Assembly (NCBI GenBank): GCA_000687975.1
Contig: JIAB01000001.1
Location: 2,394,001-2,458,000, forward strand
Direction of reading: 5' to 3'
Source of the DNA: Lachnospiraceae bacterium AC2031
GTDB lineage: Bacteria; Bacillota; Clostridia; Lachnospirales; Lachnospiraceae
Length of the DNA stretch: 64,000 nucleotides
Shown: one piece after another, positions 1 to 64,000 of the stretch
Layout of the letters: each line of letters starts with the position of its first letter
Numbering within the stretch: the first letter of the stretch is position 1
Made by a program: the position numbers and the translations under genes
The notes under the pieces: model-generated
The model's database searches: none
The model's input: only the letters and a program-made list of their open reading frames with translations
Told to the model about the DNA's origin: nothing

Positions 1-1
1 T

Positions 2-88
2 GGTAAATGCTTCGATGAGATATGCTTTGCCATATATGGACGAGAGGATGGTAACAATATCACCGAGTTCAGAAAGACCTTTGAATAA
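2..88 (+). CDS. C-terminal end of a probable macro-domain protein (partial)
   Basis: An open frame enters from the left edge and ends at a TAA at 86-88; 28 residues are visible. The pattern (FDEICFAIYG, then GNNITEFRKTF) resembles the last strand and helix of macro (ADP-ribose-binding) domains, where an FxxIxFAxxD-like strand is followed by GxNxxxFxxxF. This rests on a very short tail, so the family call is tentative. The gene ends 45 bases before hypC, which has its own ribosome-binding site; whether they share a transcript cannot be seen. Confidence 0.45.
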   Translation, partial: GKCFDEICFAIYGREDGNNITEFRKTFE

Positions 89-133
89 TAAAAACATAAT
101 GAAATATAGATATAACATACGGAGGATAAAACT

Positions 134-358
134 ATGTGTGTAGGACTTGCTGCTAAGGTTGTAAGTGTAAAGGACGGAACTGCTGTCATTGATGCCAGCG
201 GTGCAAAGAGAGATGTAAGTGCAGAGCTTCTTGAGGATCTTGAGCCAGGAGATTACGTAATGGTTCATGCTGGAGTTGCTATTGCAAAGATCACATCAGA
301 TGATGAGACAGAGTCAGAGGGAGTTATGGCTGGCCTTGCTTCTCATTCACGTGCATAG
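134..358 (+). CDS. hypC: Hydrogenase maturation chaperone HypC/HybG
   Basis: A 74-residue protein of normal HypC length. HypC is a small beta-barrel chaperone that works with HypD to carry the Fe(CN)2CO unit into the large subunit of [NiFe] hydrogenases. The essential N-terminal Cys2 is present (MCVGLAAKV); the usual family start is MCLAIP, so the third and later positions are diverged. GDYVMVHAGVAIAKI matches the conserved GDYVLVHVGFAI block. The ribosome-binding site GGAGGA lies 8 bases before the ATG. It is first of the hypC-hypD-hypE cluster. No hydrogenase structural gene, hypA, hypB or hypF is in the window. Confidence 0.93.
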   Translation: MCVGLAAKVVSVKDGTAVIDASGAKRDVSAELLEDLEPGDYVMVHAGVAIAKITSDDETESEGVMAGLASHSRA

Positions 359-409
359 CGTACTTGCAAAAAGAAAATGTCATATTATCGATAAAAAGAA
401 GGAAGAAAA

Positions 410-1468
410 ATGAGTGATGTTATAAAAAATGCTCGTGAGATAATACAGAGCTACGATGGACCAAAGCTTCGCATCATGGAGGTCTGCGGAACTCATACTC
501 ACGAGATATTCAAGATGGGAATCAGAAATCTGCTTCCAGAAAATATAGATCTTATATCCGGTCCTGGCTGTCCGGTTTGTGTTACACCTGTAGGCTTTAT
601 CGATGAGGCAATCTATCTTGCCCTCGAAAAGGGATGCGTGATAACCACATTTGGCGACCTGATCAAGGTGCCTGGAACAAAGAGCAGTCTGGCTGGTGCA
701 AGAAGTGAAGGCGCAGATGTGCGTCCTGTATATTCACCAGATGACGCGGTGGAACTTGCTAAGGAGAATCCTGATATGCAGGTTGTGTTCCTTGCTGTTG
801 GTTTTGAGACAACAACACCTTCAGCATGCCTTGCAGTTAAGAAGGCACAGCGTCTCGGACTTAGTAACTTTTCGATACTAACTGCCAATAAGACTATGCC
901 AAGTGCTTATAAGAAGCTGGCAGGAAGTGCAGATGCATTTCTTTTCCCAGGACATGTAAATGCAATCGCCGGCAACAGTGTTTGTAAGGAACTGACTAGC
1001 CTTGGTGTATCTGGTGTTGTAGCAGGCTTTACTGCAAATGAGCTTATGACAGCTCTGGCTGTTATTATAGAGGAATCCAAGAAGGGCAAGCCTTTCTTTG
1101 TTAACTGTTATCCAAGAGTGGTAAAGGACGAAGGAAACCCAGCTGCCCAGAAGCTTGTGGAAAGCGTTATGGAGTCCTGTGATACAGAGTGGCGCGGTCT
1201 TGGAATGATAGAAAAATCAGGAATGAAGCTGAGAGATGAATATGCAGATTTTGATGCTCGTAAGAAATACTCGGTGCCTGATATTCAGGGTAAGCCAAAT
1301 CCAGCATGCCGTTGTGGTGAGGTTCTTCAGGGTAACTGCAAGCCAACCGATTGTCCACTTTTCGGTAAGGTGTGCGACCCAATACATCCAGTAGGTGCCT
1401 GCATGGTATCTGATGAAGGTGCGTGTGCAGCTTACTATCATTACGGTCCAAGCATTAACCTGAATTAA
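410..1468 (+). CDS. hypD: Hydrogenase maturation protein HypD
   Basis: HypD (352 residues) is the iron-sulfur scaffold on which the Fe(CN)2CO group of [NiFe] hydrogenase is assembled, together with HypC and HypE. The signature motifs are all visible: CGTHTH at residues 26-31, GPGCPVC at 51-57, FATxGFETTTP-like VGFETTTP near 135, and a C-terminal cysteine cluster (CRCGEVLQG, CKPTDCPLF, VCDP) that binds the 4Fe-4S cluster. The length is normal. Ribosome-binding site GAAGGA precedes the ATG. It lies 51 bases after hypC and 36 bases before hypE, as expected for one operon. Confidence 0.97.
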   Translation: MSDVIKNAREIIQSYDGPKLRIMEVCGTHTHEIFKMGIRNLLPENIDLISGPGCPVCVTPVGFIDEAIYLALEKGCVITTFGDLIKVPGTKSSLAGARSEGADVRPVYSPDDAVELAKENPDMQVVFLAVGFETTTPSACLAVKKAQRLGLSNFSILTANKTMPSAYKKLAGSADAFLFPGHVNAIAGNSVCKELTSLGVSGVVAGFTANELMTALAVIIEESKKGKPFFVNCYPRVVKDEGNPAAQKLVESVMESCDTEWRGLGMIEKSGMKLRDEYADFDARKKYSVPDIQGKPNPACRCGEVLQGNCKPTDCPLFGKVCDPIHPVGACMVSDEGACAAYYHYGPSINLN

Positions 1469-1504
1469 TATGAAATTAGATATATAAGGGAGATAAAACA
1501 CTAT

Positions 1505-2545
1505 ATGGAAGATAAGATTACACTGGCTCATGGTTCTGGTGGTGTTCAGACAAATGAGCTTATAAACAGTATTTTTAAGAAGCATTTTGATAACCCATAT
1601 CTTACAGCTGATGACGCTGCTGTACTTGATATTGAGAAGACTGTTAAGGAATCTGACAGCAACCTCAAGCTTACTAACAAAGTGTCCATGTCGACAGATG
1701 GATTCATTGTATCTCCATTTGAATTCCCAGGTGGAAATATTGGTAAGCTCTCAATCTGTGGAACGGTAAATGATATCGCATGTATGGGAGCTAAGCCGGA
1801 GTACCTCACCTGCGCTATGGTAATAGAGGAAGGCTTCCCAGTAGCAAAGCTTGATGAGATCGCTGCTGCTATGGCAAAGACAGCTAAGGAAGCTGGAGTA
1901 TATCTTGTAGCTGGTGATACAAAGGTTGCAGGAAAAGGACAGGTAGATCAGATATTTATAACAACTACAGGCTTCGGTCATATCTTTGAGGGCGTATCCA
2001 CATCAGGTGCTTTTGCAAAACCTGGTGACAAGATCATAGTAACAGGTGATATCGGTCGCCACGGCTGCACAATCCTTCTTGAGAGAAATGACTTCAAGAT
2101 CGATGCAGATATTACAAGTGACTGCGCACCACTCAACAAGAACATTGAGACAATGCTGGAAGCAACTAAGGATGTTCATGTTATCAGAGATGCGACTCGT
2201 GGTGGTGTTGGTACAGTGCTTTATGAGATTGCAGGAGAAAGCAATGTGGGAATCTCACTTAACTATGAGAGTATTCCAGTAAATGATGGAGTAAAGGGTG
2301 TCTGTGGCATGCTTGGACTTGAACCACTTTATCTTGCATGTGAGGGACGTCTTGTTATCTTTGCACCTGCTTCTGAAGCAGAAAAAATAGTTGAGGCACT
2401 TAAGGGTCAGCCAAATTCTGAAGGTGCTTGTATCATAGGCGAAGTAACAGAGGAGAATCCTGGAAAGGTTGTTGTTGAGACTGCAGTTGGAGCAAAGACT
2501 ATGCTGTCTCGTCCAAGTGGTGAACTTCTTCCAAGAATCTGCTAA
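1505..2545 (+). CDS. hypE: Hydrogenase maturation protein HypE
   Basis: HypE (346 residues) belongs to the PurM/SelD-like ATPase superfamily and converts the carbamoyl group on its own C-terminal cysteine to thiocyanate, the source of the cyanide ligands. The protein starts with the conserved HGSGG block (AHGSGGVQTNELI), carries the ATP-site motifs (STDGFIVSPFEFPGG, GTVNDIACMGA, GDTKV, RDATRGGVGTVL) and ends exactly in PRIC, so the modified cysteine is the last residue, Cys346. Complete and apparently functional. It closes the hypCDE operon; a terminator hairpin and a new promoter follow at once. Confidence 0.97.
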   Translation: MEDKITLAHGSGGVQTNELINSIFKKHFDNPYLTADDAAVLDIEKTVKESDSNLKLTNKVSMSTDGFIVSPFEFPGGNIGKLSICGTVNDIACMGAKPEYLTCAMVIEEGFPVAKLDEIAAAMAKTAKEAGVYLVAGDTKVAGKGQVDQIFITTTGFGHIFEGVSTSGAFAKPGDKIIVTGDIGRHGCTILLERNDFKIDADITSDCAPLNKNIETMLEATKDVHVIRDATRGGVGTVLYEIAGESNVGISLNYESIPVNDGVKGVCGMLGLEPLYLACEGRLVIFAPASEAEKIVEALKGQPNSEGACIIGEVTEENPGKVVVETAVGAKTMLSRPSGELLPRIC

Positions 2546-2554
2546 TTCTGTGTC

Positions 2555-2582
2555 TTGACATTTCACATGAGTAGGGTATAAT
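2555..2582 (+). promoter_or_regulatory. Sigma-A promoter for the first symporter gene
   Basis: TTGACA (2555-2560), a 16-base spacer and TATAAT (2577-2582) lie only 9 bases after the hypE stop. Both hexamers match the vegetative consensus exactly. The predicted start point falls inside the following hairpin, so promoter and terminator are interleaved. Confidence 0.8.
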
Positions 2583-2626
2583 ACACTTTAGCGCGTTAAA
2601 TCGTTAGCGTGCTGAAGTGTTTTTTA
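2583..2626 (+). terminator. Intrinsic terminator after hypCDE
   Basis: A long imperfect stem (ACACTTTAGCGCG at 2583-2595 with CGTGCTGAAGTGT at 2608-2620) is followed by a T tract. It ends the hypCDE transcript. RNA started from the promoter at 2555 would begin within the left arm and therefore lack part of the stem. Confidence 0.75.
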
Positions 2627-2677
2627 TTTTTCACTTTATTTTATTCCAATATTATATACTTCAAAGGAGATAGAATA

Positions 2678-4252
2678 ATGGCTATCAAAGTTATCTTACT
2701 AGTTGTTTTCTTTGCTGTAATGATGGGAATAGGAATCTATTCTCGAAACAAGGCAAAGAACGTAAATGACTACGTTCTTGGTGGACGTACTGTAGGTCCT
2801 TGGATCTCAGCATTTGCATTTGGTACATCTTACTTCTCATCAGTTGTATTCATCGGATATGCTGGTCAGTTCGGATGGAAGTTTGGTCTTGCTTCAACAT
2901 GGATCGGACTTGGAAATGCATTTATCGGAAGTCTTCTTGCATGGCTCGTACTTGGACGTCGTACACGTCTTATGACACAGCAGCTGGATGCAAAGACAAT
3001 GCCTGAGTATTTCGGAAAGAGATTTAACTCAAAGGCACTTCGAGTTGTAGGTTCGATGATAGCATTTATCTTCCTTGTTCCTTATACAGCTGGTGTATAC
3101 AATGGTCTTTCAAGACTTTTCGGTATGGCATTCTCAGTTGACTATCGTATCTGCGTTATCGTTATGGCACTTCTTACTGGTGCATACGTTGTTATCGGTG
3201 GATACATGGCAACAGCTCTTAACGATTTTATTCAGGGTATTATCATGCTGATCGGTATCTGCGCAGTAATCGCTGCAGTTCTTATGGGTCAGGGTGGATT
3301 TATAAATGCAGTTAAGGAGCTTTCTCTTATCGAGACAGATCCAACAGTTACAACTGCTGCACTTCAGGGTTCACAGGGTCTTTTCGCAAGCTTCTTTGGT
3401 CCTGATCCGCTTGCACTTCTCGGTGTAGTTGTTCTTACATCTCTTGGTACATGGGGACTTCCACAGATGGTTCAGAAGTTCTACGCTATCAAGGATGAGA
3501 AGGCAGTTAAGACTGGTACAGTTGTATCAACTTTCTTCGCCATCATCATTGCAGGTGGCTGCTACTTCCTCGGTGGTTTCGGACGTCTCTTCGGAGGATA
3601 TGAAGGTATTGTCGAGGTACTTGAAGATGGAACTGAGAAGGTTGCATACGATAACATCGTTCCAACAATGCTTTCAACATTACCTGATCTTCTTATCGGT
3701 ATTGTAGTAGTACTTGTTTTCTCAGCATCAATGTCAACACTTTCATCACTGGTTCTTACATCGAGTTCAACACTTACACTTGATCTTATTAAGCCTCTGA
3801 TGAAGAAGGAAATGAAGGAGAAGACACAGCTTCGTCTGATGCAGGTTCTCGTAATGTGCTTCATTATCCTTTCAGTTGTGCTTGCATTTAACCCACCAAC
3901 ATTCATTGCTCAGCTCATGGGTATTTCATGGGGAGCTCTTGCAGGTGCATTCCTTGCTCCTTTCATGTATGGTCTTTACAGCAAGAAGATCACAAAGGCT
4001 TCTGTATGGGCAAGTTACATCGTTGGTGTTGGCTTTACACTTGCTAACATCATCGCTGGAAAGATGGGCAAGCCAATCATTGCATCCCCAATCAATGCTG
4101 GTGCTGCTATGATGATCGCAGGTCTCATCGTTGTTCCAATCGTGAGCGCTATCACACCTAAGCCTGATCAGGAAAAGGTTGGAGAGATGTTTATATGCTA
4201 CGACAAGACAGTTACTGTTAAGGAAACACAGAATCTGGGTGAGTCAAACTAA
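2678..4252 (+). CDS. Sodium:solute symporter (SSS family)
   Basis: A membrane protein of 524 residues with about 13 hydrophobic segments, of the SSS family (PutP/PanF type, sodium-coupled uptake). The family core is visible early: LGGRTVGPWISAFAFGTS followed by SSVVFIGYAGQFGW. The frame is open further upstream, but this start is chosen because AAGGAGA lies 7-9 bases before ATG 2678 and the upstream extension would run through the terminator. The C-terminus ends GESN after a short hydrophilic tail. Its own promoter lies at 2555 and a terminator at 4264, so it is monocistronic. The substrate cannot be named from sequence. Confidence 0.9.
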   Translation: MAIKVILLVVFFAVMMGIGIYSRNKAKNVNDYVLGGRTVGPWISAFAFGTSYFSSVVFIGYAGQFGWKFGLASTWIGLGNAFIGSLLAWLVLGRRTRLMTQQLDAKTMPEYFGKRFNSKALRVVGSMIAFIFLVPYTAGVYNGLSRLFGMAFSVDYRICVIVMALLTGAYVVIGGYMATALNDFIQGIIMLIGICAVIAAVLMGQGGFINAVKELSLIETDPTVTTAALQGSQGLFASFFGPDPLALLGVVVLTSLGTWGLPQMVQKFYAIKDEKAVKTGTVVSTFFAIIIAGGCYFLGGFGRLFGGYEGIVEVLEDGTEKVAYDNIVPTMLSTLPDLLIGIVVVLVFSASMSTLSSLVLTSSSTLTLDLIKPLMKKEMKEKTQLRLMQVLVMCFIILSVVLAFNPPTFIAQLMGISWGALAGAFLAPFMYGLYSKKITKASVWASYIVGVGFTLANIIAGKMGKPIIASPINAGAAMMIAGLIVVPIVSAITPKPDQEKVGEMFICYDKTVTVKETQNLGESN

Positions 4253-4263
4253 TAGAAATATAG

Positions 4264-4292
4264 GCTGCTGGCGGAACGCTGGCAGCTTTTTT
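4264..4292 (+). terminator. Intrinsic terminator after the symporter
   Basis: GCTGCTGGCG (4264-4273), a GAA loop and CGCTGGCAGC (4277-4286) pair fully when G-U pairs are allowed, followed by six T. Confidence 0.85.
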
Positions 4293-4450
4293 ATTTCTCT
4301 GTTTTAGAGGAATATTTTTTCGTATGTCACGAGAGTATATATTCCATTTTTGAAGGAAATATAATATCATGTTCTATGTTCGTGTATATAATAAAGACAA
4401 ATGAAATCCACACGAAAATCATTTAAAAAGAACGAAGGGAGGTGAACCGC

Positions 4451-5302
4451 GTGGGACTTCATGAAAAGATGGAGGCCTTGGAAGCTGTAAGAAGAAAAGC
4501 AGAGATAGGTGTAGTAATCGCTGGTATAGGCGTGCTGGTATTTCTGTCATCCATGTTTGTTCAGTATGCAGTATTATCACTGCTGGGCATGGGAATGATC
4601 GTTGCTGGAGTGATATTTTCAAATGGTAGGAAGCGTGAGTATCAGGCACTTTACAAGCAGCTATTCGCGGAGGAACCTCTTAGAGCAAATTTTGATAATG
4701 TGTTTTATGATTGGAAGTCAGGTTTTAATGAGGCAACAGTTCGAAGCTTTCAGCTGTGTGCTATGGGAAACCGCTTTAGATCAGAGGATTATCTTAGAGC
4801 ATCCTACAGAGAAATCAACTTTGAGATGTCAGATGTGACGGTTGAGTACCATACATCAAATGGTAAATCATCCAGCACCACGGTTTACTTCAGAGGTCGC
4901 ATGTTTGCATTTGATTTTCCTGGACAGTTTAATAGCTCGACTAGGATATATACAACACAGCATCGGTATCGTGGAGCTCAGAATACTCCAAAGATACAGA
5001 AGGTTGAGATGGAAAGTGTTCAGTTCAATAAGGACTTTGATGTTTATTCTACCAGCCCACATGATGCATTTTATCTGCTAACACCTCAGTATATGGAATA
5101 TCTTGATTCGCTGAGTCGCAGGTATCCAAGCATGGCAATCCATTTTATAGGAAATAAGCTGTTCCTTGGATTCAACGAACCCAACAAGGATGTGTTTGAT
5201 AAAAAGGACTGGTTAAAAGAAGCATCGTATCCAGAGGAAATGGAAAAGGTTCAGAGGGATATCGATGAGATCAAACAAGTAATAGATATGTTTTTTGTTT
5301 AA
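4451..5302 (+). CDS. DUF3137-family membrane protein
   Basis: A 283-residue protein with two adjacent transmembrane helices near the N-terminus (about residues 21-60) followed by a large soluble domain. The soluble part (YQALYKQLF, FDNVFYDWKSGF, MGNRFRSEDYL) looks like DUF3137, a family of unknown function often encoded next to LemA proteins, as here. GTG at 4451 is preferred to GTG at 4442 because the latter overlaps the ribosome-binding site GGGAGGTG (4437-4444). The gene ends 19 bases before the LemA gene, so the two are probably co-transcribed and may act together at the membrane. Confidence 0.75.
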   Translation: MGLHEKMEALEAVRRKAEIGVVIAGIGVLVFLSSMFVQYAVLSLLGMGMIVAGVIFSNGRKREYQALYKQLFAEEPLRANFDNVFYDWKSGFNEATVRSFQLCAMGNRFRSEDYLRASYREINFEMSDVTVEYHTSNGKSSSTTVYFRGRMFAFDFPGQFNSSTRIYTTQHRYRGAQNTPKIQKVEMESVQFNKDFDVYSTSPHDAFYLLTPQYMEYLDSLSRRYPSMAIHFIGNKLFLGFNEPNKDVFDKKDWLKEASYPEEMEKVQRDIDEIKQVIDMFFV

Positions 5303-5321
5303 ATAACAGGAGGAGAAAATA

Positions 5322-5870
5322 ATGACGACAGTATTGGTTGTAATTTTAGTTTTAGTATTAATCGTTGGAGGATTTTTTGGATGGTATGTTTCAGCTTCCA
5401 ACAATATTAAGAGAGCTGAAATAAAGGTTGCTGAGGCTCTTTCAGGAATCGATGTTGCTCTCACAAAGAGATATGATGTTCTTACAAAGATGCTTGATAT
5501 TGTAAAGAACTATCAGGCATATGAGAGAGAAACACTTATGCAGATCATTAATCTTCGTGCTGGAATGTCAATGCAGGAAAGAAATGAAGCTAGCAGAAAT
5601 ATGGATAAGGTAAGTTCAGATATTCGTGTTCTTGCTGAGAATTATCCAGAGCTTCGTTCAAGCCAGAACTTTGCAGAGCTTCAGAAGAGCGTAATCGATG
5701 TTGAGGAGCATCTTCAGGCTGCAAGAAGACTTTACAATGCGAACGTTACTGCTTTCAATAATCTGATCGTAGCATTTCCTAGTAGTATTGTAGCAAGTAA
5801 TCTTGGAAAGGTTCAGAAGGCATTCTTTGAGGCTGATGCTACAAAGAGACAGGACGTAAAAATGTTCTAG
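5322..5870 (+). CDS. lemA: LemA family protein
   Basis: A 182-residue protein with one N-terminal transmembrane helix (residues 3-24) and a helical coiled-coil domain. Family-typical stretches are NIKRAEIKVAEALSGIDVALTKRYDVL at about 30-56 and the C-terminal IVAFPSSIVASNLG block. LemA proteins are membrane-anchored four-helix proteins without a settled biochemical role. Ribosome-binding site AGGAGGA. Paired with the DUF3137 gene upstream and closed by a strong terminator. A second, shorter LemA-like gene lies at 32864. Confidence 0.92.
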   Translation: MTTVLVVILVLVLIVGGFFGWYVSASNNIKRAEIKVAEALSGIDVALTKRYDVLTKMLDIVKNYQAYERETLMQIINLRAGMSMQERNEASRNMDKVSSDIRVLAENYPELRSSQNFAELQKSVIDVEEHLQAARRLYNANVTAFNNLIVAFPSSIVASNLGKVQKAFFEADATKRQDVKMF

Positions 5871-5903
5871 TTTATTGCGAGATAATGAGTAACAGTTTAT
5901 AAT

Positions 5904-5941
5904 ATGACAAGCGGAGTTTTCCACTTGTCATTTTTTTTTTT
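5904..5941 (+). terminator. Intrinsic terminator after lemA
   Basis: ATGACAAG..GGA pairs with TCC..CTTGTCAT around a TTTT loop and is followed by eleven T. It ends only 15 bases before the response-regulator start codon. Confidence 0.9.
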
Positions 5942-5955
5942 GCAGAAGGTTAAGT

Positions 5956-6723
5956 ATGAAAAGAGTATTACTTGTAGAGGACGACTTCGCCCTCGCCATG
6001 GGAACTACATATACATTAAAGGCAGAAGGCTACGAAGTACTTCATGCTAAGAATCTGGCAGAGGCCAGAGAAATGGTGCAAGAGGGACAGACCTCGGTGC
6101 AAGGGGGTCCGTCCCCACTGCACGTTATTTTGCTGGATGTTATGCTGCCGGATGGGGATGGATTTTCTTTTCTTGAGGAGTTGAATGAGAAGGGGGTAGA
6201 TATTCCGGTGATCTTCTGTACGGCGGTTGGAGATGAGTCCAACATCGTAAGAGGACTTGATCTTGGCGCTGATGACTATGTGACAAAGCCTTACCGTGTG
6301 AAGGAACTGCTTTCCCGAATAGCAGCGGTTATCAGAAGACAGGAAAGAGTAATGAAGGCACAGGGCGTAGCACAGGGCGATATATCAGAAAGTATTGGCG
6401 ACGTACTTCAGGCAGAGGACAGTACAGTTAGCTTTGGTCAGCATAGCTTTAATATTGATAGCTACAGACTATATAAAAACGATGAGCCTGTGGATTGTAC
6501 TCCTGCAGAGCTTAGGCTTCTCCGAGAATTTGTTCGTAATAAGGGCATAGTTATAACAAGAAATCAGATGCTTCAGCGACTATATGATACAGAGAATACT
6601 TTCTTCGATGACAATACATTGTCGGTTTATATAAAACGACTCAGAGATAAGTTAGGTGACGATGCACAGTATATAAAAACTGTGAAGGGAATCGGTTACC
6701 GCTTCGATACAGAATTGGAATAA
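5956..6723 (+). CDS. OmpR-family response regulator with an R1 palindrome embedded in the receiver domain
   Basis: A 255-residue DNA-binding response regulator. The receiver domain has the acidic pair EDD (8-10), phospho-acceptor Asp61 in LLDVMLPDGDGF, Thr in FCTAV and Lys in YVTKPYR; the C-terminal winged helix carries LRLLREFVRNKGIVITR and VYIKRLRDKLGDD. Asp61 lies about 9-10 residues later than usual because bases 6075-6123, an R1 repeat, are read in frame as VQEGQTSVQGGPSPLH between helix 2 and strand 3, a surface loop on the family fold. All phosphorylation residues are intact, so it is probably functional. It lies 4 bases before the histidine kinase gene. Confidence 0.93.
   Translation: MKRVLLVEDDFALAMGTTYTLKAEGYEVLHAKNLAEAREMVQEGQTSVQGGPSPLHVILLDVMLPDGDGFSFLEELNEKGVDIPVIFCTAVGDESNIVRGLDLGADDYVTKPYRVKELLSRIAAVIRRQERVMKAQGVAQGDISESIGDVLQAEDSTVSFGQHSFNIDSYRLYKNDEPVDCTPAELRLLREFVRNKGIVITRNQMLQRLYDTENTFFDDNTLSVYIKRLRDKLGDDAQYIKTVKGIGYRFDTELE
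6075..6123 (+). repeat. R1 palindromic element (copy a, long form, in frame in response regulator)
   Basis: Long-form R1: a half arm (GGTGCAAGAGGGACAGACCT) followed by the hairpin unit beginning GGTGCAAGGGGG and ending CCCCACTGCAC. It is read through in the GTG-CAA frame, giving VQEGQTSVQGGPSPLH. No stop codon is introduced. Confidence 0.9.
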
Positions 6724-6727
6724 ATAT

Positions 6728-7870
6728 ATGAAAAGTAACTATGAACAAAACAGCTTTATAAAGCTTTATTGGTTTGTGGCCGGGATCATCCTGGTCACAA
6801 GTTTTGTGCTGCTATACTTTGTTTCTTTTAGTATAACAAGCAGTCAGAGACCATTTCTTGTGCTCCTGGGTGTATCTGAGACCGTCCTGGTGGTAATCCT
6901 TTTCTTACTGTCTAAGGTATATATTGATAGAGCTTATAAATCCCTGAACAGTGCTTCAGATGTTATGGCATCTATGATAGAAGACAGCAAGAAAAATGAA
7001 GGCCGTGTTCTTTCAGATGAGGAAATGGAAAAATCTGAATCAATGGAGATGATAAGGGCGTATAAAGCTTCTGAACTCCAGGAAGGAACTGTGGGTATCT
7101 TCTATGATAACTTCGAGAAACTGATCCATATGTTTCAGGAGAGCCGCCGCAAGGAGAAGAGTGAGAAAGAGTATCTTCAGGATGTAATGTCTGATATATC
7201 ACATCAGTTGAAAACCCCTCTTGCTTCCATGGATGTGTTCCTTGATCTTATCGTAAATGACAAGATAAGCAGCGAGGATGAGCGTAAGATGATCCTGGGT
7301 GAGGCCTCCAATCAGGTGAGCCGCATGGAGTGGATGGTGCTGTCTATGCTGAAGCTGGCTCGAATCGAAGCTGGGGCGATAGCATTTGACATTGGAGATG
7401 TAAATCTGGCCGCTGTTCTTTCGGAGGTAGCAGGAGGTGTAAAGTACCTCATTGATACCCGTGGTCAGAAGCTGACTATAGACTGTCCAGAGGATATAAC
7501 TGTGAAGGCTGACGGCCCTTGGCTGACAGAGGCTATCATAAATATCGTGAAGAATGCGTCTGACTATTCAGCCCAGCGGGTGGATGTTGATTCCTCTGAG
7601 AAGGCTGGAAAAGAAGTGGGACAGATCAGCATCAAGGTGGAGCAAAATGCAATCTTCACTCGTATTTATATAAGCGACAATGGCATGGGAATGAGTGAGG
7701 AAACCATGACGCATATCTTTGAACGTTTTTACCGTGAGTCCAGCGAGGTTAATCCTAACAGTGTAGGTATAGGACTTTCGCTGTCTAAGTCCATAGTTGA
7801 AGGAATGGGCGGTAAGATCACGGTGGAAAGTAAACTTGGTGAAGGAAGTACATTTAAGGTTCAGTTTTAG
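6728..7870 (+). CDS. Sensor histidine kinase, partner of the upstream response regulator
   Basis: A 380-residue inner-membrane kinase. Two transmembrane helices (about 12-34 and 41-63) are separated by a very short loop, so there is almost no outside sensor domain. The HisKA box DISHQLKTPLAS contains the phosphorylated His159. The ATP-binding domain has the N box (NIVKNASDYS), G1 (DNGMGM), F box (ERFYR) and G2 (GIGLSLSKSI). This short-loop architecture is typical of Firmicute kinases linked to cell-envelope stress and peptide sensing, where signals arrive through membrane partners. It starts 4 bases after the response regulator, with weak ribosome binding, suggesting coupled translation. Confidence 0.95.
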   Translation: MKSNYEQNSFIKLYWFVAGIILVTSFVLLYFVSFSITSSQRPFLVLLGVSETVLVVILFLLSKVYIDRAYKSLNSASDVMASMIEDSKKNEGRVLSDEEMEKSESMEMIRAYKASELQEGTVGIFYDNFEKLIHMFQESRRKEKSEKEYLQDVMSDISHQLKTPLASMDVFLDLIVNDKISSEDERKMILGEASNQVSRMEWMVLSMLKLARIEAGAIAFDIGDVNLAAVLSEVAGGVKYLIDTRGQKLTIDCPEDITVKADGPWLTEAIINIVKNASDYSAQRVDVDSSEKAGKEVGQISIKVEQNAIFTRIYISDNGMGMSEETMTHIFERFYRESSEVNPNSVGIGLSLSKSIVEGMGGKITVESKLGEGSTFKVQF

Positions 7871-7878
7871 GAGGATAT

Positions 7879-8514
7879 ATGGGTAAGGAAAGTTGGAAGC
7901 CAGGTAATATGTTATATCCAGTGCCAGCTGTAATGGTCAGCTGTCAGAGACCTGGTGAAAAGGCAAATATAGTAACTGTAGCGTGGGCTGGAACAATTTG
8001 TTCAGATCCAGCAATGCTGTCAATATCAGTGAGACCAGAACGCTATTCCTATGACATTATCAGTGAGACGAAGGAGTTCGTTGTAAATCTGGTTACAACT
8101 GACTTAACACGTGCCTGTGACTGGTGCGGCGTAAGATCGGGACGAGACTATGATAAGTTTAAGGAAATGAAGCTTACAGAATATAAGTCTGAATACATGG
8201 ACACACCTGCAATAGATGAGAGTCCCGTAAATATTTACTGTAAGGTTAAGAAGATTGAGAAGCTGGGCTCCCATCATATGTTTATTGCAGAGGTTGTGGG
8301 TGTTACTGTAGATGATAAATATATGGATGAGAAGGGGCGCTTTGATCTGAGAGCCACAAATCTTATGGCATATTCCCATGGTGAGTACTTTGCTCTTGGA
8401 AAGAAGCTGGGTAAGTTTGGTTATTCTGTAAAGAAGAATACTAAGGGTTCTTCTGGTAAATCAAAGAAGTCTGGAGGAAAGTCTTCAAAGAAATCAAGAA
8501 ACAAAAAGAAGTGA
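7879..8514 (+). CDS. Flavin reductase-like / flavoredoxin-family protein
   Basis: A 211-residue protein whose first 170 residues fit the FMN-binding split-barrel flavin reductase family: PVPAVMVSC, NIVTVAWAGTIC, PAMLSISVRPERYSY and EFVVNLVT line up with the FMN-contacting strands. Such proteins bind FMN and pass electrons to partners. The last 35 residues are a Lys/Ser/Gly-rich basic tail (GKSKKSGGKSSKKSRNKKK), not part of the fold and possibly a nucleic-acid or surface contact. Ribosome-binding site AGGAGGA lies directly after the kinase stop, 8 bases upstream, so it may be the third gene of that operon. Confidence 0.85.
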   Translation: MGKESWKPGNMLYPVPAVMVSCQRPGEKANIVTVAWAGTICSDPAMLSISVRPERYSYDIISETKEFVVNLVTTDLTRACDWCGVRSGRDYDKFKEMKLTEYKSEYMDTPAIDESPVNIYCKVKKIEKLGSHHMFIAEVVGVTVDDKYMDEKGRFDLRATNLMAYSHGEYFALGKKLGKFGYSVKKNTKGSSGKSKKSGGKSSKKSRNKKK

Positions 8515-8530
8515 TAAAAAGAATAAAAGA

Positions 8531-8583
8531 TTGTCAACGCATGAGGTTAATTGTCAACCCGATATTCAAAAATGGTTGACAAT
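8531..8583 (+). promoter_or_regulatory. Probable BirA (biotin) operator
   Basis: ATTGTCAACC (8550-8559), 14 bases, then GGTTGACAAT (8574-8583): a perfect 10-bp inverted repeat. A further TTGTCAAC half site lies at 8531-8538. Arm sequence (TTGTnAAC/GTTnACAA) and spacing match the BirA operator type described across bacteria. It stands upstream of a symporter gene that converges on a birA-like gene. Confidence 0.7.
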
Positions 8584-8604
8584 CATGTTAAACAATGATA
8601 CATT

Positions 8605-8651
8605 ATGTGACGGTTCATTCTGTGATAAACAGGGTGGGCGTCACATTTTTA
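8605..8651 (+). terminator. Leader hairpin with T tract before the second symporter
   Basis: ATGTGACG (8605-8612) and CGTCACAT (8639-8646) can pair and are followed by a T-rich run. It lies between the operator and the symporter start, so it could be an attenuator-like leader or only an upstream terminator; sequence does not decide. Confidence 0.4.
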
Positions 8652-8675
8652 TTTATAAAAGGATTGAGGCATAAT

Positions 8676-10070
8676 ATGAACATCGTATTTTTTGTGGCAC
8701 TGGGTATATATCTTCTGATCTTTCTTGGAATCAGTGTGTGGGATGTGAAGGGGGTAAAGAATTTCACTGATTTTGCAGTAGCAGGACGTACCCAGGGAAC
8801 CTTTGCTGTCACAATGACGCTTCTTGCCACAATGCTGGGAGCTTCAACAACAATTGGTATAACTGATACGGTTTATACGGATGGACTTTCGGGAATATGG
8901 TGGATGGTATGCGGCGCTATAGGAATGATCCTTCAATCTCTGCTTATTTCAGGTAAGGTCAGAGAGACTGAGGCGGATACACTTCCTGATCTGGCCAGAA
9001 TTACAGTTGGAAAAGCAGCAGAGATGATCATTGCGTTAGTTATTGTTATCTCATGGATCGGTGTTATTGCAGGACAGTTTGTGGCACTAAATTCGTTGGT
9101 TCTTTTTGCGACTGGTAAGAATGACAAATGGATCTTTATACTGATCTCAGCCATTGTTATTATTTATACTATGCTTGGTGGTCAGTCTTCTGTTGTAAGA
9201 ACAGATAAGCTGCAGGCTTTTGTTATAGTGATCGGTATTATTCTCTGCATCGTTTATATATACGTTGTCATGGGAAATGATCCTTCTCGAGTTAGTGATG
9301 ATATGGGAACCTTTAGTGAGGGCTATAGTCCGCTCAAATATTTTAATCAGCTCTTTGTTATTGGAGGAGTATTCTTCCTTGGACCTGATATCATTTCCAG
9401 AAATTTTATCTCTAAGGATGAAAGTATTGCAAAAAAATCAGCTATGCTGGCTGGTATAGGTCTTTTCATCTTCTCCATATTTATTGGATTAATTGGAATG
9501 TGGGCAAAGAATAATATTCCAGTTGTAGATATGAAAGGTTCAAGAGTGCTTTTCTATGTAGCCAATATGACACCTGTATTTATTAGACTGCCACTGATAT
9601 TTGGTCTATTATCTGCTATTCTTTCATCCACAGATACCTGCATAATTAATGCTTCTTCAATATTTGTGAAGGATATTCTAAAGAAGGATAGTGTTAAGGC
9701 AATAAGAATTACTGTAGCAGTACTCGGAGCGCTTGCTACAATACTTGCTGTAAGTGGAAGAGGGGATATCATGTCACTTCTTTCAGGTGCTTACTCAGTA
9801 TATACACCGGGAGTTATATTCCCACTGCTAATTGCGATTCTTTTCTATAAGAAGCATGGCATTAAAACAGCTCTATGGGTTGCAGCAGTTATTGTAGGTG
9901 GACTTTTTGGAATCGCAGGAACATACTTCGGAGAGCTGATAAGCCGTATGGCTCTTCCAGGTGTCTTTGTTGAAAATATGACACTAGTTGGCATGGCGCT
10001 CTCCCTGGTAATAGCCCTGCTGTCTGTTAGATGGAAAGAGAGTGATCAGTCTTTAAGTAGTTCAGAATAA
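8676..10070 (+). CDS. Sodium:solute symporter (SSS family), candidate biotin or vitamin importer
   Basis: A 464-residue membrane protein with about 12-13 hydrophobic segments and SSS hallmarks (FAVAGRTQGTFAVTMTLLATMLGASTTIG). It is only distantly similar to the symporter at 2678. ATG 8676 follows AAAGGATTGAGG; the longer open frame from 8595 runs through a leader hairpin and is rejected. A perfect BirA-type operator lies about 95 bases upstream and a birA-like gene overlaps its 3' end by 25 bases on the other strand. Mammalian biotin uptake uses an SSS protein (SMVT) and bacterial PanF is SSS, so a sodium-coupled biotin importer is a reasonable inference, not proven. Confidence 0.85.
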   Translation: MNIVFFVALGIYLLIFLGISVWDVKGVKNFTDFAVAGRTQGTFAVTMTLLATMLGASTTIGITDTVYTDGLSGIWWMVCGAIGMILQSLLISGKVRETEADTLPDLARITVGKAAEMIIALVIVISWIGVIAGQFVALNSLVLFATGKNDKWIFILISAIVIIYTMLGGQSSVVRTDKLQAFVIVIGIILCIVYIYVVMGNDPSRVSDDMGTFSEGYSPLKYFNQLFVIGGVFFLGPDIISRNFISKDESIAKKSAMLAGIGLFIFSIFIGLIGMWAKNNIPVVDMKGSRVLFYVANMTPVFIRLPLIFGLLSAILSSTDTCIINASSIFVKDILKKDSVKAIRITVAVLGALATILAVSGRGDIMSLLSGAYSVYTPGVIFPLLIAILFYKKHGIKTALWVAAVIVGGLFGIAGTYFGELISRMALPGVFVENMTLVGMALSLVIALLSVRWKESDQSLSSSE

Positions 10071-10795
10071 ATACTACTTAAGAGAAGTGCAATAGTTTTA
10101 TTCTTAGGAAGATTTGGATACTTAATTCCGATACCGATTACGTATCCATTTACTTCCTTAGTTTCAAGATCAGCAAAGTATTCGGTCATAATGCCGGATA
10201 CTTTTTTCTTTCCAATGAATATTCTATTGGATTCCTTATCATAGGTTATAGCTTTGCCTGTTACATCTGTTATAACATCGCCTACAGCTTTACCGATTGC
10301 GGCAGTTTTAAGTGGCTGTTTTTTCAGCTCATCAGGAGTGATTATGATGCTGAGATAGATTCCGCCTTCTGGGGAATCAAAGCGACTGCCACTATGTCCT
10401 TTTCCAGAGGTCTGGGTTCTGGCGATAATGATGCGGGTGTCCAGTTCCTCAGTGATAAGATTCATCTTGGCAGCTCTGTTGGTTGAAGGCAGTTCCTCAT
10501 ATATGGCAAGTCTACTTAGTAGTTTTTTGATACTAACGTTTGAAAGCTTGTTGCAGGCTTTTAAACTAGCTTCGATTCCAGAGCTTGATATAACATCAGA
10601 GTTATCTGCCAGCTTGTAGCCCTTGTTGCTTATGGCCTCAATATCGTAGCCAGCCTGTCTTAAATCATTTATGGCTTTCCAGATAGCATTTCGCGATACT
10701 CCCAGGTTTTCTGCCAGTGCGGAGCCTGCGATAAAGCTTTCTCTATTCAGTTCCAGTTCTTTAAGGACGTAGTCCTTTGTTGTTATTTTCTTCAT
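10046..10795 (-). CDS. BirA-like biotin regulator with degraded ligase motifs
   Basis: A 249-residue protein with an N-terminal winged helix-turn-helix (about 18-65: GSALAENLGVSRNAIWKAINDL) and a biotin protein ligase-like domain (about 90-245). The ligase motifs are altered: the GRGRRGR biotinyl-AMP loop reads GKGHSGSRF, KWPND reads KESNR, and GIGINVN reads GIGIKYP. The lysine of the GKKKVSGIM block is kept. The C-terminal SH3-like domain is absent or very short. It may therefore be mainly a biotin-sensing repressor rather than the housekeeping ligase. Its 3' end overlaps the symporter at 8676-10070, whose upstream region carries a BirA-type operator. Confidence 0.8.
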   Translation of the reverse strand: MKKITTKDYVLKELELNRESFIAGSALAENLGVSRNAIWKAINDLRQAGYDIEAISNKGYKLADNSDVISSSGIEASLKACNKLSNVSIKKLLSRLAIYEELPSTNRAAKMNLITEELDTRIIIARTQTSGKGHSGSRFDSPEGGIYLSIIITPDELKKQPLKTAAIGKAVGDVITDVTGKAITYDKESNRIFIGKKKVSGIMTEYFADLETKEVNGYVIGIGIKYPNLPKNKTIALLLSSIYSELLKD

Positions 10796-10885
10796 GGTTT
10801 ATATTTTATAGCAAAAAATAGGAGATAAAAAGCATTTTTTTGGTGGTTATCTTCTTCGATATATGTTACGTTGTTACATGTAGGG

Positions 10886-10902
10886 TCTCTGTAAAGAGAC
10901 GG
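10886..10902 (+). promoter_or_regulatory. Small 5' leader hairpin before the beta-xylosidase
   Basis: GTCTC-TGTAAA-GAGAC forms a short stem in the leader. The repeated TGTTAC/TGTTACAT sequence just upstream (10865-10880) may be an operator. A similar GTCTC/GAGAC hairpin stands in the leader at 20684. Confidence 0.35.
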
Positions 10903-10933
10903 AAAATGAGAAATATTAAGAGGGGTATATAGT

Positions 10934-12922
10934 ATGACTTATTACGTTGATTGTAATGTGGCAGCAACTGGTAATGGAACCAAGGAGTCTCCATTTAAGA
11001 CAATCCAGGAAGCTGCAGACGTAGCTGTAGCTGGGGATGAGGTGCTTGTTTCTGAGGGTATCTACCGAGAGTATGTTGATCCAAAGAATGCAGGTACAGA
11101 AGATGCACGTATCGTTTATAGATCAGTGAAGCCACTGGGGGCAGTTATTACTGGTGCTGAACCAATGAATGACTGGGAAGAGGTTGAGCCACATGTGTGG
11201 AAGACAAAGGTTCAAAATTCTTTCTTCGGTGATTATAATCCATTTAATACCCTTGTATCGGGTGACTGGTTTGTAGCATTTATCACCGCTCATACAGGTG
11301 ATGTATTCTTAAATGACAAGTCTATGTATGAGGTGCTTAGCCTGGATGAGGTGCGTGATCCTAAGGTGAACTACCGTTCATGGGATAAGGACTTTACTGT
11401 ATATGTTTGGTATACAGAGCAGGAAGGGGATTCTACTGTAATATATGCTAACTTCCAGGACACAGATCCTCGCAATGCTAAAGTTGAGATTTCTGTTCGT
11501 GAGAATTGTTTCTATCCTTCGAAAGAGGGAGTGGGGTATATAACATTTGATGGCTTTACTGTATGTAAAGCTGCAACTCAGTGGGCCCCTCCAACAGCAT
11601 ATCAGGAGGGAATGATCGGTCCTCACTGGTCAAAGGGATGGATCATCGAGAACTGTGATGTGTTTGAGTCCAAGTGCAGCGGCATCTCTCTGGGTAAATA
11701 TCTTCAGCCGGATAATGATAATAAGTGGCTCAAAACGAAGTACAAGGACGGTACTCAGACTGAGAGAGACTGTATCTGTCAGGCACAGACTGATGGCTGG
11801 AGCAAGGAGACCATCGGATCACATATCGTTAGAAACTGTAACATTCACGACTGTGGTCAGACTGGTATCGTAGGTCATCTGGGTGGTGTGTTCTCTATTA
11901 TTGAGAATAACCACATTCATCATATAAATAATAAGCAGAATCTTGCAGGAGCTGAGATCGGTGGAATCAAGATGCATGCTGCTATAGATGTAATAATTAG
12001 GAATAACCATTTCCATCATTGTACCAGAGGTCTCTGGCTTGACTGGCAGGCACAGGGTACAAGAGTTACGCAGAATGTCTTCCATGACAATAACATTCCT
12101 TATGATTATCTGATCTGTAAGGAGAATATGCAGAATCTTGGACTTGGGGAGGATATCTTTATTGAGGTAAGCCATGGACCAACGCTGGTTGATAACAATC
12201 TGCTTCTTTCAGAACGTTCACTGAAGCTACCAACACAGGGCGTTGCTGTGGTACATAACCTTCTTGCTGGCTCCCTTACAACTGTTGGTCGTGGCGTTGA
12301 CAATGGTGCAAAGACTATGAAGTCAACACGTTATACACCTTACCATGTGCCTCACAGAACTGAGATTGTGGGATTCATGTCTATCCTTCATGGTGATATG
12401 AGATTCTATAACAATATCTTTGTTCAGAAGCCACTTCGTGCAGCCTATGATGGAATGCTGGGAGACTTCTCAGATAATGAGTGGGAGGATGGCAACTTCA
12501 CAGTTGGTACAGTTCCTTACTCAGGCTATATGACAGAGGAACAGTGGAAGGCTGAGTTTGAGGGCTACTGTGGTATGGGTAGCGAGCCAAGCGACAGATA
12601 CTACATTCCACTTCCAGTATGGACAGGCGGAAATGTTTTCTTCAACGGTGCTAAGCCTTGCGACATCGAGCAGGACTATGTTGAGGATACTGAGCATGAG
12701 ATTTTCGTTGATATGAAGGAAGAGGATGGAGAGTGGAAGCTTTCAACTAATGTGCGTGACTTCCTTCCAGAAGGACTTTCAATGATAAGCACTGATACTT
12801 TAGGTATGGCATTCGAGCCAGAACAGCGCTTCGAAAATCCAGACGGCAGCGATATAACATTTGACACCGATATAGACGGAGCTAAGCGTGGTGGCAGCAT
12901 AAAGCCAGGCCCTTGGGCATAA
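10934..12922 (+). CDS. GH120-type beta-xylosidase (right-handed beta-helix)
   Basis: A 662-residue cytoplasmic protein without signal peptide. It resembles, from memory of the sequence, the GH120 beta-xylosidase XylC of Thermoanaerobacterium: shared blocks are NSFFGDYNPF, ATQWAPPTA, GPHWSKGWIIE, CGQTGIVGHLGGVFS, HAAIDVIIRNN, GLWLDWQAQGTR and IEVSHGP. The described nucleophile Asp and acid/base Glu correspond to Asp370 (LWLD) and Glu411 (FIE). These are 41 residues apart rather than 23, owing to an 18-residue insert (around IPYDYLICKENMQNLGL). It would split xylo-oligosaccharides taken into the cell. RBS AAGAGGGG precedes the ATG. An R1 repeat starts one base after the stop. Confidence 0.88.
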   Translation: MTYYVDCNVAATGNGTKESPFKTIQEAADVAVAGDEVLVSEGIYREYVDPKNAGTEDARIVYRSVKPLGAVITGAEPMNDWEEVEPHVWKTKVQNSFFGDYNPFNTLVSGDWFVAFITAHTGDVFLNDKSMYEVLSLDEVRDPKVNYRSWDKDFTVYVWYTEQEGDSTVIYANFQDTDPRNAKVEISVRENCFYPSKEGVGYITFDGFTVCKAATQWAPPTAYQEGMIGPHWSKGWIIENCDVFESKCSGISLGKYLQPDNDNKWLKTKYKDGTQTERDCICQAQTDGWSKETIGSHIVRNCNIHDCGQTGIVGHLGGVFSIIENNHIHHINNKQNLAGAEIGGIKMHAAIDVIIRNNHFHHCTRGLWLDWQAQGTRVTQNVFHDNNIPYDYLICKENMQNLGLGEDIFIEVSHGPTLVDNNLLLSERSLKLPTQGVAVVHNLLAGSLTTVGRGVDNGAKTMKSTRYTPYHVPHRTEIVGFMSILHGDMRFYNNIFVQKPLRAAYDGMLGDFSDNEWEDGNFTVGTVPYSGYMTEEQWKAEFEGYCGMGSEPSDRYYIPLPVWTGGNVFFNGAKPCDIEQDYVEDTEHEIFVDMKEEDGEWKLSTNVRDFLPEGLSMISTDTLGMAFEPEQRFENPDGSDITFDTDIDGAKRGGSIKPGPWA

Positions 12923-12923
12923 T

Positions 12924-12973
12924 GGTGCAGCGGGGTCCGTCCCCACTGCACCGAGGTCTGTCCCCAATTGCAC
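12924..12973 (-). repeat. R1 palindromic element (copy b, long form)
   Basis: The hairpin unit (GGTGCAGCGGGG to CCCCACTGCACC) is followed by the half arm GAGGTCTGTCCCCAATTGCAC, i.e. the long form in reverse orientation. It starts one base after the beta-xylosidase stop codon and precedes the terminator at 12981. Confidence 0.9.
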
Positions 12974-12980
12974 GAAATAC

Positions 12981-13018
12981 AGGGCGTATCTTACTAAATT
13001 GTAAGATACGTCCTTTTT
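12981..13018 (+). terminator. Intrinsic terminator after the beta-xylosidase
   Basis: AGGGCGTATCTTAC (12981-12994) pairs with GTAAGATACGTCCT (13001-13014), loop TAAATT, followed by five T. Confidence 0.85.
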
Positions 13019-13064
13019 GTTTGTCACGAGGCTGTAAGACTAGGGTTGTAACATGTAATCATAA

Positions 13065-13101
13065 AATGAGTCAAAAGGGCGTGAGAGCGAATCGACTCAT
13101 T
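13065..13101 (+). repeat. R2 palindromic element (copy a)
   Basis: Arms AATGAGTC and GACTCATT enclose AAAAGGGCGTGAGAGCGAATC. The sequence is identical, in reverse orientation, to the copy at 41743. It stands directly before the ribosome-binding site (AAAGGAG) of the ABC ATPase gene. Confidence 0.85.
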
Positions 13102-13118
13102 AAAAAAAGGAGAATGTT

Positions 13119-13784
13119 ATGAATATTGTTGAGATGAAAAATGTAACGAAGATTTATGGTGAGAAGGAGAACCAGGTGCTGGCTCTTCATAACATTAATC
13201 TTGAGATAGAGAAGGGAAGTGTGGTTTCTGTTGTTGGTGCATCAGGAAGCGGCAAGTCTACACTTCTAAATGTTATGGGCGGAGTTGATAGTCCATCGGA
13301 TGGAAGCGTCTATGTGGATGGCAAGGAGATAACTAAGTATAAAGATGATGAGCTTAGTATCTTCCGTCGCAGGAAGGTGGGATTTATCTTTCAGGCATAT
13401 CACCTTATCCCAGTTCTTACAGTTGAAGAGAATATAAAGATGCCTGTCCTCCTGGATCATAGAAAACCGGATAAGGAATATATCGATCATATTATCGAGC
13501 TTCTGGGACTTGCAGATAGAAGAAAGCATCTTCCTAATCAGCTTTCAGGTGGTCAGCAGCAAAGAACTGCAATAGCCAGAGCTCTTGCTAATAATCCAAC
13601 TCTTGTGCTGGCAGATGAGCCTACAGGAGCTCTCGATTCAAAGAATGGTGAAGAGGTTATGGATCTCCTTATGAAGTCTGTTCACAACATTGGACAGACA
13701 CTGGTAATTATAACTCACAACATGGATCTTGCTCGTGAGGCAGACCGAATTATTAAGATTAAGGATGGAGAGATTGTACAGTAA
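13119..13784 (+). CDS. ABC transporter ATP-binding protein (MacB/LolD type)
   Basis: A 221-residue ATPase with all ABC motifs: Walker A GASGSGKST (about 39-47), Q-loop FQAYHLIP, signature LSGGQQQR, Walker B LVLADEPTGALDS and the His switch ITHN. It belongs to the class that energises FtsX-like permeases for lipoprotein, peptide or macrolide handling rather than import, as there is no substrate-binding protein nearby. AAAGGAGAATGTT precedes the ATG. The stop overlaps the first base of the next start codon, so it is translationally coupled to the large permease. Confidence 0.96.
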   Translation: MNIVEMKNVTKIYGEKENQVLALHNINLEIEKGSVVSVVGASGSGKSTLLNVMGGVDSPSDGSVYVDGKEITKYKDDELSIFRRRKVGFIFQAYHLIPVLTVEENIKMPVLLDHRKPDKEYIDHIIELLGLADRRKHLPNQLSGGQQQRTAIARALANNPTLVLADEPTGALDSKNGEEVMDLLMKSVHNIGQTLVIITHNMDLAREADRIIKIKDGEIVQ

Positions 13785-16348
13785 TGGAGAATTTTAAGGA
13801 ACTTGGAAATAAATATTTGGCGCAGAATCAAAGACGTTCTCTCCTTACAGTTTTGGGATGCATGATAGTTGCAGCTGTGCTTTTTGCATTTATGAACTCA
13901 GCTTGTGACTGGATAGTTCTTTCTAGAGAGGAAGCACGGAAAGAGGCGGACTACGAGATTGTTATCCTTTCAGATGATAAGGATGCTTTGGAGAATATAG
14001 TAAATGAGGATTTTGTCAGGACGGCTTATTTTGGTAAGGAATATTATCAGGAGGAAGAAAAAGAGTATGGAAATGCTCTTCATATAAATGTTGATAATGT
14101 ACTTCTAGTTAAGAAGTATAACTCCTATATTCAGGAAACCTATAACGTTAATACACTTCTAAATGTGCAGGTGCTTTGGACTTATTGTCTGGACGATTCA
14201 GGACTTGGATTCCTGCTTATTGCAGGTGGACTCTTTATTGCATATATCTTCGCAATAATCGGAATTGGAATCATCCGTAACAGTATACAGATTTCTGCTC
14301 TTGAGAGAATTAAAGATTATGGAAATCTTAGATGTATCGGTGCAACGAAGAAACAGATAAAAGCTATTGTTTTTAGAGAGTCATTTATCTTAGAAAGTAT
14401 AGGTATTGCCTTTGGAATCATTTTTGGCTTTATCGTAAGTATACCAATAGCAATCTCGCAGGGCTTTCCAGTTGGATTCCATATTATTCCAGTATTGCTT
14501 ATTGTGATCGCATTTAACTTTGATCTTTACTTTGCTATAGGAGATGGAGTTAAGAAGGTTCTTTCTGTTAGTCCGGTTGAGGCAGTAAAGGGAAGCTATA
14601 GGATCAGAAATCGTAAGCTGAGACGCAGAAACAGTGGTATCTGGGGAAAGATCTTCGGAATAGAGGGCGACTATGCATATAAGAACATTAGAAGAAATAC
14701 AGGTCGCTTCTTAAAAACTACAGGGGCGATGGCATTTGGCCTTGGAACTGTAGTTGTAATTGGAAGTGTTATGGTGCTTTTTATCAAGGGCATTAAAAGT
14801 ACTAGTAAGGAATATGGTTACTACCAGCAGTATGTACAGGCTTATACCATGTGTACTGATTCGATTGATGAACTTAAGGCGCAGCTTAATTCTCCTGAGT
14901 CCATTAAGAAGATAAAGGCTGCCCGCGGCGTTGAGGATATGAAGTATATTTATCACGATACTATATATACCTCAGAAAATAGCTGGTTACATGATCACCT
15001 GGATGAGAATTACCTTGTTATGGCCGATTATGCTTACTACTATTTTTACAGACCATTCTATACATTTGAGGATAGGTTTGGAAAGGAAACATGGGACGCT
15101 GCATATAACGACTTTCGAGATAATCTGAAATCCTACCGTGATTCGGGAAAGGGTTTGGTGGATTATGACGCACTAAATGTAAATCGTGATGATCTTACTG
15201 ATGTAAAAGGTGAAGTGGTCTACTTTGGAAGTAATCTTATTGATAGCAGCTTTGATATATATGGCTATGATGCAGAAGACTATGCAAGATACGAAGATAA
15301 ATTAATTGATGGAACAACAGAGCTTTCGGAAAATGGAATTCTTCTTATAAATCAGTCACATCAGCCTGTGAGCGAACAGTTTTATCAGGATAAAGGTGAA
15401 GATTATATCTTTGTTTTGGCTGAAAAGCAGGATTTTGTTATGACTGATTTAAAGGTAGGAGATGAGATTACAATAGTCGATCCTGCGGAGCTGTACAAGC
15501 TTGTTCAAGAGGAGATGAAGAAGGCCAGGGAGTATGATTCCAACCATGAGAATGATGAAGAGTATGTAAATATGACTAATAACTTCGCTAAATCCAGTTG
15601 GATCATAGAATCAGCAAGGGAAAAGCTAGCAGAAGAAGGAAAAACTAAAACCTATGTGGTTGAAGGAATTCTTGAAGGTGATCCTAACAGAAATACTTTA
15701 GCACCAACCATAATAGTTCCTCTTGATAGATACTTTGAAATTACAGGACAGACAGAGAATGACTATACTGGATTTCAGTTTCATATAAGTAATGTTTTTA
15801 GTCCTGATATAGTAAAGTCTTCGTTTCAAGAAGCTGTATTTGAACCATATTATCGAAATGCAGAGCCTGGCGATGAATACTTGTATGGAGATGCAGAAAT
15901 ATCACATTTCTTCCTGGATATTCAGGATTATACATACTTTATGAAAATATTAGGAATAATGGGTGGTGTGATCCTTGTTATCGTGCTGGTAAGTGCTTTT
16001 AACACAATGAATACAAGTATCAGTAATCTGCAGCTCAGGCGAAATGAATTCGCCCAGCTCCGTGCCCTCGGAATGACAAAACGTTCGCTTCTTAAAGCGG
16101 TTCTTCTGGAAGGCGGAATTGTATGGATCATCTCTTCCATACTTGGAATAATTGGAGGTTTGATGGTTGGATATTTCATGCATGAGAATCTTATAAAATA
16201 CATCCTTTATTCAGATTATTATATTGCATGGATTCCAATCATATTAGCGATGGTGCTTGAACTTCTGGTTCTCTGCGGAACTAACTATGTGGTAATCCGT
16301 GACATGAGACTGGACATTGCCAGTGAACTTACTCGTTCAGGTGAGTAA
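13784..16348 (+). CDS. FtsX-like ABC permease, large
   Basis: An 854-residue membrane protein with two FtsX-type units: an N-terminal helix (about 18-41), a cluster at about 145-265, a fifth helix near 310, then an outside domain of about 380 residues, and three C-terminal helices from about 720. The cytoplasmic loops LERIKDYGNLRCIGATKKQIK and LRRNEFAQLRALGMTKRSL are the coupling regions of this family. The layout resembles bacteriocin-resistance or peptide-sensing permeases, but the outside domain is not one I recognise. It overlaps the ATPase gene by one base. An R1 repeat begins immediately after its stop codon. Confidence 0.92.
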   Translation: MENFKELGNKYLAQNQRRSLLTVLGCMIVAAVLFAFMNSACDWIVLSREEARKEADYEIVILSDDKDALENIVNEDFVRTAYFGKEYYQEEEKEYGNALHINVDNVLLVKKYNSYIQETYNVNTLLNVQVLWTYCLDDSGLGFLLIAGGLFIAYIFAIIGIGIIRNSIQISALERIKDYGNLRCIGATKKQIKAIVFRESFILESIGIAFGIIFGFIVSIPIAISQGFPVGFHIIPVLLIVIAFNFDLYFAIGDGVKKVLSVSPVEAVKGSYRIRNRKLRRRNSGIWGKIFGIEGDYAYKNIRRNTGRFLKTTGAMAFGLGTVVVIGSVMVLFIKGIKSTSKEYGYYQQYVQAYTMCTDSIDELKAQLNSPESIKKIKAARGVEDMKYIYHDTIYTSENSWLHDHLDENYLVMADYAYYYFYRPFYTFEDRFGKETWDAAYNDFRDNLKSYRDSGKGLVDYDALNVNRDDLTDVKGEVVYFGSNLIDSSFDIYGYDAEDYARYEDKLIDGTTELSENGILLINQSHQPVSEQFYQDKGEDYIFVLAEKQDFVMTDLKVGDEITIVDPAELYKLVQEEMKKAREYDSNHENDEEYVNMTNNFAKSSWIIESAREKLAEEGKTKTYVVEGILEGDPNRNTLAPTIIVPLDRYFEITGQTENDYTGFQFHISNVFSPDIVKSSFQEAVFEPYYRNAEPGDEYLYGDAEISHFFLDIQDYTYFMKILGIMGGVILVIVLVSAFNTMNTSISNLQLRRNEFAQLRALGMTKRSLLKAVLLEGGIVWIISSILGIIGGLMVGYFMHENLIKYILYSDYYIAWIPIILAMVLELLVLCGTNYVVIRDMRLDIASELTRSGE

Positions 16349-16377
16349 GGTGCAGTGGGGACGGACCCCACTGCACC
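16349..16377 (+). repeat. R1 palindromic element (copy c, short form)
   Basis: The minimal unit: GGTGCAGTGGGG, loop ACGGA, CCCCACTGCACC. It begins at the base after the TAA of the large permease and ends 26 bases before the next gene, inside the ABC operon. Confidence 0.92.
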
Positions 16378-16403
16378 AAAGAGATAACAAAGAGGAATAG
16401 AAT

Positions 16404-17366
16404 ATGAAACAGTTAATGCATAATAAGAAATATAAGATATGGATCAGTCTTCTGTCAGTGGTTTTACTGGCGCTGGGAGTTATGATTCCAACCAGCAGAT
16501 CTGAAGCACTGACCCCTAGAGTAATCCTTTCGGAGTATGAGGTAAAGGCTAGTGATGCTTCGGGAAACATATATCCGGGAGACCCATTTAGCGTTACCTT
16601 TAAACTGAAGAATACATCAAAGAATAAGGTGATGAATCTTCTATGTACAGTGAGCTCTGAAAATGGTGAGTTTATTCCTGACGGTATAGGATCAACATAC
16701 ATAAATGAAATTCCTGGAGAAAATGAGACAGAAATCACGGTTAATCTTAGTAGCATATCGAAACTAAGTGAGAAGAGCTACAAGCTGAACATAAAGACGG
16801 AATATGAAGATTGGAATGGCAAGTATGAGGCTAAGGAAATCATATATATTCCTATAAAGCTGAAGACTGAGGTGGTGATCTCGGATACCTACATCGCAGA
16901 AGAAGAGATAAGACTTGGTGATAATATAGAGGTTGTTTCAACCTTCAACAATGTGGGTGGCGCTGAGGTTTATAAGGTGTATGCCAAAACAGCAGGTGAC
17001 AATATTGCAGAAGCCGATTGCTTTGTAGGAAATGTGGCGTCTGGCAAGAAGGCCAACATTGATATTATAACCAAGGCTACAAATATCTCCACAACAAGCA
17101 CTTATGATAATCGAGTTATCATCACCTACGAAGATTCAGATGGAAATCAGTATTCGGAAGAAGTTTTTCTTGGAACAGGAAATGGGCATATCGATGTTCT
17201 GGATCAGGACTATTCAGACATTATCACCATAAAGGAAGATACCTCCCGACATATGACAAATAATGACAAGCTGATCATAGTGATCGTAGCTGTGATTGTG
17301 ATATTAATATTCTTTGCAGTGAAGCGTTACCTGAAGCGCCGCCGCCTGGAACGTAATTTTGAGTAA
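16404..17366 (+). CDS. Membrane-anchored outside protein with CARDB-like domains
   Basis: A 320-residue protein with an N-terminal signal (hydrophobic 13-29), two immunoglobulin-like beta domains (about 38-150 and 150-270) and a C-terminal transmembrane helix (about 290-308) followed by a basic KRYLKRRRLERNFE tail. The GDPFSVTFKLKNTS and GDNIEVVSTFNNVG repeats are the CARDB/COG1361 pattern seen in proteins encoded beside MacB-like permeases. It is probably held outside the membrane and acts with the two permeases of this operon. RBS AAAGAGGAAT is visible. Three bases separate its stop from the next start. Confidence 0.75.
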   Translation: MKQLMHNKKYKIWISLLSVVLLALGVMIPTSRSEALTPRVILSEYEVKASDASGNIYPGDPFSVTFKLKNTSKNKVMNLLCTVSSENGEFIPDGIGSTYINEIPGENETEITVNLSSISKLSEKSYKLNIKTEYEDWNGKYEAKEIIYIPIKLKTEVVISDTYIAEEEIRLGDNIEVVSTFNNVGGAEVYKVYAKTAGDNIAEADCFVGNVASGKKANIDIITKATNISTTSTYDNRVIITYEDSDGNQYSEEVFLGTGNGHIDVLDQDYSDIITIKEDTSRHMTNNDKLIIVIVAVIVILIFFAVKRYLKRRRLERNFE

Positions 17367-17369
17367 AAT

Positions 17370-18659
17370 ATGGGATATATAATAAGACTTAGTATAGCCA
17401 ACTTAAAACAGAGAAAACTCCGTACAGCGCTGACGGTGCTTGGCATTATGATCGGAATAATGTCCATTGTTACCATGCTTACAGCAGGAATGGGAGCCAA
17501 GACCGCGCTTGTAGATGAGATTGAAATGTCCTGGGATACACGAATGATCATTGTCACTTCCCTGGATACCACCAGGAAGGACATGCTTATTACGGATTCT
17601 ACCATCACTAAACTGCAAAAGCTGGATAAGGTGGATGTGGTGTACCCTGTCCTTGAAGCGGGTGGAAAAGAAAAGATAGGTAATTACTATGGATTTATGT
17701 CCATAGTCGGAGTACCTTCTGAATATCTGGAGACCCTTGGCGCAGATAAAGGTAGCATACCAAAGGCAAATGGAGCTCGCCCGGAACTTCTTATTGGCAA
17801 CGGCTTTGGACATGTTCTCTATAATGAAAAAACCTGGGTGTCCTATGCCGATTCAGTAAAGGGAGATAAGCCATTTGTCGGTAAAAAGATGGATTTTATC
17901 CCTGGAAATATGAAAGGAAATGTGGCTACGTCAACTGATGCCAGTGAAGATGAAACTGCTGTTAAACTTAGTTGTGTGGGTGAGACAGGAAATAAGTATG
18001 ATTACAACATCTATACGGATATTGAGACGTTGAAGATATATCTGAAGAGACAGTATCCGGATGGCAGAATTAGCGGTCAGCCTGTGGACAAGGATGATAA
18101 TCCATATAGCATGTGGGCTTATAGTAGTGCGTATGTATACGTTGAGGATAAGGCCGATGTGGAGCATGTTTCCAAGGTAATTGAGAATTTGGGCTTCCAT
18201 GTTGAAAATAACCTGGAGACTATGGAATCGGTGAACAGAACTATAGGAATGGTCCAAATGATACTAGGCGCACTGGGGCTTATCGCAGGAATCGTTGCAA
18301 TAATCGGTATCATCAATACCATGATGACCGCTGTTTATGACCGTATCAGGGAGATAGGACTGCTTAAGATGATAGGAGCCGACAGCGATGATATAAGCTT
18401 CATGTTTCTTTTTGAGTCGGCGCTTCTTGGAGGTATCGGCGGAATTTTAGGAATAGGTCTTTCTTTCCTTGTTGATCTTATAATTAATAAAAAACTAGTT
18501 GGATTGATGGGGCTGGAGGAAGGAACATGGCTAATGGCTACACCACTGTGGCTCATAGTTCTCTGCTTTGCTCTATCGGTAACAGTATCAGTTTTAGCAG
18601 GTGCCTTTCCTGCAAGGTGGGCCGCCCGGGTAAAACCACTGGACGCCATCGCCAGCTAA
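17370..18659 (+). CDS. MacB-like ABC permease
   Basis: A 429-residue permease with an N-terminal helix (LTVLGIMIGIMSIVTML), an outside MacB-type domain of about 230 residues, and three C-terminal helices ending with ARVKPLDAIAS, the usual P-x-x-A end of the FtsX fold. The cytoplasmic REIGLLKMIGADSDDI loop is the expected coupling region. It has no ATPase of its own nearby, so the ATPase at 13119 probably serves both permeases, or pairs with one at a time. It is the last gene of the operon; an R3 repeat follows 4 bases after the stop. Confidence 0.92.
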   Translation: MGYIIRLSIANLKQRKLRTALTVLGIMIGIMSIVTMLTAGMGAKTALVDEIEMSWDTRMIIVTSLDTTRKDMLITDSTITKLQKLDKVDVVYPVLEAGGKEKIGNYYGFMSIVGVPSEYLETLGADKGSIPKANGARPELLIGNGFGHVLYNEKTWVSYADSVKGDKPFVGKKMDFIPGNMKGNVATSTDASEDETAVKLSCVGETGNKYDYNIYTDIETLKIYLKRQYPDGRISGQPVDKDDNPYSMWAYSSAYVYVEDKADVEHVSKVIENLGFHVENNLETMESVNRTIGMVQMILGALGLIAGIVAIIGIINTMMTAVYDRIREIGLLKMIGADSDDISFMFLFESALLGGIGGILGIGLSFLVDLIINKKLVGLMGLEEGTWLMATPLWLIVLCFALSVTVSVLAGAFPARWAARVKPLDAIAS

Positions 18660-18663
18660 ATCC

Positions 18664-18688
18664 GCCATTGGGGACGGTTCTCCTTGGC
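18664..18688 (+). repeat. R3 palindromic element (copy a)
   Basis: GCCATTGGGGACGG then TTCTCCTTGGC; 25 bases, 21 of which match the copy at 32128. It starts 4 bases after the permease stop codon and just before the split terminator. It shares TGGGGACGG with R1. Confidence 0.7.
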
Positions 18689-18692
18689 AGAT

Positions 18693-18714
18693 ATAAAAAA
18701 CCACGAGGATATCC
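18693..18714 (+). terminator. Left half of a palindromic terminator interrupted by an IS element
   Basis: ATAAAAAACCACGAGGAT (18693-18710) plus ATCC. Its exact complement continues at 20263-20276 beyond the IS. When one copy of the 3-bp duplication TCC and the IS are removed, a perfect 36-base palindrome is restored, suited to end transcription from both convergent neighbours. Confidence 0.8.
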
Positions 18715-18776
18715 TGAGGTGACCCCAAAAAGTTAGACTTTTTAAGCGTAGCAGTTTTATGGCTGCTACGCTATTT

Positions 18777-19595
18777 TTATGCAGCCAAGAGGCGAAGCCT
18801 GTATTGTACAGGGCTTAACCATCCTAGTTTTTCTTTAATTCTTTGTTCATTGTAATACTTTATATATCGCTCAATTTCTGATTTTAATTCTTCATAACTG
18901 TAATAAACAACTCCGTAATAAATTTCCTGCTTAAGAAGACCAAAGAAGTTCTCCATAACTGAGTTGTCGTGACAGTTTCCTTTTCTGGACATACTCTGAA
19001 ATATTCTTTCTTCCTTAAGACGATGAGAATAAGTTTTCATCTGATATGCCCAACCTTGATCCGAGTGAAAAGTTCTGCGATATGGACAATCAGATGTTAC
19101 ATCTATAGCCTGTTCTAACGCATCCATCACATTTTGAGCAGACGGGTGTTTTGATATTGCATAACTGATAATCTCACCATTACACATATCCATAAATGGA
19201 TCCAGGTAGAGCTTCTGCATAGTCATATGACCTTTAACATCAATCTCATAATACTTAAATTCAGTTGTATCAGTCGTAATCTTTTGGTGAGGTATGTGTG
19301 TGTTAAATCGGCGTCGGATTCTATTAGGGGCAATAGTTCCAACTTTACCCTTATAAGAGCTATATTTACGGCTTTTTCGAGTAAATGATGTAACCTGCAA
19401 ATCAAGTTTTTGCATAATTCTTTGTACTTTCTTTTTATTGATACAGTACCCTTGATTTTTTAGTTCTCCTAACATTCTACGATAACCGTAATCTTTATTT
19501 ATCTTTCGAATCGCAAGCATCTTTTCTTCGATTTCTTTGTCCGGATTTTCTCTATCAAATCTTTTTTGCCAATACATATACGTTGCTTTAGGCAT
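18777..19595 (-). CDS. IS3-family transposase OrfB (DDE integrase domain)
   Basis: A 272-residue open frame with an HTH_21 region (IRKINKDYGYRRMLGELKNQG) and an rve-type integrase core. The DDE residues are visible: Asp in TTDTTEF, Asp in FHSDQGWAY and Glu in NSVMENFFGLLKQE. The listed ATG probably is not the main start: in the -1 frame the open region continues upstream through TALVINSLRGDFRLKDLL, so the working transposase is expected to be an OrfA-OrfB fusion made by frameshifting at a run of six A (complement of 19669-19674). Confidence 0.93.
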   Translation of the reverse strand: MPKATYMYWQKRFDRENPDKEIEEKMLAIRKINKDYGYRRMLGELKNQGYCINKKKVQRIMQKLDLQVTSFTRKSRKYSSYKGKVGTIAPNRIRRRFNTHIPHQKITTDTTEFKYYEIDVKGHMTMQKLYLDPFMDMCNGEIISYAISKHPSAQNVMDALEQAIDVTSDCPYRRTFHSDQGWAYQMKTYSHRLKEERIFQSMSRKGNCHDNSVMENFFGLLKQEIYYGVVYYSYEELKSEIERYIKYYNEQRIKEKLGWLSPVQYRLRLLAA

Positions 19596-19618
19596 TCCGG
19601 TATAAGAGAGAAGGTCTT

Positions 19619-20203
19619 TTAGTCTGAAGTCTCCTCGGAGGCTGTTGATGACGAGCGCCGTTCTCTCATTTTTTCCTCGTCCTCTAAACGCAGTCTCCTC
19701 AGTTCTTTTAAAAAGGCATTCTCGATTCTTAATTTAAGGAGTTCTTCCTCTAGTTCTTTTACATGTTCAGCACTAGTATCAACAATGTGTTCTTCTGATT
19801 TTATAGATTTACAATCTATCTTAGATTTATCCAAAGTTTTATTCTTACCTTTCTTTTGAGGTCTCAATGCATCAGGACCAGCGATACGGTATCGATTAAC
19901 CCACGCAGCAATAACAGAAGGATTTTTGATTCCTTCCTGAAGAGCTATTTCCTGATAAGAGAGCTCGCTTGATAGATATAATTCTACAATATCTAATTTC
20001 TTTTTAAAAGAATACACTGTCTTCTTTCGTGAGCGAAATAAACCACTATCACCATATTTTTTATAGTTAGCAACCCATTGTCGAACCAATCTCCTATCTG
20101 ACACGGAATATTTTGCCGTAATGTACCTGTACCCACCTTCATTATTAAGATAATCATTGACGACTTGCTTTTTAAATTCGTAGGTATACTTGCTTTTACC
20201 CAT
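19619..20203 (-). CDS. IS3-family transposase OrfA (helix-turn-helix)
   Basis: A 194-residue DNA-binding subunit containing two helix-turn-helix segments (YRYITAKYSVSDRRLVRQWV and SYQEIALQEGIKNPSVIAAWV) and a coiled coil (HVKELEEELLKLRIENAFLKEL) for dimerisation. The ATG giving MGKSKYTYEFKK is chosen; the frame stays open to 20260 but that extension would start on the terminal inverted repeat. GAGGTCG stands before this ATG. The A6 run in GAGGAAAAAATG near the 3' end is the probable slip site leading into OrfB, which is in the -1 frame. Confidence 0.9.
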   Translation of the reverse strand: MGKSKYTYEFKKQVVNDYLNNEGGYRYITAKYSVSDRRLVRQWVANYKKYGDSGLFRSRKKTVYSFKKKLDIVELYLSSELSYQEIALQEGIKNPSVIAAWVNRYRIAGPDALRPQKKGKNKTLDKSKIDCKSIKSEEHIVDTSAEHVKELEEELLKLRIENAFLKELRRLRLEDEEKMRERRSSSTASEETSD

Positions 20204-20262
20204 AAAAAACGACCTCCAAAAGTTAGATTTTATAGGTCTAACTTTTGGGGGTCGGTTCATCC

Positions 20263-20276
20263 TCGTGGTTTTTTAT
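20263..20276 (-). terminator. Right half of the palindromic terminator interrupted by the IS
   Basis: TCGTGGTTTTTTAT complements 18693-18706. Read on the minus strand it contains the stop codon and downstream region of the small HTH gene. Without its partner arm nearby, termination here is probably weakened. Confidence 0.75.
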
Positions 20277-20491
20277 AGTGGTTGATCTTCATCACTTGGT
20301 ATATATTCAGCTATATCTTGAATAGAACACTCAAGGATACGACACAAGTCATTGATGGTCGTAGTGTTGAGTGGCATATTTGTTCGTAATTTATGAATGG
20401 TGGAACTGGAAATGTTATATTTGCGGATGAGAGAATAAGTGGACTCATCCGATTTCGCTAAAGTATTCCAGAAAGGTTTGTAACAAATCAT
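20273..20491 (-). CDS. Small XRE-family helix-turn-helix regulator
   Basis: A 72-residue Cro/C1-type DNA-binding protein made of little more than the five-helix domain: STYSLIRKYNISSSTIHKLRTN is the helix-turn-helix and TTINDLCRILECSIQDIAEYIP the usual closing helices. Such YozG-like proteins often regulate a neighbour or act in small accessory modules. It is divergent from the CvfB-like gene at 20751. Its stop codon lies inside the right half of the palindrome that the IS split, so its own 3' end was altered by the insertion. Confidence 0.85.
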   Translation of the reverse strand: MICYKPFWNTLAKSDESTYSLIRKYNISSSTIHKLRTNMPLNTTTINDLCRILECSIQDIAEYIPSDEDQPL

Positions 20492-20645
20492 TTCATTCCC
20501 TCAAAAAGATACATTCAGTATATTTTTGAACTAGAAGGTGAAACATTTGAATTGCTAGTTCAATTAACAAAGATAAAACAAGTATAATAAGTGGTCAGAT
20601 AAAAGACTATGGTCGTTAAAGAGACTACATAAATGATAGGAAACA

Positions 20646-20697
20646 TTGTAATATTTCGTGGGTTTGTGGTACAATACTGTACGGTCTCGCGGGAGAC
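20646..20697 (+). promoter_or_regulatory. Promoter and 5' hairpin of the cvfB-like gene
   Basis: TTGTAA (20646-20651), 18 bases, TACAAT (20670-20675) with an extended -10 (TGGTACAAT). The hairpin GTCTC-GCGG-GAGAC (20684-20697) would lie at the very 5' end of the RNA, a place where hairpins often stabilise messages. Confidence 0.6.
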
Positions 20698-20750
20698 TAA
20701 CTGATAATCTAAATGTTATAGAAAAGAAAGATTAAGAGAACGGATACGAT

Positions 20751-21698
20751 ATGAAACTAGGTGAATGGAATCTACTTAGAATAGATAGAATTAAAGATGT
20801 GGGAGCTTATCTTACTGACGGTAAGGGACTGGGTGAAGATATGGATGTTCTTCTTCCAACCAGACAGATCCCGGAAGGCCTTGAGATTGGCGATAATGTG
20901 GAGGTTTTCTTATATAGGGATTCTGAAGATAGACTTATAGCTACAACCCACACTCCACTGATCACCCTGGGCGAGATAAAAAAGCTTAAAGTAAAGTCAG
21001 TGGCCAGTATTGGTGCATTTCTTGACTGGGGACTTAGCAGAGATCTGTTCCTGCCATTTAAGGAGCAGACAGTGAAGGTTCAGCAGGAGAAATCCTATCT
21101 GGTAAAGCTCTATGTTGATAAGACAGGAAGACTTGCAGCTTCCATGAGAATAGCAGATGCGCTTTCACTTGATACAGATGGCACATTCAAGAAAGGTGAC
21201 CACGTTAAGGGTGTTGTCTACAATGTTAAGAAGGATTTCGGTGTTTTTGTAGCCCTGGAGGATTCACCACTTGGTGCAGAGGGGACAGACCTTGGTGCAG
21301 TGGGGACGGACCCCATTGCACGATATAAGTATTCGGGCTTGATCCATAGCAGTGAAGTCTTTGAAAACCTCTATGTGGGTGACGAGGTTACCTGCAGAGT
21401 GGTAAAGGCTCGCGAGGATGGCAAGCTGGATCTTGCTATGAGAGATGAGATTCCACAGCAGATGGAAAAGGACGCTGAGATGGTATACGACATCATAAAG
21501 AGTTATGGTGGCAGATTACCATTTAACGATAAAGCAGATGCAGAGCTTATTAAGAAAGAGTTCGGTATCAGCAAGAATGCATTTAAACGTGCTGTAGGCA
21601 GGCTGTTAAAGCAGGGCCTCATCACAATTAATCCAGATAGTATAACAATAAAAAGAGTCAAAACGGCTCAGAGCCAAATCGACTCATTTGATACATAG
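20751..21698 (+). CDS. cvfB: CvfB/YitL-like S1 RNA-binding protein with embedded R1 and R2 repeats
   Basis: A 315-residue protein with three S1-type barrels (about 5-65, 68-135, 148-225) and a C-terminal winged helix (about 235-300: [25 protein letters not shown]). CvfB proteins bind RNA and affect virulence or growth genes in Firmicutes. In the third barrel, bases 21273-21321 (R1) are read in frame as [16 protein letters not shown] between VALEDSP and KYSGLIH, where relatives have a short turn. The last 13 residues come mainly from an R2 element (21654-21687). Thus both ends of normal sequence variation were supplied by repeats. RidA follows at once. Confidence 0.88.
21273..21321 (+). repeat. 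R1 palindromic element (copy d, long form, in frame in cvfB)
   Basis: Half arm GGTGCAGAGGGGACAGACCT, then the hairpin unit GGTGCAGTGGGG to CCCCATTGCAC. Translated [16 protein letters not shown]. It uses the same frame as the copy in tsaD. Confidence 0.93.
21654..21687 (+). repeat. R2 palindromic element (copy b, encodes the CvfB C-terminus)
   Basis: AGAGTC and GACTCAT form the outer stem and GGCT-CAG-AGCC the inner stem. It is read in frame as [11 protein letters not shown] and is followed by FDT and TAG, then by the AAGGAGG of ridA. Confidence 0.8.
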
Positions 21699-21714
21699 TA
21701 AGGAGGAAATGAAA

Positions 21715-22092
21715 ATGAAAGAGATTATTGCAACAGAAAAGGCACCAGCAGCAATTGGCCCATATTCACAGGCTGTTAAGGTTGGAAACTTACTTTTTAC
21801 ATCAGGAATGATTCCTATCGATCCTGCTACAAACACACTTGTTGAGGGCGGTATCGAAGTTCAGGCTGAGAGAGCACTTGAGAACGTAAAGGCACTTCTT
21901 GAGGCATCAGGCACTTCACTTGATAAGGTTGTAAAGACAGTAGTTTTCATCAAGGATATGAACGATTTCGCAAAGGTAAATGAAATCTATGCTAAGTACT
22001 TTACAGAGAACTTCCCAGCAAGAAGCTGTGTAGAGGTAGCAAGACTTCCTAAGGATGTACTTATCGAGATGGAAGCAATCGCAGAGGTTTAA
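21715..22092 (+). CDS. ridA: RidA family enamine/imine deaminase
   Basis: A 125-residue trimeric YjgF/RidA protein, which hydrolyses reactive 2-aminoacrylate and related enamines made by PLP enzymes. The start with strong AAGGAGG at 8 bases is chosen over earlier in-frame codons. Conserved residues include GPYSQA (about 14-19), [10 protein letters not shown], and the arginine of [13 protein letters not shown] that holds the substrate carboxylate, with the Glu in EMEAIAEV. Complete. It follows cvfB by 16 bases, probably co-transcribed. Confidence 0.96.
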
Positions 22093-22221
22093 ACCACTGG
22101 TTTATATTAATCTAACAAAATAAGAGTATAATAATGGGGCGTATGGATATGTCATATGCCCTGCTTTGTTTTAGAAGATATGAGGATATATCTTCGAAAC
22201 TACGAAAGGAAACATAGTTAA

Positions 22222-24747
22222 ATGGGTACCCCCGGTGTTCATATTTTATATAAGAGGGATAGAGAAAACTTTATAAAAGAGTTTAATGATTACCTGGATA
22301 AAGGCTCTGAAAAGTATCTTCTGGTTTTATGCGAGGCAGATACATTTAGGAAGGAATCTACCAGTGAAAAGGCAAGAGATAAATTTGCAGAACAACTGGT
22401 AAACATCATGGAACAGAACCCTGAAGCAGTTCTTGCTACACCTAAAAAGCTGTTCCAGTTTCCAGATAGAATTGCAGGTATCATTTTCAGAGTTGAAGAA
22501 ATCAGAAAGACAGATATAAGACTAAGAACAGAATATACCTACAACTATGAGGCTGATTTCCTGATTAGGCTCATTGATAAGTTCTCGTATATGATATGTC
22601 AGGACCTGGAGTATTTTCAGAGTGATCCTGGAGATGGAAATCTTCGTGAGTTCACTGGCTCTTATGATAAAGCCTGGTATCTGGACAATATGGAGAAGTT
22701 CCTTATTCCACTTCTAAAAAGCTATGAGACAGGTTCGTCCCCAAAAGATTCATCTAAAGAAGAAGGAAAATCAGCAGTTCCTTTCGTTGTTCAGTTCTAC
22801 GCCATGTATAACATAGCATGTCGTCTGGATGCTAACCAGAATAATAAGAATCGTCACGCCCTCAGTGAAGAGGAAGCTCTTCAGTTTAAAGATCTGATCG
22901 GTGAAGCTCTTCAGTACGTGGATGACGATGTGATAATGAATACATTTGAATATCCTGTATATAAAAAGGATTTTCAGTATAAGCGAATGCTGCTTAGATT
23001 TAAGTATAAGGACGAGACTCTTGATGCTCTTGAGTTCTATGAGATGTCCCGCCTTCGCAGCAACATTCAGCTGATCGATTATCATGATGGAATGATGGAA
23101 ATCGATGGTTCTCTTCCTGATACGGTTCACCTGGGAGTTGCCAAGTATTATTTTGAGATTGGTGATAAGCGCTATCCAGTTGAGTTCTGTGAAAGATACA
23201 GCCTCACCAAGTATTTTGGAATGTCCGCCTATAAAAGACTGCCATTTCATGCAAAGCTCCCTGAGGTTCCTAAGGGAATCCTGAGATTCTGTGTGGATTA
23301 TAAGGGGCAGAAGACGATCATTCCACTTGAGTTTAAGTCCCATACCAGCAGGCTTTCCGCCTATCCTTGGAATGCGTACTGGCATAAGGATGACCTTATT
23401 GTGACAGCACTGCATGATACCTATGTGGATGAAAAAGATGAAGTAAGAAAGATAGTATCGGGTCTGGTTTTATCCAGATATAGTTTTGGCAAAATGGCAC
23501 TCAGGGAGCTAGGTTTCGGAGTAGAACTCCTTACATCCTTCAGGATGCACAGATTTAGATTCTTCCTGCTTCGTGCTGCCTGGGTGGTGACAAGACCATA
23601 CTTTAAGAATAAAAATATCTGGCTGTTCTTCGATAAGATATATAAGGCCGGAGATTCTTCAGAATATCTTTACAGATATGCTGTGAAACAGATGGCAGAA
23701 AAAGGTACACTGGATAACTGTCCGAATGTGCCGGATAAGCTTTACTATCTGGTTGATAAAAATGCATCTGACTATCAGAGGTTAGTAGCGGATGGATACA
23801 AAGTCCTGAAGCGAGGAAGCTTCCTGCATCGACTTGTGTTCCTCAATGCACACATGCTTATAGCAAGTAACTCCACGGTATTTGCATTTAATGACTACTA
23901 CCTGGAGAATTCCAGATATATCAGGGGAATTGCAGATTTTAAGGTTGTGTGCGTTCAGCATGGACTTTCAGTTCAGAAGATTGCCTTGGCTCAGCAGAGA
24001 CTCAGGGACAATACAAGACTTTATTTCTGTGCCTCCAAGTACGAGTTAGAAAATCTGGAGAAGCCTGTTTACGATTATGTAGGCTATGATGCACTGAAGC
24101 TTACAGGTGTTCCAAGATACGACGGTCTGGTTAATAAAGCAAAGAAGCAGATCATGATATCTCCAACCTGGCGCATGCAGTCGGCTATGCAGGTTACGAA
24201 GAATGAAGGTGTAGAGCGAGATTATAATCCATTCTTTAAGGATACACCTTACTATCAGGTTTATAATTCACTAATAAATGACACGCGCCTTCTTAAGGCG
24301 GCAGAAGAACATGGATACAGAATCAGTTATGTTCTGCATCCGATCGTAAGTCCTCAGAAGGATGATTTTCAGAAGAATGATTACGTTGATATCATTCCAG
24401 CAGTTGGTGATATGAGCTATGAGAAGCTGCTCACAGAATCCAGTATCATGGTAACAGATTACAGTGGAATACAGTTCGACTTCGCATATATGAGAAAGCC
24501 GTTGGTTTACTATCATCCAGAGGAGCTGGAAGCACACTATGAAGAGGGTACATATCATTATGATACTATGGCCTTCGGTGAGATAGTTAAGAAGCGTGAA
24601 GAGCTTGTGGACCTTCTTATCAGTTACATGGAGGAAGGCTCCGTTATGAAGGATGAATATAGGAAGAGAGCAGATGACTTCTTCGCTTATGATGATCATA
24701 ACAACTGCAAGCGTGTATATGAGGAAATGCTTCGTTACAAATATTAA
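22222..24747 (+). CDS. CDP-glycerol glycerophosphotransferase family protein
   Basis: An 841-residue protein. The C-terminal 400 residues fit the TagF/TagB-like glycerophosphotransferase family that adds glycerol phosphate from CDP-glycerol to teichoic-acid-type polymers: HGLSVQKI (His base), ISPTWRMQ, YVLHPIV, VTDYSGIQFDFAYMRKPLVYY. The N-terminal 430 residues have no motif I can name; a beta-rich stretch (about 270-370) may be the immunoglobulin-like domain found in larger family members. No transmembrane helix is seen, so it would act on the inner face. RBS GAAAGGAAAC. The nearby cell-wall genes agree with an envelope-polymer role. Confidence 0.85.
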   Translation: MGTPGVHILYKRDRENFIKEFNDYLDKGSEKYLLVLCEADTFRKESTSEKARDKFAEQLVNIMEQNPEAVLATPKKLFQFPDRIAGIIFRVEEIRKTDIRLRTEYTYNYEADFLIRLIDKFSYMICQDLEYFQSDPGDGNLREFTGSYDKAWYLDNMEKFLIPLLKSYETGSSPKDSSKEEGKSAVPFVVQFYAMYNIACRLDANQNNKNRHALSEEEALQFKDLIGEALQYVDDDVIMNTFEYPVYKKDFQYKRMLLRFKYKDETLDALEFYEMSRLRSNIQLIDYHDGMMEIDGSLPDTVHLGVAKYYFEIGDKRYPVEFCERYSLTKYFGMSAYKRLPFHAKLPEVPKGILRFCVDYKGQKTIIPLEFKSHTSRLSAYPWNAYWHKDDLIVTALHDTYVDEKDEVRKIVSGLVLSRYSFGKMALRELGFGVELLTSFRMHRFRFFLLRAAWVVTRPYFKNKNIWLFFDKIYKAGDSSEYLYRYAVKQMAEKGTLDNCPNVPDKLYYLVDKNASDYQRLVADGYKVLKRGSFLHRLVFLNAHMLIASNSTVFAFNDYYLENSRYIRGIADFKVVCVQHGLSVQKIALAQQRLRDNTRLYFCASKYELENLEKPVYDYVGYDALKLTGVPRYDGLVNKAKKQIMISPTWRMQSAMQVTKNEGVERDYNPFFKDTPYYQVYNSLINDTRLLKAAEEHGYRISYVLHPIVSPQKDDFQKNDYVDIIPAVGDMSYEKLLTESSIMVTDYSGIQFDFAYMRKPLVYYHPEELEAHYEEGTYHYDTMAFGEIVKKREELVDLLISYMEEGSVMKDEYRKRADDFFAYDDHNNCKRVYEEMLRYKY

Positions 24748-24813
24748 AAGGGAAAGTTAGTAGTAAATTAATACTAAGAAAAGGGTTAGAAGTAATAGAA
24801 AGAGAGAGTTGGT

Positions 24814-27800
24814 ATGAATACAGTAGAGATGTGGCAGGTTCTGGAAATAGAACCTACTAAGGATGAAGAGAAGATAGTTAATGCCTATAGAACAAAGGTG
24901 GTAACTGTTAATCCTGAGGATGATCAGGACGGTTTCATGCGTCTTAGAGAAGCCTTTGAGATGGCAATAAATTATGCCAGAGAGGATGATGTACTGGCAG
25001 GCGATAATGATAATGAAAAGCCTGAGGCTGAGAAGACAGATATAGATCGTCATATAGATAAACTGGATGAGATATATTCCGATATCTTCAAGAGAAGAGA
25101 CCTGGATGTTTGGAGAGAGTGGCTTTCAGATCCACTATGTGTTGAACTTGATACCGCAGACTTAATGCGTGAAGCAACACTGGTTTACATAATGAGACAT
25201 TTCTATCTTCAGATGAATGTATGGCAGCTTCTGGATGAAACCTTCTCTATTGAAGAAGATAAGGATATTCTGAAGGAAAAGTTTCCAGAGGACTTTATCG
25301 GTTTTGTTGTATATAGAATCCACAATGATGAGTTTGTAGATTTTGATGCCTTCCTTACAAGAGAAGATTTTTATAAGAGGGCAGGACAGGAGTTACTCGA
25401 GATAGAGCTTCCTGACAGACCAGCAAGCTACGAAGCTGATGACTATGAGGTAATGCTTGATTCATATATCAAGGCAGTATCATTTACTCAGTCAAATGTT
25501 CAGGAATATATTCAGAAGAAGTTTGATGCTGAACAGGATGAAGATAATAGTGCTTCAGATGCGGAGAAGAGTCTGGATGTATTAGTAAGTATACTGAATT
25601 ATTTAAAGGGATTTGATGTATGGCATCCTATCGAGCTTGGTGCAGAGATGCGTGCACTTGAACTCTGCGGTCAGATGGATGATGCACTTAAGATTGCAAG
25701 AGCAATTATATCTGACAAGATCATCGAGACTCATAGATACGCAACACCTATTGCTGCATATCTTATATTAAAGGATCTGAAGAATCGTATTGATGCAGGT
25801 GAAGAGGTTGAGGAATCTGAAAAAGAAAGCATCCTCGCAACATGTAAGGAAGTAATAGATGAGGTTGCAGAAAAGATTCCGGATAGTTCAATGATGATCA
25901 CTGCAAAGAGTTATTACTATCTGATTCAGAAGGATTATGAACAGGCGTCAGATACTATTATTGAAGTTCTGGATATGAATCCCAAAAACTGTGAAGCCAT
26001 CGTTATCCTTAAGAATATCAGTAGAGAATCTATAGCTTATTATGAGGCTAAGAGAGATGAGGGAGCAATTTCTGAGTCTGAGAAACTGGAGCTTGCATGG
26101 GCTTATTTCAGACTTGAAAACACGGATCCAATCCTGGAGATTCTTGACTCTATAGAGCCTGATGAAGAGATAAGATACGGATATAACAATCTTTATGGAA
26201 GATGTTATGCTGCAAAGGAAGAGTTTGAAAAGGCCGAGCCATATCTAAAGAAATGGACCGACACCATGGATGATATGCGAAGAAGAGCAAGTGAGGGCGA
26301 GGTCTTCAATAAGAAGGACCAGGGCCGTCTTTCAAGAGCTGCCTTTTGTTATTACATGTATGCTCAGTGTGAGGATCATCTTGAGAATATAGACGTGGCT
26401 GCAAAGTTTTACATTCAGGCTGTTGAAATTGCAACTAAGGAAGGAAATGATATCAACGAAGAACTGTTCTACTATGAGTCACTAGGTAAGATGTACGAAA
26501 GAGTAGAGAGATATAAGGATGCTATGGAAATCTGGAATGCCATGATCGAATCAGTGGATCACTGCGTTCCTGCATATATTCATAGACAGCAGACAGCATA
26601 TACCATTAAAGATGCACAGCTTGTAATTGATGATTACTACAATATCATCAGGGATTTTCCTGCTTACTCCAGAGCTTATGCTCTTGCAGCTAGAGTTTTC
26701 CTTATTTATAAGCAGTTTAATGACGTGAAAAATGTTATCGACAATGCTGATAATTCTGGAGTCGAGTCAGATTATGTAAACTGGATGAGATGTAAATATC
26801 TTGAGTTTACTAAGGACCGCGAGGAAGAATCAGATAGCGAAGATAAGACAGAGGTATTAACCAAGAAGTCACCAAAGGAAAAGGAAGAGGATATCGAGAA
26901 GCTTTATAGACTTATCGATGATAATATTCAGGATGAGAATATAGATTCTGATATTGATGAGAAGGAGCTTCCTGATTTTTATGCGGATGCTGCTGCATTT
27001 CTCATTAACCTTCGTGATGAGAACGGAAACAGATCAAGACTTGATGATGTACTTCCTTTCCTTGAGAAGGGCTTTAAGTTTGATAAAAAGAATAAGAGAC
27101 TGCTCTGGCTGAGAACAGATGTTGAGGAATTCTCTGATAGAAAAGCAGATGATATCTATAATGAAATGCTTAAGTACTATCCTGATGACGCTATAGTTTA
27201 TTATGAGTATGGCGAGTATCTCATGAGAGACCGCAGGGAAGAAGAAGCAGAAGCTATGTATAACAAAGCTCTGGAAATCGACCCTGATCATCCAAGAGCT
27301 AATAACAAGCTGATGGATATCTGGCAGAGAAGATATAATGACAGCGAGAAGAAAGAGCAGTATGACAAGGCAGTTGCTTATGCTACCAGACAGCTTGAAC
27401 TTGTGGATGATGAGTACTACAGAGTAGAGCGACTTCTTCTCTTCATGGACGGATGTGAACTGGACAAGGCAGAGGAGGATGCGCGTAAGGCTATCGAGCA
27501 GAAAGATGATAATGTCTACGGACATAACGGATTGGGGCTTTGCATGCTTCGTAAAAGAAACTATGAAGAAGCCATTTCCTGCTTCAAGCGTGCTATCGAA
27601 GTTATGGATGGAGATGAGACTCCTGCACCATATACAAATCTTGCTAAGGTTTATGAGCAGATGGGACGTTTTGATGAGGCCATCGAATACACTAACAAGG
27701 TGATGGAGATCTTTGGCAAGCAGATTAAGTATCAGTATGTTCTTGCAAGACTCTATGTGAAGAGCAAGCAGTTCGATAAGGCGATGGATATTTATGACGA

Positions 27801-28680
27801 GTTCCAGAATCACTATAGAGAGCTGCTGGCGGAAACTAAGAATAAATGGAATGCTTCATATGTTGTGAAGTATCTTATTAAGATGGTTGATGTTGCTAAT
27901 CTTTCTGGCAATGATCAGCTTGCTCAGAATAGACTCAATGTTCTTCATTATTTCCTTAAGGAGCAGGGTTATACCAATAAGGGACTTGATGAGGTTACAC
28001 TTGGTAACGAAAGAAAGGTGGCTGCTGATATCTTCAGACAGCTGGGCGATTTCTATGTAAATAATCAGAGACAGTACAAGACTGCTATTATGTATTTTGA
28101 GAAATCACTGAGATTTAAGATGCAGGCCGGTACTAAGGGTCCAGGTCGTTCCATAGCTGATGATTCAACTCAGAAGGTTGGTCTCTTTAAGAAGGCAAAG
28201 CCAAGCGCTTATGTTGAAAGACCTGAAAATCTTGAAAATCCAGATTATTTCGATATTGGTGACCTTTATAAGTTCTTTGCTATAGCTTGTTTTAACTATG
28301 GACTTAAGGACTGGGCGGCTGAACTTGCAGAGAGAGCAATCAACTGTTATGAGAAGGGAAGTGGAAATATAAATGAGTTCCTGTCTTTCCCATGTTCTGC
28401 TCCGCTTCGTCTAAATGACATGGCTATGCTTGTTTATATGAAGGGCGATAAGGCAGAGGCAATCAAGATGGCTGAGAAGGCTGCAACAATTCCTCAGTGT
28501 GAATTCTGTACATATGGGGATTGTTATGATAAAATCTTGACGTTGGCAAGAATCTATGAAATGTCTGGTGATATTAATAAGGCTATTGAGTATTATAGAC
28601 TTGCATATGAAAAGACAAATGATGATGCCGAGATCTATATGGCACTAAGAACTCTGGCTGGCAGAGTTCCAACAAATTAA
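24814..28680 (+). CDS. Large TPR protein with a degenerate J-like N-terminal domain
   Basis: A 1288-residue cytoplasmic protein. The first 60 residues (MWQVLEIEPTKDEEKIVNAYR, then FMRLREAFEMA) have J-domain spacing, but the HPD tripeptide needed to stimulate Hsp70 reads NPE (VNPEDD). The rest is almost all helical repeats; clear TPR units include AIVYYEYGEYLMRDRREEEAEAMYNKALEIDP, VYGHNGLGLCMLRKR and YTNLAKVYEQMGRFDEAIEYT. Acidic overall. The HscC-like Hsp70 gene starts 39 bases later, so the two probably form a chaperone pair like the E. coli HscC system with its unusual J proteins. The client is unknown. Confidence 0.85.
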   Translation: MNTVEMWQVLEIEPTKDEEKIVNAYRTKVVTVNPEDDQDGFMRLREAFEMAINYAREDDVLAGDNDNEKPEAEKTDIDRHIDKLDEIYSDIFKRRDLDVWREWLSDPLCVELDTADLMREATLVYIMRHFYLQMNVWQLLDETFSIEEDKDILKEKFPEDFIGFVVYRIHNDEFVDFDAFLTREDFYKRAGQELLEIELPDRPASYEADDYEVMLDSYIKAVSFTQSNVQEYIQKKFDAEQDEDNSASDAEKSLDVLVSILNYLKGFDVWHPIELGAEMRALELCGQMDDALKIARAIISDKIIETHRYATPIAAYLILKDLKNRIDAGEEVEESEKESILATCKEVIDEVAEKIPDSSMMITAKSYYYLIQKDYEQASDTIIEVLDMNPKNCEAIVILKNISRESIAYYEAKRDEGAISESEKLELAWAYFRLENTDPILEILDSIEPDEEIRYGYNNLYGRCYAAKEEFEKAEPYLKKWTDTMDDMRRRASEGEVFNKKDQGRLSRAAFCYYMYAQCEDHLENIDVAAKFYIQAVEIATKEGNDINEELFYYESLGKMYERVERYKDAMEIWNAMIESVDHCVPAYIHRQQTAYTIKDAQLVIDDYYNIIRDFPAYSRAYALAARVFLIYKQFNDVKNVIDNADNSGVESDYVNWMRCKYLEFTKDREEESDSEDKTEVLTKKSPKEKEEDIEKLYRLIDDNIQDENIDSDIDEKELPDFYADAAAFLINLRDENGNRSRLDDVLPFLEKGFKFDKKNKRLLWLRTDVEEFSDRKADDIYNEMLKYYPDDAIVYYEYGEYLMRDRREEEAEAMYNKALEIDPDHPRANNKLMDIWQRRYNDSEKKEQYDKAVAYATRQLELVDDEYYRVERLLLFMDGCELDKAEEDARKAIEQKDDNVYGHNGLGLCMLRKRNYEEAISCFKRAIEVMDGDETPAPYTNLAKVYEQMGRFDEAIEYTNKVMEIFGKQIKYQYVLARLYVKSKQFDKAMDIYDEFQNHYRELLAETKNKWNASYVVKYLIKMVDVANLSGNDQLAQNRLNVLHYFLKEQGYTNKGLDEVTLGNERKVAADIFRQLGDFYVNNQRQYKTAIMYFEKSLRFKMQAGTKGPGRSIADDSTQKVGLFKKAKPSAYVERPENLENPDYFDIGDLYKFFAIACFNYGLKDWAAELAERAINCYEKGSGNINEFLSFPCSAPLRLNDMAMLVYMKGDKAEAIKMAEKAATIPQCEFCTYGDCYDKILTLARIYEMSGDINKAIEYYRLAYEKTNDDAEIYMALRTLAGRVPTN

Positions 28681-28719
28681 GGCATCATTTAGAATAAGAA
28701 TTGTTTTAAGGATGTTGTA

Positions 28720-30408
28720 ATGATAGTAGGAATTGATTTAGGAACAACAAACAGTCTTATAGCATACTACACTGAGGATGGTCCAAAGATTGTCCCTAAC
28801 AGACTTGGGGACAGACTTACACCATCTGTAGTAAGTATCGATGAAGAGGAAAATGTATACGTAGGTAAAACAGCTCAGGAAAGGATGCGTCTGTATCCTG
28901 AATCCAGTGCAGCTGTGTTTAAGCGTGACATGGGAAGCGACAAGAAGTATAACCTGGGGGGTAAGGAATTTACTGCTGAGGAGCTTTCATCTTTTGTACT
29001 TCGATCACTGAAAGAGGATGCGGAGGCGTTTCTTGGTGAAGAGATTGAAGAGGCTGTTATCAGTGTTCCAGCATATTTTAATGATATGAGACGTAAGGCT
29101 ACCAAGAGAGCTGGTGAGCTTGCTGGACTCAAGGTTGAGAGAATCATCAGTGAGCCTACAGCTGCAGCTATAGCTTATGGTCTTTATAATGACGATAAGC
29201 CTGCTAAGAATCTGGTATTCGATCTTGGTGGTGGTACACTTGATGTATCTATTCTTGATTACTTTGCTCCAATCCTTGAGGTTAGAGCCGTAGCTGGTGA
29301 TAACTATCTTGGAGGCGAGGACTTCACAGCAGTTTTAGAGGATATGTTCTATAAGGCACATTCTGAGGTGGATAAGGAGAAGCTTTCTTATAGAGAGAAG
29401 GCACTTATTCATAAAGCTGCAGAACAATGCAAGATAGATCTTTCGGAAAATGGTAATTCAACCATGAAGGTTAAAGTAGGCGAGGATGAAGTAAGCTTTG
29501 ATGTTGCCTACGCTGAATATGATAAGGCTTGTGAGAGTCTTTATGAGAAGATCAGAGTTCCTGTTAAGCGTGCGCTTACAGATGCTAAGCTTAAGCTTAC
29601 AGATATAGACAAGATAGTACTGGTTGGTGGAGGAACAAGACTTACTGGTGTAAGAAGCTTTGTTAGCAAGATGTTCCATACATTCCCAGATACGAGTATC
29701 AACCCTGATGAGGCGGTAGCCTTGGGTGCAGCTATACAGGCAGCTATGAAGGAACGTAAGGAGTCCATCCGCGAAGTTGTACTTACGGATGTATGCCCAT
29801 TTACCCTGGGTACTGAGGTAATGGTGGACTTTGGTGATGGATATAAGGAGAGTGGTCATTACTGTCCAATAATCGAGAGAAATACCATCATCCCTGCCAG
29901 CCGTACAGACAGATTCTTTACAACTCATGACAACCAGACTAGAATCGATATCAAGGTTCTTCAGGGAGAGAGCCGTATGGCTAGAAATAACCTGGAACTG
30001 GGTGTACTTGAGATAGATGTTCCAAGTAACAAGGCAGGTGCTGAGTCAGTTGATGTAACTTATACATATGATATTAATTCTATCCTTGAGGTAGAGGTAA
30101 AGGTTATTTCAACTGAGAAGAAATATAGAAAGATAATTAAGGGTCAGTATACTGAGATGACTGATGAAGAGATTGAGAAGAGATTTCAGGAGCTGGCTTA
30201 TCTGAAGATTCCGCCAAGGGATCAGGAAGAGAACAGACTTATCCTTCTTCGTGCTGAAAGAATGTATGAGGAGGCACTTGGTATGGACCGAGAGGTTCTT
30301 GATGCCGAGGTTCGTAAGTTTGAACTTGCTCTTAATTCTCAGGATAAGAGAATCATCGAAAAAGAGAGAGGACGCCTTAAAGAATTCCTTGATAAATGGG
30401 AAGAGTAA
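28720..30408 (+). CDS. hscC: HscC-like Hsp70 chaperone
   Basis: A 562-residue Hsp70, clearly shorter than DnaK (about 610-640) and close in length to E. coli HscC. The nucleotide-binding domain is complete: GIDLGTTNSL (3-12), PAYFNDMRRKAT, EPTAAAIAYG, FDLGGGTLDVSI and VGGGTRLTGVR. The substrate-binding beta domain includes IIERNTIIPASRT and NQTRIDIKVLQGE; the lid helices are short and there is no EEVD-like end. No grpE or dnaJ neighbours, so it is not the housekeeping DnaK. It follows the J-like/TPR gene as a probable dedicated partner. A terminator follows. Confidence 0.88.
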   Translation: MIVGIDLGTTNSLIAYYTEDGPKIVPNRLGDRLTPSVVSIDEEENVYVGKTAQERMRLYPESSAAVFKRDMGSDKKYNLGGKEFTAEELSSFVLRSLKEDAEAFLGEEIEEAVISVPAYFNDMRRKATKRAGELAGLKVERIISEPTAAAIAYGLYNDDKPAKNLVFDLGGGTLDVSILDYFAPILEVRAVAGDNYLGGEDFTAVLEDMFYKAHSEVDKEKLSYREKALIHKAAEQCKIDLSENGNSTMKVKVGEDEVSFDVAYAEYDKACESLYEKIRVPVKRALTDAKLKLTDIDKIVLVGGGTRLTGVRSFVSKMFHTFPDTSINPDEAVALGAAIQAAMKERKESIREVVLTDVCPFTLGTEVMVDFGDGYKESGHYCPIIERNTIIPASRTDRFFTTHDNQTRIDIKVLQGESRMARNNLELGVLEIDVPSNKAGAESVDVTYTYDINSILEVEVKVISTEKKYRKIIKGQYTEMTDEEIEKRFQELAYLKIPPRDQEENRLILLRAERMYEEALGMDREVLDAEVRKFELALNSQDKRIIEKERGRLKEFLDKWEE

Positions 30409-30424
30409 TTTAAAATAGAGAATA

Positions 30425-30485
30425 AAAAAAGGACTATGCAGATATATCAACCTTTGTCCCCACAAAAACTGCATAGTTCTTTTTT
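30425..30485. terminator. Bidirectional terminator between hscC and the M23 peptidase gene
   Basis: AAAAAAGGACTATGCAG (30425-30441) pairs with CTGCATAGTTCTTTTTT (30469-30485). A/T tracts at both sides let it work for both convergent genes. Confidence 0.85.
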
Positions 30486-30531
30486 TATTGTTATAATTAT
30501 TTGCTGGCTGAGCGAACATGCCAGCAAATAA

Positions 30532-31989
30532 TTATAGATATCCCATTGGGTCTACGTATGAACCGTAAAGTCTTACGGCAAAATGTAGATGTGGTCCTGT
30601 TGAAACTCCTGTGCTTCCTGCGAAGGCTATGGTCTGTCCTGCGACTACATTTGCACCCTCACTTACATTGAAGCCTGACAGATGGAAGTAACAGGTAGTG
30701 ATACCATTTCCATGATCTATCAGTACTGCATTACCAGCAGCTCCAAGATAACCTACATAAGATACAACTCCATCGGCAGCAGCTACTATAGAAGCGCCTG
30801 ATGAACATCCAATATCAATACCCATATGACTATAGGTAGCGCCTTCGGTTGGAGCCTCTCTGGCACCGAACCCTGAAGTGATATATGTTGATGATGGACA
30901 TGGCCATCTAAATCCGCCGCCTGAGTAAGAATTCATTGTTGGTGCAGCGGTTGTTGTCGTAGTAGTTGTTGTAGTGGTCGTTGTTGTCGTAGTAGTTGTG
31001 TTTGTTGTCTGAGTAGTAGAAGTTGCATCAGTAGCTGAAGCAGTTGCTGTCTTCTTAGCAGCTTCCTCAGCAGCGGCTTTTGCAGCAGCTTCTTCGGCGG
31101 CATCCTTCTTAGCAGCTTCCTCAGCGGCAGCATTTGCAGCGGCGGTCTCAGCAGCGGCACGCTTAGCAGCAGCGGCGGCTTCGATAGCAGCGATGGCTGA
31201 ATCCTGTTCAGCCTCCATCTGTGCCATTTCTTCAATAGTATATTCTGTGTCAGCTATCTGGATGTTATATTCCTCAAGGGTTGCCTGCTTGCCATCCTGC
31301 ATAACCTGCAGTGCCTGCTGCTCACCTTCGGCTTCGGTCTTAAGACCTTCAATCTCTTCCAGATTGCTGGTGATTTCTGTTTGGTAGGTTGCGATAGTCT
31401 GCTCAATCTCCATCAGGTCATTTAACTGCTTCTGATCGTAAGCTGAAACCTGGGAAACATATTCTGATTGATTAATCACTTTATCGTAGTCTTTAACTGA
31501 GATAAGTGCAGCTATATAATCAGCGTCGCCATTTTCATAAGCGAATTGGATTCTTTCCTTCATGCTTTCGTACTGATTAGTCTCAGCTATGTAAGCAATC
31601 TGCAGACTGTCTTCGGAGATACAGGATTTAACCTGCAGAAGATTACGGCTGTCCTTAAGCTCAGATATTTTTTCTTCGTAGCCTGTGATTTCGCCGTCCA
31701 GCTCTTCAATAAGCTCCATGATGTCTTCTTTTTCAGATTCGAGCCTTGAAAGCTTTGCTTCAGCATCTTTCTTTTTCTGGGCAGCATCTGATTTTTTATT
31801 TTTTGCTTCGGTTAGTTCATCGGAGCTTGAATTATCATTATTTGATGTGTCCGTGTTCTTGCCTTCAGCTTGAACAGTGTTGATAGTACATGGCATATAT
31901 CCAGACACGCCATAAGCAGAAGCCATGACCATAGCTCCTGTCAGAATTCCACTAATAAGTCTTCTGTTTTTAATATGTTTTGAAAACAC
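30532..31989 (-). CDS. Secreted coiled-coil M23 peptidase (EnvC/NlpD-like)
   Basis: A secreted cell-wall enzyme or amidase activator of about 485 residues: signal peptide (RRLISGILTGAMVMASAYG), long coiled coil, Ala/Glu/Lys-rich stretch, linker with 17 Thr in a row, and a C-terminal M23 LytM domain (SHMGIDIG, HLHFAV; with GFGAREAP before it). The zinc ligands HxxxD and HxH are both present, so it may be an active endopeptidase. The start at GTG 31989 is inferred: it is preceded by AAAAGGAAC and gives a standard signal peptide, while ATGs at 32034 and 32052 lack a binding site and lie in the leader hairpin next to the promoter at 32079. Confidence 0.88.
   Translation of the reverse strand: MFSKHIKNRRLISGILTGAMVMASAYGVSGYMPCTINTVQAEGKNTDTSNNDNSSSDELTEAKNKKSDAAQKKKDAEAKLSRLESEKEDIMELIEELDGEITGYEEKISELKDSRNLLQVKSCISEDSLQIAYIAETNQYESMKERIQFAYENGDADYIAALISVKDYDKVINQSEYVSQVSAYDQKQLNDLMEIEQTIATYQTEITSNLEEIEGLKTEAEGEQQALQVMQDGKQATLEEYNIQIADTEYTIEEMAQMEAEQDSAIAAIEAAAAAKRAAAETAAANAAAEEAAKKDAAEEAAAKAAAEEAAKKTATASATDATSTTQTTNTTTTTTTTTTTTTTTTTAAPTMNSYSGGGFRWPCPSSTYITSGFGAREAPTEGATYSHMGIDIGCSSGASIVAAADGVVSYVGYLGAAGNAVLIDHGNGITTCYFHLSGFNVSEGANVVAGQTIAFAGSTGVSTGPHLHFAVRLYGSYVDPMGYL
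30949..30999 (-). repeat. Polythreonine-coding tract
   Basis: Seventeen consecutive ACN codons made of three imperfect 15-base units (TGTTGTCGTAGTAGT on the plus strand). Such tracts often vary in length; in-frame changes would alter the linker between coiled coil and peptidase domain. Confidence 0.8.
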
Positions 31990-32028
31990 CAGACTTTCGT
32001 TCCTTTTGGTAATTTTTTCGGAAAATAA

Positions 32029-32107
32029 AAACATAATACTACGGTTTACCATAAGCGTAATATTATGTTTACCAAAACATTATATTATTATCTTTTACAG
32101 AATGCAA
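32029..32107 (-). promoter_or_regulatory. Promoter and leader inverted repeat of the M23 peptidase gene
   Basis: On the minus strand: TTGCAT (32107-32102), 17 bases, TATAAT (32084-32079). From the expected start point, an exact inverted repeat AAACATAATA (32029-32038) / TATTATGTTT (32061-32070) with a 22-base spacer follows; GGTAAAC also occurs twice. It could be an operator or an RNA hairpin. Confidence 0.6.
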
Positions 32108-32127
32108 CAAAAAAATATGAAAAATCG

Positions 32128-32152
32128 GCCACTGAGAACCGTCCCCAGTGGC
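32128..32152 (-). repeat. R3 palindromic element (copy b)
   Basis: Reverse complement begins GCCACTGGGGACGG and ends TTCTCAGTGGC. It lies one base beyond the stop codon of the TetR gene and just upstream of the M23 promoter. Confidence 0.7.
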
Positions 32153-32153
32153 T

Positions 32154-32741
32154 TTATATGCTGAGGCGGTCGGAGAGGAAGTCGTAGGATGCGCGTTCAC
32201 ACAGGTCTTTCAAGGTCTTCATGTTGGTTGTTATGTAGTCTGGTTCCTCGTTCATGCCTCTTGAAACCCACTCGATTATTATGCCGCAGGAGCCGTAAGC
32301 AAAGAATCGGGCAATAAAGTCACGTTGCTCGGAACTGACTGATTTAGTTCCTTCGGCATTTGCGCTTTCGTCGATAACATTTATCGCCTGTTTAAAAAGA
32401 TCCTGGGCCTGAACCAGCAGATACTGCTGCACATATGCCTCAGAGTGATTGATGGTATTTACGTAGAAGGCTTTCTCCTTGGTCATGGCGGTGAGAAGCT
32501 CCTCAAGACGGGTGGTCCAGTTGTCGAAGCTTACATCATTCATGTATTTCTCGAACAGGTCATTCTCGTAGATCCATCTCAGCAGGATGAATTTGTCTTC
32601 AAAATGGTAATAGAAGGTCTGGCGGTTTATCCCGCACTGAAGAGCGATATCCTTTACAGAAATCTTGTCAAATGTCTTCGTCCGTGTCAATTCTTTAAGT
32701 GCGTCTGCGATGGCTCTTTTCGTTATAAGATTTTCCGACAT
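32154..32741 (-). CDS. TetR/AcrR-family regulator (DhaS-like)
   Basis: A 195-residue regulator. The N-terminal helix-turn-helix is standard (KISVKDIALQCGINRQTFYYHFEDKFILLRWIY, about 25-57). The C-terminal half, with an ARFFAYGSCGIIIEWVSRGM block, resembles the TetR_C_33 type found in DhaS-like regulators. It is divergent from the second LemA-like gene and the MMPL exporter system starting at 33554, and may regulate them; TetR proteins beside MMPL exporters are common. The ligand is unknown. Confidence 0.9.
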   Translation of the reverse strand: MSENLITKRAIADALKELTRTKTFDKISVKDIALQCGINRQTFYYHFEDKFILLRWIYENDLFEKYMNDVSFDNWTTRLEELLTAMTKEKAFYVNTINHSEAYVQQYLLVQAQDLFKQAINVIDESANAEGTKSVSSEQRDFIARFFAYGSCGIIIEWVSRGMNEEPDYITTNMKTLKDLCERASYDFLSDRLSI

Positions 32742-32799
32742 TCTATGCGTCCTCCTATGATATCTTATGACATCTTTTTATATGGTATCACAGTTTATG

Positions 32800-32828
32800 T
32801 TTTATTTGAACCGTTTTTGTGGTATACT
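32800..32828 (+). promoter_or_regulatory. Probable promoter of the second LemA-like gene
   Basis: TATACT (32823-32828) with an extended -10 (TGTGGTATACT); the -35 TTTTAT at 32800-32805, 17 bases upstream, is weak. It lies between the divergent TetR gene and the LemA-like gene. Confidence 0.5.
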
Positions 32829-32863
32829 ACTACGCGAAGCGTATTTTAGCGGAGGGAAAAAAG

Positions 32864-33391
32864 TTGAAGATAGGTTCGGTACTATTAATAGTATTTCTTA
32901 TAGCAGTTGCTGTAACCTTCATATATGTTACTGTAAGAATTAATTCTCTTGAACAGAAATCTAGAGATAAAAGCTCGGAGATAGATGGATGTCTTTGGGA
33001 CAGAGCGTTTCAGCTCAGCAAGCTGGTTGCTCTACTTACCAATAAGGGGATTGAACACAGCATTGAAGCATTAGATGTAAATACATTTGGACTTGGAATG
33101 TCTGCCACACTTCAAGCAACATATTCAGAGAAAATGGATGTACAGGATGTGGCACTGAGAGAGCTTTTAAAAGAGCATAAAGAAGTTCTTGATGATCCAG
33201 AGTTTAAGCAGCATCTTGAAAAATTCAATGTAGCTCGTACAGAACTTTTTAAGGCAAGTGTAGCCTATAACAAGTGTACAAATGAATTTAACTCATCAAT
33301 ATCAGGTTTTCCATCAAGCTGGATTGCTGCAATCCATAAGAAGTCCAGTAGAAACCTGTTTGGATATTATTTCCGTAATCTTGATGATTAA
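32864..33391 (+). CDS. Short LemA-like membrane protein
   Basis: A 175-residue protein with one N-terminal transmembrane helix (about 5-24: VLLIVFLIAVAVTFIYVTV) and a helical domain whose end, FNSSISGFPSSWIAA, matches the LemA C-terminal block. The TTG start at 32864 is chosen because GGAGGG lies 7 bases before it; the frame is open to 32819 but without a binding site. It differs strongly from the LemA at 5322 and has no DUF3137 partner, standing instead between a TetR gene and an MMPL exporter. Confidence 0.75.
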   Translation: MKIGSVLLIVFLIAVAVTFIYVTVRINSLEQKSRDKSSEIDGCLWDRAFQLSKLVALLTNKGIEHSIEALDVNTFGLGMSATLQATYSEKMDVQDVALRELLKEHKEVLDDPEFKQHLEKFNVARTELFKASVAYNKCTNEFNSSISGFPSSWIAAIHKKSSRNLFGYYFRNLDD

Positions 33392-33485
33392 TAACAGAAC
33401 ATCATGAATTACGACAGATTCTAAAATGTGTCGTAAAGTCTGTCACGTGTCTGGTTTTGTCTAATTACATAAAGAATGAATAGAG

Positions 33486-33522
33486 GTATCCTTTCTTTTG
33501 AAACAAGAAAGGGTACTTTTTT
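33486..33522 (+). terminator. Terminator between the LemA-like and MMPL genes
   Basis: GGTATCCTTTCTT pairs with AAGAAAGGGTACT around TTGAAAC and is followed by T residues. It lies 30 bases before the MMPL start, so it may separate the transcripts or reduce readthrough. Confidence 0.7.
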
Positions 33523-33553
33523 ATTTGCCCAAAAGACTAAAGGAGGGATGAAG

Positions 33554-35662
33554 ATGAAGCTTGGTAAGAAGATAGTGGCACTCAGAATACCGATACTAAT
33601 ACTTGCCGCACTTATGCTTATACCAGCAGTAATCGGTTATCTAAAAACCAGAACAAATTATGATATTCTCACATATCTTCCAAAAGATATTGAGACGATG
33701 AAGGGACAGAATATCCTGGCTGAGGATTTCGGAACCGGGGCATTTTCCATGGTGGTCGTGGAAGGACTTCCGGATAAGGATATAGCAAGTCTCGCAGAGA
33801 AAATTGAAAAAGTAGATCATGTTGAAAGGGTAATTTCTTATGCGTCTGCTACCAACGGAACAGTTCCGATAGAACTGCTTCCAGAAGATTTGCAGGATAC
33901 CATAAGGCAGGGTGATTCACAGCTCATGATGGTATTCTACGACACTACACTTTCAGCAGATGAAACATTAAATGCGGTTGAAGAGATCCGTGATGTGGCA
34001 GGAGAAAGTGTATTTATAGGCGGCATGTCTGCAGTAGTAATCGACACTAAGAATCTGAGTGATCATGAGGTCCCAATATATGTGGCCATCGCAGTTGTGC
34101 TTTGCCTCATAGTACTTCAGTTAAACATGGATTCATTTCTTATTCCAATACTTTTCCTTACAAGTATTGGTTGTGCAGTTGCATACAATATGGGATCAAA
34201 TGTTTTCATGGGTGAAATATCCTATGTAACCAAGGCTCTTGCTGCAGTTCTTCAGTTAGCAGTAACCATGGACTACTCTATATTCCTTTGGCACAGCTAC
34301 TGTGATGAAAAGAAGGAATTTGAAGATAAGAAAGATGCTATGGCTGTAGCTATAGATAAAACCTTTGTATCCGTTTTAGGAAGCTCCATTACAACAGTTG
34401 CAGGATTCGTTGCTCTGATGTTTATGAGTTTTACCCTGGGACTTGATATGGGAATCGTTATGGCAAAGGGTGTTGTGATCGGAGTTATCTGCTGCGTCAC
34501 AATACTTCCTTCAATGATACTTATATTCGATAAAGCAATCGAGAAGACAAGACATAAGGCATGGGTTCCAGACTTTTCAAGGATCAGCCCATGGATCGTT
34601 AAGCACTATTACATATTTATAATTGCATTTCTTGTTCTTATAGTACCTGCGTACTATGGACAGAAACATAACAAGGTTTATTACAACTTAGACAGCTCTC
34701 TTCCAAAGGACCTGCAGAGTATTCAGGCAAATGAGAAGCTGGAGAAAGAATTTAATATGGCATCAACCCATATGATCCTCCTGGACTCCAATCTCGGTGA
34801 TAAGGAAGTTAGAGAACTTATAGATGAGGTTAACAAGGTTGACGGCGTTAAGACAACTCTTGGAATCCAGGCTCTGGAGGGAGCAGGACTTCCACGTGAG
34901 ATGATGCCAGAAAATATAGTTAATATACTTGATGACGGAGAGTATCAGCTGCTTTTCATTATGTCAGAATACAAGGTTGCATCTGATGAGGTTAATGCTC
35001 AGTGTGACGAGATAAATGACATCATAGATAAGTATGATACTAAGGGAATGTTAATTGGTGAAGCTCCATGTACTGAGGATCTCATAAAGGTAACTGACCA
35101 CGACTTTAATATCGTCAACTCGGTATCGATCGTTCTGGTCGGACTGATAATAATTTTTGTCTTTAAGTCAGCCTCACTACCTATTCTTCTTGTTTCAGTT
35201 ATCGAGTTCGCGATTTTTATCAATATGGGAATTCCTCATTACACCGGAGCTACACTTCCTTTTGTAGCTTCTATCGTAATCGGAACAATCCAGTTGGGTT
35301 CAACAGTTGATTACGCGATACTTATGACAAACAAGTATAAGACGGCAAGACTCGGTGGCATGGATAGAGATGGCGCAGTAACCACAGCTTTAGAGGGTTC
35401 GATCAATTCAATCTTTGTTTCGGCACTTTCCTTCTTTGCGGCTACATTTGGCGTCGGTATATATTCAAAGATAGATATGATCAGTTCACTGTGTATCCTT
35501 ATGGCAAGAGGCGCAATCATCAGTATGTTCGTTGTTATCCTGCTTCTGCCAGCGGTACTCCGTGTATTCGATGGTCTGGTAGTTCATACAACATTTGGTT
35601 TTAAAAAGGTGCAGGGGGGACAGACCCCACTGCACCAAGGTCCGTCCCCACTTGCACATTAA
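33554..35662 (+). CDS. MMPL/RND-family exporter; C-terminus encoded by an R1 repeat
   Basis: A 702-residue membrane protein with the RND-like repeat of one helix, an outside domain and five helices, twice (TMs near 12-30, 190-330, then 370-390 and 540-680). TMDYSIFLWHSY and STVDYAILMTNKYK are the family's paired helix-4 motifs with the proton-relay Asp. These proteins move lipids or hydrophobic compounds. The start has AGGAGG at 7 bases. The last 17 residues, VQGGQTPLHQGPSPLAH, come from an R1 element (35608-35657), whose end supplies the sequence running into the stop codon. The lipoprotein gene downstream is the likely partner. Confidence 0.92.
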   Translation: MKLGKKIVALRIPILILAALMLIPAVIGYLKTRTNYDILTYLPKDIETMKGQNILAEDFGTGAFSMVVVEGLPDKDIASLAEKIEKVDHVERVISYASATNGTVPIELLPEDLQDTIRQGDSQLMMVFYDTTLSADETLNAVEEIRDVAGESVFIGGMSAVVIDTKNLSDHEVPIYVAIAVVLCLIVLQLNMDSFLIPILFLTSIGCAVAYNMGSNVFMGEISYVTKALAAVLQLAVTMDYSIFLWHSYCDEKKEFEDKKDAMAVAIDKTFVSVLGSSITTVAGFVALMFMSFTLGLDMGIVMAKGVVIGVICCVTILPSMILIFDKAIEKTRHKAWVPDFSRISPWIVKHYYIFIIAFLVLIVPAYYGQKHNKVYYNLDSSLPKDLQSIQANEKLEKEFNMASTHMILLDSNLGDKEVRELIDEVNKVDGVKTTLGIQALEGAGLPREMMPENIVNILDDGEYQLLFIMSEYKVASDEVNAQCDEINDIIDKYDTKGMLIGEAPCTEDLIKVTDHDFNIVNSVSIVLVGLIIIFVFKSASLPILLVSVIEFAIFINMGIPHYTGATLPFVASIVIGTIQLGSTVDYAILMTNKYKTARLGGMDRDGAVTTALEGSINSIFVSALSFFAATFGVGIYSKIDMISSLCILMARGAIISMFVVILLLPAVLRVFDGLVVHTTFGFKKVQGGQTPLHQGPSPLAH
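35608..35657 (-). repeat. R1 palindromic element (copy e, long form, forms a protein C-terminus)
   Basis: Hairpin unit GGTGCAGGGGGG to CCCCACTGCACC followed by half arm AAGGTCCGTCCCCACTTGCAC. It is in the same reading phase as copy a (VQGGQT / GPSPL). The exporter stop codon TAA is 3 bases beyond its end. Confidence 0.92.
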
Positions 35663-35694
35663 TGGGAAAGAATAAAGAGAAAGGAAGATGAATT

Positions 35695-38220
35695 ATGAAG
35701 AGTTCATATTATATAAATAGACGTAGAGCCATCGCCACTGCGATGAGCGTTATGATGATTGGTAGTCTTGCAGGTTGTTCTTCTGCAGATGCAATAAAGA
35801 ATATAGATACTTCTAATAATATAGATTCAGAGGGAGTTCAGGCTTCCGATGATACTGAGGAGCTGACAGAGGTTATATCTAATTCAATCGGTATTGGAAA
35901 AACTTCCGGTGCCACAGATGGTATTGATAAGGAAGAAACTGTTTACCTTATCTCTGATGCTTCAGGAAATGTTCAGGACACTATAGTTGATGAGTGGCTG
36001 AAGAATCCTGAGGGTAAGGATGAGCTGAAGGATGTTTCAAAGCTTTACGACATCGAAAATGTAAAGGGCGAAGAGACATTTGATCAGGAAAGCACAAAGC
36101 TTACATGGCAGGCAGGTGGCTCGGATATCTACTATCAGGGACATTCAGATGAAGAGGCACCAGTTGCTGTAAAGGTAACTTACTATCTTGATGGTGAGGA
36201 GATAAGTCCTGAAGAACTGGCTGGAAAGTCAGGTCATGTGAAGATCAGATATGAGTATGAGAATAATTCGAAAGATGGAGACGTTTATACCCCATTTGTC
36301 ATGGCAACAGGTATGACGCTGGATATGGAGAAGTTCGCAAATGTTACTGGCACAAATGCGAAGGTGATATCGGATGGTTCAAGATATATAGTTGTGGGAT
36401 ACGGAATGCCAGGCCTTGAGGAGAGTCTTGATCTTAGCGGTCTGGATAATCTGGAGCTGGATACTGATGAGTCAGAGGATAAAGATGAAAAGAGTGAAAA
36501 GGGAGATTCACTTACAGATCTTGGTCTAGAGTTTCCTGAATACTTCGAGGTTGAAGCAGATGCGATCGATTTTAAGCTTGGCATGACGGTTACAGTGGCA
36601 AGCGTTGAAACTCTTGGAGAAGATGATATAGATATAAGCGACGCAGAGGATGAGATTAATGATCTTGTGGACCAGTACCAGACTGGAATGAACTCTCTTG
36701 TTGATGGTATTGAAGACTACACAGACGGCGTTGATCAGGTTGCATCAGGTGTTGATACACTTAGCTCGGGAAGTGAGACTCTTTATTCAGGAGCTGGAAC
36801 CCTTAAGAGTGGTATCGAAAGTGCTGCGTCAGGTGCAGACACAATAAAGACTAGTCTTGATACTGCTTACTCAGGTTCTCAGACTCTGAGTAGTGGCGCA
36901 ACAGCAGTAAAGGACGGCGCTGCAGCACTTAGTACAGGTGCATCGAGTGCATATGATGGTGCTAAGCAGGTAAGTGATGGTGCGGCAGAACTCAACACTG
37001 CTGTACAGGCAATAACTCTTCCAGATGTAAGTTCCATGGCGAGTGCTTCAGTAGATGACGAAACTAAGGCGGCCATCAAAGACAAGGCTGAGGCATCACT
37101 TGGAACTGACACTGCTTCTTATGTGGGAGCGGCTGTGACAAGTGCAGTAAGTGGAGCGGTTAACAACGATACAGTTAGCCAGGTTATGGCATATAAAACA
37201 GGCGGAGCTTCGGCAGTTGAGACTGCAGCACAAAATGCAGGCGCAGGCCAGGCAGTAAATGCAGCAACTGCAGCGGCAACTGCAGCTGGTTCAGTAAGCT
37301 ATTCAGGTTCTGCAAATGCAGCATCTCTTGCGGCAGTAAAGGATCAGATAGCAGCAGCGCTGAAGGTTGCTTACATGTCAAATCCAGAAAATCCTATGGA
37401 CGAATCAACGGCAGCGGCTACAGCTTCTGCAACAGCTGATGCCATGATAAATGGAGTCTATCAGGCAGGCTATGGAGATGGCTATGGAAAGGCATACTGC
37501 GTTGGCTACGGTGCAGGTTATGCTGCGGAATATCAGACATACCTTACAGAGTTCGATAAGTATATTGGACAGGTAACAGCCGCATTCCAGGGAGATTCAT
37601 TTGGCAGTGCTGTTACAAATGTAGCAAATGCTTATGCATCAGCCGGTGCTCAGGTGACTCTTGGTAAAGTGGGCGAGACAATGAGTTCATTTTCAACTAA
37701 GCTTGATACTCTTAAGGCAGGTACACAGAGTCTTGCAGATGGTTCAGCTACACTTACAGAAGGACTTGATTCACTTAAAAATGGAGCTGGCACACTTGCT
37801 GAAGGAACTGGAACTCTTGCGACTGGAGCATCAACACTTTCAGACGGACTTTCTCAGCTGGATACAGGAGCAGGAACACTTCAGAGCGGAATGAGCGAAC
37901 TTAAGTCAGGTTCAGCCACACTTTATAGTGGAACAGAAACGCTTAAGAATGGTGTCAGTGAGTTAAAGTCAGGAACTGATACACTTACAGCTAACAGCTC
38001 TAAGCTTAACGATGGTGCAGGTGAATTAAAAGATGCAACAGACCTTCTGGTTGATAAACTTGAGGAAACAGAAGATGGTCTTGATAATTTCGTAGATAGC
38101 GTTAATTCAGTTAAGGCTGCAGCAAGAAATTATAAATCTTTCGGTGGTGCATCTGAGGACACAGAAACAAGCACTAAGTTCATCATTAAAGTTGGTGGCG
38201 TAGAGGCGGCTGCAAAGTAG
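35695..38220 (+). CDS. Lipoprotein with helical SG repeats, probable partner of the MMPL exporter (YhgE/Pip-like)
   Basis: An 841-residue exported lipoprotein: signal peptide with lipobox SLAGC (Cys at about 28), an N-terminal beta-rich domain, and long runs of heptad-like repeats (SGADTIKTSLDTAYSGSQTL, SDGAAELNTAVQ, LKNGVSELKSGTDTL) as in YhgE/Pip-type proteins. These repeats are predicted helical coiled coils outside the cell. An Ala/Tyr/Gly-rich insert (about 440-640) separates two repeat blocks. It lies 32 bases after the MMPL gene with GGAAGATG before the ATG. A 33-codon tail in another frame follows the stop, hinting at a frameshift near 38215. Confidence 0.82.
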   Translation: MKSSYYINRRRAIATAMSVMMIGSLAGCSSADAIKNIDTSNNIDSEGVQASDDTEELTEVISNSIGIGKTSGATDGIDKEETVYLISDASGNVQDTIVDEWLKNPEGKDELKDVSKLYDIENVKGEETFDQESTKLTWQAGGSDIYYQGHSDEEAPVAVKVTYYLDGEEISPEELAGKSGHVKIRYEYENNSKDGDVYTPFVMATGMTLDMEKFANVTGTNAKVISDGSRYIVVGYGMPGLEESLDLSGLDNLELDTDESEDKDEKSEKGDSLTDLGLEFPEYFEVEADAIDFKLGMTVTVASVETLGEDDIDISDAEDEINDLVDQYQTGMNSLVDGIEDYTDGVDQVASGVDTLSSGSETLYSGAGTLKSGIESAASGADTIKTSLDTAYSGSQTLSSGATAVKDGAAALSTGASSAYDGAKQVSDGAAELNTAVQAITLPDVSSMASASVDDETKAAIKDKAEASLGTDTASYVGAAVTSAVSGAVNNDTVSQVMAYKTGGASAVETAAQNAGAGQAVNAATAAATAAGSVSYSGSANAASLAAVKDQIAAALKVAYMSNPENPMDESTAAATASATADAMINGVYQAGYGDGYGKAYCVGYGAGYAAEYQTYLTEFDKYIGQVTAAFQGDSFGSAVTNVANAYASAGAQVTLGKVGETMSSFSTKLDTLKAGTQSLADGSATLTEGLDSLKNGAGTLAEGTGTLATGASTLSDGLSQLDTGAGTLQSGMSELKSGSATLYSGTETLKNGVSELKSGTDTLTANSSKLNDGAGELKDATDLLVDKLEETEDGLDNFVDSVNSVKAAARNYKSFGGASEDTETSTKFIIKVGGVEAAAK

Positions 38221-38319
38221 TAGACAGGTTTATCAAAAACACACTAGCTGAGAGACAGGCTGAAAGGCAGGCTGCAGTAAAAACAACAAAGAAACCAACA
38301 ACAGGTATGAGAAGATAAA
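38214..38319 (+). pseudogene. Out-of-frame continuation of the lipoprotein gene
   Basis: In a shifted frame, coding continues past the TAG at 38218-38220 as VVDRFIKNTLAERQ, then AERQAAVKTTKKPTTGMRR and TAA at 38317-38319. The R1 element at 38323 begins 3 bases after this second stop, the position R1 takes after true stop codons elsewhere here. A single-base change near GCAAAGTAGTAGAC would explain it. It may be a frameshifted tail or chance. Confidence 0.4.
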
Positions 38320-38322
38320 AAG

Positions 38323-38371
38323 TGCAGATGGGGACAGACCTTGGTGCAGTGGGGTCTGTCCCCGCTGCACT
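38323..38371 (+). repeat. R1 palindromic element (copy f, long form), possible terminator
   Basis: Half arm GTGCAGATGGGGACAGACCTT, then the hairpin unit GGTGCAGTGGGG to CCCCGCTGCAC. Flanked by AAAAA and TTTTT, so it has the form of a bidirectional intrinsic terminator after the lipoprotein gene. Confidence 0.9.
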
Positions 38372-38428
38372 TTTTGTGCTATATTTAATGAGTAATGCAA
38401 CGTGGTTAGTTAGTGGAGGGTGTAATGT

Positions 38429-39799
38429 ATGAATGAACAGAAGCAGACTCCAATGGGGTTGATTATTGGAATTATTATCGGTGTTACGGTACTGATACTT
38501 GGGGGTATCGGTGTTGCTATAGCATATGTGAATGGTGCGTTTGGAAAAGAGGATGAATCCAGGAGACCTGACAGAACTACTGAGTCGACGGAAGAAATAG
38601 CAGTACAGACTACGGAGGATGCAAATGGCACTTCTACCGAGGATATAGTCAAGGCGGCTCATGAAGCATACCTGAATATTTTGTCTGAGCATATGGCTAA
38701 GATTCAGAGATACAACTGGCAGTATGGTTACAACTATGGTAACACTGAGCCTATCGCTATCGAAGATCTAAATGGAGATGATATTCCAGAACTTATCTTC
38801 ATGGAAGCTGAGGATGAAATCGCTGCAGGCTTCACGATCTACGGGTTTGAGAATGGAGCGGCAAAGTGCCTGTATGAATATACGACTATCGATGCAGAGG
38901 TGGCAGGCGGAAGCGTATTCTACATTGCAAAGCTGCAGGATCATGCCGGAATCTTTATTTACTATTCTGTAGTGGATGAAGGTTCAAATGAGAATTTTGA
39001 AGAGATTACTTTGAATAGTTCGGGAGTGTATGAATCTCAAGGCAGATTTTCCAGAGAGGCGTATCCAAAGGATGATAATTTAGGAATGAACGTAACCTAC
39101 TATGAAGGTGACGTGGAGATATCTGAAGATGACTTCAATGACTTTGCAAATGGTTGCGAGGATCGGATCGAGAAGTTCCTGATGCATTCAGAGGGTGAAG
39201 ATATTGACACTCTTGTAACGATGAATGGCTGTTGTAGCATTTCTCTTTCTGATGCAAAGGATGAACTCGCCGAAGGGCTTGATGTTGATCTTGAAGAGAT
39301 GTTTAAGGTTACACTTCCAGTTGATGAGAGTATGAATTTCTGTTTTTCCAGCGGTGCAGGTGGCTGGGGAACATATCTAGAAATGGATTCTGACGGAAAC
39401 TTTACTGGAGATTATCATGATTCCGACATGGGAGATACTGGTGAGGGTTATCCTAACGGTACAGTGTATGTCTGCAACTTCAGTGGCAAGTTTACTGACA
39501 TCGAACAAGTTGATGAACATACCTATAAGATGAAGCTGGAGAGTTATACTGCCGATGATGAGATAGGAACAGAAGAGATACTTGATGGAATCCGATACGT
39601 ATATACAGGCGCGTATGGACTGGAAGGTGGCAAGACATTTTACCTTTACACACCAGGTAAACCAATCTACGAGCTTTCGGAGGACTTTATCGGCTGGTCT
39701 TACGGTGTTGTGGGTGACATCAGTGAGGATACCACTTTAAAATACTACGGAATCTACAATGAGGAAGAAGGTTTAGGCTTCTTCGTCTATTCAGAATGA
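38429..39799 (+). CDS. Membrane-anchored outside protein of unknown function with DLNGDDIPEL motif
   Basis: A 456-residue protein with one N-terminal transmembrane helix (about 9-34), a Thr/Ser/Glu linker and a large outside domain. IEDLNGDDIPELIFM (about 110) is a calcium-loop-like DxNxDDxxEL motif found in many exported Lachnospiraceae proteins and near FG-GAP repeats. I do not recognise the remainder, which is acidic and beta-rich. A related motif occurs in the lipoprotein at 43467. RBS GTGGAGGG. It is transcribed alone, between R1 copy f and a terminator at 39803. Confidence 0.7.
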   Translation: MNEQKQTPMGLIIGIIIGVTVLILGGIGVAIAYVNGAFGKEDESRRPDRTTESTEEIAVQTTEDANGTSTEDIVKAAHEAYLNILSEHMAKIQRYNWQYGYNYGNTEPIAIEDLNGDDIPELIFMEAEDEIAAGFTIYGFENGAAKCLYEYTTIDAEVAGGSVFYIAKLQDHAGIFIYYSVVDEGSNENFEEITLNSSGVYESQGRFSREAYPKDDNLGMNVTYYEGDVEISEDDFNDFANGCEDRIEKFLMHSEGEDIDTLVTMNGCCSISLSDAKDELAEGLDVDLEEMFKVTLPVDESMNFCFSSGAGGWGTYLEMDSDGNFTGDYHDSDMGDTGEGYPNGTVYVCNFSGKFTDIEQVDEHTYKMKLESYTADDEIGTEEILDGIRYVYTGAYGLEGGKTFYLYTPGKPIYELSEDFIGWSYGVVGDISEDTTLKYYGIYNEEEGLGFFVYSE

Positions 39800-39802
39800 T
39801 AG

Positions 39803-39832
39803 ATATGCAGCGGCATCCCCGCTGCATATTTT
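39803..39832 (+). terminator. Hairpin after the DLNGDD protein gene
   Basis: ATATGCAGCGG (39803-39813) pairs with CCGCTGCATAT (39819-39829), then TTTT. The core recalls R1 arms but is too short to assign. Confidence 0.65.
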
Positions 39833-39933
39833 GGTGTTTCTAATATTGGGAAAATGTAGTAAAATATAACGGTATTTGCTGGTTCATGGAATACTAGATT
39901 TTTATGTGCTTACGGAGGCAAACTATAAGAAAA

Positions 39934-41166
39934 ATGAATAACAAAAGATTTAAGACGGTTGGTAAAGTTTCTTCGAAGATTTTAGCTGTTATAATGACAT
40001 TTGCAATTGTTTTATCTCTATCGGTTGAACCGAGCATAGATTCGAATGCTGTCGGCTGGAAGGGCAATACTTCTGGCTGGTGGTACGAGGAGTCGGACGG
40101 CTCATATCCATCAGAAAGCTGGAAGCAGATTGATGGAAGCTGGTATTACTTTGATTCGGCTGGTTACATGGTGACAGGCTGGAGAAAGATCAGCGGAGTA
40201 TATTATTACTTTGAATCAAGCGGTGCGATGGCCGCAGACAAGTGGATTGGCGATTATTATGTGGATGCATCTGGCGCCTGGACAGAAACAGCTGGCAGTA
40301 CTGGCTGGGTAATGAGAGGCGGCAAATGGTATTTCTACAATGAAGATGGTTCTGCAGCAACTGGCTGGAAGAAGTCAGGCCGCGACTGGTACTACCTGGA
40401 TGCGGATGGTAGTGCTCACACAGGCTGGCTTTCAGATGGCGGTGACTGGTACTATATGGACTCAGACGGAAAGATGAGCATTGACTGGATCTGGGATGGT
40501 TCAGCTTGGTATCTTATGAGTTCTGAAGGTAAATGGATCAGCGACAATAAGATCATCTACCTGACCTTTGATGATGGCCCTGGACCATACACTCAGAGAC
40601 TGCTGAATATCCTCGACAAAAATGGGGTCAAGGCTACATTTTTCGTTACTGCTGCATATCCAGAGTATTCCTATCTGATCGGTACTGAATATAATGCTGG
40701 ACATTCTATCGGCGTTCATACATATACACATAATTATCAGAAGATTTATTCCAGCGAGGCTGCTTACTGGAGTGATTTCGAGAGGATGGAAAGCGTTATC
40801 GAGGCTCAGACTGGTTCAAGAACAAATATGTTCCGATTCCCAGGAGGAAGCTCTAATCTGGTTAGTTCTTTCAATTCTGGAGTTATGACACGCCTTACTA
40901 CTCAGGCAACTCAGAAGGGCTACACATATTATGATTGGAATGTTCTTAGTGGAGATGCGGGAGACACTACAGATAGCAGTAAGATTTTAGAGAACCTGAA
41001 GAATGGAGTTAAGACTCATAATGAGAGCGTGATCCTTTGTCATGATATTAAGGATTACACTATAGATGCTGTGGAGGATTTCATTCCTTGGGCACTGGCT
41101 AACGGATATACATTCCAGCCACTCAGTGAGAACAGCATCACTGCACATCATACGGTACAAAATTAA
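39934..41166 (+). CDS. Polysaccharide deacetylase (CE4) with cell-wall-binding repeats
   Basis: A 410-residue secreted enzyme: signal peptide (about 12-35), five to six choline-binding-type repeats (WYYFDSAGYMVTGW, WYFYNEDGSAATGW, WYYLDADGSAHTGW) and a C-terminal NodB domain. Catalytic motifs are complete: TFDDGPG (base and metal Asp), HTYTH (metal His), RFPGG, and CHDI. It probably removes N-acetyl groups from peptidoglycan or another glycan while docked to the wall. ATG 39934 is chosen, though GGAGG lies 15 bases upstream; an alternative ATG at 39904 precedes that site. An R1 element follows the stop. Confidence 0.9.
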   Translation: MNNKRFKTVGKVSSKILAVIMTFAIVLSLSVEPSIDSNAVGWKGNTSGWWYEESDGSYPSESWKQIDGSWYYFDSAGYMVTGWRKISGVYYYFESSGAMAADKWIGDYYVDASGAWTETAGSTGWVMRGGKWYFYNEDGSAATGWKKSGRDWYYLDADGSAHTGWLSDGGDWYYMDSDGKMSIDWIWDGSAWYLMSSEGKWISDNKIIYLTFDDGPGPYTQRLLNILDKNGVKATFFVTAAYPEYSYLIGTEYNAGHSIGVHTYTHNYQKIYSSEAAYWSDFERMESVIEAQTGSRTNMFRFPGGSSNLVSSFNSGVMTRLTTQATQKGYTYYDWNVLSGDAGDTTDSSKILENLKNGVKTHNESVILCHDIKDYTIDAVEDFIPWALANGYTFQPLSENSITAHHTVQN

Positions 41167-41167
41167 T

Positions 41168-41210
41168 GTGCAGTTTGGTGCAGTGGGGACGGACCCCGCT
41201 GCACCAAACT
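41168..41210 (+). repeat. R1 palindromic element (copy g)
   Basis: GTGCAG at 41168 begins one base after the deacetylase stop; the hairpin unit is GGTGCAGTGGGG to CCCCGCTGCACC (41177-41205), and the stem extends outward with AGTTT/AAACT (to 41210). Confidence 0.9.
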
Positions 41211-41241
41211 ACATTGAGTATTATATAGGGGGTTACAAGAA

Positions 41242-41742
41242 ATGACCAAGAAAATTGATTACAAGAGATCGGATTACATTAACTGGGATCAGTACTTTAT
41301 GGGGATTGCACTGCTCTCAGCGGAAAGAAGTAAGGATCCGAGTACACAGGTTGGTGCCTGCATCGTAGATGGCGATAACCGTATCTTATCTATGGGTTAC
41401 AATGGCATGCCACGCGGCTGTGACGACGACGATATGCCTTGGGGCAGAGACGGAGCAGCGCTTGACAGCAAGTATGCCTTCGTATGTCATGCGGAGTTAA
41501 ATGCCATTTTAAATTATCACGGTACCGGCACCCTCAAAGGTGCAAGAGTGTACGTTACTCTGTTCCCTTGTAATGAATGTGCAAAGGCCATAATTCAGAG
41601 TGGAATTGCTGAGATAATCTATATGTCTGATAAGTATGCAGACAGCGAGAGTACAATCGCATCAAAGAAGATGTTCGATATGACTGGAATCAAGTACCGC
41701 AAGTACGAGCCAGCAGGCCGCGACATTATCCTCAGCATATAA
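41242..41742 (+). CDS. dCMP deaminase (ComEB-like)
   Basis: A 166-residue zinc-dependent deaminase that turns dCMP into dUMP for thymidylate synthesis. The catalytic motifs are HAE (about 80-82, CHAELNAI) and PCNEC (about 109-113), giving one His and two Cys zinc ligands with a proton-shuttling Glu. GACDDDDMPWGRDG is the substrate-side insert usual in this group. RBS GGGGGTT. The gene ends directly at an R2 repeat that separates it from tsaE. Confidence 0.95.
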   Translation: MTKKIDYKRSDYINWDQYFMGIALLSAERSKDPSTQVGACIVDGDNRILSMGYNGMPRGCDDDDMPWGRDGAALDSKYAFVCHAELNAILNYHGTGTLKGARVYVTLFPCNECAKAIIQSGIAEIIYMSDKYADSESTIASKKMFDMTGIKYRKYEPAGRDIILSI

Positions 41743-41779
41743 AATGAGTCGATTCGCTCTCACGCCCTTTTGACTCATT
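41743..41779 (-). repeat. R2 palindromic element (copy c)
   Basis: Reverse orientation, the same sequence as copy a. It starts at the base after the dCMP deaminase stop codon and ends next to the GGAG of tsaE. Confidence 0.88.
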
Positions 41780-41792
41780 GGAGATGAATAAA

Positions 41793-42218
41793 ATGACAGA
41801 GAAATTTGAGAGTTTTAGTAGAGAAGATACATTTGAATATGCAAAGAAACTTGGAGAGCAGGCAAAGCCAGGTGATGTGTACTGCCTGAGTGGAGACCTT
41901 GGCGTTGGAAAGACAGTTTTTGCTCAGGGATTTGGTGCAGGTCTCGGGATTACAGAACCTATGTCCAGTCCAACCTTTACCATACTCCAGGAATATACAG
42001 AAGGCCGACTTCCCTTGTATCACTACGATGTATACCGCGTTGGTGATGTGGATGAAATGGAAGAGACCGGATTCTACGAATATGTAGGCGGCGATGGCGT
42101 TGCCCTGATAGAATGGGCTGAGCTGATCGAGGAGATCATTCCAAAGACAGCGAAGCATATCCTCATCGAAAAGGATGTGGAGAAGGGCTTTGACTACCGC
42201 ACAATTTCTGTAGAATAA
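41793..42218 (+). CDS. tsaE: tRNA t6A biosynthesis ATPase TsaE
   Basis: A 141-residue P-loop protein of the t6A pathway, which with TsaB and TsaD adds threonylcarbamoyl to A37 of ANN-decoding tRNAs. Walker A is GDLGVGKT (about 34-41), followed by the TSPTF-like block MSSPTFTILQ and the HYDVYRV and LIEWAEL motifs. Several starts are possible; ATG 41793 has GGAG 9 bases upstream. It forms an operon with rimI (17 bases later) and tsaB. Confidence 0.95.
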   Translation: MTEKFESFSREDTFEYAKKLGEQAKPGDVYCLSGDLGVGKTVFAQGFGAGLGITEPMSSPTFTILQEYTEGRLPLYHYDVYRVGDVDEMEETGFYEYVGGDGVALIEWAELIEEIIPKTAKHILIEKDVEKGFDYRTISVE

Positions 42219-42219
42219 G

Positions 42220-42231
42220 TCAAAAGGCAGG
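42220..42231 (+). repeat. Possible R2 remnant
   Basis: AGTCAAAAGGCA right after the tsaE stop matches the left part of R2 but the right arm is missing. It could be a decayed copy or chance. Confidence 0.25.
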
Positions 42232-42235
42232 ATAT

Positions 42236-42652
42236 ATGTCGATATTTAGTGATATAGCAAAACTGGAGAGTGATAACTTCTCAGACGCTTGGAGTGAGAA
42301 AAGCCTGGAAGATACATTTGAGTATGACTACAACCATCTTCTGATGGAGAAGCGTGATGGCAAGGTTGTGGGCTACGTGATCTACTCGGATGTTCAGGGA
42401 GATGCAGAGCTTCTGAGAATAGCAGTAGATAAGAGTTACAGACGTCGCGGCATTGCGTCAATACTGATGCAGAACATGCTGGATGAACTGGTTGAGTCAG
42501 GTGCTGAAAGGGTGAGCCTTGAGGTGCGAGCTCACAACATATCTGCAGTGACACTCTATAAAAAGTTTGGTTTTGTTGATATATTTATAAGAGAAAACTA
42601 CTACACGGAGCCAGAAGATGATGCGCTCATCTTCCAACTTCAGTTTACATAA
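42236..42652 (+). CDS. rimI: GNAT acetyltransferase RimI
   Basis: A 138-residue GNAT protein that acetylates the N-terminal alanine of ribosomal protein S18. The acetyl-CoA loop is YRRRGIASILMQNML (Q/RxxGxG/A type), followed by VSLEVRAHNISAVTLYKKFGF, the family signature, and a C-terminal YYTEPEDDALI. RimI lies between tsaE and tsaB in many Firmicutes, as here. Start ATG at 42236 with AGGCAGGA before it. Confidence 0.95.
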   Translation: MSIFSDIAKLESDNFSDAWSEKSLEDTFEYDYNHLLMEKRDGKVVGYVIYSDVQGDAELLRIAVDKSYRRRGIASILMQNMLDELVESGAERVSLEVRAHNISAVTLYKKFGFVDIFIRENYYTEPEDDALIFQLQFT

Positions 42653-42653
42653 T

Positions 42654-42690
42654 ATTGAGTCGATTCGGATCAAAGCCAAAGTGACTCATT
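42654..42690 (-). repeat. R2 palindromic element (copy d)
   Basis: ATTGAGTC and GACTCATT arms with a diverged interior (CGGATCAAAGCC). It begins one base after the rimI stop codon and ends against the GGGAGG of tsaB. Confidence 0.82.
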
Positions 42691-42700
42691 GGGAGGAAGA

Positions 42701-43483
42701 ATGAAGATACTAGGAATTGATAGTTCGGGTATGGTGGCATCGGTTGCCATAGTTTCGGACGATGTAGTAATAGCTGAATATACAATGAATCACAAGAAGA
42801 CTCATTCTGAGACTCTTCTTCCTATGATTGATGAGATAGTAAAGACTTCTGAGTTTAAGCTTGAAGAGTTAGATGCTATCGCTATCGCATCTGGTCCGGG
42901 TTCATTTACAGGTCTTAGAATTGGTGCTGCAACAGCGAAGGGACTTGCTCTTGCAATAGATAAGCCAATCGTTCCTGTAAAAACCTGCGAGGGACTTGCA
43001 TTTAACATGTGGGGAGCTGAAGGACTTGTGTGCCCTATCATTGATGCAAGAAGAAATCAGGTCTATACAGGCCTCTATCAGGTACAGGGAAATGTTAATG
43101 TGATCATGGATCAGGAACCAATGGATATCCATGAATTAATAGAGAAAATAAATACGCTGGCACATAATGTTAGTAGTGATTCAATACTAAGTGGAGAAGC
43201 GGGGGTTTCTCGATTAGGTGAACCTGCTGCAGTAACATTTCTCGGTGACGGTGTTCCTATCTATGAGGAAACTATATGGCTTGAGACAAAGGTGCCTTGT
43301 AAGATGGCTCCTGCAAACATGAACCGTCAACGTGCATCTTCTATAGCAACATATGGAGCAATTCTTTATAAAGAAGGCAAGTATGTAAATGCTGATGATT
43401 TCGCTCCTGAGTATCTTCGTAAATCTCAGGCGGAACGTGTGAAGGAAGAAAAAGAGGGGGCTATAAATGAAAAAGCTAAATAA
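42701..43483 (+). CDS. tsaB: tRNA t6A biosynthesis protein TsaB
   Basis: A 260-residue member of the ASKHA fold and partner of TsaD. Visible family blocks are LGIDSSGMVASVAIV at the N-terminus, ETLLPMIDEI, and ASGPGSFTGLRIGAATAKGLA (about 67-87), then the VCPIIDARRNQVYTGLY block. It is somewhat longer than E. coli TsaB. The start after GGGAGGAAGA is chosen. Its end overlaps the next lipoprotein gene by 17 bases. Confidence 0.95.
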   Translation: MKILGIDSSGMVASVAIVSDDVVIAEYTMNHKKTHSETLLPMIDEIVKTSEFKLEELDAIAIASGPGSFTGLRIGAATAKGLALAIDKPIVPVKTCEGLAFNMWGAEGLVCPIIDARRNQVYTGLYQVQGNVNVIMDQEPMDIHELIEKINTLAHNVSSDSILSGEAGVSRLGEPAAVTFLGDGVPIYEETIWLETKVPCKMAPANMNRQRASSIATYGAILYKEGKYVNADDFAPEYLRKSQAERVKEEKEGAINEKAK

Positions 43484-44720
43484 AGCTATCTCAATGTCTA
43501 TAATTGCCGCAATGCTGTGTGTATCTCTCACGGCATGCGGCGATTCTTTATCTGTGTCGGATAACAGCGACAAGGCACGTAAGACTACGGAAGAAACCAC
43601 CGAGGCTACCACTGAGGCAACTGAAGCGACTACAGAACAGACAACAGAGGAGAAGACAGAAGCAATCACAGAGAAAAAAGATGAAACAGAAGAGACTTCT
43701 ACTGACACTAATAAAGATGTAGAGGCGTACAATCCTATGCTGGACGAAGTATATAGTCTGGTTGTGGATGGGTATGACGAAGACAGAGAATATACATATT
43801 CTTCTTCCGGAATTATGGAAGAGATTTCTTATGGTCAGCCAGAGAGTCTGGGCTATATACTGATGGATCTAAATGGAGATGACAGCCCTGAACTTCTTGT
43901 GGGCAAGAACGGCTCCAGTGATGGTTCTGAAACAGATGACGCCAGTTTTATCTATGAGGGCTACACCTTAAAGGATGGAAAAGCTACTCAGTTTCTTGGT
44001 GGCTGGGCTCGTAGCAGCTATTACTGGCTGGGTGATGATCACTTTTACTATGTAGGTTCTGGTGGAGCTATGTCGACTTCATTTGGCGAATGCCATCTCA
44101 GTGAAGAAGGGGAGATTCTTATATGGGATGATTTCTACTTCACTGATGAAAAAGAAGCGGGAGAGATGGGAATCTATCATAATAACTCAGGTGTGTGGGA
44201 TTCAGCAGAATCGGAAGAACTGACTATGTCTAGTGATGAATTCTGGGCAATATCGGAAGCGTATGAATTCAAGATGCTTGAATGGACTCCGATAACAGAA
44301 TATACTCCTTCAGGCGATTATGGTAATGACAGTTCATCGAAGAATACGAACTGTGAGGTAACGGCTATCTGGGCTGATGGAGTAGTTGATAATTCTACAA
44401 ATTATTATGGCTATGAAACTCCGAATTCTGATGAGTACACAACACATGTATTATTCTCTGTTAATAAGGAAGTTAAGAATTTCCGTATAGTTGAGCTCTT
44501 TGTAAAGAATATTGATGATAATGGCAATATTGAATATCTATATGAAGAGCGATACAAGCTGGAAACTCTTACTCCAGATATGCCTGTTTGTGCGGGCCTT
44601 AATTTTCCTGGGGATACTCCTAATAACGGTTTCATGTATACAGATTCAGAGGGGAATGACCACTTGTTTGTTCTTGAAGTAAGTGGAAAAGATGGATCGC
44701 TAATCGTTTGGGAGTACTAA
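43467..44720 (+). CDS. Lipoprotein with Thr/Glu linker and DLNGDDSPEL motif
   Basis: A 417-residue lipoprotein: signal peptide ending in lipobox SLTAC (Cys at about 25), a Thr/Glu/Ala-rich linker (about 40-85) that would span the wall, and an outside domain with DLNGDDSPELL like that in the protein at 38429. The function is unknown. It overlaps the tsaB end by 17 bases, so it is transcribed with the t6A genes even though its product works outside the membrane. RBS GAGGGGGC. Confidence 0.78.
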   Translation: MKKLNKAISMSIIAAMLCVSLTACGDSLSVSDNSDKARKTTEETTEATTEATEATTEQTTEEKTEAITEKKDETEETSTDTNKDVEAYNPMLDEVYSLVVDGYDEDREYTYSSSGIMEEISYGQPESLGYILMDLNGDDSPELLVGKNGSSDGSETDDASFIYEGYTLKDGKATQFLGGWARSSYYWLGDDHFYYVGSGGAMSTSFGECHLSEEGEILIWDDFYFTDEKEAGEMGIYHNNSGVWDSAESEELTMSSDEFWAISEAYEFKMLEWTPITEYTPSGDYGNDSSSKNTNCEVTAIWADGVVDNSTNYYGYETPNSDEYTTHVLFSVNKEVKNFRIVELFVKNIDDNGNIEYLYEERYKLETLTPDMPVCAGLNFPGDTPNNGFMYTDSEGNDHLFVLEVSGKDGSLIVWEY

Positions 44721-44742
44721 ACATTAGTGAGGTTGAATTGTA

Positions 44743-46383
44743 ATGACTAATAACTTAACAGAGAAGGACAAATTTCTAAACACTTATTCAAATTATAGCG
44801 TATGGCGTGTCGTTTCATTTCTCGTATGCCTGTTTAGTCTTATCTATTTTCCAAAGAAAGACAATGAATTCTTCTTTTCATATTATGATCATATAATGAA
44901 TAGAGAAATCTTCCATTCTGAGGACGGCTTCTGGAAGCAGATGGCTGTCTTTATGATCATGTCTTATGGTATTGCTATGGCTGTTCTGCTAGTTAATACC
45001 ATTCTTGTTGCGAAGGAAAGACGTGAAGGTGCATTTGCAGATATAGCTATATACGGTTATCTTACTCTGCTAAATCCAGCATATGTCTTAATTTCGATGA
45101 TCGGAAGCAGATCCAGCGGGTTCTACGAAGATGCAAAATATACTATCTTAATAATTCCTGCTGTCTATTTCCTTGCAATGCTGATTTTTCATATAAGGCT
45201 TTATTTAAAGAACAGAGAGGGATTCTATGATAGGAAGGACGATCCTCTTAAAGATTCCTGCTTTGCAGTAACTGCAGTTATCCTGGTTCTTGTACTCGTA
45301 ATATTACCAGGGAAAAATGCTATCTCTGCTATAAAAATGTCTAAGGACTACAGTATTAACTATGGTCTCTACAAGGCAAGACCTGGAGAAATTGAGGGCA
45401 TTGATGAGGATACTATTGGAAATAAGAATAATGGTGGATTCATCTGGAATGACAATCTATATATTGTAACTGGCCATGTAATCGAGACTGTTGATGAAAG
45501 AGGAGAAGTGGTTGAGAAATATGATATGGGGATGGATGCTTACCATTGGGTTTTCTATTCGGATGAATCAAATGCATGCCTTTTTATTGGAAAAGTTGTT
45601 GATCAAGGTACTAAGTTTAAAACCTTCAATGTTTATAGGTTTGATCTGTTAAATGAAGAAACAGAGCTTATTTTTTCAGAAGACTACTTTAGTGACTATA
45701 TTGGATTAGATTTGTTTGCTATAAAAGATGACTATCTATACTATAAGCTACACAATGAACTTACACCAAAAAAAGAACCACTTGCTTATAATATATATCG
45801 TTTTAGTTTTCCAAAGAGTTCCAGTGATAAGGCGTCTGAGAAAGAGATATATGTATCAGATGTTGGGGTGACAGGAGCGCTGGAATCTGCATTCTTATAT
45901 AACTACGATATTATAGAGAATAAAAGAATGCTTACAGCAAGTTATAAAGTGCCTTATAAAGGCGCTCTATATTATACTAGAAGTATGAGCGGTGAACTTG
46001 GGGATCCTGTAGATCATTATAATGTACTGTATCGTAAGGAAAATGGTGCAGATAAAAATCAAGGTGATAAAATCGGTTTAGAATTATTTGTGGAAAATGC
46101 AGATAAACTAACAGATAATGCCACATATATGAATATATACAAAGATAAAATCTTCTTCGTGGACAATAAGGAATACTATGAAGAAACAGACGATGGCGAA
46201 AAGAATTATGTGTCAAGATCTCGCCTTTGCAGTATGAACCTTGATGGCTCTGATATGCAGGTCCTTGACGAGTGTGAAGATTCAGAACATGGCACATATT
46301 TCTATAACGTATGGGTATCAGATGACTATATAGTTTATTACACTGCTACGGGCCATGGAGAATATAAGGTGATCAAGAGATGA
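44743..46383 (+). CDS. Membrane protein with outside repeat domain, unknown function
   Basis: A 546-residue protein with five transmembrane helices in the first 190 residues and an outside domain of about 350 residues. That domain repeats short strands with LY..I and Y..N patterns (DNLYIVTG, DDYLYYKL, DKIFFVDN, DDYIVYYTA), which suggests a beta-propeller like the DUF5050 group. I do not recognise a closer family. The stop overlaps the next start as ATGA, so the pair is coupled. Confidence 0.7.
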   Translation: MTNNLTEKDKFLNTYSNYSVWRVVSFLVCLFSLIYFPKKDNEFFFSYYDHIMNREIFHSEDGFWKQMAVFMIMSYGIAMAVLLVNTILVAKERREGAFADIAIYGYLTLLNPAYVLISMIGSRSSGFYEDAKYTILIIPAVYFLAMLIFHIRLYLKNREGFYDRKDDPLKDSCFAVTAVILVLVLVILPGKNAISAIKMSKDYSINYGLYKARPGEIEGIDEDTIGNKNNGGFIWNDNLYIVTGHVIETVDERGEVVEKYDMGMDAYHWVFYSDESNACLFIGKVVDQGTKFKTFNVYRFDLLNEETELIFSEDYFSDYIGLDLFAIKDDYLYYKLHNELTPKKEPLAYNIYRFSFPKSSSDKASEKEIYVSDVGVTGALESAFLYNYDIIENKRMLTASYKVPYKGALYYTRSMSGELGDPVDHYNVLYRKENGADKNQGDKIGLELFVENADKLTDNATYMNIYKDKIFFVDNKEYYEETDDGEKNYVSRSRLCSMNLDGSDMQVLDECEDSEHGTYFYNVWVSDDYIVYYTATGHGEYKVIKR

Positions 46384-47327
46384 GTTTAAAAAAAATAAAG
46401 CGTATTTTTGGATTGCTTCTTGCTGCGGTGTTTTTGATATCACTGACTGGGTGTCAGCCGTCACATTTTACTACACAAGAAAATCATGATATGACTGATG
46501 CTGTAACAGGTGATGTGAATGACTGGTTTCAGAAGAATTATCCTACAGCTATGGATATATCATATAACCTTCAAACTGAATATGTAGATACTGATGGAGA
46601 TGTTGATATCTACGGATATGTTCTTACGGATCTTATGGAAGGACAGTTTGTCGTTGATGGAACCAGATATGAATATGCATATATAGATTCCAGTAAGACT
46701 ATGTACCTTTCGACCTATGCCAATGATGCTCAGAAATATGCAAAGAAATTATATTATACTGGTCTAGGTTTTTCCGAAGATGATATATTAGCTGATGGTG
46801 ATGTAAATATATATATTAATCCTGACATAAAGGGGTACTATGATCTTGACAGTAAGGGCAAGCTTAATGAGATGGATATATCTTTAGCTAACTACTGGCA
46901 TACCATAGAAAATGTCCTTCCATCAGATTTAAAAGAAACTGAAGTAGAAAAGTATGTTTACACTGGTCTTAAGAATGGTAATCTTGAATGTGGTTCTTAC
47001 AGTATAACAGTAAATAAAAGCATGAATATTAAGGATATAAATCTCAAATTTTTAAGAGAGTATCAGCATTTTAATAGTATTGAGATAGAGACTCCTGATG
47101 TAAAATATGAAATGTTCACAGATTACCAGTCGATCAACAACCAGGATAAGAAGGTTCTATGTATTAAGACTGTAGGAGATGCAGAAAATGCAACTTACAG
47201 CGATGCCAGTCCCGGAGAAGCAAGTCCAAGTAGTGCTGGTAAAACCGAAGATGATAAAGAACATATCTACGTGTATGATATGGAGACACTTGGATTACTT
47301 CGCGATTATGATCTTGAAGAAGAATAA
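46380..47327 (+). CDS. Lipoprotein of unknown function
   Basis: A 315-residue lipoprotein: signal peptide with lipobox SLTGC (Cys at about 25), then an acidic, beta-rich domain, and near the end a Ser/Pro/Ala spacer (SPGEASPSSAGK). No family is recognised. It overlaps the membrane-protein gene by 4 bases, so the two are probably functional partners. A terminator follows at once. Confidence 0.72.
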   Translation: MSLKKIKRIFGLLLAAVFLISLTGCQPSHFTTQENHDMTDAVTGDVNDWFQKNYPTAMDISYNLQTEYVDTDGDVDIYGYVLTDLMEGQFVVDGTRYEYAYIDSSKTMYLSTYANDAQKYAKKLYYTGLGFSEDDILADGDVNIYINPDIKGYYDLDSKGKLNEMDISLANYWHTIENVLPSDLKETEVEKYVYTGLKNGNLECGSYSITVNKSMNIKDINLKFLREYQHFNSIEIETPDVKYEMFTDYQSINNQDKKVLCIKTVGDAENATYSDASPGEASPSSAGKTEDDKEHIYVYDMETLGLLRDYDLEEE

Positions 47328-47357
47328 AAGGTGACACATTGTGTCGCCTTTTTTTGT
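47328..47357 (+). terminator. Intrinsic terminator after the lipoprotein gene
   Basis: AAGGTGACAC pairs with GTGTCGCCTT around ATT, followed by seven T. Confidence 0.88.
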
Positions 47358-47385
47358 TTTTACTCTACTAATATAGCCAGTTCAC

Positions 47386-47414
47386 TTGTCAGAGAGTGGC
47401 GAATAAGGTAAAAT
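47386..47414 (+). promoter_or_regulatory. Promoter of rnz-tsaD
   Basis: TTGTCA (47386-47391), 17 bases, TAAAAT (47409-47414), 48 bases before the RNase Z start. Confidence 0.6.
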
Positions 47415-47461
47415 AAAACCCGATGATTTTGTAAAATAAATGATAGAATGAGAGATTATAT

Positions 47462-48382
47462 ATGATCGATGTGTGTTTGCTTGGTACAGGTGGCATGATG
47501 CCTCTTCCGTACCGAGCGCTTACTTCTTTAATGATGAGATATAACGGAAGCAGTGTCCTGGTGGATTGTGGTGAGGCTACTCAGATTTCTGTACGTCGCA
47601 GAGGCTGGAGTTTCAATCCTATAGACGTGATACTGATTACACATTTCCATGCGGATCATATAAGTGGCCTTCCTGGAATGCTGCTTGCCATGGGAAATGC
47701 AGAAAGAACGGAGCCTGTAACCATAGTTGGTCCTGAGGGGATTGAACATGTGGTGAAGTCGCTTCTTGTAATTGCTCCAAGACTTCCATTTGAGATCAAG
47801 TTTATTGAACTTGATAAATCAAAGGATGAAGAGGTGATGGAACTTTCAGGTCTTAGAATAAAAGCCTTCAAGGTTCATCACAATATGCTTTGCTATGGTT
47901 ATAGTTTTGAACTTGATAGAGCAGGAAAGTTTGATGCTGAGGCAGCTAAGAGTCTCGGACTTCCGGTTATGTATTGGAGTCATCTGCAAAATGGTGAAAT
48001 CATCGAGTATGAAGGAAAGTCCTATACCAGTGATATGGTGATGGGTCCTGCACGTAAGGGACTTAAGATTACTTATACAACTGATACTCGCCCAACTGAT
48101 AAGATCACAGAGGAAGCTACCGGTGCTGATCTTTTTATCTGCGAAGGAATGTATGGCGATGATGATGCTGAATCAATCGCTAAGGCCAGAGATAAGAAGC
48201 ATATGACTATGCAGGAGGCAGCTGAGATTGCTAAGAAAGCACAGCCTAAAGAGATGTGGCTGACTCATTATTCACCATCTATGATAAAACCTGAACAGTA
48301 TGCAGAAGCTATAACGGCAATCTTTCCACGAACGGTCATCAGTAAAGATCGCCGCATGATGACATTAAATTTTGAAGAATAA
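47462..48382 (+). CDS. rnz: Ribonuclease Z
   Basis: A 306-residue metallo-beta-lactamase-fold nuclease that trims the 3' trailer of tRNA precursors. The zinc motif HFHADH (about 62-67) is complete; further ligands are in FKVHHNM, YTTDTRP and LTHYSPS. The exosite arm typical of bacterial RNase Z is visible around [15 protein letters not shown]. It precedes tsaD by 41 bases, so two tRNA-maturation genes share a transcript. Confidence 0.93.
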
Positions 48383-48423
48383 GATGTGGCGCAAAGTTTA
48401 CAGCGCCTAAAAAGGATATAGAA

Positions 48424-49449
48424 ATGAGTACAAATATACTTGGAATTGAGACCTCCTGTGACGAGACAGCAGCAGCTGTTGTTCGTGACGGCAGAGAGGT
48501 CGTGTCAAATGTAATCTACACCCAGATTCCTACGCACACACTATATGGTGGTGTTGTGCCGGAAATCGCATCCCGTGAGCATGTGCTTAAAATCAATCAG
48601 GTGATCAAGAAAGCCCTGGAAGATGCAGAACTAACCTGGGATGATATTGATGCTATAGCAGTAACCTATGGCCCTGGTCTTGTAGGTCCACTCCTGATCG
48701 GAGTAAGTACTGCCAAGGCACTCGCCTATGCTAAAAACATTCCACTTGTCGGCGTAAACCACATAGAAGGCCACATCTCCGCTAACTATCTTGGTGCAGC
48801 GGGGACGGACCCCATTGCACCAAAATATATGTGCTTAGTTGCATCAGGTGGTCATTCGCATATTGTCAGGGTCGATGACTATACGGAGTACACTATAATT
48901 GGTCGTACACACGATGATGCGGCAGGAGAAGCATTTGACAAGGTTGCTCGTGCTATCGGTCTTGGATACCCTGGTGGTCCTAAGGTTGATAAGCTGGCGA
49001 GAGAAGGAAATCCTAACGCTATAGAGTTCCCAAGAGCAAGTGTTGGAGATTCTCCTTATGACTTTTCATTTAGTGGTATCAAGTCGGCAGTATTGAACTA
49101 TCTAAATGGAGCCGAAATGAAAGGTATCGAAGTGAACAAAGCCGATGTGGCAGCGTCCTTCCAGATGGCTGTAATAGATGTGTTGGCTGATCACACTATA
49201 CAGGCGGCTCTCGATTACAATATGAAGACGGTTGCACTGGCGGGAGGAGTTGCGGCAAACTCTCTGCTTCGTGAAACAATGAAAGAAAGAGCTGAGGCGA
49301 AGGGGCTTAGGTTCCATTGCCCAGAGCTGATCTATTGTACAGATAATGGTGCCATGATCGCAGCGGCTGGTTACCATGAATATAAAGCTGGTAGAAGGGC
49401 AGACCTCTACCTAAATGCTATTCCGAATCTTAAGATCGGAGAAAGATAG
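48424..49449 (+). CDS. tsaD: tRNA t6A transferase TsaD with an R1 repeat in frame
   Basis: A 341-residue enzyme that transfers threonylcarbamoyl to tRNA A37. Family motifs are intact: [14 protein letters not shown] (about 6-19), [17 protein letters not shown], the metal motif HIEGH (about 111-115), SGGHSHIV, and [11 protein letters not shown]. Between [11 protein letters not shown] and [11 protein letters not shown], bases 48793-48821 (R1) are read as [10 protein letters not shown], replacing the short loop found in relatives with little net length change. Because tsaD is usually essential, this insertion must be tolerated. TsaB and TsaE are encoded 5 kb upstream. Confidence 0.96.
48793..48821 (+). 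repeat. R1 palindromic element (copy h, short form, in frame in tsaD)
   Basis: GGTGCAGCGGGG, loop ACGGA, CCCCATTGCACC. Translated [10 protein letters not shown], the same phase as in cvfB ([10 protein letters not shown]). Confidence 0.93.
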
Positions 49450-49494
49450 AACTTGATAATGGAACGAATTGATTAACATCCTGGGGGATATCGT

Positions 49495-50739
49495 ATGGAA
49501 AATGAAAGAAGCGAATTTATAAAGATGCATAGATGCCCTGACTGTGGCGGAACTCTCGTGTTCAGACCTGAGAAGGGCAGACTAGTGTGCGAGTACTGCG
49601 ATGCAGAGTTCGATGTGCCGAAGGATCAGGTGCAGACAGCGCCAACTACAGCTACACCAAGCGCGGCAGGCATGCTGAATCAAAATCCTGCAATGCAGAA
49701 TATGGCACAGCAGAATGTAGCGCCACAAGCTGCACAGCCAGCTCCACAGGTAGCACCACAAGCGACTCAGCCGGTGCAGGACAATCCGTTTCAGATTGGT
49801 GGATTCGACTTCCAACAGTTTTACAACAGCGCTCAGGTTGAAACAGGCGAGAACATCCCTGTATACCACTGCAAAAACTGCGGTGCAGATGTTTTGGCGG
49901 CTGGAGAAGCGGCAGCACTAACATGTCCTTATTGTGCCAGCAAGATCGTTCTTTCAGATAAGCTGTCGGGCAATGTCCGTCCAAATGGAATTATCCCATT
50001 TAAGATTGCTCAGAAGGACCTGAAGAAACATGTAGATAAGTTCTATAAAAATAAAAAACTGCTTCCAAGAAACTTCTTTAATAAGTCTCATATGGAGAAG
50101 GTTACAGGAATATATGTTCCATTCTGGCTTTTCTCTGGTACAGTTTATGGAAGATGCAATTATGAGTGTACTTCTGTTTCTACCACTACAAGTGGAGATT
50201 ATCAGTATACAACTACGAAAACTTATGATGTTGAAAGAGATGTAAATGCAGGCTTTGCTGGTATTCCTATAGATGCCAGTGATAAGCTGAACGATAAGCT
50301 GGCAGATTCAGTTCTCCCTTACAATATGTCAGAGCTTGTGCCGTATCAGTCAGGCTATCTCTCGGGTTTTGCGGCTGATCGTTTTGATGTTCCTGGAAAG
50401 TCCCTGCAGTCACGTGTAGAAAGTCTTATGCGTACAACTACGGCGGGAATAGCAGCCAAAAGTCTATCTTCGTATAATTCCACGAAATTAAAGTCGGCAT
50501 CCCTAAATGCTACCGACATAGGGGTAAGCTATGTGCTGCTTCCAATGTATATCTTTAAGATAAAGTATGGAAAGAAGAAGTACGAATTTGCGGTGAATGG
50601 TCAGACCGGAAAGGTTGTTGGAAGCCTTCCAACAGATAAGACTACTTCCAGAATATATTTCCTGATACGATTTGGAATAGTTACGGCAGTTATTATGCTG
50701 GCCTCCATAATATCTTACTTGATGGGAGGTGCATTCTAA
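49495..50739 (+). CDS. Zinc-ribbon membrane protein, partner of the TPM protein
   Basis: A 414-residue protein with two zinc ribbons (CPDCGG..CEYCDA at about 9-32 and CKNCGA..CPYCAS at about 120-140) joined by a Gln/Ala/Pro-rich linker, a central beta domain (VTGIYVPFWLFSGTVYGRCNYE) and one C-terminal transmembrane helix (about 385-408). The pattern is common in Firmicutes next to TPM-domain genes but has no settled function. The cytoplasmic zinc ribbons with an end-anchored tail suggest a membrane-bound assembly factor. It overlaps the next start by one base. Confidence 0.8.
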   Translation: MENERSEFIKMHRCPDCGGTLVFRPEKGRLVCEYCDAEFDVPKDQVQTAPTTATPSAAGMLNQNPAMQNMAQQNVAPQAAQPAPQVAPQATQPVQDNPFQIGGFDFQQFYNSAQVETGENIPVYHCKNCGADVLAAGEAAALTCPYCASKIVLSDKLSGNVRPNGIIPFKIAQKDLKKHVDKFYKNKKLLPRNFFNKSHMEKVTGIYVPFWLFSGTVYGRCNYECTSVSTTTSGDYQYTTTKTYDVERDVNAGFAGIPIDASDKLNDKLADSVLPYNMSELVPYQSGYLSGFAADRFDVPGKSLQSRVESLMRTTTAGIAAKSLSSYNSTKLKSASLNATDIGVSYVLLPMYIFKIKYGKKKYEFAVNGQTGKVVGSLPTDKTTSRIYFLIRFGIVTAVIMLASIISYLMGGAF

Positions 50740-52721
50740 TGAAAAAGATATATGTAAAACTGACGGCTTTATTAGTTGTACTTACAATGCTTACTGGGAT
50801 GATAGCATTTCCTGTTTATGCTGAAGGTGAGTGGGATAATAGCATCTACCGAGTATATACAAGTAATGAACAGCTTTCTCAGGCGGAGATTGATTCTCTG
50901 GATGAATGCTGCTGTGAATTCGTTGAGACCTGGCAGCTGGATATGGTCATGATGATCACTGATTCAGAGGATTACAGTGGAACGCTGGAGGAATCAACAC
51001 TGGCTTTCTATGATCATAACGGTTTCGGTTATGGCGAGAATCATGATGGTATCGTTTGCTGCTATGATGAAGATACTCAGGAATTCGTTATTGTAACAGT
51101 CGGAGCTGGAAAGGATAAGTTTTCTCAGGGCTTTATAGATAAAAATGTGGAATATGTTCCTACTTTCTATGAGAAGCACGGTTACTATGGCATTATGTAT
51201 GCCTTCTATCTTGTGACTGTAGATTATATGGAAGAGCATTATGGCGAGGGTTCAAAGACTCTTGCTGAGATGGCAGACACTGAGACTTCTGACGAGACTT
51301 CTGATGAAGCTCAGGAAGAGACTCAGGATGAGATATTAGAAGATGTTTCTGAAGATGCAACAGAAGAAGCTTCTGATGAAACTACAGAAGAAGTTACTAA
51401 AGAATCATCAAGCGCTGATTTTGACTTTACAGAGCGAAATGAATTCGGTCTTCCTATAAGAGAACACGACGAGGATAAGCCTTGCTGGTATACTAATGAT
51501 CCTGAATCATTTAAGTTCTATAATGACAGCGAGATTCCTAGAGTGGTTGACGTAGCTGATCTTTTCAGCGACGAAGAGGAGAAGACCATCGCAGAGAAGA
51601 TTGCTGGAGTAACAGCTGAGACAGGAAAAGACGTTGCAATCTATACTGACAATTCTTCCTACGGAGTGGATTGGGAGAGATTCTGCTACGACTTCTATGA
51701 TATGAATGGATATGGTATCGGTGAAACTCGTGATGGAATGATGCTCTTTATTGATATGGATCCAGACAACCGTGGCTGGGTAGCTGATTCGGTTGGTGTT
51801 TGCGAAGATCTTTACACTGAAGAAATCGCAAATGACATGGATGATGAGCTCTTTGAATATATGAGCGCTGGAGAGTACGCTGATGGCGTGCTTATGTGGA
51901 TTGACTGTGTTTACAGTCTTTATACAAAGGGGGTTCCATTTGCTCCTGACTGGCTTCCAGAAGATAAAGATTCATTTGTAAGAACAAATGACTCGGAAAT
52001 CACAAGAGTTTATGATGATGCAAATTTCTTCAATGAAGGCGAAGAAACAAAGCTTGCAGATGAGATTAAGAAGATTTCTGACGAATATGGGATAGATGTT
52101 GTAATCCACAGTACAAGGCGTACTTATGGAATGACAGATGATGATTATTCGGATGCATTTTATAATTATAATGGCTACGGCCTTGGAGATAAGCATGATG
52201 GAATCCTGCTTACAGTTATAACGGAAGACGGTATACATACAAATGTTACTGCTTACGGAAAGGGCGTAGATAAGTTAACAAGTGTCAATCTGGAAAGACT
52301 TACTTCCCAGACTCAGAATAAAGTTTATTATGAGCACTATCTTGAAGGTGCAGAAATATTCCTGAAAAATGTGGCTCACATGGAGAAGACTGGTCGAGTT
52401 AGCAAGACTACATCCAGCTGGGTATGGAGATTTATTCTTGCTGCACTTGCAGGAAGTGTAGTAGGTGGAATTGCTCTCAGTATCGCAAAGTCTAAAATGA
52501 GTACAGTAAGCGGTGCTTATGGAGCAGACAAGTATCTTACTGGTCAGCAGGGAGTATTTCCTGTTAGTGATACTCTGATCAGTGAACATACTACAAAGAA
52601 GAAGGTTGTTCATGAGACCAGAAGTTATAGCTCGTCAAGTTCATCTGGCAGATCCCATTATTCCAGCCATTCATCAAGTTCGGTTGGTGGAAGCCATACA
52701 AGTTCAAGCAGACATTTCTAG
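50739..52721 (+). CDS. Membrane protein with three TPM domains
   Basis: A 660-residue protein: signal peptide (about 8-28), three successive TPM (YgcG/Psb32-like) domains at about 37-160, 260-385 and 410-540, each with a YTxN..D and a NGxGxGExHDGI-type block (GFGYGENHDGIV, GYGIGETRDGMM, GYGLGDKHDGIL), an acidic Thr/Glu linker after the first, a transmembrane helix (about 560-582) and a Ser/His-rich tail (SSSSSGRSHYSSHSSSS). TPM proteins usually carry one such domain; three in a row are unusual. Coupled to the zinc-ribbon gene by a one-base overlap. Confidence 0.82.
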   Translation: MKKIYVKLTALLVVLTMLTGMIAFPVYAEGEWDNSIYRVYTSNEQLSQAEIDSLDECCCEFVETWQLDMVMMITDSEDYSGTLEESTLAFYDHNGFGYGENHDGIVCCYDEDTQEFVIVTVGAGKDKFSQGFIDKNVEYVPTFYEKHGYYGIMYAFYLVTVDYMEEHYGEGSKTLAEMADTETSDETSDEAQEETQDEILEDVSEDATEEASDETTEEVTKESSSADFDFTERNEFGLPIREHDEDKPCWYTNDPESFKFYNDSEIPRVVDVADLFSDEEEKTIAEKIAGVTAETGKDVAIYTDNSSYGVDWERFCYDFYDMNGYGIGETRDGMMLFIDMDPDNRGWVADSVGVCEDLYTEEIANDMDDELFEYMSAGEYADGVLMWIDCVYSLYTKGVPFAPDWLPEDKDSFVRTNDSEITRVYDDANFFNEGEETKLADEIKKISDEYGIDVVIHSTRRTYGMTDDDYSDAFYNYNGYGLGDKHDGILLTVITEDGIHTNVTAYGKGVDKLTSVNLERLTSQTQNKVYYEHYLEGAEIFLKNVAHMEKTGRVSKTTSSWVWRFILAALAGSVVGGIALSIAKSKMSTVSGAYGADKYLTGQQGVFPVSDTLISEHTTKKKVVHETRSYSSSSSSGRSHYSSHSSSSVGGSHTSSSRHF

Positions 52722-52730
52722 GAGATATAT

Positions 52731-53411
52731 ATGGTCAGTGCAATAGTACTTGCTGCAGGCAAGGGTAGTCGGATGAAATCCGATACTGCGAAACAGTTTA
52801 TAGAGATAGGGGGAAAACCTCTTCTCTACTATAGTCTAAAGGTATTTGATGCCAGCGTGGTGGATGAGATAATACTTGTAACACGTGGCAGCGACATAGA
52901 TTATGTGAGGTCGGAGATTGTAGAAAAGTACGGCTTCCATAAGGTTCGCCGCATAGTTGCAGGTGGTAAAGAAAGATTCAACTCAGTAAGTAAAGGGCTG
53001 AAGGCCTGTGACAGACGTAACAAGATCATCATGATCCATGATGCGGCTCGTCCTTGTATAACCAACAGGATGATCCTTGACAGTATATCTGGAGCAAGGC
53101 GTTATAAGGCCTGTACTGTGGCAATGCCTGTTAAGGATACAATCAAGATTATAGATGAGGATGGCTTCGGAGTTGAAACCCCAGATAGACGAACAGTGTA
53201 TCAGATACAGACTCCGCAGACCTTTGATAGAGCCACACTTGAGGAGGCTTATGACAGACTCCGTATCAGTGGTGATACAGATATTACTGATGACACCATG
53301 GTGGTAGAAAGATATCTGGATATTCATTCAAAAATGATTGAGGGAAGTTACGAAAACATCAAGGTGACAACACCAGAAGATATAAAACTCGCAGAACTAT
53401 ATCTGCAATAA
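52731..53411 (+). CDS. ispD: 2-C-methyl-D-erythritol 4-phosphate cytidylyltransferase
   Basis: A 226-residue enzyme of the MEP isoprenoid pathway, transferring CMP to MEP. The CTP-binding glycine-rich loop is LAAGKGSRMKSDTAKQF (about 7-23); IHDAARPCI (about 102) and the C-terminal SYENIKVTTPEDIKLAE match the family closely. Complete. RBS AGGAGAT. It follows the TPM gene by 9 bases and precedes a DUF885 lipoprotein gene. Confidence 0.95.
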   Translation: MVSAIVLAAGKGSRMKSDTAKQFIEIGGKPLLYYSLKVFDASVVDEIILVTRGSDIDYVRSEIVEKYGFHKVRRIVAGGKERFNSVSKGLKACDRRNKIIMIHDAARPCITNRMILDSISGARRYKACTVAMPVKDTIKIIDEDGFGVETPDRRTVYQIQTPQTFDRATLEEAYDRLRISGDTDITDDTMVVERYLDIHSKMIEGSYENIKVTTPEDIKLAELYLQ

Positions 53412-53441
53412 TTATAGATTAGGGAATGGAAAGGAAAGTTT

Positions 53442-55397
53442 ATGAGTAAACACACAAAGCTTAAGCTAAAGAGACTGCTGGCAGCAGTGCTGGCAGGAAC
53501 AATGCTGATGTCAACTTCAGCATGCCGTTCACCTGAGGAGTTCTATCATGAAGTTATCTTAGGTGAGACAAGCGGAAAAGGTAAAAAGAAAAAGACTACA
53601 GAAGAAAAGACAACTGAGAAAGAAACAGGTGCTACAACCTCTGAACCAGAAGATACAGAGGAAGAGATTGAGTACGCTACAACAGAGAACGAAGAGTTCC
53701 AGGCTCTTCTGGATGAGTATTTCATTAACGGTATCACATCAGATACACTCTCATTTAATTCTCTTGTAAAGAACAGAGATTCTTTCCCAGAGGCTGCTGA
53801 GAAGATGGAAGAGGCAACTCTTGGAGATCCTTCCATGGATGAGGCAGCAATTGCTGAGGGGAAAGAAAAAGACGAGGATTTCTATAATCGTCTCATGGAG
53901 TTCGACGGCGTCACTATGACAGAAGATGAGATGTTCACTTTTGAAACTCTTAAGGATGAGTACGAGAGAAGCATGCACTTCTACGATAATATCTACTTCT
54001 ACGAGCCATTTTCTCCAATGAGAGGCGAGCAGGAGAATCTTACAAGCAACTTCGTAGATTACACATTTGACGACAAGAAGGATGTAGATGATTACATCAC
54101 ATTCTCAGGTCAGGTTAGAGATTACTTTAACGGTCTTATCGAGTATGAATACGACAAGTCAGAGGCTGGTTTCTTTATGAGCGACGCTGTTGCTGATAAG
54201 GTAATCGATCAGTGCGATGAGTTCATGAAGGAAAAGGAAGATCATGTACTTATTCTTTCCTTCGATGAAAAGATAGATGCAGTTGACTTCCTGTCAGATG
54301 ACGAGAAGGCTTCCTACAAGGAGCAGAACAAGTCAAATGTCCTCGACACCATTATCCCTGCTTACGAAGACCTGAAGGCAGCTCTCGAGGACCTGAAGGG
54401 TACTGGTACAAATGACAAGGGTCTTTGTTACTATGATGGTGGTAAGGAATACTATGCTGATTACATCTATCCAAAATATTCTGGTTCATCTAAGACTCCA
54501 GAAGAGGAAGCAAAGCTTATGGATGACCGCTGGGATGAGAAGATGATGGAGATGACAAGTCTCTATTATTCAAATCCTGATGGATATGACTGGTATGTAG
54601 ATAATTCTGAAGAGGCATTTTCTAAGTACGATGACATGGACATCGAGGATCTTGTAAATGAGCTTCAGGAAAACTATATGGATAATTATCCAATAGATGG
54701 AAAGATTCCATTTGAGATCAAGTACATGTCAGACAGCGTTGCAAAGATAAGTGAGTCTACTATGGCTTATTATCAGGTATGTCCTGTTGATGATCCAAAC
54801 TTTAACCAGATAGTAGTAAATCCAAACTATGAGACAGATCGTTTCAATACTCTTGCGCACGAGGGTACCCCTGGTCATATGTTCCAGTTCTGGTACTTCC
54901 GTAACACGGATCCAAACCCTGCAAGAAGCCTTGCATTTAACCTTGGATATATCGAGGGATGGGCTGTTTACTCAAGTAACTACCTCCTTAAGGAAGAGAC
55001 ACTTGATACAGGAAGCGATTACGACGATTTTGTTGGTAAGTTGAATCAGGTTGATACAGATCTTGGATATCTCATGATGGGTCGTATCGATATCGGCGTT
55101 AACTACGAAGGATGGGACAAGGACGAAATCGTTGAGTATCTTACAGGTAAGGTAAATGAGGGCAAAGAGGAAGAGGTTGCTGAAGATATGATGACAACTG
55201 TTACTGGTGATCCAGGAGCCTACCTCAGCTACACAACTGGTTTCTATGAAATGGAAGAACTCCGAAAGTATGCCGAAGATGAACTGGGCAGCAAGTTCGA
55301 CAAGAAAGAGTTCCACAAGGCTATTCTTGATGTAGGACCTTGCCAGTACAAGTTCCTTCGTAAGAAGGTTAACGAATATATTCGCGAAAACCGCTAA
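53442..55397 (+). CDS. DUF885-family metallopeptidase-like lipoprotein
   Basis: A 651-residue lipoprotein: signal peptide with a Cys lipobox (STSAC, about 29), a Lys/Thr/Glu linker, then a DUF885 domain. The zinc motif HEGTPGH (LAHEGTPGHMFQF) is present, with a second Glu candidate in GYIEGWAVYS. DUF885 proteins are thought to be outside peptidases with the HExxxGH-type motif. RBS GGAAAGGAAA. Substrate unknown. Confidence 0.88.
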   Translation: MSKHTKLKLKRLLAAVLAGTMLMSTSACRSPEEFYHEVILGETSGKGKKKKTTEEKTTEKETGATTSEPEDTEEEIEYATTENEEFQALLDEYFINGITSDTLSFNSLVKNRDSFPEAAEKMEEATLGDPSMDEAAIAEGKEKDEDFYNRLMEFDGVTMTEDEMFTFETLKDEYERSMHFYDNIYFYEPFSPMRGEQENLTSNFVDYTFDDKKDVDDYITFSGQVRDYFNGLIEYEYDKSEAGFFMSDAVADKVIDQCDEFMKEKEDHVLILSFDEKIDAVDFLSDDEKASYKEQNKSNVLDTIIPAYEDLKAALEDLKGTGTNDKGLCYYDGGKEYYADYIYPKYSGSSKTPEEEAKLMDDRWDEKMMEMTSLYYSNPDGYDWYVDNSEEAFSKYDDMDIEDLVNELQENYMDNYPIDGKIPFEIKYMSDSVAKISESTMAYYQVCPVDDPNFNQIVVNPNYETDRFNTLAHEGTPGHMFQFWYFRNTDPNPARSLAFNLGYIEGWAVYSSNYLLKEETLDTGSDYDDFVGKLNQVDTDLGYLMMGRIDIGVNYEGWDKDEIVEYLTGKVNEGKEEEVAEDMMTTVTGDPGAYLSYTTGFYEMEELRKYAEDELGSKFDKKEFHKAILDVGPCQYKFLRKKVNEYIRENR

Positions 55398-55460
55398 TTA
55401 GCAACATAAAACAGGCTGTTATTTTGTGATAAATATGGCTTATATTGTTACATTTGAGGC

Positions 55461-55489
55461 TTGACTTATTACTTAAGAAAAATTATACT
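55461..55489 (+). promoter_or_regulatory. Sigma-A promoter of pckA
   Basis: TTGACT (55461-55466), exactly 17 bases, TATACT (55484-55489). Confidence 0.82.
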
Positions 55490-55491
55490 AG

Positions 55492-55534
55492 AGGGCGTTG
55501 GTGTTAGTTGATTTTAACTAGCTTCAACGCCTTA
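55492..55534 (+). promoter_or_regulatory. 5' leader hairpin of pckA
   Basis: GGGCGTTG and CAACGCCT form the outer stem, and TAGTT/AACTA the inner one. It starts at the predicted first bases of the transcript and has no T tract after it, so it looks like a stabilising or regulatory leader rather than a terminator. Confidence 0.6.
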
Positions 55535-55588
55535 TCTTATGTACAAAATCTTATTAAAGATAAAATGTTTCAAGGAGGAAAATTGAAG

Positions 55589-57202
55589 ATGGCAAACGTA
55601 GATTTAACTAAGTATGGTATCACTGGAACTACAGAGATTATCCATAACCCATCATTTGAGGATCTTTACAAGTTTGAGATGGATCCATCACTTGAGGGAT
55701 ATGAGAAGGGTGTTGAGACAGAGCTTGGCGCTGTTAATGTTATGACAGGTATTTATACAGGCCGTTCACCTAAGGATAAGTTCATCGTTATGGATGAGAA
55801 TTCAAAGGACACAGTATGGTGGACATCAGATGAGTATCCAAATGATAACCATGAAGCTTCTCAGGAAGCATGGGCTGCAGTAAAGGAAATCGCTAAGAAG
55901 GAGCTTTCAAACAAGAAGCTTTTCGTAGTTGATGCTTTCTGTGGTGCTAATGAAGATACAAGAATGGCAGTACGTTTTATCATGGAAGTTGCTTGGCAGG
56001 CACATTTCATCAAGAACATGTTCATCCAGCCAACAGCAGACGAGCTTGAGAAGTTCGAGCCAGATTTCGTAGTATATAACGCTTCAAAGGCTAAGGTTGA
56101 GAACTACAAGGAGCTTGGTCTTAACTCAGAGACAGCTGTAGTATTCAACATCACAAGCCGTGAGCAGGTTATCATCAATACATGGTATGGTGGTGAGATG
56201 AAGAAGGGTATGTTCTCTATGATGAACTACTACCTCCCACTTAAGGGTATGGCTTCAATGCACTGCTCAGCTAACACAGATATGGACGGAAAGAACACAG
56301 CAATCTTCTTCGGTCTTTCAGGAACAGGTAAGACAACTCTTTCAACAGATCCTAAGAGACTTCTTATCGGAGATGATGAGCACGGTTGGGATGACAACGG
56401 TGTATTCAACTTCGAAGGTGGTTGCTATGCTAAGGTTATCGGCCTTGATAAGGATTCAGAGCCTGATATCTACAATGCTATCAAGAGAGATGCTCTTCTT
56501 GAGAACGTAACAGTAGATGCAGCTGGAAAGATCGACTTTGATGATAAGACAGTTACAGAGAATACTCGTGTATCTTATCCAATCGATCACATCAACAACA
56601 TCGCTCTTAAGGTTAATGGAAAGTCTTCTGGACCAGATGCTCAGAATGTTATCTTCCTTTCAGCAGATGCATTTGGAGTACTTCCTCCAGTATCAATCCT
56701 TACACCAGAGCAGACAAAGTATTACTTCCTTTCAGGATTCACAGCTAAGCTTGCTGGTACAGAGAGAGGAATCACAGAGCCAACACCTACATTCTCAGCT
56801 TGCTTCGGACAGGCATTCCTTGAGCTTCACCCAACAAAGTATGCTGAAGAGCTTGTTAAGAAGATGGAGAAGAGCGGAGCTAAGGCTTACCTCGTAAACA
56901 CAGGATGGAATGGTACAGGAAAGCGTATCTCAATCCCTGATACACGTGGTATCATCGATGCTATCCTTAGTGGAGATATCAAGAAGGCTCCTACAAAGAA
57001 GATTCCTTTCTTCGATTTCGAAGTTCCAACAGAGCTTCCAGGAGTTTCAACAGAGATTCTTGATCCTAGAGACACATATGCAGATGCTGCAGAGTGGGAT
57101 GCTAAGGCTAAGGATCTTGCTGAGAGATTCATCAAGAACTTCAAGAAGTATGAGACAAATGAGGCTGGTAAGGCACTCGTTGCTGCTGGTCCACAGCTGT
57201 AA
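55589..57202 (+). CDS. pckA: Phosphoenolpyruvate carboxykinase (ATP)
   Basis: A 537-residue enzyme interconverting oxaloacetate and PEP with ATP/ADP. In rumen and gut anaerobes it usually fixes CO2 onto PEP while making ATP. The kinase loop [11 protein letters not shown] (about 245) and the metal/substrate motifs [19 protein letters not shown] and DDEHGWDD are intact. ATG 55589 has AAGGAGG 10 bases upstream; the frame is open to 55508 but that extension lies in the leader hairpin. Codon use is strongly biased toward few codons, a sign of high expression. Confidence 0.96.
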
Positions 57203-57220
57203 GACATACTTAATAAAACA

Positions 57221-57255
57221 AAAAGCGCCGCTCCTTAGTGGAGCGGCTATTTTTA
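57221..57255 (+). terminator. Intrinsic terminator after pckA
   Basis: GCCGCTCC pairs with GGAGCGGC around TTAGT, with a T-rich end. Confidence 0.9.
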
Positions 57256-57261
57256 TGCAAT

Positions 57262-57300
57262 AAAAAAGTGGCAATCAGCATATGCTGTTTGCCACTTTAA
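57262..57300 (-). terminator. Terminator of the minus-strand membrane protein gene
   Basis: AAAGTGGCAATCAGC pairs with GCTGTTTGCCACTTT; on the minus strand it is followed by six T (AAAAAA on plus). Confidence 0.88.
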
Positions 57301-57313
57301 TTTGTTTAACTAG

Positions 57314-58099
57314 TTAGATGTTAGCGTATACATCCTGTACATCTGTGTAACATACATCAGTTGTATCAACTGTCTCAATATAACCTGTATCCTGAGCTGG
57401 TTCCTTTGTGCTCTGGTATGCTTTGTTCCAAAGAACAAGGCTAGGTAAGAATGCGATAACTTCTAAAGTGATGATCACAGTAGAAATAATTCTGAACTTC
57501 TTGTGGAATGCTTTGATATCCTCTTCGGATGCACCAGCTGTCTTAGCTTTAAACTCTTTATACTCCAGATCTTCCATTCTGGCTTTCTTTGTCATGTAGT
57601 GACGTACGACTGCATAAAGTATAGCGAAGACTGAATATCCCATTAACAGGAAGAATCTTGTGTGGGTTGTATTCATTTCAACCTTGAATGGACCGCAGTT
57701 AATTGCTGTGATGTAGTAAACGATAAAACTAAGTATTACACATCCGTATACAGGTACATCGATTAAGTAATGTGTAACTCTGTTAAAGTGAACCAGTATA
57801 CGATTCAGAATAAGAAGTATTATCGCTGTGAGTATTACAACCATTAACCATTTGTTAGCGTATATCCAGAAGTTACCATGAATAAGTGGAAGACCATTAC
57901 ATTCAGTCTGAAGATCTCCTGTAAGTCCTTCCCATATAACTTCTCGCTCTAGGGTTGACTGTAGATTAGGTGACTCATGAAATGCAGGTTTGTTCAGTGT
58001 GACATCATTCAGTGCCAGAAAACCTGGGTTTGTCAGATAACCTAATGATTTGTTGCTGATCAGAAGCAGGATGACTGCTATTACTGTAATAACTATCAT
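57314..58099 (-). CDS. Polytopic membrane protein, unknown
   Basis: A 261-residue membrane protein with about five hydrophobic segments (N-terminal anchor 1-15, about 80-105, 118-138, 152-172, 212-228) and an outside loop after the first, rich in polar residues. The C-terminal tail is acidic and Thr-rich (IETVDTTDVCYTDVQDVYANI). The cytoplasmic part KARMEDLEYKEFKAKTAG is charged. I do not recognise a family. It is read toward pckA; its start has GGAGGGA directly upstream. Confidence 0.6.
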   Translation of the reverse strand: MIVITVIAVILLLISNKSLGYLTNPGFLALNDVTLNKPAFHESPNLQSTLEREVIWEGLTGDLQTECNGLPLIHGNFWIYANKWLMVVILTAIILLILNRILVHFNRVTHYLIDVPVYGCVILSFIVYYITAINCGPFKVEMNTTHTRFFLLMGYSVFAILYAVVRHYMTKKARMEDLEYKEFKAKTAGASEEDIKAFHKKFRIISTVIITLEVIAFLPSLVLWNKAYQSTKEPAQDTGYIETVDTTDVCYTDVQDVYANI

Positions 58100-58241
58100 A
58101 ATATCATTCCCTCCTTATATTGATATTAATACTAATACTTTTTCCCTCGTGAGATTATACCATCAAAGGTTGTATTGTTCCACTGTGGAAATTTGACAAT
58201 AATTCTCCTCAAAACTATTGTATTTTTTATCTTAAAATGCT

Positions 58242-58292
58242 ACCATAATGATAGCAAAATACTATCATTTAATATTGCGTTGCTATTATGGT
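58242..58292. promoter_or_regulatory. Nested operator-like palindromes before the HTH-Uma2 gene
   Basis: ATGATAG (58248-58254) with CTATCAT (58262-58268), and outside it ACCATAAT (58242-58249) with ATTATGGT (58285-58292). They overlap the promoter region of the downstream gene, whose N-terminal half is a DNA-binding domain, so autoregulation is likely. Confidence 0.55.
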
Positions 58293-58317
58293 TTTGTACT
58301 TTGGAGGGGGTGACAGT

Positions 58318-59217
58318 ATGTTATTACTCGATGAAATGAAGCGTATTCGTACGGAAAAGAATATGTCTTATGAAGAGATAGCTATAAAATCTGGAGTCTC
58401 TATAAGTTCGGTTCAGAAGATCTTTGGGTCTGATAACCCGAATCCAAGAAAAAGCACTTTGGAAAAACTGAATAAAGCATTTAATCCTGTAGATACATAT
58501 AATTTTGATAGAAAAAATCCCGGGTATCAGCTGCCAGACAAGGATAAGAATTACTATGTTGCTGAAACTACAAGATATAACATCTATGGAAAAGGAAAGA
58601 TGGTCTCAGGAAGTGGAGAGTCACTTCATACGCTGTCTGGATATACATACGATGATTATATGGCTATGGAACTTCCGGATGGGGAGAGAGTAGAAGTGAT
58701 TGACGGAGTGGTTTATAATCTGGCGGCGCCGTCTCTATCCCATCAGGCGATACTAAGCTACCTGAATACTTACCTTTCAAATGAGTTGAGAAAAAGAAAG
58801 AAGAGATGTCTTTCTTTTCCTGCGCCTTATGATGTGAGGCTCGATTTTGATGAGGGACCTACTACGGTGGTTCAACCTGACATATTGATAAAATGCTCTA
58901 AGGATCATAAGGTGGATGAAGATGGAAATGAACTTCCATGGGTTCCAAGTTTTGTTCTTGAGATATTATCACCTGCTACAAGAAGTAAGGACATGTTTGT
59001 AAAAACAAAGAAGTATAAAGAATCAGGCGTTGTGGAATACTGGATGATAGATGAAAAGGCAAAGCAGGTGGTAAAGTATAACTTTGAAAAAGATACGATA
59101 AAAATATATGGCTTTGATGCAAAGATTGGACTAGATATATTTGATGGAGATATCAAAGTAGATATGAAGGATCTTCAGGACTACCTTGATGAATATGCGG
59201 ATATTATTGGGCTGTAG
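58318..59217 (+). CDS. XRE helix-turn-helix fused to a Uma2-family nuclease-like domain
   Basis: A 299-residue protein with a Cro/C1-type domain (about 5-55: MSYEEIAIKSGVSISSVQKIFG) and a Uma2 (DUF820) domain (about 110-280), which has the PD-(D/E)xK restriction-nuclease fold. Active-site candidates are Asp in VVQPDILI and Glu in FVLEILSP, with a Lys nearby (RSKDMFVKTKKY). ATG 58318 follows GGAGGGGGTGAC. The gene lies alone behind nested palindromes. The role of Uma2 proteins is unproven. Confidence 0.82.
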   Translation: MLLLDEMKRIRTEKNMSYEEIAIKSGVSISSVQKIFGSDNPNPRKSTLEKLNKAFNPVDTYNFDRKNPGYQLPDKDKNYYVAETTRYNIYGKGKMVSGSGESLHTLSGYTYDDYMAMELPDGERVEVIDGVVYNLAAPSLSHQAILSYLNTYLSNELRKRKKRCLSFPAPYDVRLDFDEGPTTVVQPDILIKCSKDHKVDEDGNELPWVPSFVLEILSPATRSKDMFVKTKKYKESGVVEYWMIDEKAKQVVKYNFEKDTIKIYGFDAKIGLDIFDGDIKVDMKDLQDYLDEYADIIGL

Positions 59218-59307
59218 ATTTTTTTTAATCTATGACGTATAATGTACAGGATGCTGTCCGAAAGTGGATGTAACATAGCATTTAAATTTATTAAGGGATT
59301 ATACTTT

Positions 59308-59724
59308 ATGCTTAAAAATATTGTCGCAATCTTATTTGTTATAGTCTTTCTGGTTGGGCTATTCTTTGCTTCTGCTGGAAGTGCTCACAGAAAGAAGAAA
59401 AAGATTAAGGGCTGGAACGTAGTCACAGGCAAGATAAAGTCTATGGAGAAGATGGAAGATGAACTTACTCATAGAGCTGTTATCGAGATGACCATCAAGA
59501 CTAAGAATGGAAACACAGTTTACGCAAAGCAGAGCCCTATATTCTGTTGTTATGAAAAGGGTGAAGAGGTTGAACTCATTGAGAAAGATGGAGTTCATAG
59601 ATTTATTGGAAATGACAGAGTCCATAAGAAGGGTGTAAAGGAGACGATTATTGGTGTTGTTCCTTTTACTGTAATGGTTGGTCTTGCAGCACTTCTTAGT
59701 TACCTCGCACATATATGGGGATAG
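59308..59724 (+). CDS. Small DUF3592-like membrane protein
   Basis: A 138-residue protein with an N-terminal helix (about 3-22), a beta-rich middle (WNVVTGKIKSMEKMEDELTH, VIEMTIKTKNGN) and a C-terminal helix (about 112-135), the DUF3592 layout. The function is unknown. The start with TTAAGGGA upstream is chosen over an open frame from 59242. A TATAAT box lies at about 59235 and a terminator follows directly. Confidence 0.65.
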   Translation: MLKNIVAILFVIVFLVGLFFASAGSAHRKKKKIKGWNVVTGKIKSMEKMEDELTHRAVIEMTIKTKNGNTVYAKQSPIFCCYEKGEEVELIEKDGVHRFIGNDRVHKKGVKETIIGVVPFTVMVGLAALLSYLAHIWG

Positions 59725-59725
59725 A

Positions 59726-59756
59726 AGATTCTTCGCATGTCGAAGAATCTTTTTTT
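59726..59756 (+). terminator. Intrinsic terminator
   Basis: AGATTCTTCG pairs with CGAAGAATCT around CATGT; seven T follow. Confidence 0.9.
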
Positions 59757-59770
59757 ATGGGTATAATGAC

Positions 59771-59799
59771 TTTTATTTTGAGGCTATTGATGGTACAAT
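59771..59799 (+). promoter_or_regulatory. Probable promoter of the uracil/xanthine permease gene
   Basis: Extended -10 TGGTACAAT (TACAAT 59794-59799) with a weak -35 TTTTAT at 59771 and a 17-base spacer, the same type as the promoters at 20670 and 32823. Confidence 0.45.
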
Positions 59800-59854
59800 A
59801 TAACACGGTATGGCCAAAAACTGAATTATAAAAGAAAGTGGGGTTCGAAGTATT

Positions 59855-61264
59855 ATGGGAAAAGAAAAAAAAGAAGCAACCAAGACACCCAAGATTAAGG
59901 AAGCAATAAGCTATCCGGTTTATGATGCTACCAAGCTTGGCCCGACGAAGATGTTTATACTTGGAGCACAGCACATGTTCGCCATGTTTGGTGCAACAGT
60001 ACTTGTTCCAGCACTGACGGGACTCAGTGTTTCAGCAACACTCTTCTTCGCAGGAATTGGAACTCTTTTATTCCATTTGATTACAAAGAGAAAAGTACCT
60101 GCATTTCTTGGTTCATCCTTCGCATTTCTTGCAGGATATGCTGCTATAGCTCCTCAAGGTGAACGTGAACTTCTCCCATACGCGTGCTTCGGTGTTGCAT
60201 GTGCTGGACTTCTGTATCTGGTCCTTGCGATGCTCATAAAGCTTTTTGGAACATCCAAGGTCATGCGTGTATTTCCACCTATTGTAACAGGCCCTATCAT
60301 TATAGCGATAGGTCTGACACTGTCTCAGTCAGCGGTTGAGAACTGCGCTACCAACTGGGCTATCGCAATTATCGCAATACTTATTATTGTTATATGTAAT
60401 GTTTATGGAAAAGGAATGATCAAGATTGTTCCTATAATACTGGGTGTGCTGGGCTCAACATTTATTGCTGCACTTATGGCACTTCTGGTAGGCGGTAATA
60501 ATGACAATTTTGTTCTTTTCGATGCGGCAAAGATTCAGGCTATTAAGGATGCAGCCTGGGTAGGCGTTCCTTTCGATTTTCAGGATACAGTTTTTGCAAT
60601 CTTCGAGAATCCGGATCACAAGCTTCTGATCTCTGCTGTATTCACAATAATGCCAATCGCTATTGCTACAATAGTTGAGCATATCGGTGATATATCTGCT
60701 ATATCATCAACTGTTGGTAAGAATTACATTAAGGATCCAGGACTTCACAGAACACTTACAGGAGACGGACTTGCAACAACTATTGCATCTCTTTTCGGTG
60801 CTCCTGCTAATACAACTTATGGTGAGAACACAGGTGTGCTTTCACTTTCAAAGGTTTATGATCCTAAGGTTATCCGACTTGCTGCTGGTTTCGCTATAGT
60901 ATTTTCATTTTCACCTAAAGTTGCAGCATGCATCTCTGCTATTCCTACTTCAGTAATCGGTGGTATTTCACTGGTGCTTTATGGAATGATCTCTGCAGTT
61001 GGTGTCCGCAACCTGGTTGAGAATAAGGTTGATTTCAGTAAGTCTAGAAATATTATTATTGCAGCTATTATTCTTGTACTTTCAATTGGTATCAAGTATA
61101 GTTCTGAAGGTGCCATAAATATATATTTCAGCTTCGCACAGATGACTATATCACTTTCAGGTCTTGCGGTTGGATCACTGGCTGGTATCCTTCTAAATGC
61201 AATCCTTCCGGGTAAAGACTACAAATTCCCAGAAGATGATGAAGAGGAAGCGGTAGAAGAATAA
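59855..61264 (+). CDS. Uracil-xanthine permease (NCS2 family)
   Basis: A 469-residue membrane transporter of the NCS2/UraA family, proton-coupled uptake of uracil or xanthine. Blocks GAQHMFAMFGATVLVPALTGL (about 36-56), GSSFAFLAGYAAI, PPIVTGPIIIAIG, EHIGDISAISSTVG and NTTYGENTGVLSLSKV are the standard ones, including the Glu residues that contact the base. The UraA-type sequence favours uracil but cannot be decided from sight. It starts 100 bases after a terminator with its own promoter. Confidence 0.93.
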   Translation: MGKEKKEATKTPKIKEAISYPVYDATKLGPTKMFILGAQHMFAMFGATVLVPALTGLSVSATLFFAGIGTLLFHLITKRKVPAFLGSSFAFLAGYAAIAPQGERELLPYACFGVACAGLLYLVLAMLIKLFGTSKVMRVFPPIVTGPIIIAIGLTLSQSAVENCATNWAIAIIAILIIVICNVYGKGMIKIVPIILGVLGSTFIAALMALLVGGNNDNFVLFDAAKIQAIKDAAWVGVPFDFQDTVFAIFENPDHKLLISAVFTIMPIAIATIVEHIGDISAISSTVGKNYIKDPGLHRTLTGDGLATTIASLFGAPANTTYGENTGVLSLSKVYDPKVIRLAAGFAIVFSFSPKVAACISAIPTSVIGGISLVLYGMISAVGVRNLVENKVDFSKSRNIIIAAIILVLSIGIKYSSEGAINIYFSFAQMTISLSGLAVGSLAGILLNAILPGKDYKFPEDDEEEAVEE

Positions 61265-61279
61265 ATCGGGGAAAACTAT

Positions 61280-61537
61280 ATGGAAGTTAATGGTGTTACA
61301 AAAGCTAAGAAGGCAGTGAATCTGGCAAAGAAAAATGTAAAGAAAATCCGTAAGCAGGAGAAGAAGGCTGCTAAGAAGGCTGAAAAACGCGAACGTAAGG
61401 ATATTAAGTCCGCATATATGAAGGCTCTCAGAAAAGGAAATTCTGAGAAGAGTCTCGCGCTTATAGCAGTGCTGCTGACGGTTGCCCCATTTGTCGTTCA
61501 GTTCATTGTGGATTTACAAGATAAAGATAAAAAATGA
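61280..61537 (+). CDS. Small Lys-rich protein with C-terminal membrane anchor
   Basis: An 85-residue protein: a highly basic coiled helix (about 9-60, KAKKAVNLAKKNVKKIRKQ) followed by a hydrophobic helix (about 61-76: LALIAVLLTVAPFVVQFIV) and a charged end. No family is recognised; it looks like a small tail-anchored protein. It lies 15 bases after the permease gene. Its stop codon TGA is part of an R2 element (ATGAGTC). Confidence 0.65.
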   Translation: MEVNGVTKAKKAVNLAKKNVKKIRKQEKKAAKKAEKRERKDIKSAYMKALRKGNSEKSLALIAVLLTVAPFVVQFIVDLQDKDKK

Positions 61538-61568
61538 GTCAAAAGGCTTGAGAGCCAAATCGACTCAT
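61533..61568 (+). repeat. R2 palindromic element (copy e)
   Basis: ATGAGTC and GACTCAT outer stem; AAAA-GGCT-TGAG-AGCC inner stem. It supplies the TGA stop of the small Lys-rich protein and stands before the GAGAGG of ptb. Confidence 0.88.
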
Positions 61569-61588
61569 AGAATAGAGAGGAAAAATAT

Positions 61589-62509
61589 ATGAGTAAAAGT
61601 TTTGATGATCTTCTTAATCGACTTTCCCAGGTCGAGAAGAAGAAGGTTTCTGTTGCAGTTGCGCAGGACGATGAAGTACTTCTTGCCGTAAAGGCGGCAA
61701 AGGAGAGAGGAATCGCAGATTCTATCCTTGTAGGTGATGTTGATCTTATCAAGCCTATCGCTGATGAGATCGGAATGAACCTTGATGATTACGAGGTTGT
61801 AGATGTAAAGGATAAGATCGAGGCAGCACATGAGGCTGTAAAGCTTGTACATGATGGCAAGGCTGATATGTACATGAAGGGTCTTATCGATACTAAGGAC
61901 TTCCTTCGTTCAGTTCTTGATAAGGAAGTTGGTCTTCGTACAGGAAAGCCACTCAGCCACGTATGTGTATTCGAGATAGAGGGTGTTGATCATCTTCTTT
62001 TCCTTACAGACGTAGCATTTGTTCCTTATCCAACACTTGAGGATAAGGCAAGCATCATTAAGAACACAGTTGAAATCTGTAATGCGTGCGGAATTGATAA
62101 TCCTAAGGTTGCTCCACTTGCAGCAGTTGAGGTTGTTAACCCTAAGATGCCTGAGACTGTTGAGGCAGATGAGCTTCGCCAGATGAATGAGAGAGGCGAG
62201 ATCACAGGATGTATCGTAGACGGACCACTTTCTATGGACCTCGCAACATGCCCAGAGGCTGCACAGCATAAGGGTGCTACAGGACGTAAGATAGTTGGTG
62301 ATGCAGACGTACTTCTGTTCCCAGATATTCACGCTGGTAACATTCTTTACAAGGGTCTGGTACATTTTGCTAAGGCTAAGAATGGTAACCTTATTACAGG
62401 TACAGCTGCACCAGTTATTCTTACATCACGTTCAGACAGCTTCGAAGTAAAGGTTAATTCACTTGCTCTCGGCGCACTTGTTGCAGACTCACTTAAGAAG
62501 AACAAATAA
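61589..62509 (+). CDS. ptb: Phosphate butyryltransferase
   Basis: A 306-residue enzyme that exchanges the CoA of butyryl-CoA for phosphate, giving butyryl phosphate. The phosphotransacetylase fold is clear: MYMKGLIDTKDFLRSVLD, FLTDVAFVPYPTLEDKA, and the C-terminal LFPDIHAGNILYKGLVHF. It forms the classical pair with butyrate kinase (12-base gap), the terminal energy-yielding route to butyrate. This route is used by Clostridium and some Lachnospiraceae, while others use butyryl-CoA:acetate CoA-transferase. Confidence 0.94.
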   Translation: MSKSFDDLLNRLSQVEKKKVSVAVAQDDEVLLAVKAAKERGIADSILVGDVDLIKPIADEIGMNLDDYEVVDVKDKIEAAHEAVKLVHDGKADMYMKGLIDTKDFLRSVLDKEVGLRTGKPLSHVCVFEIEGVDHLLFLTDVAFVPYPTLEDKASIIKNTVEICNACGIDNPKVAPLAAVEVVNPKMPETVEADELRQMNERGEITGCIVDGPLSMDLATCPEAAQHKGATGRKIVGDADVLLFPDIHAGNILYKGLVHFAKAKNGNLITGTAAPVILTSRSDSFEVKVNSLALGALVADSLKKNK

Positions 62510-62521
62510 TTTGGAGGAACT

Positions 62522-63583
62522 ATGATAAAGTCACTTATTATAAATCCAGGCTCAACTTCAACTAAGCTTGGAATATTTGAAGATGAAACACTTATTTCAG
62601 AGGAGACTCTGAGACATACAACTGAGGAGATTGCTCAGTTCGAAAAGATAGTAGATCAGGTTGATTTCCGTAAGGAAATGATACTCAACTTCTTACAGGA
62701 AAAGGGCGAGGACCTTGCAAGCTTCAACGTTATCGTTGGACGTGGCGGACTCCTTAAGCCAATTCCAAGTGGAACATATGCAGTAACAGATAAGCTTATC
62801 GAGGATCTTAAGATCGGTGTTGGCGGTGAGCATGCATCAAATCTTGGTGGTATCCTTGCAAAGGCACTTGCTGATCAGGTTGGTGTTCCTTCTTACATCG
62901 TTGACCCTGTTGTTGTTGACGAGCTGGAGCCAGTAGCGAGAATCTCTGGTGTTCCAGAGCTTCCTAGAGTTTCTATCTTCCATGCTCTCAATCAGAAGGC
63001 AGTAGCTAAGAGATATGCTAAGGAAGTTGGAAAGGCTTACGAGGATCTTAACCTTATCGTTGTACACATGGGTGGTGGAGTATCAGTTGGTGCTCATACT
63101 GGTGGAAGAATCGTTGATGTCTTCAACGCGCTTTCAGGTGAAGGTGCATTTTCTCCTGAGAGAGCTGGTGGTGTTGCACCTGCTGCTCTTGTTGAAATGT
63201 GCTTCTCAGGAAAGTATACAAAGGATGAGATCAAGAAGAAGCTTATTGGAAATGGTGGCTACAACGCTCTTGTTGGTACAAACAACGCTCAGGAAGTTTA
63301 CAAGAGAAGTCTTACAGATCCAGATGTGAAGCTTGTTTTCGATGCATTTATCTATCAGGTAAGTAAGGATATCGGAGCTATGTCAACAGTACTTAAGGGT
63401 AAGGTTGATCAGATAATTCTTACTGGTGGTATCGCTTATGGCGAGCAGGTTACAGCTGACATCAAGGAAAGAGTTGGATTCATCGCTCCTGTAACTATCT
63501 ATCCTGGTGAGGATGAACTTCTTGCACTTGCTCAGGGTGCACTTCGCGTTATGAACGGCGAAGAAGAGGCTCGTGAGTACTAG
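62522..63583 (+). CDS. buk: Butyrate kinase
   Basis: A 353-residue acetokinase-family enzyme, converting butyryl phosphate and ADP to butyrate and ATP. Conserved blocks: [15 protein letters not shown] (about 4-18), [15 protein letters not shown] (about 83-97), [14 protein letters not shown] (about 182) and [14 protein letters not shown]. The Asn-Pro-Gly-Ser-Thr-Ser-Thr loop binds phosphate. RBS GGAGG. It completes butyrate formation with ptb. No terminator was seen behind it. Confidence 0.96.
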
Positions 63584-63620
63584 AGCGAGCTATCATATTA
63601 GAAAGAGATATTAGATATAT

Positions 63621-64000
63621 ATGCTTTATAATATACTTAGTGGTAAGCTAGGTGAAAATAAGATAGTAGTGCTGGCGGCTGTGCTTGCATTTGTTCTGAC
63701 ATTTGTACTGTTGATAAAACCATTTGGATTCCTTCCAAGAGATGGCGGGAAGTTTGTTATCGATAAGGATGGAAACAAGGTTGAAGTCAATAAGGGTTCT
63801 AATGGAAAGGTTACAGGTGTAGGAATCGTTCTTGTGATCGTATGGCTGCTGTCCATATTCCTGGTTTTCCCTGTTAGCTTTACTATGGAAGGACATAAAG
63901 AGTCAGGTGGTTTTGCATTCTTCCTCTGTCTTTCATTCCTTATGATGATGACAGGTTATCTGGATGATTCAGCAAAGGCGCCTTGGGGAGAGTTGATCAA
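63621..64000 (+). CDS. MraY-like glycosyl-phosphate transferase (partial, 5' end)
   Basis: The frame starts at ATG 63621 and is open to the right edge (126 residues). It has transmembrane helices at about 15-32, 70-85 and 90-107 and the motif GYLDDSAKA, which matches the DDxxK signature of MraY-type enzymes that attach phospho-sugars to undecaprenyl phosphate. The N-terminal half includes an unusual Gly/Lys-rich insert (DGGKFVIDKDGNKVEVNKGSN). The 3' part is out of the window, so mraY itself versus a paralogue cannot be decided. Confidence 0.6.
   Translation, partial: MLYNILSGKLGENKIVVLAAVLAFVLTFVLLIKPFGFLPRDGGKFVIDKDGNKVEVNKGSNGKVTGVGIVLVIVWLLSIFLVFPVSFTMEGHKESGGFAFFLCLSFLMMMTGYLDDSAKAPWGELI

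Follow-up and report, generated by a model that had tools for sequence, protein, structure and literature searches.

A dispersed family of REP-like palindromes in Lachnospiraceae bacterium AC2031 associated with a single RAYT/TIRYT-type transposase

Several systems of short dispersed palindromes and hairpins have been described in bacteria. Classical GTAG REPs, served by a RAYT (TnpAREP) in E. coli and Stenotrophomonas, are high-copy short palindromes, mostly extragenic and near upstream stop codons, with occasional copies reported within ORFs (PMC3733652); they are private to the one HUH-Y1 transposase gene that they flank, and the E. coli enzyme is described as needing a GT[AG]G tag (PMC8266576). 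In the TIRtrons described by Di Nocera et al. 2013 (PMC3733652), a RAYT-like Y1 transposase (TIRYT) with HUH and Y---NP motifs is encoded by a gene bounded by a repeat on two sides; some of these repeats are self-complementary, and in some of the genomes in that account the repeat family is dispersed. TIRYTs are said to correspond probably to subclass 2.1 (PMC6006769), an HTH-tailed subclass beside which the same survey, as far as its account goes, reports no REP-like sequences. Among Rickettsia palindromic elements (RPE), some copies are read as in-frame parts of conserved proteins, and the elements are described as carrying a CGTC end tag (PMC3733652); the ends of IS200/IS605 elements are hairpins served by a Y1/HUH enzyme.

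Here we describe R1, a palindrome family noticed in a 64,000-nt stretch of the AC2031 chromosome, referred to as the window. We put at roughly 85% the probability that R1 copies are short REP-like palindromes that are non-autonomous and are served by a single, chromosomally encoded Y1/HUH transposase of RAYT/TIRYT type. All eight copies claimed in a preliminary description of the window were found, five of them in the long form that it had distinguished; the copy that it placed at 41168 exists, with the palindrome itself starting at 41177. The copies are as follows.

6076..6123, plus strand: long form, in frame in a response regulator (host ORF 5956-6723, Response_reg and Trans_reg_C), encoding about VQEGQTSVQGGPSPLH
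12924..12973, minus strand: long form, 1 nt behind the stop codon of ORF 10934-12922
16349..16377, no strand assigned: short form, immediately behind the stop codon of ORF 13784-16348
21273..21321, plus strand: long form, in frame in a CvfB-like S1-domain protein (host ORF 20751-21698), encoding 16 aa
35608..35657, minus strand: long form, supplying the C-terminal residues KVQGGQTPLHQGPSPLAH of an MMPL-family protein (host ORF 33476-35662)
38322..38370, plus strand: long form, intergenic, with a terminator-like T-tract
41177..41205, no strand assigned: short form, 10 nt behind a stop codon, with a GTGCAGTTT fragment in front of it at 41168
48793..48821, no strand assigned: short form, in frame in TsaD (host ORF 48424-49449), encoding 10 aa

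Comparison of the eight sites with the relative G226, whose DNA in this region is about 65-83% identical, revealed R1-like DNA at three sites and its absence at three, the remaining two being beyond judgement; none of the genome pairs compared was similar enough to offer a clean empty site. The copy in the CvfB-like gene is common to G226, with no R1 in the loci L157, L158 and L160, and TsaD of G226 carries a long-form R1 at the same protein place as the short form in the window. R1 was not found in G226 at the MMPL C-terminus, at 41177 or at the place corresponding to 16349, where loci of six other relatives also had none, and the 12924 copy is missing at the corresponding place of the relative G205. 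G226 also carries one R1 copy that the window does not have. R1 as ordinary coding sequence was rejected, given that the stretch is missing in relatives at several sites, as the orthologue comparison proposed in the preliminary description revealed, and that 92 of 97 places genome-wide are non-coding by gene calls. The outcome which that description had named as refuting did not arise.

A whole-genome motif search gave 127 matches to GGTGCAN{0,2}GGGGNCNGNCC on the two strands combined, compared with none for the reversed control. R1 sites number 112 at 97 places, a few sites being two pieces of one copy; a look for inverted pairs of the BIME/REPIN sort gave 13 places with more than one site, but some of these sites are likewise pieces of one copy, and the orientation of a palindrome is ambiguous. 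Within the window the 12-mer GGTGCAGTGGGG had 18 matches at up to two mismatches, whereas 100 shuffles averaged 2.26 and reached 6 at most. One of these matches, at position 18267, is no R1 copy. R1 as a known RNA family was rejected, as the window had no Rfam match at gathering scores. Literature searches with R1 sequence strings returned unrelated work only, judged from titles and the starts of abstracts, and none of the matches listed for REP/RAYT together with Lachnospiraceae or Clostridia concerned the R1 family by title and abstract start. These searches agree with the earlier statement that no named family has this sequence, although the kind of system, RAYT/TIRYT, is known.

The candidate R1 transposase is a 245-aa protein encoded outside the window (G000:C1:3031795-3032529) by a gene that is single in the genome. 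It carries HUH and Y---NP motifs, which were present in 52 and 53, respectively, of 53 homologue loci, and matches Y1_Tnp above the Pfam cut-off. The NCBIfam model of REP-associated tyrosine transposases matched every one of the 39 homologues scanned, out of 43 that were usable, and gave the R1 transposase a score of 51, below the curated cut-off of 80. Searching the PDB with a profile of the 39 homologues yielded TnpArep 4er8 as the sole entry at E <= 0.01, while phmmer with the single sequence found no relevant PDB match; the predicted fold (mean pLDDT 88) also matched 4er8 best, and it had matches to the IS608 and ISDra2 transposases. Helices are predicted after residue 186, and of the five C-termini scanned, four had HTH matches, all below cut-off. 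The gene has one long-form R1 copy about 0.1 kb upstream of it and another 2 nt after its stop codon, with a third R1 copy about 0.6 kb downstream; the same gene in G226 has a short R1 upstream and a long R1 downstream. Within 100 kb of the transposase we counted 13 R1 loci compared with 6.1 expected (p = 0.01), or 10 when the three neighbours were excluded (p = 0.08), and local hopping was rejected because enrichment without them is weak.

Among 61 genomes of the genus, the transposase was found at more than 90% identity in two, and these same two carry at least 98 and at least 96 R1 matches (99 candidates scored in each), compared with 1-8 weak matches in eight of the other 59 and none in 51. 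The chance of hitting the identical genome pair is 1 in 1830 if genomes are independent; given that the R1-rich genomes form one pair, a single event may underlie the co-occurrence. In a family-wide search, R1-model matches beyond G000 were detected in G104 (22, best 52 bits), G148 (4) and G133 (1); G104 and G133 have distant transposase matches only, and G148 had no transposase match at E <= 1e-20 despite its four R1-model matches. Related transposases mostly have their own palindromes, with arms differing from those of R1. Flanks were usable at 49 homologue loci; at 33 of them the two flanks share a word of at least 14 nt, in contrast to none of 40 control ORFs, and at the other 16 no such word was found; three other palindrome families are almost confined to genomes whose transposase they flank.

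The placement of R1 relative to genes is biased: of 79 tandem places, 38 are at most 5 nt from the upstream stop codon and four come as near to the downstream start, and the gap on the upstream side is smaller than the downstream one in 65 and larger in 14 (p = 5e-9). Such placement would suit a mainly functional RNA element, acting behind genes as a terminator or to stabilise mRNA 3' ends, to which the transposase is incidental, as would T-tracts (at least six T in the next nine nucleotides) at 22 of 81 tandem sites (opposite side, 23 of 81) and, in the scanned part of the window (35001-50000), one copy that scores as terminator-like together with its T-tract, as does a portion of a second copy on the minus strand. 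We regard this explanation as unlikely. About three quarters of the tandem sites have no T-tract on the gene's side, the arms show no compensatory covariation (variable arm dinucleotides are complementary in 24 of 88 compared with a shuffle mean of 31.4), Rfam has no match in the window, many copies are found in only two of 61 congeners, and the R1-flanked transposase is left unexplained. The half arm shows no orientation bias relative to the upstream gene (21 to 18).

Coding places are 5 of 97, in TsaD, PriA, the response regulator, the CvfB-like protein and the MMPL C-terminus. Four of them are among the window's eight copies, compared with one of 89 places elsewhere, indicating that the window overstates in-frame R1. 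A place first taken as intragenic, 3040602, was dropped, since in our judgement the start codon of that gene is likely to be located behind the element. A check of all 97 places for open frames found additional ones that span elements, mostly antisense to called genes or 5' extensions; none of these was counted as coding. Two reading phases, as first described, are borne out by the window hosts, and the unit is without stops as claimed: no stop codon interrupts any of the six frames in the long form that directly follows the transposase gene, and the same applies to 74 of 97 single sites (at least 27 nt), compared with 20% of shuffles of equal base composition. A selfish element like RPE, adapted to in-frame insertion into proteins and kept stop-free so that its hosts stay functional, would account for this openness and for copies in conserved genes, half of the window's copies among them, but is very improbable, with coding places so few although gene calls assign 89% of the window to coding sequence. 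Moreover, the seven palindromes examined at other transposase loci have between 1 and 5 of their six frames open, indicating that openness is no property of the kind.

We return to mobilisation by the transposase, the reading that rests on these observations: the family to which the transposase belongs, the R1 copies on either side of its gene, their co-occurrence, the private palindromes of many related transposases, presence and absence between species, and positional bias. From these we infer that R1 is bound, cut and transposed by this enzyme and that selection causes the bias. Points against this reading are the missing GT[AG]G tag, the arms without covariation, the weak enrichment near the transposase once its three neighbours are excluded, the 16 homologue loci without a common flank word, the R1-model matches in G104, G148 and G133, and the R1-rich genomes being one pair. 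The transposase would likely recognise the folded single strand of the palindrome, its active-site tyrosine would likely cut next to it, and the cut element would likely be rejoined elsewhere, so that copies spread. Selection would then retain R1 where it is least harmful, often directly behind stop codons, and a few in-frame copies would persist in genes, probably because R1 happens to be stop-free and the hosts offer a tolerant loop.

The likeness to REP elements in form, noted in the preliminary description, thus holds and is extended by the flanking and co-occurring RAYT-type transposase, and R1 shares with classical REPs each of the properties listed above except the tag: GT[AG]G was found 0-2 nt 5' of the hairpin foot in 1 of 97 sites of at least 27 nt. 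The R1 transposase also differs from E. coli TnpAREP by a C-terminal extension and, in the alignment, by F for W of the WQ pair. R1 is closer to the published TIRtron/TIRYT kind, whose architecture it shares; the core GGGGWSAS is common to some of the TIRs published and 11 of 16 R1 long forms. Unlike TIRtrons as described, R1 has about 100 copies, some inside genes, and its host genus is the one holding Lachnospiraceae bacterium NE2001. The likeness in function to RPE, also noted earlier, holds for the in-frame copies in conserved genes, which are real and fall in two phases but are a minority; R1 is otherwise mostly extragenic, has a candidate dedicated transposase and is set apart from RPE by description, not by sequence. 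Unlike IS200/IS605, R1 has copies without a gene and a transposase gene that is single in the genome.

The R1 transposase appears to resemble the HTH-tailed class, and REP-like repeats beside such transposases are common here, unlike in subclass 2.1 as surveyed (PMC6006769). We lean, with some reserve, towards a broader reading in which HTH-tailed subclass 2.1, the largest RAYT-like subclass and probably the TIRYTs, has REP-like repeats in this bacterial family: most of the lineages examined would have a palindrome of their own, often one with a GGGAC-type core, and, since the arms change between lineages, transposase and repeat would evolve together. R1 would be one such population, stop-free by accident and able to lodge in frame in TsaD and PriA. 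R1 is a dispersed palindrome family tied to one transposase, and it and its counterparts are candidate substrates for a RAYT-like class to which the published survey, in its account, assigned no repeat (PMC6006769). With matched flanking repeats at so many homologue loci, the specificity of enzyme for repeat becomes testable by in vitro pair swaps, and the in-frame copies in TsaD and PriA illustrate a way in which conserved proteins can be extended by a mobile repeat.

R1 is a near-perfect palindrome of 29 nt in its short form (GGTGCAnnGGGG-5 nt-CCCCnnTGCACC) and of ~49 nt in its long form, which carries an additional 5' half arm, GTGCAnnnGGGGACAGACCT. All eight copies claimed for the window in the preliminary description were present, and an R1 12-mer matched 18 times there (one match being non-R1) versus 2.26 expected. 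Searching the whole AC2031 genome (G000; 3,191,482 bp, single contig; the window is G000:C1:2394001-2458000) with a degenerate half-palindrome pattern revealed 127 matches while its reversed control gave 0, and a covariance model built on 16 long-form copies found at least 151 matches on both strands. Merging of pattern matches in the stretches around the listed matches yielded at least 112 R1 sites, 55 of these 112 with the extra half arm. They fall at 97 or more places, a few adjacent sites being fragments of a single copy (e.g. 1673146 and 1673176). This figure of 97 is a minimum, since it was drawn from the matches listed and degenerate copies were missed. The largest R1-free gap, 290 kb from G000:C1:3177074 across the contig end to 275544, exceeds chance expectation (about 0.01) and, judging by gene strands, may lie near the terminus. 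Fold prediction of one long-form example of each type gave a single long bulged hairpin with the TCCGT loop and an inner hairpin with the ACGGA loop. The two variable arm bases showed no covariation, being complementary in 24 of 88 cases versus a shuffle mean of 31.4, so what is retained seems to be the conserved letters and not just pairing.

G000 carries three Y1_Tnp genes. The first, a 143-aa open frame, had no R1 in the locus examined; the second is flanked by a different palindrome family with TGAGTCA arms; and the third (3031795-3032529) is bounded on each side by a long-form R1, with another R1 copy lying 0.6 kb downstream. The product of this third gene, the R1 transposase, scored above the Pfam Y1_Tnp cut-off, and its sole NCBIfam match at E <= 0.001 was REP-associated tyrosine transposase, below the curated cut-off; the same model matched 39/39 aligned homologues (39 of 43 usable). 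In the PDB, a profile of these homologues matched a single entry at E <= 0.01, TnpArep 4er8 (E = 4.6e-7), which was also the top match of the predicted structure. A 154-aa ORF (L033:848-1312) preceding the upstream R1 is missing from the corresponding locus (L129) of G226, a congener taken as Lachnospiraceae bacterium NE2001, where a short-form R1 lies directly behind the preceding gene.

Other palindromes were seen in G000. One family of ~33 nt, TGAGTC...GACTCA (window 13067, 41745, 42656 and 61535), has 16 copies in the stretches examined, leaving out the locus of the second RAYT-like gene (L032), with whose flanking palindromes it has arms in common and a different core. Another, about GCCANTGGGGACGGTTCTCAGTGGC, lies at window 18670; GGGGACGGTTC matched seven times in the stretches examined, twice in the window, and its match in L083 resembles a hybrid with R1 arms.

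Among 61 genomes of the genus, 21 carry a transposase homologue at E <= 1e-20; only G000 and G226 share it at >90% identity (96%), the next best being 58%. With 99 candidates scored in each of these two, R1 matches numbered at least 98 in G000 and at least 96 in G226; eight of the remaining genomes had 1 to 8 and the other 51 had 0. An exact long-form pattern hit seven stretches, every one of NE2001, in a named genome collection that may omit the window's own genome; their contig numbers and coordinates match those of G226. Given that G000 and G226 are a single pair, the co-occurrence of R1 and transposase may reflect one event. The transposase locus and its neighbours (G000:C1:3029792-3033526 vs L129) are 90-92% identical between the two and the window region about 65-83%, a difference for which recent transfer of the locus or stronger constraint on it are possible explanations.

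Across the family, 36 of 200 genomes carry homologues of the R1 transposase, and the R1 model matched in four: G000 (at least 30), G104 (22), G148 (4) and G133 (1). Analysis of the best 53 of 70 distinct homologue matches listed in the genus and family searches showed that both flanks share a word of >=14 nt, direct or inverted, at 33 of 49 loci with usable flanks (among them the three G000 and G226 loci and a small number of near-duplicates), versus none of 40 control ORFs taken from 12 further stretches. The other 16 loci share no such word, some of them having a one-sided long palindrome (L042, L139-L141), and the repeat core differs in some loci, e.g. GGTACC in L051. Counting both strands in ten genomes for three further palindrome families, we found 73 matches of one in G116 and 0 in the other nine, 24 of another confined to G239, and 28, 16 and 30 of the third in G207, G237 and G215, with 2 weak ones in G239. 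G215 is an exception, as the single homologue listed from this 65% complete assembly is not the one flanked by the third family.

Gene positions were taken from a simple codon-usage caller made for this analysis. The 97 places comprise 79 between tandem genes, 7 convergent, 5 divergent and 6 within an ORF. Of the 79 tandem places, 38 have the element no more than 5 nt from the upstream stop (54 no more than 25 nt), and 4 have it 5 nt or less from the downstream start; REPs likewise sit close behind upstream stops, according to PMC3733652. A T-tract on the gene's side accompanies about a quarter of tandem sites (22/81), suggesting that some R1 copies may act as terminators. One of the six intragenic places was excluded, since the element precedes the likely start codon. 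The remaining five, four of them within the window, are:

Window 6076: R1 within an OmpR-type response regulator gene
Window 21273: R1 within the gene of a CvfB-like protein
Window 35608: R1 encoding part of an MMPL protein C-terminus
Window 48793: R1 within the TsaD gene
Genome 683569: R1 within the PriA gene, encoding 17 residues just ahead of the GVTGSGKT motif

In-gene copies are bunched in the window (4/8 copies versus 1/89 places elsewhere in the genome).

Comparison with relatives showed that G226 carries long-form R1 at the TsaD site (18 residues more) and at the CvfB-like site, and degenerate R1-like DNA at the regulator site, visible in the alignment and missed by the pattern search. 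R1 was absent from the regulator site in six compared loci of other relatives and from the CvfB-like site in three; the TsaD and MMPL sites were compared with G226 only. G226 is without R1 at the counterparts of 16349, 35608 and 41177 and has a copy at L155:11935 with no counterpart in the window. The proposal that R1 is ordinary coding sequence, alike in relatives, is thus contradicted by relatives without R1 at several sites. These comparisons indicate that R1 copies are gained and lost between species and that some of those in coding sequence are older than the divergence of G000 and G226. At the G226 counterpart of window 41168 (L155), a different palindrome, AAAGTTGTCAC...GTGACAACTTT, lies behind the same gene instead of R1. 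Separately, ~1.5 kb of the window (18715-20259) shares 99% identity with G220 and 79-81% with four other congeners; given that identity to G220 is 64-73% for most of the matches nearby, this segment is likely a recent transfer.

R1 probably works like a REP and its transposase like a RAYT. Whereas classical GTAG REPs have the tag, R1 is without it and hence is not one of them; R1 and its transposase fit the TIRtron/TIRYT kind. The transposase sequence resembles subclass 2.1 in having a C-terminal extension with weak HTH matches and F, not W, in the WQ pair, and may belong there. According to PMC6006769, automatic and manual searches alike found no REP-like sequences next to members of subclasses 2.1 and 2.3; if the subclass 2.1 assignment holds, this statement would need revision for this bacterial family.
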